From assembly GCA_017466405.1 (NCBI GenBank), contig JAFTUF010000015.1, positions 1 through 39,953 of the forward strand: a stretch of DNA of 39,953 nt, written 5' to 3'. The position numbers were made by a program, and so were the translations under genes. Shown here piece after piece: positions 1 through 39,953 of the stretch. Below the pieces are notes generated by a model. It was not told the origin of the DNA, did not search any database, and saw only the letters and a list, made by a program, of their open reading frames with translations. Source of the DNA: Bacteroidales bacterium (lineage in GTDB: Bacteria; Bacteroidota; Bacteroidia; Bacteroidales; F082). How positions within the stretch are numbered: the first letter of the stretch is position 1; the number at the start of each line of letters is the position of its first letter.

Positions 1-1074
1 AGGGAAATCCAAGGTGTAAAGCCTCAGTTCCCTGTCATAGCCTTTTATCGTGAGATAACCGCTCTGATACAGAACAGGTATCGGATTGTCTACATTAAGT
101 TGTATGCTGTCTAAAGTCGTTGCCGAGGCTTCGTATCCCGACAGATTTTCCAGCTTAAAGTCGAACTTTTTCAGCAATTCCACAAGATATGTCGGTGTTC
201 CTGTGCTGAACCAGTAACTTCTGTATTCCCTTTTGGACAGTGTATTCAAAACGCTGAACGGATTGTAAACGCCCCTTGCTCTTTCGCTAAAATGGTATCC
301 GTCGTAACGTTTTTTCAATTCTTTATATGCGTCTTCTTTCGACTGATTGTTGTGCTCGGCTAATATTGCGATTTCATCATCAAAGACATCGTGAAGTTCC
401 TCTTCGGATATACCGCATATATCGGAGTATTCCGAATCCATTGAAATATCATTGAGATTATTCAAATCGCTGAACACGCTAACTTTACTAAACTTGGTGA
501 CACCTGTCAGAAGCACGAACCTCAAGTCGCCGTCAGCACTCTTCAATGTCCCGTAGAAAGCCTTCAGCATGTTGCGTAACTGTATCTGCAACTCCTCGTT
601 GCCAATAGCCTGAAGCATAGGTTTGTCGTATTCGTCAATAAGAACAACAACATTACGGCCTGTCTTCTGTTTGGCAGCTCTTATTACTGCAAGAAAACGA
701 CGGGAAAGACTCTCGTTATTGCCTTCTTCAGAACCATATAACTTTTCCCATCCGCGGAGATACGTATCTAAGATGTTGTTCAACTCATCTGTTGTCGCGT
801 AACGTTCCGCATTTAAATCAATATGTAAAACAGGATGCTCAAACCAATCTTTTTCCAACTTCTCTATGGCAAGACCCTCGAACAAATGCTTCTTTCCCTC
901 GAAATAAGCCTCTATTGTTGACATAAGCAAACTCTTCCCGAAACGACGAGGACGACTAAGGAAGAAATAAGTCCCATTGGAAACCATGCGATGTATATGA
1001 TTAGTTTTATCAACATAAACCCATCCCTCTTCACGCAGTTTCTCAAATTGTTGTATGCCTATAGGATATTTCAT
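1..1074 (-). CDS. AAA-ATPase-like / PD-(D/E)XK family protein (partial)
   Basis: Reading leftwards from an ATG at 1072-1074, the frame stays open for 358 codons to the window edge, so the C-terminus is missing. The N-terminus has the 'P-I-G-I-Q-Q-F-E-K-L' and 'Y-V-D-K-T' pattern of the large Bacteroidota AAA-ATPase-like family (PF09820 type). A P-loop RPRRFGKSLL lies at residues 41-50, a Walker B stretch VVVLIDEYDKP at about 142-152, and a sensor-like TGVTKFSKVS follows. Family members normally end in a PD-(D/E)XK nuclease-like domain, which would lie off the edge. The cellular role of the family is not established; it is very multicopy in gut Bacteroidales and often found beside mobile or toxin-antitoxin-like genes, as here. 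A heptamer repeat array fills the gap to the MNT gene upstream. Confidence 0.85.
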   Translation of the reverse strand, partial: MKYPIGIQQFEKLREEGWVYVDKTNHIHRMVSNGTYFFLSRPRRFGKSLLMSTIEAYFEGKKHLFEGLAIEKLEKDWFEHPVLHIDLNAERYATTDELNNILDTYLRGWEKLYGSEEGNNESLSRRFLAVIRAAKQKTGRNVVVLIDEYDKPMLQAIGNEELQIQLRNMLKAFYGTLKSADGDLRFVLLTGVTKFSKVSVFSDLNNLNDISMDSEYSDICGISEEELHDVFDDEIAILAEHNNQSKEDAYKELKKRYDGYHFSERARGVYNPFSVLNTLSKREYRSYWFSTGTPTYLVELLKKFDFKLENLSGYEASATTLDSIQLNVDNPIPVLYQSGYLTIKGYDRELRLYTLDFP

Positions 1075-1075
1075 T

Positions 1076-1155
1076 TTTAAAGTTTAAAGTTTATAGTTCA
1101 GAGTTAATAGTTTATAGTAGTTTTAAAGTTGAGAGTTGGAAGTTTGTAAGTTTAT
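1076..1155. repeat. Heptamer array, family A (copy 1)
   Basis: Degenerate tandem 7-mers of the type TTTAAAG, TTTATAG, TTCAGAG, TTAATAG, followed by TAG and TTGAGAG, TTGGAAG units. Nearly the same array recurs at 1855-1924, 4078-4150 and, inverted, 11716-11788. This copy has one extra TTTATAG unit compared with the copy at 1855. It has stop codons in every frame and occurs only between genes. Confidence 0.85.
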
Positions 1156-1163
1156 TTTGTAGA

Positions 1164-1178
1164 GATGTCATTGACATC
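1164..1178. repeat. Small palindrome (family F) after the MNT gene
   Basis: GATGTC-ATT-GACATC is a perfect 6-bp inverted repeat preceded by TTGTAGA. The same TTGTAGAGA-type lead-in begins the hairpins at 12259 and, in inverse orientation, ends the one at 25562, so this looks like a short member of one palindromic repeat family. It lies just downstream of the MNT stop codon and could also act on transcript ends. Confidence 0.5.
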
Positions 1179-1188
1179 AACTTTTATA

Positions 1189-1485
1189 TCAAATTTTAAC
1201 TCCACACTTTAATATTTCGTCAAACAAAGGTGATGGATGTTGTCTATTGACAAGAACTGGTTCTATGTACGAACTGACCTTTCGGGTTGCACGCCACAAT
1301 TTGGTCATAACAGATAATACATCTTCTGTGATATTGTCAACGACAACAGCAATATCAATATCGCTTTGTTCTGTTGCACAATCCTTACTGTAAGAACCAT
1401 ACATATACACATCAACAACAGTCATCTGGTCACAAATAACCTCCTTATATTGGCGTGCTAATTTTAAAGCTTGTCCTTTATCCAT
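1189..1485 (-). CDS. MNT-type nucleotidyltransferase domain protein
   Basis: A 98-residue minimal nucleotidyltransferase of the MNT class. The signature is GSYSK at residues 30-34 followed by SDIDIAVV at 41-48, giving the GS...DxD metal-binding pattern. In HEPN/MNT modules, MNT proteins act as antitoxins, and some AMPylate the partner HEPN ribonuclease. The longer frame to 1524 would start with TTG inside the HEPN gene; I chose the ATG at 1485, which has a purine-rich AAAGAAG upstream and overlaps the HEPN gene by 22 bp. The overlap and the order HEPN then MNT suggest translational coupling. Whether the pair is an active toxin-antitoxin system cannot be told from sequence. Confidence 0.85.
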   Translation of the reverse strand: MDKGQALKLARQYKEVICDQMTVVDVYMYGSYSKDCATEQSDIDIAVVVDNITEDVLSVMTKLWRATRKVSSYIEPVLVNRQHPSPLFDEILKCGVKI

Positions 1486-1847
1486 ACGAATATCTTCTTT
1501 GTTGTTTCTACAATATAACGACAACGTTCTGCTGTTAATGTTTTAAATAACTCATCTTTATACGACGGATATCGTGCCTCTATATTGAGAGGCATCATCA
1601 TATCTATGAAGTCCAGTTGCTCCTCAGTCATCAATTTATCCAAACCACACCCTTCATTTAACCTTATCAAATTATGAATATAAGGTGGTTCTGTGGTTAA
1701 ATTAGCATTCCAATAAGCCTTAATACCCTTTTCTATAACTTGATGACACATAAACCCCACATACAACCATCTCTTTGTCTCGAACATAGCCTCTGCAGTA
1801 ACAAGATCATATTCTGCCAAATCAATCCAATAACGTACTTTATCCAT
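1464..1847 (-). CDS. HEPN domain protein (partner of MNT)
   Basis: A 127-residue, mostly helical HEPN domain protein (PF05168 type). Recognisable landmarks are the helix FMCHQVIEKGIKA at residues 32-44, YIHNL at 56-60, and ARYPSY at 91-96, which is typical of the group next to MNT genes. Active HEPN ribonuclease toxins carry an Rx4-6H motif; I do not see one, so toxicity is uncertain and it may be a binding partner instead. An in-frame TTG three codons upstream is possible, but the ATG at 1847 is preferred. It is the upstream gene of the HEPN/MNT pair and follows rfbB by 148 bases that are largely a family A repeat array. No promoter box is obvious, so read-through from rfbB is possible. Confidence 0.83.
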   Translation of the reverse strand: MDKVRYWIDLAEYDLVTAEAMFETKRWLYVGFMCHQVIEKGIKAYWNANLTTEPPYIHNLIRLNEGCGLDKLMTEEQLDFIDMMMPLNIEARYPSYKDELFKTLTAERCRYIVETTKKIFVWIKDKL

Positions 1848-1854
1848 GTTCTTC

Positions 1855-1924
1855 AAAGTTTAAAGTTCAGAGTTAATAGTTTATAGTAGTTCTAAAGTTG
1901 AGAGTTGGAAGTTTATAAGTTTAT
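1855..1924. repeat. Heptamer array, family A (copy 2)
   Basis: Almost identical to the array at 1076-1155 but lacking one TTTATAG heptamer near its start. It lies directly upstream of the HEPN start codon. Confidence 0.85.
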
Positions 1925-1995
1925 CTTGTGGAAACGCATCAGAATTTCAATATTATATAAGAAAACGAGACACATCTTTTGTTTAAAGTCGGGGT

Positions 1996-3180
1996 CTATA
2001 AATTTTCAGTTTTCAACTTTCCATTCGAATGGTACATCTCCTCATAATATTTCTCATACTCGCCACTTGTGACGTTATCCATCCATTCCTGGTTGTCTAA
2101 GTACCAGCGGACTGTCTTTTCAATACCTTCTTCAAACTGCAACGATGGTTCCCAGCATAATTCCTTCTGTAACTTAGTAGAGTCTATTGCATAACGTGCA
2201 TCGTGACCTAATCTGTCGGTGACGTATGTGATAAGATCTAATGATGTGCCTTCTGGGTTACCAAGGATTCTGTCAACCGTTTTAATCATCACCTTAATCA
2301 AGTCGATGTTTTTCCATTCGTTGAAACCACCGATATTGTATGTCTCCGCCACTTTTCCTTCATGGAAAATCAAATCTATCGCTCTTGCGTGGTCTTCAAC
2401 ATATAACCAGTCGCGGACGTTCTCACCCTTACCATAAACCGGCAACGGCTTACGATGACGTATATTATTAATAAATAAAGGTATTAACTTTTCAGGGAAC
2501 TGATACGGTCCGTAATTGTTAGAACAGTTTGTCACTATTGTCGGCATTCCGTATGTGTCGTGATATGCTCTTACGAAATGGTCGCTACTTGCCTTAGCTG
2601 CTGAATATGGTGAGTGAGGATTGTATTTTGTTGTTTCGTAGAAGAACTCATCACCGTAAGCTTTATGACCTTCAGAAGAAGCCACAGTCTTAAATGGAGG
2701 TTCTATTCCTTCTGGATGATTCATTGCGAGAGCACCATAGACTTCGTCGGTGGAAATATGATAGAATCGGCATTGAGCCGCGAGCTGTGAGCCGTGAGCT
2801 ACTTGGTACGGAACTGGTTGACTTTCCCAGTACAATTTCGCTGCTTGAAGCAGACTTAAAGTTCCCATTACGTTTGTCTTTGCAAAGGTGAATGGGTCTT
2901 TTATACTTCTATCGACATGCGACTCAGCTGCGAGGTGAATGATTCCATCAACTTTTTCGTCTTGCATAAGCTGATAGAAATTCTCGAAATCGCAGATGTC
3001 CATCTTCACGAACTTGTAATTAGGCTTGTCTTCTATATCCTTGAGATTTGCCAAATTACCAGCGTAAGTGAGTTTGTCTAAGTTGATTATGTTATATTCT
3101 GGATATTTGTTTACGAATAATCTTACGACATGGTTTCCAATGAAACCTGCGCCACCTGTTATAACTATACTACGTCTCAT
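1996..3180 (-). CDS. rfbB: dTDP-glucose 4,6-dehydratase
   Basis: Converts dTDP-glucose to dTDP-4-keto-6-deoxyglucose, the second step towards dTDP-rhamnose and related sugars for LPS or capsule. An extended SDR enzyme: NAD-binding GGAGFIG at residues 9-15, active-site T144-D145-E146, and YSAAK with Tyr192 and Lys196. The stretch 150-180 (AMNHPEGIEPPF) matches the longer Bacteroidota form. At residues 120-138 there is an insertion of roughly eight residues compared with the E. coli enzyme; codons 127-136 (VAHGSQLAAQ) are encoded exactly by a family C heptamer array. The site is a loop just before the conserved HISTDEVYG strand, so activity is probably kept. It lies 10 bases after rfbA, in one operon with it. 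rfbC and rfbD are not in this window. Confidence 0.96.
   Translation of the reverse strand: MRRSIVITGGAGFIGNHVVRLFVNKYPEYNIINLDKLTYAGNLANLKDIEDKPNYKFVKMDICDFENFYQLMQDEKVDGIIHLAAESHVDRSIKDPFTFAKTNVMGTLSLLQAAKLYWESQPVPYQVAHGSQLAAQCRFYHISTDEVYGALAMNHPEGIEPPFKTVASSEGHKAYGDEFFYETTKYNPHSPYSAAKASSDHFVRAYHDTYGMPTIVTNCSNNYGPYQFPEKLIPLFINNIRHRKPLPVYGKGENVRDWLYVEDHARAIDLIFHEGKVAETYNIGGFNEWKNIDLIKVMIKTVDRILGNPEGTSLDLITYVTDRLGHDARYAIDSTKLQKELCWEPSLQFEEGIEKTVRWYLDNQEWMDNVTSGEYEKYYEEMYHSNGKLKTENL
2774..2802. repeat. Heptamer array, family C, inside rfbB
   Basis: On the coding (minus) strand four 7-mers follow each other: AGCTCAC, GGCTCAC, AGCTCGC, GGCTCAA. They encode rfbB residues 127-136. The same repeat type is found inside the metal-efflux adaptor gene at 12615-12645, on its coding strand too. 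Confidence 0.85.
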
Positions 3181-3190
3181 CGTTGTAAAA

Positions 3191-4066
3191 TTATTCGTTT
3201 ATCAATTTAAGTAAGTACTGACCATACTGATTTTTTATCATCGGTTGTGCCAGTTCTTGCATTTTCTCTTTTGAAATCCAACCTTGTGTATATGCTATCT
3301 CTTCCAAACAAGCGACTTTAAGTCCGGTACGTTTTTCTAGGACTTCGATATATGTTGAAGCTTCAGCGAGAGAGTCGTGAGTTCCTGTGTCGAGCCATGC
3401 GAATCCGCGGTCGAAGACCTGCACTTTGAGTTCTCCACTGTTGAGGAAAGCCTGATTCACTGATGTTATCTCGAGTTCACCTCTTGCCGAAGGTTTTACA
3501 TTCTTTGCAATCTCAACGACTTTGTTAGGGTAGAAGTAAAGCCCTACAACAGCATAGTTAGACTTTGGATTCTTAGGTTTCTCTTCTATAGATACACAAT
3601 TGCCGTCTTTGTCAAACTCAGCCACGCCATAACGCTCTGGATCATTGACCCAATAACCGAAGACAGTAGCCTTGTTATTCTGCTCAGCATCAGCAACTGC
3701 ATTTTTTAACTGTGTTGATAAGCCTGCGCCTTGGAAAATATTATCACCTAAGACAAGACAAGCGCAATCGTCACCGATAAATTCTTCGCCAATGATGAAA
3801 GCCTGTGCGAGACCATCTGGTGAAGGCTGTTCTGCATAACTGAAGTTAACGCCATAATCGGAGCCATCGCCGAGCAAGCGCTTGAAACTTGGAAGATCCT
3901 GCGGTGTAGATATAATCAATATATCACGTATCCCAGCCATCATCAAGACCGAAATCGGATAATATACCATAGGTTTATCGAAAATAGGAAGCAACTGCTT
4001 GCTGATACCCTTTGTTATCGGGTAAAGACGAGTGCCAGAACCACCTGCTAAAACGATACCTTTCAT
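3191..4066 (-). CDS. rfbA: Glucose-1-phosphate thymidylyltransferase
   Basis: Makes dTDP-glucose from dTTP and glucose-1-phosphate, feeding RfbB. The 291-residue length is standard. The nucleotide-binding signature GGSGTRLYP is at residues 8-16 with [15 protein letters not shown] at 19-33. The sugar-binding region with [19 protein letters not shown] and the C-terminal ARGELEIT are intact. The gene directly precedes rfbB (10-base gap). A family A heptamer array fills the space to the AbiEii-like gene upstream. Cytoplasmic enzyme. Confidence 0.97.
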
Positions 4067-4077
4067 GATATATGATT

Positions 4078-4150
4078 TTTAAAGTTTAAAGTTCAGAGTT
4101 AAAAGTTTAGAGTAGTTTGAAAGTTGAGAGTTGGAAGTTTATAAGTTTAT
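4078..4150. repeat. Heptamer array, family A (copy 3)
   Basis: Same order of 7-mers as copies 1 and 2 (TTTAAAG, TTCAGAG, TTAAAAG, TTTAGAG, then TTGAGAG, TTGGAAG), with scattered substitutions. Lies between the AbiEii-like gene and rfbA. Confidence 0.85.
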
Positions 4151-4161
4151 TTGAATTGAAG

Positions 4162-4770
4162 TCAACAAACTTGTATCTCTCTTAAAATTCTATTTTTAAC
4201 ATCTTTCCACGATTTTTCTTTTATCATAAATGGTAGAGGATCACGCTCCGCATCGTCAAAATACACCAGACTTTTCATTGCCATAAACCGTGACGCCTCT
4301 GAATATTTCATTTCGTAGAAACTTAATATCTCATCTAAAGAAAATATATCTAACAAAAATGCTAAATCTATAAAGTCCTTTTTGGTTCCTCTCCCTATGA
4401 TTGCTGTTATCTTCATCGCTGCAATATCCTTAATATCAGCAAGTCTAAGATTATCTTCAACAAACATTGGTTCCATCCAAGGATATTTGTAATTTACAAT
4501 ATCTAATTTAACTCCGTTCAGCTGATAAACATGAATATTCTTACTTTCTTTAAGAATTTTCAAATCGCCCAAATCAGATAACTCATCAACCAATTCATAA
4601 TGCTCACAATTTATTGCACCAAACAAATCAATATCAATAGATTTACGATGACCGATTTGTAATGCTAAAGAAGTTCCTCCCACCAATCGTGTTTCTGATA
4701 AAAGCGGGATTTCTTGCAACTGCTTCAATAATTCCAATGTTGCTGGTTCGATTGTCTCGTAATGTAACAT
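4162..4770 (-). CDS. AbiEii/AbiGii-like nucleotidyltransferase
   Basis: A 202-residue protein of the AbiEii/AbiGii toxin family (PF08843 type). The N-terminus MLHYETIEPATLELL and the signature GGTSLALQ (residues 31-38) followed by HRKSIDIDLF (41-50) are characteristic of this nucleotidyltransferase fold. Family members act as type IV toxins or abortive-infection factors; some transfer nucleotides to tRNA. The start codon lies inside the 3' end of the upstream DUF6922-like gene (46-base overlap), which argues for coupled translation and for a two-gene module. It has no classical AbiEi antitoxin neighbour; the DUF6922-like protein takes that position, as is common in Bacteroidota. Confidence 0.85.
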   Translation of the reverse strand: MLHYETIEPATLELLKQLQEIPLLSETRLVGGTSLALQIGHRKSIDIDLFGAINCEHYELVDELSDLGDLKILKESKNIHVYQLNGVKLDIVNYKYPWMEPMFVEDNLRLADIKDIAAMKITAIIGRGTKKDFIDLAFLLDIFSLDEILSFYEMKYSEASRFMAMKSLVYFDDAERDPLPFMIKEKSWKDVKNRILREIQVC

Positions 4771-5012
4771 CTGAAATTTTCTTTCGGAGTTTTGGTAATT
4801 GCAGATATATACGCTAATGCTTTGGGGTCCAAACTACGAAATTGCAATGCCAAAGACAATATACGCGATATTCCGTAATATGAAAGTATATAGTTCCAAT
4901 CTTCCAAGCTGCCATATTCAAGAACACGTTGTACTATAAAAGACGCATGTTCCTCTATGTCAATATTGTCTGGATTTACATCCCAAAAAAGATTCGAAGA
5001 GAATTCTTTCAT
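4725..5012 (-). CDS. DUF6922-like small protein, candidate antitoxin
   Basis: A 95-residue protein starting MKEFSSNLFWDVNPDNIDIEEHA; the pattern 'LFWD...hIVQRVLEYGSLEDW...YYG' matches the small family usually found upstream of AbiEii-like genes in Bacteroidota, named DUF6922 as I remember it. The role as antitoxin or partner is inferred from gene order and overlap only. A TTG-started version to 5051 would add 13 residues; the ATG at 5012 fits the family start better. A family B heptamer array lies at 5055-5083 just upstream. Confidence 0.75.
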   Translation of the reverse strand: MKEFSSNLFWDVNPDNIDIEEHASFIVQRVLEYGSLEDWNYILSYYGISRILSLALQFRSLDPKALAYISAITKTPKENFRCYITRQSNQQHWNY

Positions 5013-5054
5013 ATTAAAAAAATTATCTGTTTTCAGCCTATTGCTCAACAAAAC

Positions 5055-5083
5055 CTGTTGACTGTTGTCCGTTGTCTGTTGAC
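5055..5083. repeat. Heptamer array, family B (copy 1)
   Basis: On the minus strand: GTCAACA, GACAACG, GACAACA, GTCAACA. The same 7-mer type recurs at 12462, 19116 and 29126. Here it sits in the leader of the DUF6922-like gene. Confidence 0.8.
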
Positions 5084-5191
5084 ATTTACTTACAGCTTCG
5101 CCCTTTCACTCACATGAAAAAATATATTATATTGTAAATCAATATTTTCTCCTATGTAAGTTAAGACTATATTTCCTCAAAATGCTTATGG

Positions 5192-5199
5192 CAAATATA
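5192..5199 (-). promoter_or_regulatory. Candidate -7 box upstream of DUF6922/AbiEii/rfb genes
   Basis: Minus-strand TATATTTG followed by CC, fitting the Bacteroidota TAnnTTTG consensus; 180 bases before the DUF6922 ATG. Confidence 0.4.
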
Positions 5200-5375
5200 T
5201 GAAATTTTATCCCCAAATGAAAATCTTACAAGAAAAATCTTTCTAAAAAAGGAACTCTCTATGTAATATATTATGCATACTCAAGGTATCGCTATAATAT
5301 GATTTTCTCAATGTGTTGATAATTAGCACTATATAAAACACTTAATAAATAACAATATTAACCCTAAACAACTTA

Positions 5376-5383
5376 CAAAGATA
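5376..5383 (-). promoter_or_regulatory. Second candidate -7 box, same direction
   Basis: Minus-strand TATCTTTG matches TAnnTTTG. It would give a leader of about 360 bases, so it is the less likely of the two unless the AT-rich stretch has a function. Confidence 0.35.
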
Positions 5384-5492
5384 CAACCTTTCCCAAAATA
5401 TTTAAAGTATAAATCCAATTTTTTAAGAGAAATTTCGTAATCAAAAGATACAATCGCCATATACCGCCTGTTCCTTTATAAACATCCGAAAT

Positions 5493-5520
5493 GATAAACT
5501 CTCAACTCCTAAACTTTACA
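5493..5520. repeat. Short family A heptamer remnant, inverted
   Basis: On the minus strand AGTTTAG, GAGTTGA, GAGTTTA-like words; a short, inverted version of family A beside the argF terminator. Confidence 0.5.
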
Positions 5521-5521
5521 C

Positions 5522-5555
5522 AAAAAAACTCCGAGCATCATAATGATACCCGGAG
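5522..5555 (-). terminator. Rho-independent terminator of argF
   Basis: On the minus strand a hairpin CTCCGGGTATCAT / ATGATGCTCGGAG (11 pairs, two mismatches) ends in seven T. It begins 31 bases after the argF stop codon. Confidence 0.85.
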
Positions 5556-5585
5556 CTGATATAAATTAAATATTATTTTCTAGAA

Positions 5586-6587
5586 TCAGTCACCTAATGT
5601 TGCTACCATAACAGCTTTGATGGTGTGCATTCTGTTTTCTGCTTCGTCGAAAACGATTGAGTTTTCTGATTCGAAAACTTCTTCAGTAACTTCGATACCA
5701 TCGAGACCGAATTGTTTGTTAACGTCACGGCCGACTTGTGTTTCCAAGTTGTGGTAAGCTGGCAAGCAGTGCATGAATTTACATTTTGGATTGCCGGTCA
5801 TCTTCATCATTTCGCCGTTTACTTGGTAAGGTTTCAACATGCTGATACGTTGAGCCCATACTTCTGCTGGTTCGCCCATTGATACCCAAACGTCTGTGTA
5901 TAAGAAGTCGCAGCCTTTAACGCCTTCTTCAACATTGTCGGTAACTGTAACTGTAGCACCTGTTTCTTTAGCGATTTCTTTACATGTTGCAACGAGTTCT
6001 GCATCTGGTTGTAATTCTTTTGGAGCGACGATTCTTACGTCCATGCCCATCTTGGCGCCACCGACCATCAAAGAGTTACCCATATTGAAACGAGCGTCGC
6101 CAACGTAAGCGAAAGTAACTTTGTTCAAAGGTTTGTCTGTGTGTTCCGACATTGTCAAGAAGTCAGCCAAGATTTGTGTTGGGTGGAATTCGTTTGTCAA
6201 ACCGTTCCATACTGGTACGCCAGCGTATTTTGCCAATTCTTCAACTGTTGCTTGGTCGAAGCCACGATATTCGATACCGTCGTACATACGTCCCAAAACG
6301 CGAGCTGTATCTTTCATTGATTCTTTAACACCGATTTGTGAACCTGAAGGTCCTAAGTATGTTGCGTGAGCGCCTTGGTCGTAAGCAGCTACTTCGAAAG
6401 CGCAGCGTGTACGTGTTGATGTCTTTTCGAAAATCAAGGCGATGTTCTTGCCTTTTAATCTTTGTTGTTCTGTACCAGCATATTTAGCGCGTTTGAGGTC
6501 GCGAGCCAAGTCCAAAAAATATTGAATTTCTTTTGGTGTGAAGTCTAATAACTTCAAAAAGCTTCTGTTTCTTAAGTTGAATGCCAT
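5586..6587 (-). CDS. argF: Ornithine carbamoyltransferase
   Basis: Transfers the carbamoyl group from carbamoyl phosphate to ornithine to give citrulline, or the reverse in arginine fermentation. Start at the ATG at 6587 gives 333 residues, matching E. coli OTC; the extra 48 upstream codons in the open frame are non-coding leader. Motifs: STRTR 57-61 (carbamoyl phosphate), HPTQ 135-138, D232 and SMGE 236-239 (ornithine), HCLP 273-276. The SMGE motif marks a true ornithine enzyme, whereas many Bacteroidota instead use N-succinyl- or N-acetylornithine carbamoyltransferase. The gene is monocistronic with its own promoter and terminator and has no arginine gene as a neighbour, so anabolic (ArgF) and catabolic (ArcB) roles cannot be separated; horizontal origin is possible. 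Confidence 0.94.
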
Positions 6588-6627
6588 AATTGTATGATTT
6601 ATTTTGTTTGTAAATTCTTTAACCCTG

Positions 6628-6662
6628 CAAAAATATGAAAATAATTTTAGAAAAAAGACAAA
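6628..6662 (-). promoter_or_regulatory. argF promoter (-33/-7)
   Basis: Minus-strand TATTTTTG at 6628-6635 fits TAnnTTTG; a TTTG lies at 6659-6662, 23 bases upstream. The predicted start gives a leader of about 35 bases. Confidence 0.6.
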
Positions 6663-6798
6663 CGCAATAAGAAATATCTTTTTATTGTAACTACACTTAA
6701 AAGTAGAAGAAATACGACGGTAAAAGAACAACCATAAAAAACGCTGTAGACGAAACAGATTTTTTTACATCACATGATTTTATAACAAATTTAATCTG

Positions 6799-6806
6799 TA
6801 CCTTTG
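6799..6806 (+). promoter_or_regulatory. Candidate -7 box of the transposase gene
   Basis: TACCTTTG followed by CA. A transcript from here would carry the palindromic repeats at 6817-6916 in its leader. Confidence 0.4.
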
Positions 6807-6816
6807 CATCAGTTAG

Positions 6817-6878
6817 CGCGCTGTAGGCGCGAAAGACTATAGGCAGGTGATGGAGAGCGAAGCTCGGAATCCCTGCAA
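6817..6878. repeat. REP-like palindromic repeat, left copy
   Basis: Begins GCGCTGTAGGCGCG (GCGC / GCGC stem around TGTAG), continues AAAGACTATAGGCAGGTG, then an inner hairpin GAGC-GAA-GCTC, and ends CCCTGCA. The right copy at 7461-7517 is the inverse of this sequence. The inner hairpin differs in sequence but not in position, as expected for a folded DNA or RNA element. Confidence 0.8.
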
Positions 6879-6900
6879 CAATAACCACAAGTAGAATCAG

Positions 6901-6916
6901 AGCGCTGTAGGCGCGA
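6901..6916. repeat. REP-like core, partial third copy
   Basis: AGCGCTGTAGGCGCGA repeats only the first part of the left copy, 18 bases before the transposase start codon. Confidence 0.7.
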
Positions 6917-6933
6917 CAGAAGGAACCAGAATT

Positions 6934-7389
6934 ATGGCAAATACATTAGTTAAAATCAATGTTCATATCATATTCCATGTCAAAAACTATGGAGTGAAAA
7001 TGAGGAATGAAGATTTGGGAAGAATTTTCTCATATATTGGAGGTATTATCAATGGCTCAGGGGGCATGCCAATTGAGATTGGAGGAATAGAAAGTCATGT
7101 TCATATCCTTACGACCTTACCAAAAAACACTTCTCTCTCAGATTTTGTTAGAATTATCAAGTCAGATAGCAGTCGATGGATAAAAACAATAAACAAACAT
7201 TACAACAAATTTTCTTGGCAAGAAGGATATGGAGCATTTTCTGTAAGCCCGGCATTAATTGATAAGACAGGTCGTTATATTCAGAATCAATCCGAACATC
7301 ATAAAACAATGACATTTCGTGATGAATATAAATCATTTCTGAAAGCATATGGGATAGAATGTGATGAAAGATATATCTTTGACGACTGA
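6934..7389 (+). CDS. IS200/REP-associated tyrosine transposase (Y1)
   Basis: A 151-residue single-domain Y1 transposase (PF01797). The HUH motif is H55-V56-H57 in ESHVHIL; the nucleophile is Tyr115 with Gln119 in YIQNQ (Y-x3-Q, a metal ligand in this family); WQEGYGAFSVS at 95-105 is typical. Enzymes of this type cut and join single-stranded DNA at hairpins. There is no tnpB accessory gene. The flanks are inverted copies of a REP-like palindrome rather than plain IS ends, which resembles REP-associated (RAYT) arrangements. The frame is complete, so the gene is probably functional. Confidence 0.9.
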   Translation: MANTLVKINVHIIFHVKNYGVKMRNEDLGRIFSYIGGIINGSGGMPIEIGGIESHVHILTTLPKNTSLSDFVRIIKSDSSRWIKTINKHYNKFSWQEGYGAFSVSPALIDKTGRYIQNQSEHHKTMTFRDEYKSFLKAYGIECDERYIFDD

Positions 7390-7422
7390 AATTTTCTTCC
7401 CATTTAATGTCTATTTACTGTC

Positions 7423-7435
7423 GTCCCTACGGGAC
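7423..7435. repeat. Small palindrome GTCCC-TAC-GGGAC
   Basis: Perfect 5-bp inverted repeat downstream of the transposase stop. It may serve as transcript end or as part of the DNA recognised by the transposase. Confidence 0.5.
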
Positions 7436-7460
7436 TTCTATTATTCTTGCACACTTTTTT

Positions 7461-7517
7461 GCAGGGGTTCCGCTAAAGCTTCACCACCTGCCTATAGTCT
7501 TTCGCGCCTACAGCGCT
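7461..7517. repeat. REP-like palindromic repeat, right copy (inverted)
   Basis: Starts GCAGGGGTTCC, has an inner GCT-AA-AGC hairpin, then CACCTGCCTATAGTCTTT and ends CGCGCCTACAGCGCT. It is the reverse complement of the left copy apart from the inner hairpin and a few bases. Confidence 0.8.
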
Positions 7518-7572
7518 TTTCAACCCAATAGTACAACTATATTTATATCGTCAAATAATCATTAATTCTTCG

Positions 7573-7580
7573 TATCTTTG
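7573..7580 (+). promoter_or_regulatory. -7 box of the IdeS-like lipoprotein gene
   Basis: TATCTTTG followed by CC, 33 bases before the ATG at 7614. No clear TTG was seen at the -33 position. Confidence 0.55.
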
Positions 7581-7613
7581 CCACTCATCACAAAAATTTA
7601 AAATCAAACTGTA

Positions 7614-9830
7614 ATGAAAAAATTATTCTACCTCTCATTGTTGATATTGTTATACGTAACATCTTGTAAACCAAAACCTCCAGTTGAGGAAACGAAACCA
7701 ATAACTCTAAGCGTCGATACCACAGAAATCCTCGCTAACGGCGAAGATATCGCTACTTTTACAGTCTTATGCGATAAAGAAGACGTCACCGACGACTGCC
7801 TCATCTATTTCGCCGCAAACAACGAACAACTCAGCGGATACACATTCTCAACCACTGAACCGGATACCTGCAAATTCTATGCACGTCGAGGAGAAGTGAA
7901 ATCTAACACAGTGACTATCATCGCAAAAGAAGTCGTTCCTGATGAACCAGACGAACCAGAAGATCCAGACGAACCGGAAATACCAGAAGTCGAAGGTCCG
8001 ATAACAATCTCTGCATCAACCGACACCATCGTCGCTAATGGCATTGACGCTGTTAACTTTACAGTAATACAAGATAGCACCGATGTGACTTCATTAAGCA
8101 AGATTTATATCAACGATAGCATTATCGAAAGTAACGTATTTTCAACTATAAAATCAGGTAATTACATCGTTTATGCTAAGAAAAACGACACAATAATTTC
8201 TAATGAAATCTCTTTCTTCGCAAAAGAATATATCGAACCTGAAATACCAATAACAATTACTGCATCTACTGATACAATCATCGCTGATGGTGTTGATGCT
8301 GTGATATTTACAGTAGCGGAGGGAAGAAGAAATATTACCAACGAAATCGACATCTTCGTTAATGGAAATAAGATTGATGGAAATAAATTCACTACTACCG
8401 TCGCTGGCGAATATACAGCCTACGCAAAAAGAGGCGACGTTACTTCTAACGAAATTTCTTTCTTCGCAAAAGAAGTTGAGGAACCAGAAGAACCTGAAAA
8501 GCCAATTGAACTCTACGCTTCAAAAACAAACATCATCGCTGATGGAACTGACGCTGTTACATTTACAGTAAAACAAGATAACAATGAAGTGACTTCCGAA
8601 TCAGAGATTTATGTCAATGGAAATAAGATAAACGGCAATACTTTCACGACTACGGTCGCTGGAAATTATGAAGTCTATGCCAAAAAAGGAGAACTCGTTT
8701 CCAACGAGATAAACATATTCGCAGAAGAATATATTGAGCCAGAGAAACCTATAGTACTTTCTGCTTCAACAACATCCATCACCGCAAACGGTAGCGACGC
8801 TGTTGTTTTCACCGTAATGCAAGACGGAGATAACGTGACAAATGTATCAGAGATTTATGTCAACAACATTTTAATCTCCGGAAATCAATTCTCTACTTTC
8901 ACTCCTGGAACTTATACCGCTTTTGCTAAGAAGAACGAGGTCACTTCCAATGAGATAACTTTCACTGCTGAGGAAGAAGACAATCCAGATACGGGAACTT
9001 CAATCGTCTTTGTTGAAGGCGTCACGATTAACTCTGGTTGGTACGATGTTAACAAGCTGAAGATTGGAGGCCCTGATATCAATATGTGTTGGGCTGCATC
9101 TGCTTCTAACATAATTCAATGGTGGCAAGATCGCTATGTGTCAGCAGGCAACAGCTTGCCATCGGGAGCGGTCTCTGGTCCTGGAACGAAGGTTTATGAA
9201 GACGGACATACTTATAACCTCGCTCTCATGGAGGTGTATCGTGATTTGTGGAACGACATCTACGCAGGCGGCTATCCAGACCATGGCGTGATATGGTATT
9301 TTGAAGGACGTAACATCTATTCTTCAATGACTCCGGGTTATTGTCCTCAACCTAATGCTCCTGGCGGATATTACTCCAACGTGTGGAATCAGATTCTGCC
9401 TTATATGTATCACGAATATACCAACGGCATCTCCGGCGAGTTCGGTGGCTACTATCTATGGGGCGGCGGCTCAGGTCTTTCGGGTAATGCTAGCTTGCAA
9501 AAATTCACCGATTATGTCGTAGAGTTCATCGACAGAGGCGCGGTGTCACTCGTCATATCCTTAGGATCTAACGGCGGATTGCTCCACGCGACAACATTGT
9601 GGGGCTACGAAATCGACAATACTACAGGCTTGATTACCAAGATATGGATTACAGACTCCGACGACATACATCAGGGCAGCACCTCTGGCGACCCTACACA
9701 ACAGCTGCTTCGTGAATACACTATAAGCTACGACGGCGGCAGTCTCGGTAAAATAAAACTGGGCGGAGCACCTTACGGAGCATGCTGGGCGATGACACTC
9801 TATCCTTTCTCAGGATACGGCTCACGCTAA
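7614..9830 (+). CDS. Surface lipoprotein: five Ig-like repeats + IdeS/Mac-like cysteine protease
   Basis: A 738-residue lipoprotein. The signal peptide ends in VTSC with lipidated Cys18. Five Ig-like repeats follow, each opening with P-I-x-L/I-x-A-S-x...A-N/D-G-x-D-A-V-x-F-T-V (starts near 29, 129, 212, 297, 379), joined by Pro/Glu/Asp linkers, most striking at 108-128. The C-terminal domain (about 474-738) carries the IdeS/Mac (peptidase C66) signature: GWYDVNK with Lys481 (oxyanion), Cys492 in MCWAASASNIIQWW, His658 in GLLHATTLWG, and Asp681/Asp683 in WITDSDD. The Cys-to-His and His-to-Asp spacings (166 and 23) agree closely with streptococcal IdeS (168 and 22). IdeS cleaves the IgG hinge; the substrate here is unknown. 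Likely displayed on the cell surface on an Ig-like stalk. Monocistronic, with its own promoter. Confidence 0.88.
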   Translation: MKKLFYLSLLILLYVTSCKPKPPVEETKPITLSVDTTEILANGEDIATFTVLCDKEDVTDDCLIYFAANNEQLSGYTFSTTEPDTCKFYARRGEVKSNTVTIIAKEVVPDEPDEPEDPDEPEIPEVEGPITISASTDTIVANGIDAVNFTVIQDSTDVTSLSKIYINDSIIESNVFSTIKSGNYIVYAKKNDTIISNEISFFAKEYIEPEIPITITASTDTIIADGVDAVIFTVAEGRRNITNEIDIFVNGNKIDGNKFTTTVAGEYTAYAKRGDVTSNEISFFAKEVEEPEEPEKPIELYASKTNIIADGTDAVTFTVKQDNNEVTSESEIYVNGNKINGNTFTTTVAGNYEVYAKKGELVSNEINIFAEEYIEPEKPIVLSASTTSITANGSDAVVFTVMQDGDNVTNVSEIYVNNILISGNQFSTFTPGTYTAFAKKNEVTSNEITFTAEEEDNPDTGTSIVFVEGVTINSGWYDVNKLKIGGPDINMCWAASASNIIQWWQDRYVSAGNSLPSGAVSGPGTKVYEDGHTYNLALMEVYRDLWNDIYAGGYPDHGVIWYFEGRNIYSSMTPGYCPQPNAPGGYYSNVWNQILPYMYHEYTNGISGEFGGYYLWGGGSGLSGNASLQKFTDYVVEFIDRGAVSLVISLGSNGGLLHATTLWGYEIDNTTGLITKIWITDSDDIHQGSTSGDPTQQLLREYTISYDGGSLGKIKLGGAPYGACWAMTLYPFSGYGSR

Positions 9831-9833
9831 TTA

Positions 9834-9919
9834 AGTTACTGAGATGCTAAGATACTAAGATACTAAGTTCACAGTAACTCAGTATCTCAGCAACTCAGCA
9901 ACTCAGCAACTCAGTAACT
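9834..9919. repeat. Octamer array (family D) forming a hairpin at convergent ends
   Basis: Units such as TACTGAGA, TGCTAAGA, TACTAAGA on the left are followed by the inverse type (AACTCAGC, AACTCAGT) on the right, so the array folds back on itself with a loop near 9870. It fills the whole gap between two convergent genes and may stop transcription from both sides. Confidence 0.75.
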
Positions 9920-9920
9920 C

Positions 9921-11192
9921 TTAAAGTCTCCCATCAACAACGTCTCTATCTAAAACGCCTTTGACATCATAGACGACGGCTTTTTCGTTGAGCAACGCCT
10001 TGATATCTAACGACAAAAACTCTTTATGAGCAACGCCTAATATCACAGCATCGTATCTCTCCGGAGCATTAAGTTCGTTCACGATTTCAATTCCATATTC
10101 GCGTCTCACCTCGGCAGCCTCAGCCCACGGGTCATAGACAGTTATGTTGCTCGTATATTCCGATAATGTTGAATAAATATCTACTATCTTAGTGTTACGG
10201 ATGTCGGGACAATTCTCTTTAAAAGTGATTCCCAAGAGAAGAATCTTAGAATCTTTGACAAGCACGCCTTTCTTATTCATCAGCTTAATCACCTGATGTG
10301 CTACATATTCTCCCATGCCATCGTTGAGACGACGCGCCGACGACATTACTCGCGGCAAGACACCATAAACCTGCGCTTTCTGAATGAGATAATAAGGATC
10401 GACGGAGATACAATGTCCGCCCACCAAACCCGGACTCATTTTGATGAAGTTCCACTTCGAGGCAGCGGCTTCAATAACGTCATGAGTATCGATGCCCATA
10501 GCATTGAATATCTTAGCCAACTCATTCATAAAAGCGATGTTGACATCACGTTGCGAGTTCTCTATGATCTTCGACGCCTCTGCGACTTTTATCGAAGGAG
10601 CCTTATGCGTTCCATTGACAAGAACAGTGTTATAAACCTCATCCACGATGTTGGCAATCTCAGGCGTAGAACCCGACGTCACTTTCTTTATCTTCTCGAC
10701 AGTATGTTCCTTGTCGCCAGGGTTGATACGCTCTGGAGAATAACCTGCGAAGAAGTCAAGGTTGAACTTCAAACCAGAGACTCTCTCCACCACAGGCAGA
10801 CATTCTTCTTCAGTGACACCAGGATAAACCGTTGATTCATAAACCACAATATCATTTTTGGAGATGACTTTGCCAACAGTCTCGCTCGCGCTCAGAAGAC
10901 ATTTCAAGTCGGGGCGGTTGTTTTCATCGACGGGCGTAGGAACAGCCACAACATAAAAATTAAAATCCTTAATCTCATTCAAATCGCTTGTACATCTGAA
11001 GCCATGATTTTTGATAGCATCTTGGAGAAGCTCATCAGAAACCTCTAATGTCGCATCATGACCAGCGTTGAGAGCATCCACCCTCGACTGATTCATATCG
11101 AAACCGATAGTCTCAAACTTCGTTGAAAAAAGACGAGCCAAAGGCAAGCCCACATAACCAAGACCTATAACGCAAATTTTTATGTTGTGCAT
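9921..11192 (-). CDS. UDP-N-acetylhexosamine 6-dehydrogenase (TviB/WbpO type)
   Basis: Oxidises a UDP-N-acetylhexosamine to the corresponding uronic acid for capsule or O-antigen. The 423-residue protein has the NAD motif GLGYVGLP at 10-17, catalytic Cys261 in GGHCISVDPYYL, and FKENCPDIRNTK in the C-terminal domain, a variant typical of the TviB/WbpO group (UDP-GlcNAc or UDP-GalNAc) rather than UDP-glucose dehydrogenase. The exact substrate is not decided by sequence. It stands alone: no epimerase or glycosyltransferase gene is adjacent, so the rest of the pathway must be elsewhere. Confidence 0.92.
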   Translation of the reverse strand: MHNIKICVIGLGYVGLPLARLFSTKFETIGFDMNQSRVDALNAGHDATLEVSDELLQDAIKNHGFRCTSDLNEIKDFNFYVVAVPTPVDENNRPDLKCLLSASETVGKVISKNDIVVYESTVYPGVTEEECLPVVERVSGLKFNLDFFAGYSPERINPGDKEHTVEKIKKVTSGSTPEIANIVDEVYNTVLVNGTHKAPSIKVAEASKIIENSQRDVNIAFMNELAKIFNAMGIDTHDVIEAAASKWNFIKMSPGLVGGHCISVDPYYLIQKAQVYGVLPRVMSSARRLNDGMGEYVAHQVIKLMNKKGVLVKDSKILLLGITFKENCPDIRNTKIVDIYSTLSEYTSNITVYDPWAEAAEVRREYGIEIVNELNAPERYDAVILGVAHKEFLSLDIKALLNEKAVVYDVKGVLDRDVVDGRL

Positions 11193-11221
11193 AAACTACT
11201 AAGCTGTTTGTCAATAATTCG

Positions 11222-11229
11222 CAAAGATA
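11222..11229 (-). promoter_or_regulatory. -7 box of the sugar dehydrogenase gene
   Basis: Minus-strand TATCTTTG followed by CG, 29 bases before the ATG at 11192. Confidence 0.6.
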
Positions 11230-11285
11230 AAACAAAATCTTTATAGAATCTGGTACACCGTGAGATTTTAAATATTGAAAAAATG

Positions 11286-11293
11286 TATATTTG
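11286..11293 (+). promoter_or_regulatory. Divergent -7 box before a 50-codon frame
   Basis: TATATTTG followed by CA on the plus strand, 33 bases before the ATG at 11327. Confidence 0.45.
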
Positions 11294-11326
11294 CACATTT
11301 AATTTTTTGGAAAAAATGTAATACTT

Positions 11327-11479
11327 ATGCTTAAACGCAAGATTTATAAGGCTTTAGATAGATTTATGAAGATAGAAGAGTACAATGTCAATAAATCCGT
11401 AGTCTTATCGAATGATAGAAATGTTCATACTGATAATCAGATACTTTATATTCCTATCTACTACGTAATGTTTTTGTGA
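11327..11479 (+). CDS. Small open frame, 50 residues, possibly a gene remnant
   Basis: ATG at 11327, TGA at 11477-11479. It begins MLKRKIYKALDRFMK and ends in the hydrophobic YIPIYYVMFL. A well-placed TAnnTTTG box lies upstream. I do not recognise the protein. The abrupt hydrophobic end followed by repeat-rich, gene-free sequence is what one would see if the start of a longer membrane-associated or glycan-related gene had been cut off. It may equally be non-coding. Confidence 0.3.
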   Translation: MLKRKIYKALDRFMKIEEYNVNKSVVLSNDRNVHTDNQILYIPIYYVMFL

Positions 11480-11620
11480 TAAAAAACTTCCTGTCACATT
11501 CGAATGGAAGAAATTCCATGCCAAGTTCTCAACACCAAAAAATAAAAAAACTATTAGCGTCAATTCGTGTCCATTCTCGGACAGAAATAATCTGTGTCAA
11601 TCTGTGGTCAAATCCTCCAA
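11480..11620. other. Gene-free stretch
   Basis: No credible gene. It contains short similar words (CAATTCGTGTCC, CAATCTGTGG) reminiscent of other decayed tandem repeats, followed by the period-11 array. Confidence 0.5.
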
Positions 11621-11665
11621 CCAAGTCCATACCAAGTCCGTATCAAGTCCATACCAAGTCCGTAC
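11621..11665. repeat. Period-11 tandem array (family E)
   Basis: Four units alternate: CCAAGTCCATA, CCAAGTCCGTA, TCAAGTCCATA, CCAAGTCCGTA. Confidence 0.85.
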
Positions 11666-11715
11666 TTTATACCCTCTGTTCCTTATGTCTCTCCGTCCCT
11701 TCAACCCTCAACAAA

Positions 11716-11788
11716 ATAAACTCTCAAACTTCCAACTCTAAACTTTGAAACTACTATAAACTATTAACTCTAAACTATAAACTTTTTT
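11716..11788. repeat. Heptamer array, family A (copy 4, inverted)
   Basis: The reverse complement reads TTTATAG, TTTAGAG, TTAATAG, TTTATAG and so on, in the same order as the copies at 1076, 1855 and 4078. Its end adjoins the -7 box of the metal-efflux operon. Confidence 0.85.
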
Positions 11789-11791
11789 TCT

Positions 11792-11799
11792 TATCTTTG
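11792..11799 (+). promoter_or_regulatory. -7 box of the metal-efflux operon
   Basis: TATCTTTG followed by CA, 20 bases before the ATG at 11820. The sequence TTCTTATCTTTGCA directly next to family A repeats is repeated at the S46 peptidase gene (25640-25653). Confidence 0.6.
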
Positions 11800-11819
11800 C
11801 AACGTTTTGATTTAGCGAT

Positions 11820-12242
11820 ATGTTAAAGAAAATTAGTCAGATATCACTTTCTTTAGCTTGCATGATTCTTATGCTTCATGCAATAATACCGCATCATCAT
11901 CACCCCGATAAACCAATATGCATCAATAACTTAAATCATAACGACTGTCACAACCATACTCATTGCTGCGACTTCGGACAGCATGACGACCACAATCACG
12001 ATTATGATAAAAGTCATTGTATTATTGACGATTATTTCGCTCCGAAAGACAATAACGAGATAAAAATTTCTTTAGACTCGGAGACTTTGTTTTCTCACTT
12101 CAACCTCATTTTCGATTCCTTAACGACCATTTTAACCCTTGAGGAAGAAGGAATCAACCTCCGACGACCTGACCGAACCTTAATTTATAAAAACCCTCTC
12201 GCAATCTCTAATATCGGATTACGAGCCCCTCCAACTTGCTGA
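11820..12242 (+). CDS. His-rich small exported protein (DUF6769-like), metal-binding candidate
   Basis: A 140-residue protein with an N-terminal hydrophobic segment (about 5-24: ISQISLSLACMILMLHAI) and then a dense cluster of His, Cys and Asp (PHHHHPD, HNHTHCCDFGQHDDHNHDYD) at about 28-70, well suited to bind Zn, Cu or similar ions in the periplasm. The C-terminus ends GLRAPPTC, a pattern I associate with the Bacteroidota family DUF6769, often next to RND metal-efflux genes. It is the first gene of the operon leading to the CusB/CusA/TolC-like genes. A role as periplasmic metal chaperone or buffer is inferred from composition and position. Confidence 0.7.
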   Translation: MLKKISQISLSLACMILMLHAIIPHHHHPDKPICINNLNHNDCHNHTHCCDFGQHDDHNHDYDKSHCIIDDYFAPKDNNEIKISLDSETLFSHFNLIFDSLTTILTLEEEGINLRRPDRTLIYKNPLAISNIGLRAPPTC

Positions 12243-12258
12243 TTAATTGACAATTTAC

Positions 12259-12369
12259 AATTGTAGAGACGTATCAATGATACCATAAAAAATTAACTAT
12301 ATATCATTGCTGCGTCTCATGCGAATCAATTGTCACCAATGGACGTATTCGAACGTCCCTACATAATTT
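12259..12369. repeat. Two hairpins of palindromic family F
   Basis: First hairpin: GAGACGTATCAATGATA at 12265-12281 pairs with TATCATTGCTGCGTCTC at 12302-12318, with one 3-base mismatch block. Second: GGACGT-ATTCGA-ACGTCC at 12341-12358. They are bounded by TTGTAGAGACG on the left and CCCTACATAATT on the right, so the whole may be one small non-autonomous element between the His-rich gene and the adaptor gene. It may also modulate expression within the operon. Confidence 0.65.
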
Positions 12370-12404
12370 CTAATTTCGTAACTTATTAATCAACAATCAT
12401 AAAA

Positions 12405-13691
12405 ATGAAAAAAATATTAATAATCGCAGCTATCATCGTAGGATTGATTTCCTATAGTTGTGTCAACAGACAACAGTCAACAGTCAACAGTCATGAACAT
12501 TCAGCAACTTGCAATCACGACCATGACCACAATCACGACCATTCAACTCACAGTCATGAGCATTCTGCAACTTGCGACCATGACCACAATCATGACCATA
12601 ACCACGACCACTCTGCTCACAGCTCACAGCCTGCAGCTCACAGCCACGATCACGAAGGCGGAATAACATTCGGCTTAGACCAACAAGCAAAGATTGATTT
12701 TGAAGTAGTTGAAGTAGTGAGCGAACCTCTTTACCAAATCATCAGAACTTCAGCTCAGATTCTTCCTTCTCAAGAAAGCGAAAAGATATTGACAGCTACA
12801 ACAAGCGGCATTGTTTCTTTCGAGAACAAAGACATCGTCGAAGGTTTGGAAGTCAAATCAGGACAGACTTTGTTCAGCATCGACAACGATAACATGGCTG
12901 ACGGTAGCCTCGCAGTTCGTCGCCAAGAGATTGAAGCTGAATATGAAAAGGCAAAAGCAGAATACGAACGTAAACAGTCTCTCGCAGAAGATAAACTCAT
13001 CTCTCAAAGCGAATTGTTAGATGCAAAAACTGAATATCTCAAAGCTGAGAAACATTACCAAAATATGATTCAAAACTATCCTGAAGGCAAGACTCTCCAC
13101 AGAGCAACTATCTCAGGTTCAATAAAAGACATCTTGGTTCCTAACAACTCTTACGTAGAAGCCGGTCAACCTATCATGACTTTAGCTAAAAACGACAGAC
13201 TCTACGTCCGCGCCGACTTACAATCAAAATATTATCCTGTCTTGAAAGACATCAAAACCGCTAATATCAAGACTCCTAACGATGGCAAAGTCTATTCTTT
13301 AAACGATTTATCAGGTCGTCTCTTATCTTACGGTAAGACTACTGATGTCAGCAACCCTTTGATTCCTATCACTTTCGAGATTAAGAATAACGGCATTCTT
13401 CTTCCAGGTTCTTTTGTAGAGATTTTCATCACTGCCGAAAGCAACGAAATGGGTATCATGTTACCTAACAGCGCTATCGTAGAGGAAATGGGAATCTACT
13501 GCGTCTTCGTTCAGACTTGCACCGATTCTTTCGAGAAACGCATCATCACCAAAGGCGTCACCGACGGTAACAACACACAGATTCTCAAAGGCGTGAAAGC
13601 AGGCGAAAGAGTCGTAAGCAAAGGCGCTGTCAATGTTAAGTTGGCACAAGGTTCAGCAGCATTAGACCCTCATGCAGGTCACGTTCATTGA
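12405..13691 (+). CDS. RND metal-efflux periplasmic adaptor, His-rich (CusB/CzcB-like)
   Basis: Membrane-fusion protein linking the inner-membrane pump to the TolC-like channel. 428 residues; the lipoprotein signal ends ISYSC with Cys19. Residues 30-84 are a metal-binding stretch with two copies of SHEHSATC(N/D)HDH followed by HNHDH-type repeats. The adaptor core follows: barrel-sandwich strands around 110-160, a helical hairpin (about 165-215), then beta-barrel and membrane-proximal domains. Unusually, residues 23-29 (QQSTVNS) are exactly the translation of family B heptamers and 70-80 (SAHSSQPAAHS) that of family C heptamers, so the His-rich arm is bordered by repeat-derived sequence. Part of the operon 11820-17988; gap to the pump gene is 15 bases. 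Confidence 0.92.
   Translation: MKKILIIAAIIVGLISYSCVNRQQSTVNSHEHSATCNHDHDHNHDHSTHSHEHSATCDHDHNHDHNHDHSAHSSQPAAHSHDHEGGITFGLDQQAKIDFEVVEVVSEPLYQIIRTSAQILPSQESEKILTATTSGIVSFENKDIVEGLEVKSGQTLFSIDNDNMADGSLAVRRQEIEAEYEKAKAEYERKQSLAEDKLISQSELLDAKTEYLKAEKHYQNMIQNYPEGKTLHRATISGSIKDILVPNNSYVEAGQPIMTLAKNDRLYVRADLQSKYYPVLKDIKTANIKTPNDGKVYSLNDLSGRLLSYGKTTDVSNPLIPITFEIKNNGILLPGSFVEIFITAESNEMGIMLPNSAIVEEMGIYCVFVQTCTDSFEKRIITKGVTDGNNTQILKGVKAGERVVSKGAVNVKLAQGSAALDPHAGHVH
12462..12492. repeat. Heptamer array, family B, inside the adaptor gene
   Basis: GTCAACA, GACAACA, GTCAACA, GTCAACA, GTC: four perfect or near-perfect 7-mers on the coding strand, encoding residues around RQQSTVNS. Confidence 0.88.
12615..12645. 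repeat. Heptamer array, family C, inside the adaptor gene
   Basis: GCTCACA, GCTCACA, GCCTGCA, GCTCACA, GCC on the coding strand; encodes AHSSQPAAHS, nearly the same peptide as the rfbB insertion. Confidence 0.88.
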
Positions 13692-13694
13692 TAA

Positions 13695-13701
13695 AAGGAG
13701 G
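13695..13701 (+). promoter_or_regulatory. Strong Shine-Dalgarno sequence that sets the pump start
   Basis: AAGGAGG, rare in Bacteroidota, five bases before the ATG at 13707. It overlaps an in-frame GTG at 13701, which therefore cannot be the start. Confidence 0.8.
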
Positions 13702-13706
13702 TGTCT

Positions 13707-16700
13707 ATGTTAAATAAGATTATCAGGTTTTCTTTAGAGAACAAATTATTCGTGCTCGTAGGAGCAGTATTGTTAATCATCGGCGGATATACTTCTATGC
13801 GCCAGATGGATATTGACGTTTTCCCTGACCTCACAGCTCCTACCGTCGTAGTCATGACCGACGCTCATCGTATGGCTGCTGAAGAAGTCGAGCGTCTTGT
13901 CACTTTCCCTATCGAGACTGCTATGAACGGCGCTACCAATGTTCGTCGCGTACGTTCCGCTTCAATGATGGGTTATTCTTTTGTATGGGTAGAATTCGAC
14001 TGGGGCATGGACGTCTATCGCGCACGTCAGATCGTCAGCGAGAAAATGGTCACCTTGGAAGAAGCTCTTCCTGAAGGCGTTACTCCTGTCTTAGCTCCTC
14101 AATCGAGTGTTATGGGTGAGATTCTCTTCGTAGGACTTCAAGCCGACAGCACTTCTATGATGGATTTGAGAACTATGGCAGAATGGGTTGTGAAACCGGC
14201 CATCCTTTCAACAGGCGGCGTGTCGCAAGTAACAATCATTGGCGGCGACCTTAAACAATATCAAATCCTCGTCGATCCTGTCAAGATGGGACATTACGAT
14301 ATAAGTATGCATGAGATGGAAGCCATCTGTCAGTCGATGTGCGTCAACTCTGTAGGTGGTGTCGTCCGTGACTTCGGCAACGAATACGCTCTCAGAGGAA
14401 TGGGTCGCAGCACCGACTTAGAAGAACTCGGAAAGACTTTCATCAAGACCGTCGATGGAAAACCTGTCGTCGTCTCTGACGTGGCAGAAGTAGTTCTCGG
14501 CAGCGCAGTGAAAATGGGTTTCGCTTCTCTCAACGCAGAAGACGCTATCATTCTTTCAATTTCTAAACAGCCTAATATCAACACTTTGGAAGTTACAAAG
14601 AACATCGAAAGAAGCTTAAGAGAAATTAAGAAATCACTTCCTGAAGATGTCACTATGGATACTAAAATCTTCCGTCAGGCTGACTTCATCGAGGCTTCTG
14701 TAAGTAACGTTGCTAGAGCTTTGGTAGAAGGTGCTGTCTTGGTTATCGTGATTCTCCTTCTCTTCTTGGGAAGCTTCAGAACGACAGTCATCTCAGTCGT
14801 GGCAATCCCGCTTTCATTGCTCGGCAGCTTCATAGTGATGCATCTTTTAGGTATGAATATCAACACCATGACATTAGGTGGTATGTGTATCGCCATCGGT
14901 TCTCTCGTTGACGACGCCATCATCGACGTGGAAAATGTTTATAAGAGACTGAGACAAAATCACCTCAAACCTAAAGAAGAACGCGACAGTGTTTTCAATA
15001 TCGTTTTCAACGGTTCATGCGAAATCCGTACTTCAATCTTAAACGCTACTTTAATCACAATCGTCGCTTTCACCCCAATATTCTTCCTCTCAGGAATGGA
15101 AGGCAGAATGTTGAAACCTCTCGGTATCGCTTACATCATCGCTTCTTTGATGTCGCTCGTGACAGCTCTCACAGTGACACCTTTATTATGTAGATTGATG
15201 CTCACCGATGAGAAATATCTCACCAAACAAGAGAAAGAAAACTGGCTCTCAAAGAATCTCACCAAAATCTACGGCCGCTCTTTAGAATGGACTTTAAAAC
15301 ATAAGAAATCCATTCTCGGAGGAACAATAGTATTGTTAGTCGTAGCTTTGGCAATGTTCTTCAATATGGGTCAAAGTTTCTTGCCTGACTTCAACGAAGG
15401 TTCATTGACAATCTCTGCTGTTTGTAAGCCTGGCGTCTCTTTATACGAAAACAACAATCTCGGTAAAATCATTGAAAGAGAGTTGCTTTCTATTCCAGAA
15501 GTGACATCCACCGCACGTCGTACTGGTCGTGGCGAATTGGATGAACACTCACAATCTACCAACGGTGCTGAGATTGACGTCAACTTCGATTTGAAAGACC
15601 GCTCACAGGAAGAGTTCCTCACCGATGTTCGTGAGAAATTAGCGTCTATCCCAGGTATCGCTTCTACTGTAGGTCAGCCTCTCGGTCACCGCATCGACCA
15701 CATGCTGACAGGAACACGTGCTTCCATCGCGATAAAGATTTTCGGTCCTGACTTGACACAGTTGTTCATGACAGCCAACGAGATAAAAGCTGAAATTGAA
15801 GGCATCGAAGGTTTGGTTGACGTCAGCGTTGAGCAACAGACAGAGACACCGGAATTGCAGATTCGTGCCAAACGCGACATGCTCGCTCGTCACGGTATCA
15901 GCATGGAAGAGTTCAACCATTATATAGAACTTGCTTTCTCTGGTGATAAAGTCGCTGAAGTCTATGAAGGACAACGCAGCTTCGACCTCGTCTTACGTCT
16001 TAACAAAAACTACACAGAAAGCATCGAAGGAATAAAATCAGCCTTGATAGTCAATTCAGAAGGTACTATGGTTCCTTTGGAAGAAGTAGCTGAGATTGTC
16101 TCTGTAGGCGGTCCTAACAGCATCAGCCGCGAGAACGTGCAACGTAAGATTGTCGTCTCTGCCAACACCTCAGGTCGCGACGTCGTCAGCATCGTAAATG
16201 AGATAGAAGAAAGAGTAAACGAGTTTGTTGATATTCCTGAAAACTATATGGTTGAATACGGCGGTCAATTCCAAAGTGCAAAGAAAGCATCACGTACTCT
16301 TATGATTATGACCATCATAGCCATCTTCGTAATATTCTTATTATTATACGGTGAGTTTAAAGACGTAACTCTCTCAGCTATAGTTTTATTAAATTTACCT
16401 TTGGCTTTGATTGGCGGCGTTTTCGCAATATTCCTCACATCAAATACAGTAAGTATCCCTGCTATCATCGGTTTCATCACTTTGTTCGGTATCGCGACAC
16501 GTAACGGTATCTTGCTCATCTCTCGTTATCAATATGGTATGGGCGCAGGTATCTCATTACGTCAGTCGATTGTCGATGGTTCTAAAGACCGTCTCAACCC
16601 GATTCTCATGACGGCTCTCACTTCAGCTTTGGCTCTTATACCAATGGTTATGAACGGCTCACAATCTGGTAACGAGATTCAAAGTCCAATGGCAGTGGTG

Positions 16701-16805
16701 GTACTCGGTGGTCTGCTCACATCTTCATTCTTGAATATGTATGTCATTCCTATTATTTACGAGATGATTTATTCTAAAAAACAATCTTCACAAAACAACG
16801 ATTAA
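13707..16805 (+). CDS. Heavy-metal RND efflux pump (CzcA/CusA family)
   Basis: Proton-driven inner-membrane pump of the HME-RND family, 1032 residues (family about 1030-1050). N-terminal MLNKIIRFSLENKLFV with TM1, the conserved MDIDVFPDLTAPTV just after it, and the TM4 segment with SLVDDAIIDVENVY. The large periplasmic loops and the internal repeat (second half from about residue 525) are intact. The TM4 motif differs from both the DGAV form of CzcA and the DAA form of CusA as I remember them, so the metal cannot be assigned; His-rich partners suggest Zn, Cu, Co or Ni. Forms a tripartite complex with the adaptor upstream and the TolC-like protein downstream (4-base gap). Confidence 0.95.
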   Translation: MLNKIIRFSLENKLFVLVGAVLLIIGGYTSMRQMDIDVFPDLTAPTVVVMTDAHRMAAEEVERLVTFPIETAMNGATNVRRVRSASMMGYSFVWVEFDWGMDVYRARQIVSEKMVTLEEALPEGVTPVLAPQSSVMGEILFVGLQADSTSMMDLRTMAEWVVKPAILSTGGVSQVTIIGGDLKQYQILVDPVKMGHYDISMHEMEAICQSMCVNSVGGVVRDFGNEYALRGMGRSTDLEELGKTFIKTVDGKPVVVSDVAEVVLGSAVKMGFASLNAEDAIILSISKQPNINTLEVTKNIERSLREIKKSLPEDVTMDTKIFRQADFIEASVSNVARALVEGAVLVIVILLLFLGSFRTTVISVVAIPLSLLGSFIVMHLLGMNINTMTLGGMCIAIGSLVDDAIIDVENVYKRLRQNHLKPKEERDSVFNIVFNGSCEIRTSILNATLITIVAFTPIFFLSGMEGRMLKPLGIAYIIASLMSLVTALTVTPLLCRLMLTDEKYLTKQEKENWLSKNLTKIYGRSLEWTLKHKKSILGGTIVLLVVALAMFFNMGQSFLPDFNEGSLTISAVCKPGVSLYENNNLGKIIERELLSIPEVTSTARRTGRGELDEHSQSTNGAEIDVNFDLKDRSQEEFLTDVREKLASIPGIASTVGQPLGHRIDHMLTGTRASIAIKIFGPDLTQLFMTANEIKAEIEGIEGLVDVSVEQQTETPELQIRAKRDMLARHGISMEEFNHYIELAFSGDKVAEVYEGQRSFDLVLRLNKNYTESIEGIKSALIVNSEGTMVPLEEVAEIVSVGGPNSISRENVQRKIVVSANTSGRDVVSIVNEIEERVNEFVDIPENYMVEYGGQFQSAKKASRTLMIMTIIAIFVIFLLLYGEFKDVTLSAIVLLNLPLALIGGVFAIFLTSNTVSIPAIIGFITLFGIATRNGILLISRYQYGMGAGISLRQSIVDGSKDRLNPILMTALTSALALIPMVMNGSQSGNEIQSPMAVVVLGGLLTSSFLNMYVIPIIYEMIYSKKQSSQNND

Positions 16806-16809
16806 AGCC

Positions 16810-17988
16810 ATGAAAAAAATTATTTTAACTATATCATTCTTGTTGTGCGTCAATGTGATATTTGCTCAAAACGCATATCAAAATGTATTGGATACCATTG
16901 AAGCTAACAGCACAATTTTGTCTGCTCATCATAAAAAAATGGAAGCTGACAAATCTACGAATAACGCATATTCTTTATTCGAGAATCCTGAGATTGAAGC
17001 TGGCTATAAGTTTGGTTCAGAAGGAAGTAATAAGGTTGAGATGGGTGTCTCTCAAGAGATTGCATTTCCTACTTATTACACTAACGAAAGTAAGATCATC
17101 AAGATTAACGATAACATCATCGACATTCAATATCAGATTGATAGAATGGGTGTCTTGACAGAAGTACAAAATATCTGTACGGAACTCGTTTTCTGCAAGA
17201 TGAAGATTAAACTTTACGAACAGAACTACGACAATGCTGTTAAGATTGCCGACGCTTATCAGAAGATGATGGAACTTGGTGAAGCTAATATCTTGGATTA
17301 TAACAAATCGAAGATGAATCTCGCTAACGCTAAGAATAATTACGACTTAGAACTTATTCATCAAGAAAACCTTATGGCAAGTCTGAAGACTCTCAACGGT
17401 GGCAAAGACATCGACTTCCAATATGAAGATTATGCTATCGTAAGTCTTCCTGAGAATTTCGATGAATGGTATTCTGTAGTCGAGCAGAGTAATCCTGTCT
17501 TTGAACAGATGCGTCAACAGATTGCTTTGAATCAGCAACAGGTGAAGAAGAGCAAGGCTGAATGGTTCCCATCGCTTAACATCGGTTATGGAGCAGAAAT
17601 CGGTAAAGACGAGTCGGAACATGGACCATCAATTGGATTGTCGCTTCCATTATGGCACAACAAAGGCAGTGTGAAGAGCGCGAAATTACAGGCAGAAGCA
17701 GCAGAGTCGATGCTCATGAACGAAAAAGAAGTTACTTACAATTACCTCTACAGTCTTTTTGCAAAGGTAAAAGCCTTACAAAATAATGTAGGCGCTCTTG
17801 CTGAATCAATGCAACAATTCGACAGTCAGGCTTTGCTTTTGAAATCATTTGAACAAGGAGAAATGAACCTCGTTGATTATCTGTTGGAAGTGGAATATTA
17901 TCAAAACGCCGTTTTGGAATTATATTCTGCTCAATATGAGATGAACGCTTCAATGATAGAACTCAAAAGCTACGAAGGACTTTATTAA
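16810..17988 (+). CDS. TolC-family outer-membrane channel
   Basis: Outer-membrane factor of the tripartite metal exporter, 392 residues. Signal peptide with cleavage likely after VIFA|Q (about residue 19). Long amphipathic helices with QNYDNAVKIADAYQKMMELGEANILDYNKSK-like composition and the matching half near 330-370 (FEQGEMNLVDYLLEVEYYQNA) reflect the internal duplication of the OEP fold (PF02321). Last gene of the metal operon, followed immediately by an octamer array. Confidence 0.92.
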   Translation: MKKIILTISFLLCVNVIFAQNAYQNVLDTIEANSTILSAHHKKMEADKSTNNAYSLFENPEIEAGYKFGSEGSNKVEMGVSQEIAFPTYYTNESKIIKINDNIIDIQYQIDRMGVLTEVQNICTELVFCKMKIKLYEQNYDNAVKIADAYQKMMELGEANILDYNKSKMNLANAKNNYDLELIHQENLMASLKTLNGGKDIDFQYEDYAIVSLPENFDEWYSVVEQSNPVFEQMRQQIALNQQQVKKSKAEWFPSLNIGYGAEIGKDESEHGPSIGLSLPLWHNKGSVKSAKLQAEAAESMLMNEKEVTYNYLYSLFAKVKALQNNVGALAESMQQFDSQALLLKSFEQGEMNLVDYLLEVEYYQNAVLELYSAQYEMNASMIELKSYEGLY

Positions 17989-18089
17989 GTTACTAAGTTG
18001 CTGAGTTGCTAAGTTGCTGAGTTGCTGAGTTACTGAGTTGCTGAGTTACTAAGTTAGTGAGTTGATAAGACACTGAGTCGCTGAGGTGA
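17989..18089. repeat. Octamer array (family D) at convergent ends
   Basis: Twelve consecutive 8-mers of the type TGCTGAGT / TACTAAGT keep the period throughout. It begins right after the stop codon of the TolC-like gene. Confidence 0.85.
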
Positions 18090-18103
18090 CTTGGTGTCTT
18101 ATC
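18064..18103. terminator. Hairpin, probable bidirectional terminator
   Basis: Perfect 10-bp stem GATAAGACAC / GTGTCTTATC with an inner AGTC / GACT stem. It lies between two convergent genes and includes the stop codon of the DUF2148 gene. The last units of the octamer array form its left arm. The T-run after it is short (TTTT), so termination strength is uncertain. Confidence 0.6.
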
Positions 18104-18623
18104 ATTTTCTGTCGAAGAATATGCTTTTTCCTTTGACGGATAATGGCAATGCCAAAACCATCTCGGCTTCAGGCATCATTCCTAATTCCATGACGGCTTG
18201 TCCTACAGAGAACATCACTCTGTTATCGACGCGCATGTCGGCGGCGAGAGAGACAGCCGAACCGATGGCGATACCCATATCGTTGGCGTTGAAGAAACAA
18301 GGGACGTTCTTAGGTTTCTCACTGCATGTCTTGTAACCGCAGGCGGCACAATTCAATCCTAACGGACTTATCTTCATGCCGAATAAAACGATGGCAGCAG
18401 AGTTCATAACGTTCTCAGCGTCGCGATCGAAGAATGGCATCTCGCGCTCAACAGCGAGTTGTCGCATCTTCTCTGCAATCTCAGCGATGCTGTCGTCGGT
18501 GGCAATAGCAAGAACCAGATTGTCGGTGCCTCTTGCTTTCGGTGCGGTACGTGCTGCTGTCATCAACATTTTTGCTATGTCTTTAATGTTCTCGTTGCGG
18601 ATGTCTTCTTCAAAAGTTATCAT
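18102..18623 (-). CDS. DUF2148 iron-sulfur (ferredoxin-like) domain protein
   Basis: A 173-residue protein of the DUF2148 family (PF09918). Four cysteines in CX2CX4CX8C arrangement (C92, C95, C100, C109; NCAACGYKTC) probably bind an iron-sulfur cluster; the N-terminal part (ARTAPKARGTDNL) resembles the nitroreductase fold. Common in anaerobes; the reaction is unknown. Monocistronic, divergent from yraN with overlapping promoter regions. Confidence 0.9.
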   Translation of the reverse strand: MITFEEDIRNENIKDIAKMLMTAARTAPKARGTDNLVLAIATDDSIAEIAEKMRQLAVEREMPFFDRDAENVMNSAAIVLFGMKISPLGLNCAACGYKTCSEKPKNVPCFFNANDMGIAIGSAVSLAADMRVDNRVMFSVGQAVMELGMMPEAEMVLALPLSVKGKSIFFDRK

Positions 18624-18664
18624 ATTTCTTTTTATTTATAATTGTTTATCGTTTTACCTTGTCA

Positions 18665-18672
18665 CAAAAGTA
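18665..18672 (-). promoter_or_regulatory. -7 box of the DUF2148 gene
   Basis: Minus-strand TACTTTTG, followed by TG; 41 bases before the ATG at 18623. Confidence 0.5.
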
Positions 18673-18714
18673 ATAAATAATTGAAGATACGAAGAAGAAT
18701 CAGAATAATTTTTC

Positions 18715-18722
18715 TATCTTTG
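18715..18722 (+). promoter_or_regulatory. -7 box of yraN
   Basis: TATCTTTG, 25 bases before the ATG at 18748. Confidence 0.6.
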
Positions 18723-18747
18723 TCGCTGAACTCAAAATTTATGAAAT

Positions 18748-19116
18748 ATGGCATTACACAATGAAATTGGATCGATGGGCGAGAGAATTGCCGTCGATTT
18801 TCTTCTCGAAAAGAACTATCAGATTTTAGATACTAACTGGGTCTGCGGACATAAAGAAGTCGATATCATCGCAAAAGACGGCGACACTATTGTCTTTGTG
18901 GAAGTTAAGACGAGAAAAAGCAACTATCTCGTCGAACCGGAAGCTACCGTCGATGTGTATAAGCGAAGACATCTGATATGGGCAGCAAACAGTTATGTTA
19001 ACAGATTCCAATACGACAACGACGTGCGTTTCGATATAATATCAATTGTCATCGGTAACAACGACGAAAAAAGGATAGAACACATTGAAGATGCATTCTA
19101 TCCTTCCTTAAAATAG
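18748..19116 (+). CDS. yraN: YraN family (UPF0102) nuclease-fold protein
   Basis: A 122-residue protein of the YraN/UPF0102 family, which has a Holliday-junction-resolvase-like PD-(D/E)XK fold. Visible landmarks: GERIAVDFL with Glu12, KEVDIIA with Asp39, and VEVKTR with Glu52 and Lys54, the expected acidic-acidic-Lys core. The biological function is not settled; DNA processing is assumed. An ATG at 18741 is out of frame. The last 15 codons contain a perfect inverted repeat that, on the other strand, looks like a terminator for metG. Confidence 0.93.
   Translation: MALHNEIGSMGERIAVDFLLEKNYQILDTNWVCGHKEVDIIAKDGDTIVFVEVKTRKSNYLVEPEATVDVYKRRHLIWAANSYVNRFQYDNDVRFDIISIVIGNNDEKRIEHIEDAFYPSLK
19067..19105 (-). 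terminator. Probable metG terminator lying inside the yraN coding end
   Basis: AAGGATAGAA (19071-19080) and TTCTATCCTT (19096-19105) form a perfect 10-bp stem with a 15-base loop. Read on the minus strand the stem is followed by TTTT, 49 bases after the metG stop codon. The bases also encode the YraN C-terminus. Confidence 0.6.
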
Positions 19117-19132
19117 TCAACAGACAACAGTC
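19116..19132. repeat. Heptamer remnant, family B (copy 3)
   Basis: GTCAACA, GACAACA, GTC starting at the last base of the yraN stop codon. Confidence 0.7.
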
Positions 19133-19153
19133 GTCTGGTATGCGTTTGAATTT

Positions 19154-21214
19154 TTATCCGACGTTGCTTCCAGGAGCGACAGGCTGACTTGGAGTTACGA
19201 CGACTAATCTTCCGTCTTTGTCTTCTGCCGATAAAATCATGCCTTCGCTGGTGACGCCTTTTAACTTACGTGGCTCGAAGTTAGCGATGAAGCATACTTG
19301 TTTACCGACTAATTCTTCAGGATTTGGATAATATTTAGCGATACCTGAAACGATAGTGCGTTTGTTCATGCCGTCGTCGATGAGGAATTGTAATAACTTG
19401 TCAGCCTTAGGGACTTTGGTGCATTCCAAAACTGTTCCCACTCTGATGTCCATCTTGCCGAATTCGTCGATATTCGTATTTGGCTTGATTGGATTTGGAG
19501 CCCAAGCATTCAACTCATTTTGTTTCTTAGTATCTTCTAACTTCTTGATTTGAGCAGCAACGGTCTCGTCTTCAACCTTTGTGAATAACAACTCAACTTC
19601 GCCGATGACGCTGCCTTCTGGCAACAGAACTGTTTCTTTAGCTTGATTCCATCCTTCAACATTCAAGCCAATCATAGCTTGTAATTTCTTTGCTGAGAAA
19701 GGAAGGAATGGTTCTGACAAGATAGCGAGTTTTGCAACGATTTGCAACGATACAGCGAGAACAGTCTTCACTCTTTCTGGGTCAGTCTTGAATTGTTTCC
19801 AAGGTTCGTTTTCGGTGAGATAACGGTTTCCGAGACGAGCGAGGTTCATCAATTCCGACAAAGCTTCGCGGAATTTATATGTATCCAAAAGATGACCTAT
19901 CTTTTCAGGATATTGGTTCATTTCTTCTATAGCGGCATTGTCTTTTTCGTTGAGATTTGCCATTGCTGGAACCTTGCCTTCGAAATATTTGTGAGTAAGA
20001 ACCAAAGTACGATTTACGAAGTTGCCGAAGATAGCGAGCAATTCGTTATTGTTTCTATCTTGATAATCTTTCCAAGTGAAGTTATTGTCTTTTGTCTCAG
20101 GAGCGTTCGCTGTCAAAACGTAACGTAAGACGTCTTGTTTTCCAGGGAATTCTTCGAGATATTCGTGGAGCCATACTGCCCAGTTGCGTGATGTAGAAAT
20201 CTTATCGTTTTCTAAGTTGAGGAACTCGTTTGCAGGAACATTCTCAGGGACGATATAATCGCCGTAAGCTTTCAACATGCAAGGGAAGATGATGCAGTGG
20301 AATACGATATTATCTTTACCGATGAAGTGGACGAGTTTTGTGTCTTCGTCTTTCCACCATTTTTTCCAGTCGGTTCCTTTTTCAGTGCAGTGTTCGATAG
20401 TATTTGATATGTAACCAATAGGAGCATCGAACCAAACGTAAAGGACTTTACCGTCGGCTTCTTTGAGAGGCACTGGCACGCCCCAGTCTAAATCGCGGGT
20501 GACAGCGCGAGGCTGTAAACCATTATCTAACCAACTCTTAACCTGACCATAAACGTTAGGTTTCCATTCTTTATGACCTTCGATAATCCAATCGCGGAGC
20601 CATTCTTCATATTGGTCTAAAGGAAGATACCAGTGTTTTGTTGCTTTCTTGACGAGCTGAGCGCCGCTGAGAGCAGAATGTGGATTTATCAATTCATCAG
20701 GGCTCATAGAAGAACCACATTTTTCACATTGGTCGCCGTAAGCGTGGTCGTTGCCGCATTTAGGGCAAGTGCCGATGATGTAGCGGTCTGACAAGAATTT
20801 ATTTCTTTCTGGGTCGAAGAATTGTTCTGTCTCTCTCTCGATGAATTTACCGTCTTCGTAGAGTTTCTTGAAGAAAGCGGCAGCTGTCTCGTGGTGAGTT
20901 TTAGAGGAAGTACGAGAATAGATGTCGTAGCTTATTCCGAGTTCTTCGAAAGACTTCTTGATTATGTTGTGGTATCTATCGACAATGTCTTGAGGAGTGC
21001 AACCTTCTTTTTCAGCTTTGATAGTGATAGGCACGCCGTGTTCATCGGAGCCTCCGACAAACAAAACCTCTTCACCCTTCATTCGTAGATAACGGACGTA
21101 AGTGTCGGCAGGGATATATACGCCGGCTAAGTGACCAATATGCACAGGACCATTAGCGTACGGTAATGCTGTCGTTACCGTGTAACGCTTGAAATGTTTG
21201 TCGTTATTTTCCAT
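19154..21214 (-). CDS. metG: Methionyl-tRNA synthetase
   Basis: Charges tRNA-Met with methionine. 686 residues: catalytic HIGH at 25-28, zinc-knuckle cysteines C150, C153, C163, C166 (CPKCG...CEKCG), and the second signature in the form KISTS at 338-342 instead of KMSKS. The C-terminal 106 residues (from about 581, starting [13 protein letters not shown]) are the EMAP/Arc1p-like tRNA-binding and dimerisation domain. Full length. Monocistronic; terminator probably inside yraN. Confidence 0.98.
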
Positions 21215-21247
21215 TTTTATAGAGTTTTATAAGTTTAAATTAAGTTG

Positions 21248-21255
21248 CAAAGATA
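21248..21255 (-). promoter_or_regulatory. -7 box of metG
   Basis: Minus-strand TATCTTTG followed by CAACTT; 33 bases before the ATG. Confidence 0.6.
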
Positions 21256-21287
21256 ATAAATATTTTTCTGAGAAATGTTAATAAGAA

Positions 21288-22358
21288 TTAGTAAATAGAA
21301 GGCGTGATAAACACGCGCCAGGAACCGTTATCATCCCTCGAAATGTAACCTCTATCTTGTAATGAAGATAACATTTTTTGTAATGCCGAACGATTAATAC
21401 CGACCTCACCTTGTAAATAGGATAATGTAGCCTTTGGTTCTATCTGCATGGTACGCAATATTTTATTATAAGTTGATGTTCTGAAAACTACTCTTTCTCC
21501 ATCATACCACCAAATATTTTCATCGTGTTCTGTTAAAAACAATATATCGTTGCCGATTTCTTTAGTGATTAAATCAAGCATATATTTATGAAAAGGTCGA
21601 ATGCTTTTTAATGAGGCATTTGCTCCATCTACAGGGGCGGAACCAACATTCAAATCAGCACGATGTAATGCTTCTAAATAGTCGTACTTCAATCTACTAC
21701 GTACAACTATCATAGGATAACCATGTCTTGATAGGATGTAATTCATCATCAAACGAGCGATACGTCCATTTCCGTCTTCAAAAGGATGAATCCTAATATA
21801 ACGATAGTGGAATAGTATTGCCAAATCAATAGGAGAAAGATTGCCTTCTTGCTCCTCCTTATTATACCAATCGACGAGGTCTGTCATCATTGCAGGTGTT
21901 TCTTCTGGAGAAGCATAATCAAAACGGTCGCCATAACGAGTAATGACGCTGTTAGGACGTGTCTTATATTGTCCGGCATGAATTACGTAACTTGTTTGAA
22001 TGCCTCCAGGTAAATTACGATAGACTGTATAATCTTCGCGTAATAGTGTACGATGTAATGTACGAATGAAATTCTGGGTAAGAACTTGTTTCTCACTCGA
22101 TTCTAACATCATCATTTGTAAACCAACATTGCTGGCTTTCATCTCTTCGCAGTCGCGGAAATCAGCCTCTCCTATCACTATACCAAATAATAACAATAAC
22201 TCGGTCTGACCGTATGTAAGTGTGTTCCCTTCAATATGGTTACTGTTATAGTTAAAATCTATAGTAAACCTCTTGCTTAATTTTTTACGGTCTTGTTCTG
22301 ACAATGGCTGAATCTTCTGCCAATTCTCTAATACTGATTGTAGCTTTTTATTTTCCAT
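21288..22358 (-). CDS. Fic family protein (AMPylase) with winged-helix tail
   Basis: A 356-residue class II Fic protein. The Fic motif HPFEDGNGR is complete at residues 191-199. The N-terminal inhibitory motif S39-N-H-I-E43-G-N (pattern S/T-xxx-E-G/N) is present, so the enzyme is predicted to be self-inhibited until released. Residues from about 290 onwards look like a winged-helix domain (TYNKILRTMQIEPKATLSYL...GINRSALQKML). Fic proteins transfer AMP or other nucleotide moieties to target proteins; the target here is unknown. A perfect palindrome right after the predicted transcription start suggests autoregulation through the C-terminal domain. Confidence 0.93.
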   Translation of the reverse strand: MENKKLQSVLENWQKIQPLSEQDRKKLSKRFTIDFNYNSNHIEGNTLTYGQTELLLLFGIVIGEADFRDCEEMKASNVGLQMMMLESSEKQVLTQNFIRTLHRTLLREDYTVYRNLPGGIQTSYVIHAGQYKTRPNSVITRYGDRFDYASPEETPAMMTDLVDWYNKEEQEGNLSPIDLAILFHYRYIRIHPFEDGNGRIARLMMNYILSRHGYPMIVVRSRLKYDYLEALHRADLNVGSAPVDGANASLKSIRPFHKYMLDLITKEIGNDILFLTEHDENIWWYDGERVVFRTSTYNKILRTMQIEPKATLSYLQGEVGINRSALQKMLSSLQDRGYISRDDNGSWRVFITPSIY

Positions 22359-22390
22359 AGTTTCATTATTTAGTTTTTACCACTTTTTTT

Positions 22391-22408
22391 GGTGGTACTA
22401 TTACCACC
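22391..22408. promoter_or_regulatory. Palindromic operator candidate for the Fic gene
   Basis: GGTGGTA-CTAT-TACCACC is a perfect 7-bp inverted repeat; a partial additional half-site TACCAC lies at 22378-22383. It is about 10 bases downstream of the -7 box at 22419-22426, where a bound repressor would block transcription. Confidence 0.55.
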
Positions 22409-22418
22409 AAATTGCCTA

Positions 22419-22426
22419 CAAATATA
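22419..22426 (-). promoter_or_regulatory. -7 box of the Fic gene
   Basis: Minus-strand TATATTTG followed by TAGG, 61 bases before the ATG at 22358. Confidence 0.5.
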
Positions 22427-22519
22427 CAAATAATTATCCGAAATAAGATAAATGTTTATAATTATTTATGGGGTATAAATTTCAATAGTCATATTTCATA
22501 AATTTGGGATTAGTGAGTG

Positions 22520-22527
22520 CAAAGATA
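22520..22527 (-). promoter_or_regulatory. Alternative upstream -7 box for the Fic gene
   Basis: Minus-strand TATCTTTG followed by CACT. It lies between the terminator of the upstream gene and the Fic gene. Confidence 0.4.
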
Positions 22528-22540
22528 ATAATATTCTTAT

Positions 22541-22579
22541 AAAAAAAGCTGTGACCATCAAATTATTAATGGCCACAGC
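22541..22579 (-). terminator. Terminator of the secreted-protein pair
   Basis: On the minus strand GCTGTGGCCAT / ATGGTCACAGC (11 pairs, one G-T) is followed by seven T; 30 bases after the stop codon at 22609. Confidence 0.85.
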
Positions 22580-22608
22580 AAAAACAAAGTGTCTAGGATT
22601 TATGGAGA

Positions 22609-23895
22609 TTATTTTACGATGATCTTTTTGGTGACGACTTTTCCGTCTTCTAACAGACATTTAACGAAGTATAATCCAGAGGTGAAGTCTGCGACAGAGA
22701 CGCTCTCAGTTTTTCCAGATGCTTTTCTCGAGTTAACGACATTCTTACCCAAGATATCGAAAATCTCGTATGAGACAATGTCGCCGCTTATCTTTATGTA
22801 ATCGCTTGTAGGATTAGGAAATACAAGAACAGTTTCTTCTTCATATGGCTGGTTAATATTGAGAGGGAAGTAATTATTCAAGATAGGGAAACCGTTGTTG
22901 GAATTTTGTGCGTCATATTGCCAGACATTTGTGTTATTGTTGAGCAATGTCACGAATTCGTGGGAACGCATAAATTCAGCAGTCTCTGCTTCTCCGTATT
23001 CATTAGAACTCTCAATACAAATCTCGAGGTAATAGCAGTTTTCTATTGAGGTGTCTGATTTCGTTTTACCAACAAGGCCGCCCATAAATTCTGTCTCCTC
23101 CGATGTGTTGATATTTCCAACGTTATAGCAATTCTTCATGATAGCACTTGCTTTAATCAGATATCCAACAACGCCTCCAACAAGCTCGCCTCCGGTCAGA
23201 TTGCCGACGTTGTAACAATTTTCGATACTTTCAAGGCAATAAGCTGCAATGCCTCCTACTATAAGGTCGCCTTTTATGTCACCAAGATTGACGCTGTTTT
23301 TTATTGAATTTGCGCGTACCATAAGACCAGCTGCACATATAGTAGATTCAATATCGACATTAGACACACAATTTTCCAAGTTGCCTCCCATAGCAGAAAA
23401 ACCTGCACATTCTTTATCATCAATGTTAATGTAACCTTCAATGTGAAGATTTTTTATCAGAGAATTTTCCGGCATACAACTGAAGAAGGCTGCCTCCGAT
23501 TCATACCATAGTGATTTTTCATTATTTATCTCTGAGTTCTCGTCGATGTAGAGTCCTGTTATCTTGTGATAATTGCCGTCGAGAGTGCCGCCGAATAACT
23601 TGTTTCCGCCTGTCATACTTAAGCCAGCAGCTATTGGAATCCACTGATTGTCTGCGTTCCCATTAAGGTCGATGTCGGTTGTCAACTTGAAATATTTTCC
23701 CTCGGTCCATTCATCATAGTCGTAATTTATGAGATATACGAGCCATGCAAGGTTTTGGGCGTTTTCAATAAGATATGGATCTGTTTCTGTCCCAGAGCCT
23801 TTTGTTATGGCTTCGCGTTTTCCATCCCATACGCTCTGTGCTGTCAAATTCATTCCTAAGAGAATAAAAGTCAAGATATATGTAAACTTTTTCAT
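22609..23895 (-). CDS. Secreted GLUG-like repeat protein with T9SS sorting domain
   Basis: 428 residues. Signal peptide MKKFTYILTFILLGMNLTAQ (cleavage after about 19). The middle part has GLUG-like units: GGIAAYCLESIENCYNVGNL, GGVVGYL...MKNCYNVGNI and MGGLVGKTKSDTSIENCYYL at about 210-300, predicted to form a beta-solenoid as in some adhesins. From residue 354 follows a type A T9SS C-terminal domain: VFPNPTSDYIKI, then YEIFDILGKNV, ADFTSGLYFVK, and a final VVTKKIIVK. Exported and attached to the surface or released through T9SS. It follows the 502-residue secreted protein gene with a 4-base gap, so both are co-transcribed. Ligand unknown. Confidence 0.88.
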   Translation of the reverse strand: MKKFTYILTFILLGMNLTAQSVWDGKREAITKGSGTETDPYLIENAQNLAWLVYLINYDYDEWTEGKYFKLTTDIDLNGNADNQWIPIAAGLSMTGGNKLFGGTLDGNYHKITGLYIDENSEINNEKSLWYESEAAFFSCMPENSLIKNLHIEGYINIDDKECAGFSAMGGNLENCVSNVDIESTICAAGLMVRANSIKNSVNLGDIKGDLIVGGIAAYCLESIENCYNVGNLTGGELVGGVVGYLIKASAIMKNCYNVGNINTSEETEFMGGLVGKTKSDTSIENCYYLEICIESSNEYGEAETAEFMRSHEFVTLLNNNTNVWQYDAQNSNNGFPILNNYFPLNINQPYEEETVLVFPNPTSDYIKISGDIVSYEIFDILGKNVVNSRKASGKTESVSVADFTSGLYFVKCLLEDGKVVTKKIIVK

Positions 23896-23899
23896 GGTC

Positions 23900-25408
23900 T
23901 TACTTATTTAAATTGTTAATAAAATATTCTTTGATATAGTCCGCCCATTCATTCATCTCGTCTCTGTCGAATTTCTCGGATGGCCAATAAGTTACAAAAG
24001 CCTTGTCGATGATGTTGACTTCACCGCTTTCGAAAGTGAAAGGTCCAGATGATGCAAGTCCGCGTCTGTCGCCGCTCTCATTAGGAGTGCCGTTGTTGGC
24101 AGATTCCTCGTTCCATGGAAATTCTGTGTTAGGATTTACGCCTCCCGTACCCCAATTATATGGGTCTGAGTTGTCAGGATACATAAACTTACACGGAATA
24201 TTAGATACTCCAGGAGTTCCTTCAACGCCAATGCCTCCGTAATAAATATTATCTCCGTTTCTCCAGAGTCCTTTGAGAACATTATAATATTCATCGACTT
24301 TTTCAGGGTCTCCATTGATAGTAGCACTATTATTGTTATATACAAAACTGCACATTCCCAAACGCTCATTATCTATGACGCCGTCGCCATAACCTAATCC
24401 GTTTATGCTTTCGTCAACGATTTGAAAACCGTTCTCGTCAAACTTCGGATTGTCGATGTCGTCGGCATCGGCATTAGCGCCGCCAAGAAACATGACAATC
24501 TGTGCTGGAGGATTGAGACCGTAAGAACCAGGTTCTCCAATGCCGTCCATATCGGAAGAGTTGTAGCAATAGAAGTAACCTTTTTCTACATTACATCCTA
24601 CGTAATCGTCGTAGCCGTACCCTATGTCAAGGTCGTTCCAGAGACCTACATATACGTTGTTGTAGTCGTTAGATGAGCGATTGTGAATCCAGTAACGCAT
24701 AAAAAGAGTGTTGTTGAGTTTTTCGTCGTCAGGAGCGTTGAAACCGTACAACATACAGTGTATCTCCAAACCGAATGCCTTGCCTCCGGATTCGGTATGA
24801 ACGTTATAGTTATCATTAAAGATGCAATAAAGAGCCATATCGCCGAGGATGTCAGGATAGTCGCCATTGGCAGGATTGTAGAAACCGTCACCGTCGGTGT
24901 CGATGAAAGGAGCGAGATTGGCGGCATAACCGTCTTCAACATTGCCATGAGCAGGCCATGTGAGAATGTCTTCAGGTATGTCGGTACACGTGTTATTAAT
25001 AATGGCGTCGATGTCGGAACGTTTTATTTTCCACACGTGATGATAGTCCATGACGCTGTAGATGTCGTTAGTGGCGTCAGTGGTACGCAAAGGTCCTGAC
25101 CAGAAATCCTCGCCCACTTGATTGTAACGTACAGCAGAGCAATGAATGTTGTTGTCATCGTCCAAACCTGCAATCCATAATGAGTTGCTGAAAATTGTTG
25201 AGCAATCTCCATCGGCAGGAACAGCGTAGTTGTTGTAATAAGTAGGTCCGAAACCAGGGTGTTGGACAATCATTCTAAAGAAGTTGCCGGTACCATACAG
25301 GTTTGTCTTGATGTTGTTGATGTCGATAGATGCTTCTGGATGTATCTGCGCTTTCAATGTAGGCACTAGCAGAAGCATCAAGCTTAGGATTAAGAATTTT
25401 TGTTTCAT
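23900..25408 (-). CDS. Secreted protein of unknown function (502 residues)
   Basis: Signal peptide MKQKFLILSLMLLLVPTLKAQ (cleavage near 20). The mature part is rich in Asn, Asp, Gly and Tyr with a Ca-binding-like FIDTDGDGFYNPANGDYPD at about 167-185 and a C-terminal RRGLASSGPFTFESGEVNIID segment. I recognise the general type (Bacteroidota exported proteins that usually carry a T9SS tail), but not a function. No T9SS C-terminal domain is present: the protein ends ADYIKEYFINNLNK. The next gene in the operon has one, so the two may work as a pair. Start chosen at the ATG with the signal peptide; promoter is clear. Confidence 0.8.
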   Translation of the reverse strand: MKQKFLILSLMLLLVPTLKAQIHPEASIDINNIKTNLYGTGNFFRMIVQHPGFGPTYYNNYAVPADGDCSTIFSNSLWIAGLDDDNNIHCSAVRYNQVGEDFWSGPLRTTDATNDIYSVMDYHHVWKIKRSDIDAIINNTCTDIPEDILTWPAHGNVEDGYAANLAPFIDTDGDGFYNPANGDYPDILGDMALYCIFNDNYNVHTESGGKAFGLEIHCMLYGFNAPDDEKLNNTLFMRYWIHNRSSNDYNNVYVGLWNDLDIGYGYDDYVGCNVEKGYFYCYNSSDMDGIGEPGSYGLNPPAQIVMFLGGANADADDIDNPKFDENGFQIVDESINGLGYGDGVIDNERLGMCSFVYNNNSATINGDPEKVDEYYNVLKGLWRNGDNIYYGGIGVEGTPGVSNIPCKFMYPDNSDPYNWGTGGVNPNTEFPWNEESANNGTPNESGDRRGLASSGPFTFESGEVNIIDKAFVTYWPSEKFDRDEMNEWADYIKEYFINNLNK

Positions 25409-25435
25409 GACGTAATGTTTTAAAAGTTTTACGTC
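25409..25435. promoter_or_regulatory. Inverted repeat in the leader of the secreted-protein operon
   Basis: GACGTAA and TTACGTC (perfect, 13-base spacer) lie between the -7 box and the start codon, the left arm touching the ATG. It can form a leader hairpin or be a protein-binding site. Confidence 0.45.
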
Positions 25436-25436
25436 G

Positions 25437-25467
25437 CAAAAATATAATCGTAAAATCCTGAATGCAA
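25437..25467 (-). promoter_or_regulatory. Promoter of the secreted-protein operon (-33/-7)
   Basis: Minus-strand TTG at 25465-25467, 20 bases, TATTTTTG at 25437-25444: a full match to the Bacteroidota promoter layout. Confidence 0.7.
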
Positions 25468-25561
25468 GTAATTAATCTATGCATTTTTATGCATAAATAA
25501 GCGAAGATGTTGAGCAATAGAAAGTTGTTATGGAAAACGCATAAAAACGCAAACCCTCATC

Positions 25562-25617
25562 AGACGTATCAATTACATATTGTTTATTTTTTTGAGTAAT
25601 TGGCACGTCTCTACATA
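25562..25617. repeat. Palindromic family F element
   Basis: AGACGTATCAATTAC (25562-25576) pairs with GTAATTGGCACGTCT (25596-25610), two mismatches, and ends CTACATAAA. Its first half matches the hairpin at 12265 (AGACGTATCAAT). Confidence 0.65.
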
Positions 25618-25640
25618 AACTTTAAAACTCTAAACTTTTT
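25617..25640. repeat. Short family A heptamer piece, inverted
   Basis: ACTTTAAAACTCTAAACTT, reverse of TTTAGAG-TTTTAAAG words, directly before the -7 box of the S46 peptidase gene. Confidence 0.6.
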
Positions 25641-25643
25641 TCT

Positions 25644-25651
25644 TATCTTTG
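25644..25651 (+). promoter_or_regulatory. -7 box of the S46 peptidase gene
   Basis: TATCTTTG followed by CAG, 32 bases before the chosen ATG at 25684; this also shows that the longer TTG-started frame from 25600 is not translated. Confidence 0.6.
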
Positions 25652-25683
25652 CAGAAATTGAAATGAATCAAATTTTTAGTAAT

Positions 25684-27843
25684 ATGAAAAAAGCACTATT
25701 AACTTTATTTATCGTAGCATCGCTTTTCACAAAGGTGAGAGCCGATGAGGGAATGTGGATTCCTATGTTGTTACAATACAACGAAAAAGAAATGCAAGAG
25801 ATGGGTATGAACATCACTGCAGAAGATATTTATTCCATCAACAATAGCAGTATGAAAGACGCTGTCGTTTTGTTTGACGGAGGTTGTACTGGCGAAATCG
25901 TCAGCGAGAAAGGTCTCCTTCTCACCAACCATCACTGCGGTTTCGACTGGATTCAATATCACAGCACCGTAGAACACGATTATCTCACTCACGGTTTCTG
26001 GGCTATGTCGCAGGAAGAAGAACTTCCTTGTCCAGGCATCAGCGCTGTTATGCTCAAGAGCATGGTCGATGTCACAGATAAAGTTCTCGAAGGCATTACA
26101 AGAGAGACAACAAATGAAGAGAGAGCAGAAATAGTTAAGGCTAACCTTAAGAAAATTAAAGAAGGTGCAGAAGAAGCAACAGACTATCAAGTCGTCATCA
26201 AGCCTTTCTATAATGGTAACAAATATTACATGATTTATAACGAAGTGTTTAAAGACGTTCGTTTGGTGGGAACTCCACCTTCAAATATTGGTAAGTTCGG
26301 CGGCGACACCGACAACTGGGTATGGCCTCGTCACACCGGCGACTTCTCAGTGTTCCGTATCTATGTCGCTCCTGATGGCTCAGCCGCTGACTATAGCGAA
26401 GATAACGTCCCTTACAAACCAAACTATCATTTCCCTATTTCTCTTAAAGGTGCAAATGAAGGTGATTTCACTTTCGTGTTCGGATATCCAGCTCGTACAA
26501 ACGAATATCTCCCAGCAGTGGCTGTACATCAAGAAGCTAACGTTATCTATCCAGTCAGCGTTGACCTCCGCGGAAAAATCCTCGACATTTATAACAAACA
26601 CCAAGAAAAAGATCCTCAGGTGAGAATCCAATACGCTTCAAAACATGCTCATCTCGGCAACGGATGGAAAAAATGGATGGGCGTCATCGAAGGTATCAAC
26701 AACTTCAAAGGTATTCCAAAGAAAAAAGAATTCGACAGACAATTTACGGAATGGGCTTATAAGAGCCGTCAAAGAGGAGCTTACCTTAATTTGATTTCTG
26801 ACTTCGAGAAAGTTTATGCTGAATATGAACCTTATCGTTTGGCAACAACATATCTCTCGGAGACAGCGCTTCAAATTGAAATCTTAACATTTGCCGCTAA
26901 TTTCAATAAGCTTTCTCAGGTCACAAAAGACACTCCTCAAGAAGATATTGACAAACTTATCGCAAATGCTAAGGAAGCAACAAAGGTATTCTTCAAAGAT
27001 TATTATCAACCGATTGATGAAGAAGTCGCTGCTATGGTGCTTCAAGAATATATCGACAACCAACCTGCAGATTTCCGTCCAGAACTTCTTAACACTATAG
27101 TTGAAAAATATGCCGACGTTCAAGCCTACGTAGATGAATTGTTTGCTAAGACAATGTTTACTTCGGAAGAAGAAATTAATAAGTTCTTAGATGGCTTCAA
27201 GGTATCGAAGGCAAAGAAACTCGCTAAAGACCCAGCTCTCATGGCATATAACAACGTGATGGATTTCTATATTAATAATGTAAGAACAAAGAGCGTTGAA
27301 TTGAATAATCAGATCGCCGATTTACAAAGAGTGTTTATGCGCGGACAAATGGAATATCATGCTGAGCAGAATCCAGACAAGATGATGTATCCAGATGCAA
27401 ACTTCACTTTGCGCGTAACCTACGGTAAGATTGGCGGTTTCTCACCAAAAGACGCTGTCACATACAAACATTTCACAACATTAGATGGTATCATGCAAAA
27501 GGAAAATCCTAATATCTATGATTATGTCGTTACAGACCGTTTGCGTGAACTTTATGAAGAAAAAGATTATGGTCGTTACGCTGATAAAGACGGCAGCATG
27601 CACGTTGCTTTCATCGCTGGTAACCACACAACTGGCGGTAACTCAGGAAGTCCTATCTTAAATGCCGATGGTCATCTTCTCGGCTTAAACTTCGACCGTA
27701 CCTGGGAAGGAACTATGAGCGACTTGATTTACGACCCTTCTATCTGTAAAAATATCTCTGTCGATATTCGCTACGTTTTGTTCATTATCGACAAATATGC
27801 TGGCGCTGGACATTTGGTAGAAGAAATGACAATTGTGGAATAA
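25684..27843 (+). CDS. S46 family dipeptidyl-peptidase, DPP11 type
   Basis: Periplasmic serine peptidase that removes dipeptides from the N-terminus of oligopeptides, important in asaccharolytic Bacteroidales. Start at 25684 gives 719 residues (P. gingivalis DPP11 has 720) and a signal peptide ending KVRA|DEG. Catalytic His84 in TNHHCGF, candidate Asp221 in HTGDFSVFR, Ser654 in GGNSGSP. Eighteen residues after the Ser stands Arg672 (GLNFDRTWEG), equivalent to Arg673 of DPP11, which selects Asp/Glu at P1; DPP7 has Gly there. So acidic-residue specificity is predicted. A small lipoprotein gene follows. Confidence 0.95.
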   Translation: MKKALLTLFIVASLFTKVRADEGMWIPMLLQYNEKEMQEMGMNITAEDIYSINNSSMKDAVVLFDGGCTGEIVSEKGLLLTNHHCGFDWIQYHSTVEHDYLTHGFWAMSQEEELPCPGISAVMLKSMVDVTDKVLEGITRETTNEERAEIVKANLKKIKEGAEEATDYQVVIKPFYNGNKYYMIYNEVFKDVRLVGTPPSNIGKFGGDTDNWVWPRHTGDFSVFRIYVAPDGSAADYSEDNVPYKPNYHFPISLKGANEGDFTFVFGYPARTNEYLPAVAVHQEANVIYPVSVDLRGKILDIYNKHQEKDPQVRIQYASKHAHLGNGWKKWMGVIEGINNFKGIPKKKEFDRQFTEWAYKSRQRGAYLNLISDFEKVYAEYEPYRLATTYLSETALQIEILTFAANFNKLSQVTKDTPQEDIDKLIANAKEATKVFFKDYYQPIDEEVAAMVLQEYIDNQPADFRPELLNTIVEKYADVQAYVDELFAKTMFTSEEEINKFLDGFKVSKAKKLAKDPALMAYNNVMDFYINNVRTKSVELNNQIADLQRVFMRGQMEYHAEQNPDKMMYPDANFTLRVTYGKIGGFSPKDAVTYKHFTTLDGIMQKENPNIYDYVVTDRLRELYEEKDYGRYADKDGSMHVAFIAGNHTTGGNSGSPILNADGHLLGLNFDRTWEGTMSDLIYDPSICKNISVDIRYVLFIIDKYAGAGHLVEEMTIVE

Positions 27844-27855
27844 ATGTTGTATGAA

Positions 27856-27887
27856 TTTGAGAACCTCAGAATCTGAGAATTCGAGAA
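27856..27887. repeat. Octamer array (family G)
   Basis: Four 8-mers: TTTGAGAA, CCTCAGAA, TCTGAGAA, TTCGAGAA, just after the S46 peptidase gene. Confidence 0.7.
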
Positions 27888-27920
27888 AATAATATAATCT
27901 TAAAACTAAAAAATTAAATT

Positions 27921-28289
27921 ATGAAAAAGCTATTGACATTTTCGCTTTTGTTAGCCTTGGTGTTAGGCATGACAAGTTGTTCTCTCCATGATGGAATGAC
28001 ACACAATTTAAATCAAAGTTCAACAAACGTGGTTTTATCACAAGACAATTATAAAATCGTTCAGAAGGTAAGAGGTGAGGCTCAAGCTGATTACTTCTTC
28101 TACCTCGGAGGTTTTCGTAAAAAAGGTTTGATAGAAGAAGCTAGAGCTGATATGTTAGAGAATGCAAATTTGATAGGTTCTTCGAGGGCAGTCATCAACG
28201 AGACTGTTGAGACAAGTTTATCGACATTCTGTGGAATTTATTCTTACGTCAAGGTAACTGTTTCGGCTTACGTTGTTGAGTTTGAATAA
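27921..28289 (+). CDS. Small lipoprotein (DUF6567-like)
   Basis: 122 residues with lipobox GMTSC (Cys20). The core GEAQADYFFYLGGFRKKGLIEEARADMLENANLIGSSRA-like pattern (about 52-90), then VTVSAYVVEF at the end, matches a common Bacteroidota lipoprotein family, DUF6567 as I recall it. Function unknown. It lies 77 bases after the S46 gene with an octamer array between, and a strong hairpin follows. Confidence 0.8.
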   Translation: MKKLLTFSLLLALVLGMTSCSLHDGMTHNLNQSSTNVVLSQDNYKIVQKVRGEAQADYFFYLGGFRKKGLIEEARADMLENANLIGSSRAVINETVETSLSTFCGIYSYVKVTVSAYVVEFE

Positions 28290-28303
28290 TTCATGTTTGA
28301 AAA

Positions 28304-28330
28304 AGAGGCTGCCGATAATCGACAGCCTCT
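28304..28330. terminator. Bidirectional terminator
   Basis: AGAGGCTGCCGAT / ATCGACAGCCTCT, 13-bp stem with one mismatch and a 1-2 base turn, between two convergent genes. On the minus strand it is followed by TTTTT, so it is a typical terminator for the fab/etf operon; on the plus strand the T-run is missing. Confidence 0.85.
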
Positions 28331-28365
28331 ACAAACTAATATAAAATGAAAAAGGAAATTTTTTC

Positions 28366-29112
28366 TTAACAGTTCATGCCACCGCAGCAGTGGATAACTT
28401 GTCCTGATACGTATCTCGACATGTCGCTTGCCAAGAATAATGCTGTATCGGCCACGTCTTCTGGAGTGCCGCCTCTTCTCAAAGGAATTTGTTTCAACCA
28501 GCCTTCCTTAGCCTCTTCTGGGATTTGATTTGTCATCTCAGTAATGATGAAACCTGGAGCTATACAGTTGGCTCTGATGTTACGAGAACCCATTTCTTTA
28601 GCTATAGATTTTGCCAAACCAATCATACCAGCTTTTGATGCTGAGTAGTTAGCTTGTCCGGCGTTGCCAGAGACACCAACTACAGATGCCATGTTGATGA
28701 TACTTCCTGAGCGTTGACGTGCCATGATAGGAACTACAGCGTGGATGAAGTTGAAAGCAGATTTCAAGTTGACGGTGATAACATCGTCCCATTGTTTTTC
28801 TGTCATTCTCATCATCAGAGTGTCGCGTGTGATACCAGCGTTGTTAACCAGAACGTCGATGCTTCCGAAGTCTTGATGTATTTGTTTCACTGTATTTTCT
28901 ACGTCTTCGAAGTTAGCAGCGTTTGATAAGTAACCGATGACTTTTACGCCAAGAGCTTGTAATTCAGCTTCAGTAGCTCTGATACTTTCTTCGTTTAAAT
29001 CGGTGAAAGCGATGTTGCAACCTTCTTCTGCAAAACGTTTTGCTATGGCTTTGCCAATTCCTCTTGCTGCACCTGTGATGACAGCGGTTTTATTTTCCAA
29101 TAATAATTTCAT
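28366..29112 (-). CDS. fabG: 3-oxoacyl-ACP reductase
   Basis: Reduces 3-oxoacyl-ACP to 3-hydroxyacyl-ACP with NADPH. Start at the ATG at 29112 gives 248 residues, the usual FabG length; the 13 codons upstream in the same frame come from a heptamer array. SDR motifs: TGAARGIG at 13-20, NNAG at 90-93, catalytic Asn114, Ser143, Tyr156 and Lys160 (YSASK). Last gene of the fab/etf operon, 94 bases after the acyl-CoA dehydrogenase gene, with a family B array in the gap. The C-terminus ends with an unusual Cys-rich HCCGGMNC. Confidence 0.96.
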   Translation of the reverse strand: MKLLLENKTAVITGAARGIGKAIAKRFAEEGCNIAFTDLNEESIRATEAELQALGVKVIGYLSNAANFEDVENTVKQIHQDFGSIDVLVNNAGITRDTLMMRMTEKQWDDVITVNLKSAFNFIHAVVPIMARQRSGSIINMASVVGVSGNAGQANYSASKAGMIGLAKSIAKEMGSRNIRANCIAPGFIITEMTNQIPEEAKEGWLKQIPLRRGGTPEDVADTALFLASDMSRYVSGQVIHCCGGMNC

Positions 29113-29125
29113 AACATTAATTTTA

Positions 29126-29163
29126 GTCAACGGACAACAGTCAACAGACAACGGACTTTGTCC
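29126..29163. repeat. Heptamer array, family B (copy 4)
   Basis: GTCAACG, GACAACA, GTCAACA, GACAACG, GAC on the plus strand, between the acyl-CoA dehydrogenase gene and fabG. Confidence 0.85.
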
Positions 29164-29206
29164 ATATCATTGTTAATAATTATCAATATTTCATCAAGAT
29201 TATGCA

Positions 29207-30910
29207 TTAAGCTTTATACAATGCTAAATCTTCTTCTTTGAAGTTTTCTACATAAGTAAGGATCTTAGCTATTTCAGCTTCACCTGTTGCTACTGTCAAC
29301 TCGCATGATCTTCTGAAGTCGGCGCAGCGGTTTGTATCTTGAAGGAGGAGGTGACCCATGATTAAGTGACCCATTGCTTCAACCATTCTGCGAGCTAAGA
29401 AGTCGTATGCTTCTGACGATGTTCCGAATTTATCGGCAGCAGCGACTATTCTAATGTAGCTTTCTTTCATCTTAGCGAGACGTTCGCGGATAGGCAATAA
29501 TTCGTCTGCTATAGGCATTGCTTCGTATTCTTCAATGCGTTTGAGGTAGGAACCATTGCCGATGAAACGGATAGCTGCCACGACTTGCAATTGTGATGTT
29601 CCTTCGTAGATGCTTAATATTCTTGCGTCTCTATAAAGACGTTCGCATTTGTATTCTTTCATGAAGCCAGAACCGCCGTGAACTTGGATACAGTCGTAGG
29701 CAATCTGGTTAGCGTATTCACTAGAGAATAATTTAAGCATAGGAGTCATCATGTCGGCATGACGCTGAGCGTATTTCATATCTTGACGTTCTTCTGCTGT
29801 GAGGCTTCTTTCTTTGCTTACTGAGTCGTAGGCTTTGTATAAATCGACGAAGCGTGATGTCTCGTACAAAAGAGTACGTGTTGCGTCGATTTTAGCTCTC
29901 ATATTGCTGAGCATTTCATAAACTTGTGGGAAGTTGATGATAGCTTTTCCGAATTGTTCACGTTGACGAGCATATTCCAATGCTTCGTGATAAGCAGCTT
30001 CGGCGAGACCGACAGATTGAGCACCAACACCGAGACGTGCACCGTTCATCAACGACATAACGTATTTGATAAGACCCATGCGACGTTCGCCGATGAGAAG
30101 AGCAGGAGCGTTATTGAATACCAACTCTGCTGTAGGTGAACCTTTGATACCGAGTTTGTTCTCGATACGTCTTACTGTTACGGCATTGTCTCTTCTGTCA
30201 TAAAGGAAGTAAGAGAGACCACGGCCGTCTGCTGTACCTTCTTCAGAACGAGCGAGTACGAGTTGGATGTCAGCGTCGCCATTAGTGATGAAACGTTTAA
30301 CGCCATTGAGTCTCCAGCAGTTGTTCTCTTCGTCGAAAGAAGCTTTTAATCGTACTGACTGAAGGTCGGAGCCTGCGTCTGGTTCGGTGAGAGCCATTGA
30401 GCAAGTGAAACCTTCGTTGATGAGAGGTAAATATTTAGCTTTTATTTCTTCTGATGCAAATTCGTAGATAGTCTCTGCGCAGTCTTGAAGTCCCCAGATG
30501 TTAGCGAAACCTGCGTCGGCGCGTGAAACGATTTCAGCTGCCATGACGTAAGGAACGTAAGGGAAATTCAAACCTTTGTATTTGCGTGGCAACGACATTC
30601 CGTAAAGACCAGCGTCGCGCAATACTTCGTGGTTTTTCTGTGTACCTTTAGCATAAACTATCTCGTTGTTGACTACTTGCGGACCTTCGTGATCGACGTC
30701 TTCAGCGTTAGCCTCTAACACGTTAGCTGCCAAATCACCTACTATTTCAAGGACTTTGTCGTAGTTGTCGATAGCATCTTCTACGTCGGTTGGAGCCAAC
30801 ATGTCGTTTTCGCTATCAACGAAGTCGCGTTCTTTCAACTTGATTATCTTATCCATCACAGGATGTGAGAGATAAAATTTTAAGCTTTTATTATCATTAT
30901 AGAAATTCAT
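29207..30910 (-). CDS. Acyl-CoA (acyl-ACP?) dehydrogenase
   Basis: FAD enzyme of the acyl-CoA dehydrogenase family, 567 residues, longer than the usual 380 because of about 80 extra N-terminal and about 110 C-terminal residues. Flavin and substrate signatures: MALTEPDAGSD at 172-182, REQFGKAI at 317-324, the HGGSGF motif at 411-416, and catalytic Glu436 in YEGTSQ. It passes electrons to, or takes them from, the ETF encoded next to it (11-base gap). Its place in an operon with FabH/F/Z/G and a dedicated ACP suggests that the substrate may be acyl-ACP or enoyl-ACP instead of acyl-CoA (inference). Confidence 0.92.
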   Translation of the reverse strand: MNFYNDNKSLKFYLSHPVMDKIIKLKERDFVDSENDMLAPTDVEDAIDNYDKVLEIVGDLAANVLEANAEDVDHEGPQVVNNEIVYAKGTQKNHEVLRDAGLYGMSLPRKYKGLNFPYVPYVMAAEIVSRADAGFANIWGLQDCAETIYEFASEEIKAKYLPLINEGFTCSMALTEPDAGSDLQSVRLKASFDEENNCWRLNGVKRFITNGDADIQLVLARSEEGTADGRGLSYFLYDRRDNAVTVRRIENKLGIKGSPTAELVFNNAPALLIGERRMGLIKYVMSLMNGARLGVGAQSVGLAEAAYHEALEYARQREQFGKAIINFPQVYEMLSNMRAKIDATRTLLYETSRFVDLYKAYDSVSKERSLTAEERQDMKYAQRHADMMTPMLKLFSSEYANQIAYDCIQVHGGSGFMKEYKCERLYRDARILSIYEGTSQLQVVAAIRFIGNGSYLKRIEEYEAMPIADELLPIRERLAKMKESYIRIVAAADKFGTSSEAYDFLARRMVEAMGHLIMGHLLLQDTNRCADFRRSCELTVATGEAEIAKILTYVENFKEEDLALYKA

Positions 30911-30921
30911 AGTCGTGTGGA

Positions 30922-31944
30922 TTATAACATGTTAGATTTATAACTCTTGATCATCTTAGGTAAAATATCCATAGCGTCGCCTATGATAGTGTAATCGGCG
31001 ATGCTGTTGATAGGAGCGTTAGGATCGGTGTTGATGGAGATAATCATTGAAGATTGATCCATGCCAGCGCGATGTTGAACAGCTCCAGAGATACCGCAAG
31101 CGATATATAATTTAGGACGAACGGTGATACCTGTCTGACCTATTTGTCTTTCGTTTTCAGCGAAACCAGCATCAACGGCAGCGCGTGTTGCTCCTACTTC
31201 ACCGCCGATAACGTCGGCTAACTCGTGAAGGAGAGCGAAGTTTTCTTTTGAGCCCATACCATAGCCACCTGCTACGATAATAGGAGCGCCTTTGATGTTA
31301 ACCTTCTGAGCTTCAATTTGACGGCTTATTATCTCTATACAGAAATCGCTGTCGCTGATATAATTCTCGGCTTTAAGGTTATGTAATTCGCCTTTATGAT
31401 TATTGTTGTATATTTCTTTTTTCATGACGCCTTCGCGTACTGTAGCCATCTGAGGTCTTGTCTCAGGAGAGACGATGGTAGCGATGATGTTGCCACCGAA
31501 AGCAGGACGGATTTGATAAAGGATGTTTTCATATACTCTGCCTGTTTTAACATCGGTGTGGTTGCCAATTTCGAGGCTTGTACAATCGGCGGTGAGACCG
31601 CAGCGTAGATAAGAAGCAATGCGTGGACCTAAGTCACGACCTACTGCTGTAGCTCCGAAAAGAACAATATCCGGTGTCTCTTCTTGAATCAATTTTGTGA
31701 TAGTACTGAAATAAGGAAGGGTTTGATAGAATGATAAACGGGGGTCGTTTACATAAAAAATAGAATCGACACCGTATGGATATAATTGTTCTTCTATATT
31801 TTTCAAATCGTTTCCTATGACGATAGCATCGAGACGTGAGCCAAGCTTGTCGGCGAGCTTGCGAGCCTTAGAGCAAAGCTCCAAACTCACCTCAGCTATC
31901 TGTTGCTCTTCTGTTATCTCACAGAATACTAATATGTTGTTCAT
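30922..31944 (-). CDS. etfA: Electron transfer flavoprotein, alpha subunit
   Basis: 340 residues. The FAD-binding C-terminal domain is clear: GGYGMGSKENF at 226-236, GATRAAVDAGF at 251-261, QIGQTG at 267-272, ACGISGAVQH at 282-291, and SINTDPNAPI at 303-312. With EtfB it forms the heterodimer that serves the adjacent dehydrogenase. Split from etfB by the acpP gene, an unusual arrangement. Whether it is an electron-bifurcating ETF cannot be decided by eye. Confidence 0.95.
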   Translation of the reverse strand: MNNILVFCEITEEQQIAEVSLELCSKARKLADKLGSRLDAIVIGNDLKNIEEQLYPYGVDSIFYVNDPRLSFYQTLPYFSTITKLIQEETPDIVLFGATAVGRDLGPRIASYLRCGLTADCTSLEIGNHTDVKTGRVYENILYQIRPAFGGNIIATIVSPETRPQMATVREGVMKKEIYNNNHKGELHNLKAENYISDSDFCIEIISRQIEAQKVNIKGAPIIVAGGYGMGSKENFALLHELADVIGGEVGATRAAVDAGFAENERQIGQTGITVRPKLYIACGISGAVQHRAGMDQSSMIISINTDPNAPINSIADYTIIGDAMDILPKMIKSYKSNML

Positions 31945-31964
31945 ACTTCAAATTTTAAGTGTTA

Positions 31965-32204
31965 TTATTTGTTTTTTACAGCTTCTTCAACGAAAGCAAC
32001 AGCTTCACCAACTGTAGAGATTTTTTCAGCTTGGTTGTCAGGGATATTGATTTCGAATTCTCTTTCAAAATCCATGATGAGTTCTACAGTGTCTAATGAG
32101 TCAGCACCGAGGTCGTTTGTAAAACTTGCGCTATCAACTACTGTTTCGCGTTCAACACCCAATTTATTTACTATAATGTCTATAACTTTTTCTCTTGTTT
32201 CCAT
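31965..32204 (-). CDS. acpP: Acyl carrier protein
   Basis: 79 residues, acidic, with the phosphopantetheine site Ser36 in [10 protein letters not shown], at the same position as in E. coli ACP. It carries the growing acyl chain. The gene stands between etfB and etfA (20-base gaps on both sides), which ties the ACP to the flavin enzymes as well as to the condensing enzymes. Confidence 0.97.
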
Positions 32205-32224
32205 AATAATTTTTTTTTGAATGA

Positions 32225-33112
32225 TTAGATAATGTGAGCTGAGATGAGCTCTTTCATAAGTTCGTTAATTTCGCTTTCGCTATTGCTTATTTTTTTGTTT
32301 TCTTTGCTTGTAAGAACAACATTTTCTATTGATTTCACTTTAGTAGGAGAGCCTGTGAGACCCAATCTTTCGTAGTCGGGATTGATGTCGTCGGCGTTCC
32401 ATTCTTCTATTTTGAGGAAAGGTTTCTTTGCCCAGAGAGCTTCCATGTCTAAGTTTTTCTCCTTAGCTTCGGATGCCGAGCAAGCCTTTTTATTTAATAT
32501 GAGGCGTTCTGCGTGGCGAGGACGGCAGTCGTTGGCGTTGCCGTGTACTGTTACCAAAACAGGGAATGTAGCCTTCACTGTTTCGACACCTCTGTCGAGA
32601 CGTCTCTTTATAACTATTTCTTTTTCTGTCATAGAGACGAGTTCTTCTGCGTAAGTCACTTGAGGTATTTCAAGTTTCTCTGCTACTTGAGGACCTACCT
32701 GAGCGGTGTCGCCGTCGATGGCTTGACGTCCAGAGAACACTATATCTACTTTACCTAATTTCTTTACTGCTGCCGACAAGGCGTATGATGTTGCCAAGGT
32801 GTCGGAACCTGCGAATCTTCTGTCGCTCACTACGAAACCGTTGTCGGCTCCGCGGAATAATGATTCGCGTATGATGTCTGCTGCGCGTGATGGTCCCATT
32901 GTGATGATGGTGACCTTAGCTGGCATGATGTCTTTGAGAGCGTCTTTGCAAGCGAGAGCCATTTCCAAAGCCTTCAAATCGTCAGGGTTGAAGATTGCAG
33001 GCAAAGCAGCGCGGTTGATGGTGCCGTCTTCTTTCATGGCGTCTTTGCCGACGTTGTGTGTGTCGGGAACTTGTTTTGCCAACACCACTATTTGAAATTC
33101 CTTATTATTCAT
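32225..33112 (-). CDS. etfB: Electron transfer flavoprotein, beta subunit
   Basis: 295 residues. Typical features: [13 protein letters not shown] at 9-21, [13 protein letters not shown] at 41-53, and [14 protein letters not shown] at 128-141. The GDTAQVGP form is found in the FixA/anaerobic ETF group, unlike mitochondrial-type ETF. It overlaps fabZ by 8 bases, so translation is coupled. Confidence 0.95.
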
Positions 33113-33539
33113 CTTTTTTTCTTGTGTCTTCGATTAATGCAAATGATAAACTTCCTTTAGCAGCGAGACGACCTCCTACGGTAGCCTTAGCTTCGCAGAA
33201 ATACATATTTGCTCTTTTTGATGTTAATGATGCTTCTACTTCTATAGTGTCGCCTGGCACGACTTGTGATTTAAAACGAACATTGTCGATGCCGGTGTAG
33301 AGTGTTATCTTGCCGACTAAGTCGTCGAGCATGAGAAGAGCACATGACTGTGCCATGATTTCACATAAGATAACGCCTGGTACTGTAGGCTGTCCTGGGA
33401 AATGTCCTTTTAAGAAAAATTCTTCTCCTGTGACATGATATTTTGAATGAGCTACTTTGTTCTCATCAATGTCTATTTCATCTACAAGCAACATAGGCTC
33501 GCGATGAGGCAGATAATGTTTTAATTCTTCTTTTGTCAT
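33105..33539 (-). CDS. fabZ: 3-hydroxyacyl-ACP dehydratase
   Basis: Hot-dog-fold dehydratase, 144 residues from the ATG at 33539 (upstream codons in the open frame are not conserved). Catalytic His46 and Glu60 in GHFPGQPTVPGVILCE have the spacing of E. coli FabZ (His54/Glu68). It makes trans-2-enoyl-ACP, the substrate an enoyl reductase would use next. Gap to fabF is 11 bases; overlaps etfB by 8. Confidence 0.96.
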   Translation of the reverse strand: MTKEELKHYLPHREPMLLVDEIDIDENKVAHSKYHVTGEEFFLKGHFPGQPTVPGVILCEIMAQSCALLMLDDLVGKITLYTGIDNVRFKSQVVPGDTIEVEASLTSKRANMYFCEAKATVGGRLAAKGSLSFALIEDTRKKDE

Positions 33540-33550
33540 CTTCAATAAAT

Positions 33551-34780
33551 TTAAATTTTTCTTAATGCTATACATGAGTTGTGACCTCCGAATCCTAATG
33601 ATTCTGAAATAGCGATGGTGAGGTCAACTTTCTTAGCTGTGTTTGCTGTGTAATCTAAGTCACAAACTGGATCAGGGTCGTTGAGATTTATAGTAGGAGG
33701 TACTATTCCGTGATATAAAGCGAGGGCTGCTGCTATCACTTCAACGCCGCCTGCTGCTCCGAGGAGGTGGCCTGTCATCGACTTGGTGGAGTTGAGATAT
33801 GCCTTGCGAGCGTTTTCTTCTCCGAGAGCCAACTTGATGGCTGCTGTCTCTGAGCTGTCGTTGAGCGGTGTTCCTGTTCCGTGTGTGTTTATATGAAGCA
33901 CGTCGTTTTCGTTATATTTAGCTTCGTCTAAAGCCATCTTGATAGCGCGTGCTGCTTGTTTTCCTTCTGGGTGTGGTGCTGTGACGTGGTGAGCGTCGCA
34001 GGTGTTGCCATAACCGCAAACTTCTGCGTAAATCTTAGCGCCGCGTGCCTTTGCGTGTTCGTATTCTTCCAAGAGAACGATGCCGGCACCTTCTCCGAGT
34101 ACGAAACCTGCACGACGTTTGTCGAATGGCAATGATGCTTGTTTTGGATCTTCAGCACGGGTGAGAGCCTTGCAGTTGGCAAAACCAGCGATGCTGATAG
34201 GGTTGACAGCAGCCTCACTGCCGCCGGCTATGATAGCATCGGCATAACCGTGCTTAATGGCGCGATAAGCTTCACCAATGGAGTGTGTTCCTGTGGCACA
34301 TGCTGTTACGATAGGTACACAAACGCCGCATGCATTGTGACGTATCGCTATATTTCCAGCAGCGATGTTGGAAATCATGCTTGGAATGAGAAGAGGGGAG
34401 ACCCATTTAGCTCCTTGTTCTTTCCATTTGACAATCTCTCTCAAGATAGTGTCGAAACCGCCTTCACCTGAGCCTACGAAAACGCCGAGACGTTCTGGAT
34501 CGAAGCAGCCTTCGTTTCCTTTCATAGCTTCAATAGATGCTGCCATGGCATAAATAGCAAATAAATCGTTGCGTCTTGCAAAAGCAGCGTCAACGCCATG
34601 TTGAAGCGGATCGAAATCTTTTACTTCAGCAGCGATCTTCACTGGAAGATCCGATGTGTCTATTCTTGTGATATAATCGATGCCGCAAACTCCATTGACT
34701 AAATTGTTCCATAAAGTTTCAACATCATTTCCAAGTGGGGTGATGGCACCCATGCCTGTTATAACTACTCTTTTTTCCAT
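33551..34780 (-). CDS. fabF: 3-oxoacyl-ACP synthase II
   Basis: Condensing enzyme for chain elongation, 409 residues. Triad: Cys161 in TACATGTHS, His300 in NTHGTGTPLND, His338 in SMTGHLLGAAG. Starts MEKRVVITGMGAITPLG. Four bases after fabH in one operon. No sign of a chain-length-factor partner, so it is a complete elongating KS. Confidence 0.97.
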   Translation of the reverse strand: MEKRVVITGMGAITPLGNDVETLWNNLVNGVCGIDYITRIDTSDLPVKIAAEVKDFDPLQHGVDAAFARRNDLFAIYAMAASIEAMKGNEGCFDPERLGVFVGSGEGGFDTILREIVKWKEQGAKWVSPLLIPSMISNIAAGNIAIRHNACGVCVPIVTACATGTHSIGEAYRAIKHGYADAIIAGGSEAAVNPISIAGFANCKALTRAEDPKQASLPFDKRRAGFVLGEGAGIVLLEEYEHAKARGAKIYAEVCGYGNTCDAHHVTAPHPEGKQAARAIKMALDEAKYNENDVLHINTHGTGTPLNDSSETAAIKLALGEENARKAYLNSTKSMTGHLLGAAGGVEVIAAALALYHGIVPPTINLNDPDPVCDLDYTANTAKKVDLTIAISESLGFGGHNSCIALRKI

Positions 34781-34784
34781 ATTA

Positions 34785-35732
34785 TTACCATTCTAAAATA
34801 CATGCTCCGGAAACAAAGCCTGAACCGAAAGCACTCATTACTATTAAATCGCCTCTCTTTAATCTGCCTTCTTTGTTTGACTCGTCAAGAAGTATTGGAA
34901 GACTTGCCGATGATGTGTTGCCATATTTTTCAATATTCAATGGGAACTTCTCATCAGGTTGTTTCAAATATTCCTTGATGTTATTGATGATTCTAAGATT
35001 GGCTTGATGTATAAGATAATGTTTTATCTCATCAGGCTTGATTCCTGTCTGATTCATGACATGACTGATGTCTCTTATAGCAGCGCGTGTGGCGAACTTG
35101 AAGACATCTTGTCCGTGCATTACCAAAGGAAGGTTGCTGTTAGGTTTCGTGTTGTATGGAGAATACTGTAATTCGTGTTTTTGGTAGAGTCTGTCCCAGT
35201 TGCATGAAGCCGACATCTTTGTTGCTTTGATATTGTCGCCTTCTGTCAATACTACTGCTCCTGCTCCATCGCCGAATAATACGCTTGCTGTGCGATCGTG
35301 CCAGTTGACCATGCGTGAAGGCTCTTCGGCACATACTACGAGTATGTTTTTGTATTTGCCACTTCTGTAAAATGACTCTGCTATTTCAAGTGCATAGATA
35401 AATCCGACGCAGGCTCCGTTAAGGTCGAAGCATGGACATGTGGCTCCGATGGCGCCTTGTATAATACAGCTCATCGCTGGACAGATATACTCGTTGACAA
35501 CATTAGCACATATAATATAATCCAAGTCTTTCGCGTCCATGTTGGCATCGGCTAAAGCTTTCTTGGCAGCATCTATAGCTAAGTCTTCTAAGTTTTCTGA
35601 AGAGATGACACGTCTCTCTTTTATTCCAGTTCTCGATGTAATCCATTCGTCGCTTGTGTCGAGAATCTGCGACAGCATATCGTTGGTAACGACCAATGAT
35701 GGGTGAGAACGTCCTGTTCCGATAATTTTCAT
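34785..35732 (-). CDS. fabH: 3-oxoacyl-ACP synthase III
   Basis: Initiating condensing enzyme (acyl-CoA plus malonyl-ACP), 315 residues. Triad: Cys108 in NGACVGF, His242 in LIHQANLRI, Asn272 in YGNTSSAS; TSDEWITSRTGIKER at 26-40 is typical. First gene of the eight-gene operon fabH-fabF-fabZ-etfB-acpP-etfA-acd-fabG. Its primer specificity (acetyl, branched or other) is not readable by eye. Confidence 0.96.
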   Translation of the reverse strand: MKIIGTGRSHPSLVVTNDMLSQILDTSDEWITSRTGIKERRVISSENLEDLAIDAAKKALADANMDAKDLDYIICANVVNEYICPAMSCIIQGAIGATCPCFDLNGACVGFIYALEIAESFYRSGKYKNILVVCAEEPSRMVNWHDRTASVLFGDGAGAVVLTEGDNIKATKMSASCNWDRLYQKHELQYSPYNTKPNSNLPLVMHGQDVFKFATRAAIRDISHVMNQTGIKPDEIKHYLIHQANLRIINNIKEYLKQPDEKFPLNIEKYGNTSSASLPILLDESNKEGRLKRGDLIVMSAFGSGFVSGACILEW

Positions 35733-35760
35733 TGTTTACAATTATAAAAAAATTTATGTG

Positions 35761-35768
35761 CAAAAGTA
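35761..35768 (-). promoter_or_regulatory. -7 box of the fab/etf operon
   Basis: Minus-strand TACTTTTG followed by CAC, 28 bases before the fabH ATG. No clear TTG at -33. Confidence 0.55.
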
Positions 35769-35873
35769 CATCCAAAAAAAACATCCTAACTAAAAAAGTG
35801 GCATTTCAGATATGAAACTTTACATTTTAGATGAAAATGTGGTGAAATTTCAAAATGTGGGGCGAAATTTTCG

Positions 35874-35881
35874 TAAATTTG
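35874..35881 (+). promoter_or_regulatory. -7 box of the LytTR regulator gene
   Basis: TAAATTTG followed by CAAC, 32 bases before the ATG at 35914. About 105 bases separate it from the divergent fab/etf -7 box. Confidence 0.55.
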
Positions 35882-35913
35882 CAACCTAATAACAAAAGAA
35901 ATAGATTTTTTTA

Positions 35914-36807
35914 ATGAAAAAACGGAAAAAAAATAATTTTGCTGCCAGTCTCTTGGAACCAGGAAATATAGTCTCAGGTCTTACTTTTTCTGTTTTGTAT
36001 GCCCTGGTTTTTCTCGTGATATACTCGCCTTATTCTGAAACGGCATGGTTTGGTGTAGCCAAATCTGAAAGTTTTCTTCTCACAACAACATTCGTAGTAG
36101 TTTCAGTTCTGCTTCTTATCATAAGTAGGACAATAATGTATTTCGTTTCAAAAAAAATACTGAAGATGAATTATCTGAAGTATTCGATATGGTTCCTATC
36201 AGAGATTATATTAATAGGTGTATTCCACGCTATACTCTCTATAGTTTTTGTGAAGATGGATGATTATTCAGAATCATTCCTTATAACGAAAAGTATCCTA
36301 ATAACATTGTTGGCTTTAGGCGTCCCATACGTAATAACAACAATGTGGTCGATAATAAAAGAAATGCGTAATACTCTGCTTGTTACAGATTCAAATGCTG
36401 TCGCTTCTGATGGTGAAGCAATAGCTCAAAATATTGATATTATCAATATTGCCGATAATAAAGGCGTGCTGAAGTTATCTGTAAAATTGGATAATCTGTA
36501 TTATATCAAGGCAGAAGATAATTACACCATAATATATTATACCCGCAATGGAATGTTGTATCGCTATATGATTAGATGTAAGATTCAAACTATTGAAGAT
36601 AATTTTAAGAACACTCCATTGATGCGTTGTCATAGGACATATATTGTTAATTCTCAGAAAATAAAAGTTTTACGTCATGAGAGCGATGGCTTTTATATCG
36701 ATCTCGATTTTGAAGGAATTGATCCAATCCCAGTTTCTAAAACTTATACAAATGCTGTAGTTGCGCGCTTCTCTGGTGACAATTCTCAGTTCAAGAAAGA
36801 AGTTTGA
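35914..36807 (+). CDS. Membrane-anchored LytTR DNA-binding regulator
   Basis: 297 residues. Four predicted membrane helices at about 19-38, 54-71, 91-113 and 122-145, a short linker, then a LytTR DNA-binding domain (about 185-286) with YYIKAEDNYTIIYY, MRCHRTYIVN and PVSKTY. There is no receiver or kinase domain, so it probably senses a membrane or lipid-related signal directly through its membrane part. It is divergent from the fab/etf operon, which makes that operon a natural candidate target; the adhesin-like gene downstream is separated by a terminator. Confidence 0.9.
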   Translation: MKKRKKNNFAASLLEPGNIVSGLTFSVLYALVFLVIYSPYSETAWFGVAKSESFLLTTTFVVVSVLLLIISRTIMYFVSKKILKMNYLKYSIWFLSEIILIGVFHAILSIVFVKMDDYSESFLITKSILITLLALGVPYVITTMWSIIKEMRNTLLVTDSNAVASDGEAIAQNIDIINIADNKGVLKLSVKLDNLYYIKAEDNYTIIYYTRNGMLYRYMIRCKIQTIEDNFKNTPLMRCHRTYIVNSQKIKVLRHESDGFYIDLDFEGIDPIPVSKTYTNAVVARFSGDNSQFKKEV

Positions 36808-36842
36808 TATTATTCGTAGAAAATTTTACCATAATAATAAAA

Positions 36843-36870
36843 AACAACGAAACTTTTCGTTGTTTTTTTT
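36843..36870 (+). terminator. Terminator of the LytTR regulator gene
   Basis: AACAACGAAA / TTTCGTTGTT hairpin followed by a run of T, 35 bases after the stop codon. Confidence 0.85.
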
Positions 36871-36917
36871 GTTTATAAAACAGATGGTAAAAAATTTACA
36901 AAAAAATTATATAATTC

Positions 36918-36948
36918 TTGTGAATATGTAAATTATTGATTATATTTG
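36918..36948 (+). promoter_or_regulatory. Promoter of the adhesin-like gene (-33/-7)
   Basis: TTG at 36918-36920, exactly 20 bases, TATATTTG at 36941-36948; a full match to the Bacteroidota layout. The leader is about 44 bases. Confidence 0.72.
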
Positions 36949-36998
36949 ACCCCCTCAAAATGGAAGTAAAAACACATTATTAACCAAATTTTCGTATT

Positions 36999-39953
36999 AT
37001 GAAAAAATTTATCTTAAGTATGTTGTTAGCGGTTCTAATGATGCCGTTTGCAATGCAAGCAGATGAACTTATCATTGGCGATGGAACGGGTTCTGGCTAC
37101 TATGCTCCGTTCAACAATTTCTACTATCACTCTTGGAATGAGACAATCTACCAAGCAAGTGAATTTGAAGGTTCATCTAGTATTAATTCAATTGCGTATC
37201 ACTGCGCTACCCCAGGTAAAACAGTGAATACGAATTTTGTTAAAATTTATATGGGTGAAACAACTCGCTCTGAAGTCGCTTCATCGTCCGATTGGACACC
37301 TGAAGAAGATTTGACCTTGGTATATCATGGTACTGATATAGTACTCGGTGATACAGAGTGGGAAGAGTTCGTGTTAGATACTCCCTTTGCCTATACAGGT
37401 CTTAACAATTTAGTTGTGGTTGTTGCAAAATCAGCAACAGGCTATAACTCAAGTTTGAAATGGTACTACACAGATTATGGAAATAATCCATGTATGTATT
37501 ATCAAAAGGATTCTCCAGCATCAGCTTCAGAATACCCAACAAATAACTCTGGCGTGAAGTATGCTTACTCACCAGACATTAAGATTAATTATGAACTTAT
37601 CCCAGCAGGACCTGTCACAGTAAAACCTGCATCTATTGATTTAGGTCCTCGTCCTAACAATGCTTGGATGCGTCCATACGATGTTACAGTTACTCCATTA
37701 GGTGGCTATTCAAATGTTAATGCAATTGAAGCAACAGATTCTTACTTCTCAATGTCAACCATTGATTTGCCAGCAACAGTTTATGCAAGCGAACCAATGA
37801 AAATTGAAGTCACTCACGGAGAAGGCTCAGGTGATATCAATGCTCAGTTGGCAGTATTCTACTCAGGAGGAAGAGGCGTTGAATTAATTGATATGACAGC
37901 TTTCGCATACGATCCTGTCGCAGGTGACGTTTGGGAAAAAGCAACAGAAATCAATGCTTATCCATTTACAGATGCTCCAACAGGAATTTATGATAACTAC
38001 TTGTTACCAGGTGAAACACAAGATGGTCAAGATGCAGTTTACAAAGTGACTTTCAACGAAGACGTTCTGTTAACAGCTTCTGTAGAAGGTGAAAACGGTA
38101 AAGTCGCTATCTATAATGAAGATTTCGCAGGTGAACCTGGTCCTGGTGCAACAAATACATATACAGGAATAAAAATAAATACAACACCTGATATACCAAC
38201 AGCATCTTGGTTGTCATACGATGATGGAACGTTCTATACTTCTATCGGTACAGGTGGCGGTTCATTCTATTGGGGTATTATGTTCCCAGCAGAAGATTTA
38301 CAAGAATATGTAGGAACATCACTTACTAAAATTTCTATGTATGACTACTTGCCACATACAGGTATGTTTGCTATTTACCTCGGTGGTGAAAACGCTCCTG
38401 GCTCATTAGTACATGTTCAGGAATATGCAGGCACAGGCTCGGCTGAATTTGTTGAATATGAAATGACAGCACCAGTCGCTATCGACGGAACAAAAAATAT
38501 CTGGGTTATTGCTGTAAATAATGATGGCGTTACATATCCAGCAGCAGCTTCAGCATTCACTGGTGATGTTAATGGTAGCTGGGTTTCTCTCGATGGCGTT
38601 AACTATATGAACGTTGTAGAAGCTGGTGTTGATCCTTTGTCATGGATGCTCCGCGCTTATGTAACAGAAGGCGCTAAAGGTGAAACAGCATATAAACCAA
38701 TCGAATTAAAGAACATTGCTGATGGTGGTAAATTGGCAAGCGCAATGCCAATGGATAACACAAGAAACCGTGGCGCTAACGGAATTAACGATATGGTTGT
38801 TCCTGCCGGTACTTATTATATTGCAGCTTCAGCAACAGAAGACTTTACAGTTAATATTAATAAGGTAGCTATCCCTCTCCCAGAAAAACCATTTAATCCA
38901 AATCCTGCAAATGCAGAACACGACTTCACAGGTCAAATGTTGTCATGGGAATTTGGTGACTATTCTTTAGAATATCAAGTGTTGTTCGGAACAGCGTTCC
39001 CTCCACAGGAAGTTGTCGTAGATTGGACAAATGAACTTACTTCTGCATACGCTGTATCTGACTTGTACAATAACAAAAACTACTTCTGGCAAGTAAATGT
39101 ACGTAACACAAGCGGTACAACATACGGTGATATTTGGGGATTCACTACATCATTTAACATTCCTAAGAATATAAGCGTTACTGCTAATAAATTATATCCA
39201 GGTGAAAGCACAACTCTTAGCTGGTCAGCAGTAGAAGACCGCTCATATAGAGGTTATAATGTTTACGTAAATGGTGAAAAATATAACAATGCTTTAGTAA
39301 AAGAAACATCTTACGTTGTAGAAAACCTTCCTTATAATATGGATGGCCACCAAATTGCAGTTACAGCTGTTTACGACGAAGGTGAATCAGATTTAAGCTC
39401 AGCAGCTACTGTTTACGTAACAGGTGCTGGTCTTGTTGAAGGTAATGTCTATGAACTTGATGGCGTAACTCCGATAGGCGGTGGCACTGTAGCTGTTACA
39501 GGTAAAGACATCTTTGGTAAAGAACAATCATATAACTTTGAAATAGATGCTGCAGGTAAATTCAGCGGTGAGATGCTTGAAGGTGAATATCAAGCAGTAG
39601 TAGCAATTGAAAACTACCAAGATACAAAAGTTAGATTTGAAGTAGTTTATAATGAAACAACAGTTGTTGATGTCTTGATGACAGAAGTTTATATTCCTGT
39701 AAAATATGTTACAGCTAAAGAAACTGAAGCACAAGATGGCGTTCAAGTAGTATGGGGTATGCAGTTCTACGGCAACCCAGGCGAAGACTTTGAAACAGGT
39801 GACTTCTCAATGAACGAATGGAACAATGAAGTAAGTTCATATCCATGGGCTATAGTAGAAGGCGGTTGCGAAAGCGACTATGCAATGAAGTCAACATGCG
39901 AAGGCGTAGCAAGCGGCGTATCAGCAATAGAAATCACTGTTGAGGTTCCATAC
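36999..39953 (+). CDS. Large secreted adhesin-like protein (partial, runs off right edge)
   Basis: The frame from the ATG at 36999 is open for 985 codons up to the edge. Signal peptide MKKFILSMLLAVLMMPFAMQA. The N-terminal 200 residues and a second related part near 400-560 look like beta-sandwich domains ('IYMGE...W', 'WVIAVNNDG'). A fibronectin III-like domain follows at about 718-800 (TLSWSAVEDRSYRGYNVYV), then a carboxypeptidase-regulatory-like domain at about 811-890 (VEGNVYELDGVTPIGGG), then the start of a cleaved-adhesin/gingipain-hemagglutinin-type domain from about 922 (EDFETGDFSMNEWNN). The C-terminus, where a T9SS signal would be expected, is outside the window. Probably a surface adhesin or hemagglutinin; any protease domain cannot be seen. 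Confidence 0.85.
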   Translation, partial: MKKFILSMLLAVLMMPFAMQADELIIGDGTGSGYYAPFNNFYYHSWNETIYQASEFEGSSSINSIAYHCATPGKTVNTNFVKIYMGETTRSEVASSSDWTPEEDLTLVYHGTDIVLGDTEWEEFVLDTPFAYTGLNNLVVVVAKSATGYNSSLKWYYTDYGNNPCMYYQKDSPASASEYPTNNSGVKYAYSPDIKINYELIPAGPVTVKPASIDLGPRPNNAWMRPYDVTVTPLGGYSNVNAIEATDSYFSMSTIDLPATVYASEPMKIEVTHGEGSGDINAQLAVFYSGGRGVELIDMTAFAYDPVAGDVWEKATEINAYPFTDAPTGIYDNYLLPGETQDGQDAVYKVTFNEDVLLTASVEGENGKVAIYNEDFAGEPGPGATNTYTGIKINTTPDIPTASWLSYDDGTFYTSIGTGGGSFYWGIMFPAEDLQEYVGTSLTKISMYDYLPHTGMFAIYLGGENAPGSLVHVQEYAGTGSAEFVEYEMTAPVAIDGTKNIWVIAVNNDGVTYPAAASAFTGDVNGSWVSLDGVNYMNVVEAGVDPLSWMLRAYVTEGAKGETAYKPIELKNIADGGKLASAMPMDNTRNRGANGINDMVVPAGTYYIAASATEDFTVNINKVAIPLPEKPFNPNPANAEHDFTGQMLSWEFGDYSLEYQVLFGTAFPPQEVVVDWTNELTSAYAVSDLYNNKNYFWQVNVRNTSGTTYGDIWGFTTSFNIPKNISVTANKLYPGESTTLSWSAVEDRSYRGYNVYVNGEKYNNALVKETSYVVENLPYNMDGHQIAVTAVYDEGESDLSSAATVYVTGAGLVEGNVYELDGVTPIGGGTVAVTGKDIFGKEQSYNFEIDAAGKFSGEMLEGEYQAVVAIENYQDTKVRFEVVYNETTVVDVLMTEVYIPVKYVTAKETEAQDGVQVVWGMQFYGNPGEDFETGDFSMNEWNNEVSSYPWAIVEGGCESDYAMKSTCEGVASGVSAIEITVEVPY

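Follow-up and report, generated by a model that had tools for sequence, protein, structure and literature searches.

Degenerate 7- and 8-base tandem arrays across a Bacteroidales genome, with a tentative reading as very small dispersed elements

What are the degenerate tandem arrays of 7- and 8-base period that recur along a contig of an uncultured Bacteroidales bacterium, and which process puts them there? The window, as we call the whole stretch analysed, spans 39,953 nucleotides (assembly GCA_017466405.1, contig JAFTUF010000015.1) of a 2.43 Mb genome; the host group consists of uncultured gut bacteria with 7- and 8-base repeats in promoters, intergenic DNA and essential proteins. An earlier note had named 16 array places in this window, had taken the arrays to be genome-wide with a strict period of 7, 8 or 11 bases, and had likened them to the STRR heptamers of heterocystous cyanobacteria, which are genome-wide repeats of period 7; this likeness is fair as a resemblance. 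According to passages of PMC4679880 that cite Mrazek 2007, most genomes have heptamers as their commonest class of long-unit repeats, and 7 nt has been put forward as the length of the polymerase contact; why heptamers lead the bacterial long-unit simple repeats is not settled in those parts of the heptamer-repeat literature that we compared. Heptamer repeats themselves are known; the present arrays are marked by the coexistence of several families, the octamers, a four-unit block with a tail (family B) and the exchange of units.

Arrays in the window and across the genome

The window arrays were tested with Tandem Repeats Finder and by self-match at lags of 7, 8 and 11 bases, where a match counts +1 and a mismatch -1.5 and a score of at least 12 is clearly above chance. 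By self-match, ten of the 16 named places stood clearly above chance, two were weak and four lay near or below it. At this threshold the window holds seven period-7, three period-8, one period-11 and one period-9 arrays, and 60 dinucleotide shuffles gave means of 0, 0.017 and 0 for periods 7, 8 and 11. No tRNA was found in the window, nor any Rfam match at the gathering threshold.

Family A had been described as strictly periodic; it is instead a dispersed element some 75 bp long, and 11 of 12 listed copies break register in the same way, with ACTACTMTA. The copy at 1076..1140 (minus strand, AACTMTA-type heptamer, self-match 21) ends right before a minus-strand ATG near 1073, read by eye, and lies beside the REP-like GTAGAGATGTCATTGACATC at 1159-1178. 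Other elements are found at 1852..1924 (minus strand, 14 at 1855), directly 5' of a minus-strand ORF, and at 4065..4150 (minus strand, 14.5 at 4078), between two minus-strand genes, where a heptamer array assigned to the same unit also occupies the orthologous interval of the relative G041. On the plus strand, the element at 11717..11783 (14 at 11753-11783) stands immediately 5' of the promoter-like TATCTTTGC and ORF 11820-12242, and a short remnant at 25617..25650 (7.5) is again 5' of a promoter-like TATCTTTGC. The family A place named at 5493 scored 5, near or below chance.

Family B is represented by four CAACAGA-type heptamers at 5055..5083 (minus strand, intergenic, 12.5), by four heptamers at 12464..12493 (plus strand, 20.5), which lie in frame within the CusB-like ORF 12405-13691 and encode VNRQQSTVNS, by four heptamers followed by a GGACTTTGTCC tail at 29126..29156 (plus strand, 12) and by a two-unit remnant between convergent genes at 19112..19130 (plus strand, 7). 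In the relative L029, the junction orthologous to 19112 carries AGTCTATG-type octamers and that at 29126 carries AATTAGG heptamers; the weak TCTGAGAA-type octamer array of family G at 27856..27887 (plus strand, 10) likewise has another octamer run at its L029 junction.

The octamers of family D, whose copy number ranges from 3 to 14 units, lie between convergent genes at both places. At 9832..9920 (strand not assigned), an array at 9839-9867 is followed by its inverted partner at 9872-9920 (self-match 16 and 31), with a fold of -29.7 kcal/mol (z -5.3). The array at 17982..18101 (plus strand, 46.5 at 17989), which has 54 matching places in the source genome, itself counted, begins where a weakly TolC-like gene has its stop codon, and it closes with a hairpin of unbroken 16-pair stem; the entire stretch folds at -47 kcal/mol (z -6.0). 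The position between convergent genes suggests that octamer arrays may form terminator-like hairpins there, as a secondary use.

The weak TGAGCYG run (family C) at 2774..2800 (plus strand, 10.5) sits inside a GDP-mannose dehydratase-like gene and is likely unrelated, and a weak GCTCACA run at 12615..12644 (plus strand, self-match 9, Tandem Repeats Finder 39) also lies within the CusB-like ORF. The period-11 array of family E at 11620..11665 (plus strand, four CCAAGTCCRTA-type units, 22.5) is real, but period 11 was rejected as a third system, with two such arrays in 440 kb.

This 440 kb sample of the genome, made of contigs that an earlier search had shown and not picked randomly, contains 52 period-7 and 46 period-8 arrays, so that the claim of degenerate arrays of 7 and 8 bases forming a system throughout the genome holds; the arrays are neither restricted to the window nor equally frequent in shuffled sequence. 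Indeed, at a score of at least 18, 17 period-7 arrays were counted in 400 kb and none in two shuffles. Period 7 does not stand alone, period-8 arrays being nearly as many; the other periods gave 7 (period 6), 11 (period 12) and 2 arrays each (periods 9, 10 and 11). Intergenic density is about 18 times the coding density, with some labels wrong on either side since the gene calls are greedy ORF picks of at least 80 aa; one class I copy labelled coding is an example. Some arrays nonetheless sit in frame within conserved proteins. At a score of at least 14, the source genome has 118 period-7 and 105 period-8 arrays per Mb, and 18 other genomes of the genus have 79 and 19 (25 and 6 arrays); the values for the relatives G040 (96 and 64) and G041 (289 and 110) are biased upward because their stretches, drawn from match-bearing contigs, were partly chosen for matches. 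In the intergenic DNA of the source genome, G040 and G041, self-match shows peaks at lags of 7 and 8 bases with harmonics, and these are absent from the set outside the family.

Family B as a block, and replication slippage

With one mismatch allowed per unit, runs of 2, 3, 4 and 5 units of family B (unit CAACAGW) number 23, 5, 28 and 1 in the source genome and 18, 0, 18 and 0 in G040. Five Markov replicates gave 23-30 twos in the source genome and 13-22 in G040, at most one three and no fours, so the two-unit runs are at chance level and the family is almost exclusively four-unit in both genomes. The units are followed by a non-periodic tail, CWTYGT, matched at 5 or 6 of 6 positions in 20 of 30 class II copies as against 24 of 283 places after a lone CAACAGA; because copies have this tail in common, B seems to spread as a block. 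In a similar way, five of the eight AATTAGG arrays of G040 end in the tail AATTATT. Allowing up to two mismatches, the B pattern matches 263 places in the source genome (87 for the reversed-pattern control), while three further genomes have 120, 97 and 91 (controls 40, 25 and 8) and two more have 28 and 12 (controls 7 and 3); the family is present in eight of 60 genus genomes, two of them with a single match, and gave no match in the other 52. Arrays of the one unit are found in many different genes, and predicted coding sequence holds 23 of the 45 four-unit copies.

We lean, with confidence just short of even, towards reading the arrays as several families of very small non-autonomous dispersed elements with a tandem body of period 7 or 8, B having nearly always four units and a short tail. 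Each family would spread by block copying into tolerant sites (intergenic DNA and protein loops), and within genes the survivors would be frame-neutral, stop-free insertions only. Families may have been amplified within few species and retained at permissive sites.

Plain replication slippage in favoured steps of 7 (or 8) bases, a mechanism already put forward for heptameric repeats at large, could also have made the arrays, which would be born as two units and then grow, shrink or decay while selection purges those that break the frame; we regard this as, on the whole, somewhat improbable. It agrees with the lead of heptamers and the 7-nt contact cited above, with the variable copy number of family D and with the fact that period 7 is still the commonest in the set from beyond the family, where it accounts for 11 of 25 intergenic arrays (eight periods counted). 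At zero mismatch, moreover, the source genome has 11 two-unit, 6 three-unit and 20 four-unit B runs, and 8 of the 17 shorter ones stand outside four-unit arrays, the other 9 lying within them. Against slippage speak the 28 fours beside 5 threes and chance-level twos, the common tail and narrow distribution of B, and its identical-unit arrays in many different genes; single-unit steps would also break the frame in essential genes.

The four-unit quantum is shown for family B only, since the family-blind unit histogram of period 7 peaks at five units in every set, the outside set included, and four units were rejected as a general rule. In G071, where matches overlap, B often has more than four units. 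Units within a B array are only slightly more homogeneous than shuffled ones (z 2.6), and neighbours resemble each other no more than end units do (6.01 vs 6.16 of 7). An RNA structure of B was rejected, since folding of two copies gave z -0.76 and +1.5, no better than shuffles; no terminal inverted repeat was seen by eye in the B profile.

Orthologous places in sister species

Orthologous intervals were compared with one genome per species, the species being grouped as a probable clade by protein identity. In G041, an array (score at least 10) is present in 10 of 10 coding intervals against 11 of 400 controls and in 10 of 11 intergenic intervals against 200 of 400, mean interval lengths being 189 vs 122 in controls (coding) and 170 vs 301 (intergenic). 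The corresponding counts for G040 are 8 of 10 against 8 of 400 and 8 of 14 against 22 of 400; at a score of 13 only 4 of the 14 intergenic intervals retain an array, and 8 of all 24 intervals are without one by the test. The unit is identical at just 6 of 21 places in G041 and 7 of 24 in G040. The same is seen in loops of DapB, a methyltransferase and a U32-type protein, where differing arrays occupy one place across sister species and none was found in the more distant species examined (DapB: protein for 32 of 32 sequences, DNA for 14; U32: rows of G058 and G041 empty in the aligned stretch and left uncounted). In this sense, repeat DNA has partly written the loops of conserved proteins in these bacteria.

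Kept places with changed units are not easily explained by simple copying slips. If the arrays are dispersed elements, residents may be overwritten and homogenised by gene conversion from other copies together with slippage, so that place and period would outlast the unit. Fourteen clean indels were found between syntenic stretches, and four of them held arrays. One is an octamer difference of exactly 48 bases, or six units, the kind of step expected from slippage; a second is a 61-base gain of family A; a third, of 141 bases, takes in a REP as well; the fourth lies within a B array. None of the 14 was a clean B insertion against an empty site or showed a target-site duplication.

An unlikely further reading is that a general bacterial process writes blocks of about four units of 7 or 8 bases, whatever the unit, and rewrites residents in whichever dialect the species currently uses. 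Promoters and the loops of conserved proteins would then be passive recording sites of that dialect, and the preference for four units seen in the heptamers of Xanthomonas and Nostoc would be a mark of writing, not of G-quadruplex folding.

The differing units at the same sites, in promoters as well as essential genes, together with the limits that the frame sets on slippage in those genes, make both the slippage hypothesis and the G-quadruplex account of four-unit arrays directly testable.

Promoters, candidate carriers and known repeats

Arrays occur near TAnnTTTG boxes in 8 of 107 cases in the source genome (2.1 expected), 14 of 59 in G040 (1.2) and 3 of 62 in G041 (1.1), an enrichment that is overstated because the expectation takes box density over all DNA. 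Among eight genes sought, the array and its geometry are kept at 4 of 4 orthologues in the fetched DNA of G040 and at 2 of 2 in G041, there with other units. These data would fit selected binding sites, in which RNA polymerase or a regulator would bind promoter-proximal four-unit arrays, all other arrays being by-products. Most arrays, however, are not beside such a box, and about half of the four-unit B copies are predicted to be coding, as given above; we find this account distinctly doubtful. As a secondary use of dispersed elements, four-unit arrays beside a -7 box may hold promoter geometry fixed, to judge from their position.

That REP sequences with their RAYT (Y1) transposases carry the arrays is highly improbable, and this account was rejected. 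REP-like palindromes touch many class I arrays, and in G040 13 of 44 intergenic arrays lie near a REP-like site (5.5 expected); the association is weak in the source genome (10 of 68, 8.1 expected) and in G041 (1 of 35, 0.6 expected). By eye, Y1 counts do not track array density: the source genome has 2, as has G003, and G007 has 4, the 80-kb sample of G003 and the 20-kb sample of G007 being poor in or empty of arrays. A linked reverse transcriptase fared no better and was rejected, such genes being present in 5 of the 8 array-rich genus genomes and in 6 of the 12 others; no mobilising enzyme was found among these two types, for which the earlier suggestion of a linked enzyme is not supported. 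REP-like palindromes occupy the same permissive sites as the arrays.

Short repeats in frame within protein genes are also known from the Rickettsia palindromic elements, which differ from the present arrays in being palindromic, longer and without a tandem body of period 7 or 8. GTAG-type REP sequences, as presented in parts of PMC3733652, are single palindromes, unlike the arrays. The BrickBuilt MITE of Porphyromonas gingivalis, in passages of PMC4596501, is similarly a dispersed Bacteroidales element with a tandem-repeat body, and it carries promoter elements; in contrast to the arrays, its unit is 23 nt, its leader and tail have small inverted ends, and its 19 copies are always intergenic. 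Beggiatoaceae, some cyanobacteria and five Bacteroidetes have TAACTGA direct repeats, described in sections of PMC4679880 as intergenic heptamer arrays, often right before start codons and of patchy distribution, as here; the present arrays differ in that sister species have different units at the same sites, and TAACTGA does not appear in the list of commonest units of any of our genome sets. Finally, portions of PMC4692102 report GGGAATC and GGGGAYT heptamers in Xanthomonas and Nostoc, with four units ascribed to G-quadruplex formation. That reading was rejected here: none of the 12 commonest units of the source genome (AACAGAC, AACTCAGC and others) has a G-tract of at least three. Compared with what those portions describe, family B is without G-tracts and yet shows the four-unit preference in two species, several families occur together, octamers are nearly as frequent as heptamers, and essential genes carry arrays in frame.

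Arrays with periods of seven and eight bases

The earlier note had placed families of 7-, 8- and 11-base arrays at 16 positions of the window. When arrays were scored by self-match at one lag (+1 per match, -1.5 per mismatch), ten positions stood clearly above chance (1076, 1855, 4078, 5055, 9834, 11621, 11716, 12462, 17989 and 29126), 2774 and 27856 were weak, and 5493, 12615, 19116 and 25617 were near or below chance on this lag score. The arrays exceed shuffled sequence: at a score of at least 12 the window contains 7 arrays of period 7, 3 of period 8 and 1 of period 11, against means of 0, 0.017 and 0 in 60 dinucleotide shuffles. Their genome-wide occurrence was also confirmed, with 52 period-7 and 46 period-8 arrays scoring at least 14 in a 440-kb sample composed of the window and twenty stretches (400 kb) of the 2.43-Mb, 69-contig assembly. 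At a score of at least 18, 17 and 27 arrays, respectively, remain in the 400 kb, and two shuffles yielded none. Over the same 440 kb, periods 6 (7 arrays) and 12 (11 arrays) are far scarcer than periods 7 and 8, periods 4, 5, 9, 10, 11, 13 and 15 gave 0 to 2 arrays each, and the 22 arrays of period 14 are harmonic. Predicted intergenic DNA (38.8 of 440 kb) holds 68 of the 106 period-7 and period-8 arrays scoring at least 12. A second period-11 array (L009:344-456, TTCGTACCARG type, five units) lies near a degenerate heptamer run.

The nearest named genome is RGIG4235 (G040, including stretch L029), a Bacteroidales MAG from roe deer colon whose MetG is 98% identical, followed by SIG107 (G041, including L030), a Bacteroidales MAG titled Lentimicrobiaceae (MetG 96% identical). 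In the intergenic DNA of this genome, G040 and G041, self-match shows maxima at lags 7 and 8 and at multiples of these; genome G023 has one at lag 7, and the outside set is flat. No account of the present system stood among the matches listed from the literature searched, most subscription papers lying outside its reach. TAACTGA repeats are reported from five Bacteroidetes (PMC4679880), and P. gingivalis has a MITE, BrickBuilt, whose tandem body is of 23-nt type (PMC4596501).

Four-unit arrays of family B, and other families

Allowing one mismatch per unit, the CAACAGW heptamers of family B form 23 runs of two units, 5 of three, 28 of four and 1 of five here, and 18, 0 and 18 runs of two, three and four in G040; five third-order Markov replicates gave 23-30 (here) and 13-22 (G040) twos, at most one three and no fours. 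Exact runs of two, three and four number 11, 6 and 20 here, 9 of the 17 shorter ones lying inside four-unit arrays and 8 outside, and 8, 2 and 8 in G040, where 9 of 10 shorter runs lie inside. Heptamer repeats of Xanthomonas and Nostoc share this preference for four units, explained there by G-quadruplexes (PMC4692102), whereas family B is without G-tracts.

The 45 four-unit copies profiled from this genome and G040 comprise two classes. Class II, GT(CAACAGW)4CTTTGTCC, accounts for 30 copies, of which 22 fall in predicted coding DNA. Its tail fits CWTYGT at 5-6 positions in 20 of these 30; for lone CAACAGA words the figure is 24 of 283. Class I, CAAAGATAAnAAAAGA(CAACAGA)4TTTTTTT (15 copies), reads in gene direction as A-tract, four units, T-tract and a TATCTTTG box, which we take to be the Bacteroidetes -7 element. 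The coding orientation is used by 20 of the 23 copies in predicted coding DNA (11, 6 and 3 of them in the three frames) and, over the three species together, by 25 of 30 coding runs with three to five units; in the opposite orientation, TGA stops arise wherever a GTC unit is present.

Among 60 genomes of the genus, the family B pattern (at most two mismatches, overlapping matches being tallied repeatedly in longer arrays, e.g. in G071) occurs at 263 places here, 120 in G045, 97 in G065, 91 in G071, 28 in G009, 12 in G058, one each in G008 and G056, and none in 52. The backward-pattern control gave 87 here and 40, 25, 8, 7 and 3 in G045, G065, G071, G009 and G058, since the reversed pattern is itself nearly periodic. 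The DapB proteins closest to that of this genome come from G071, G045, G009 and G058, all B-bearing (75-77% identity; next 67%), which suggests from protein sequence that these four and the present genome may form one clade.

Since copy number is near-fixed, the tail shared and the distribution narrow, whole B blocks would disperse as units. The register break ACTACTMTA in 11 of 12 listed copies of family A, together with the common end AATTATT in 5 of 8 AATTAGG arrays of G040 (4 of them after AGTTAGG AATTAGG), likewise points to possible block copying.

Replication slippage is a serious rival, in our view somewhat improbable as the explanation of the arrays and probably a contributor: B includes some exact runs of two or three units, a four-unit quantum is demonstrated for family B only, one octamer difference amounts to exactly six units, and the unit number of family D varies. 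This octamer family, with 54 matches here and a single one among 39 relatives (23 of the same genus, 16 of the same order), ranges from 3 to 14 units per run, frequently in facing pairs. The folding of both window copies (z -5.3 and -6.0) makes it plausible that they act as terminators of a kind between convergent genes.

Exchange of units at retained places

For arrays whose matching interval could be located, an array scoring at least 10 was present in G041 at 10/10 coding (controls 11/400) and 10/11 intergenic places (controls 200/400), and in G040 at 8/10 (8/400) and 8/14 (22/400). At a score of at least 13, the values were 8/10 (8/400) and 10/11 (137/400) for G041, and 7/10 (2/400) and 4/14 (13/400) for G040. 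The unit was identical at 6 of 21 places in G041 and 7 of 24 in G040. At 29126, GWCAACA units stand here against AATTAGG in L029; at 19116, two heptamers against AGTCTATG octamers. Eight genes with promoter-linked arrays were compared; where orthologues lay within retrieved DNA, an array was kept upstream in 4/4 (G040) and 2/2 (G041, units TTTCGTC and GTAGACT, four each).

Within its predicted genes, the present genome carries 33 arrays, a few in doubtful ORFs, including those of DapB (three arrays; identity backed by 23 matched solved chains), the CusB-like protein of the window and a 1,917-residue protein (three arrays). Judged by motif, other array-bearing genes presumably encode a RimO-like and a TatD-like protein, three methyltransferases, one of them MenG-like, and a U32-type peptidase. 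Of 32 DapB proteins compared, those of seven species carry inserts, all at one loop; the other 25 are without. Read by eye, the loop DNA is octameric in all seven with differing units: this genome combines AGTCACCA and ATTCTCAG, G040 has AGTCACCA and G041 the ATTCTCAG type, and the units are GGAATYCT in G071, AGGAATTC in G045 and G009, and AGACTCAG type in G058. In a methyltransferase loop, this genome, G040, G071, G058 and G009 carry four or five heptamers of the CAACAGA, CCAAAAG or CCAACAG type. At this loop G045 combines four heptamers with octamers, G041 has octamers and a palindrome, and G023 has no array. The U32-type loop, compared where readable (thus excluding G058 and G041), holds heptamers in this genome and G045. 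In G040 palindromes accompany a heptamer run, in G009 there are octamers whose word is almost identical (GACAACAA), and G072, G050 and G057 have no array.

Because the place is retained while the unit is exchanged, resident arrays would be overwritten or homogenised in place. We tentatively favour, at close to even chances, small dispersed elements that would combine block copying with such overwriting or homogenisation. A general process writing blocks of about four 7- or 8-base units of any kind, and rewriting residents in the dialect of the species, appears unlikely. The exact-run counts of B shifted the balance marginally toward slippage, at the expense of both these readings.

Two further arrays were seen in G040. 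One, a degenerate B array of four units, occupies a loop of what we take by motif to be a MurB-like protein (L109:7661-7695); the other, an AATTAGG array, lies in the RimO-like gene (L110:19640-19876), beside an octamer array common with this genome.

Neighbouring features of the window

No copying enzyme for the arrays was found, and the link to a reverse transcriptase raised in the earlier note failed, as did REP/RAYT as their carrier. One of two Y1 matches in the genome is a 151-residue IS200-like transposase of RAYT size (6934-7389), and GTAG-tagged palindrome-like sites are present in intergenic DNA. An AbiEii-like nucleotidyl transferase gene (4162-4770; Pfam 7.5e-14) is flanked by a family A element and, slightly farther off on the opposite side, by a family B array. 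At its N-terminus the CusB-like protein carries a long stretch rich in His and Asp (12405-12720), which arises from an imperfect tandem duplication of 69 bases next to the heptamer arrays; the adjacent ORF (11820-12242) is likewise His-rich. A 738-residue protein (7614-9830) matches the Mac-1 family weakly and over a short length (1.6e-8). The region 21288-25625 includes a Fic-type protein that matches 'mobile mystery protein B', and the stretch 22573-25625 beside this protein is missing at the aligned place in L029.
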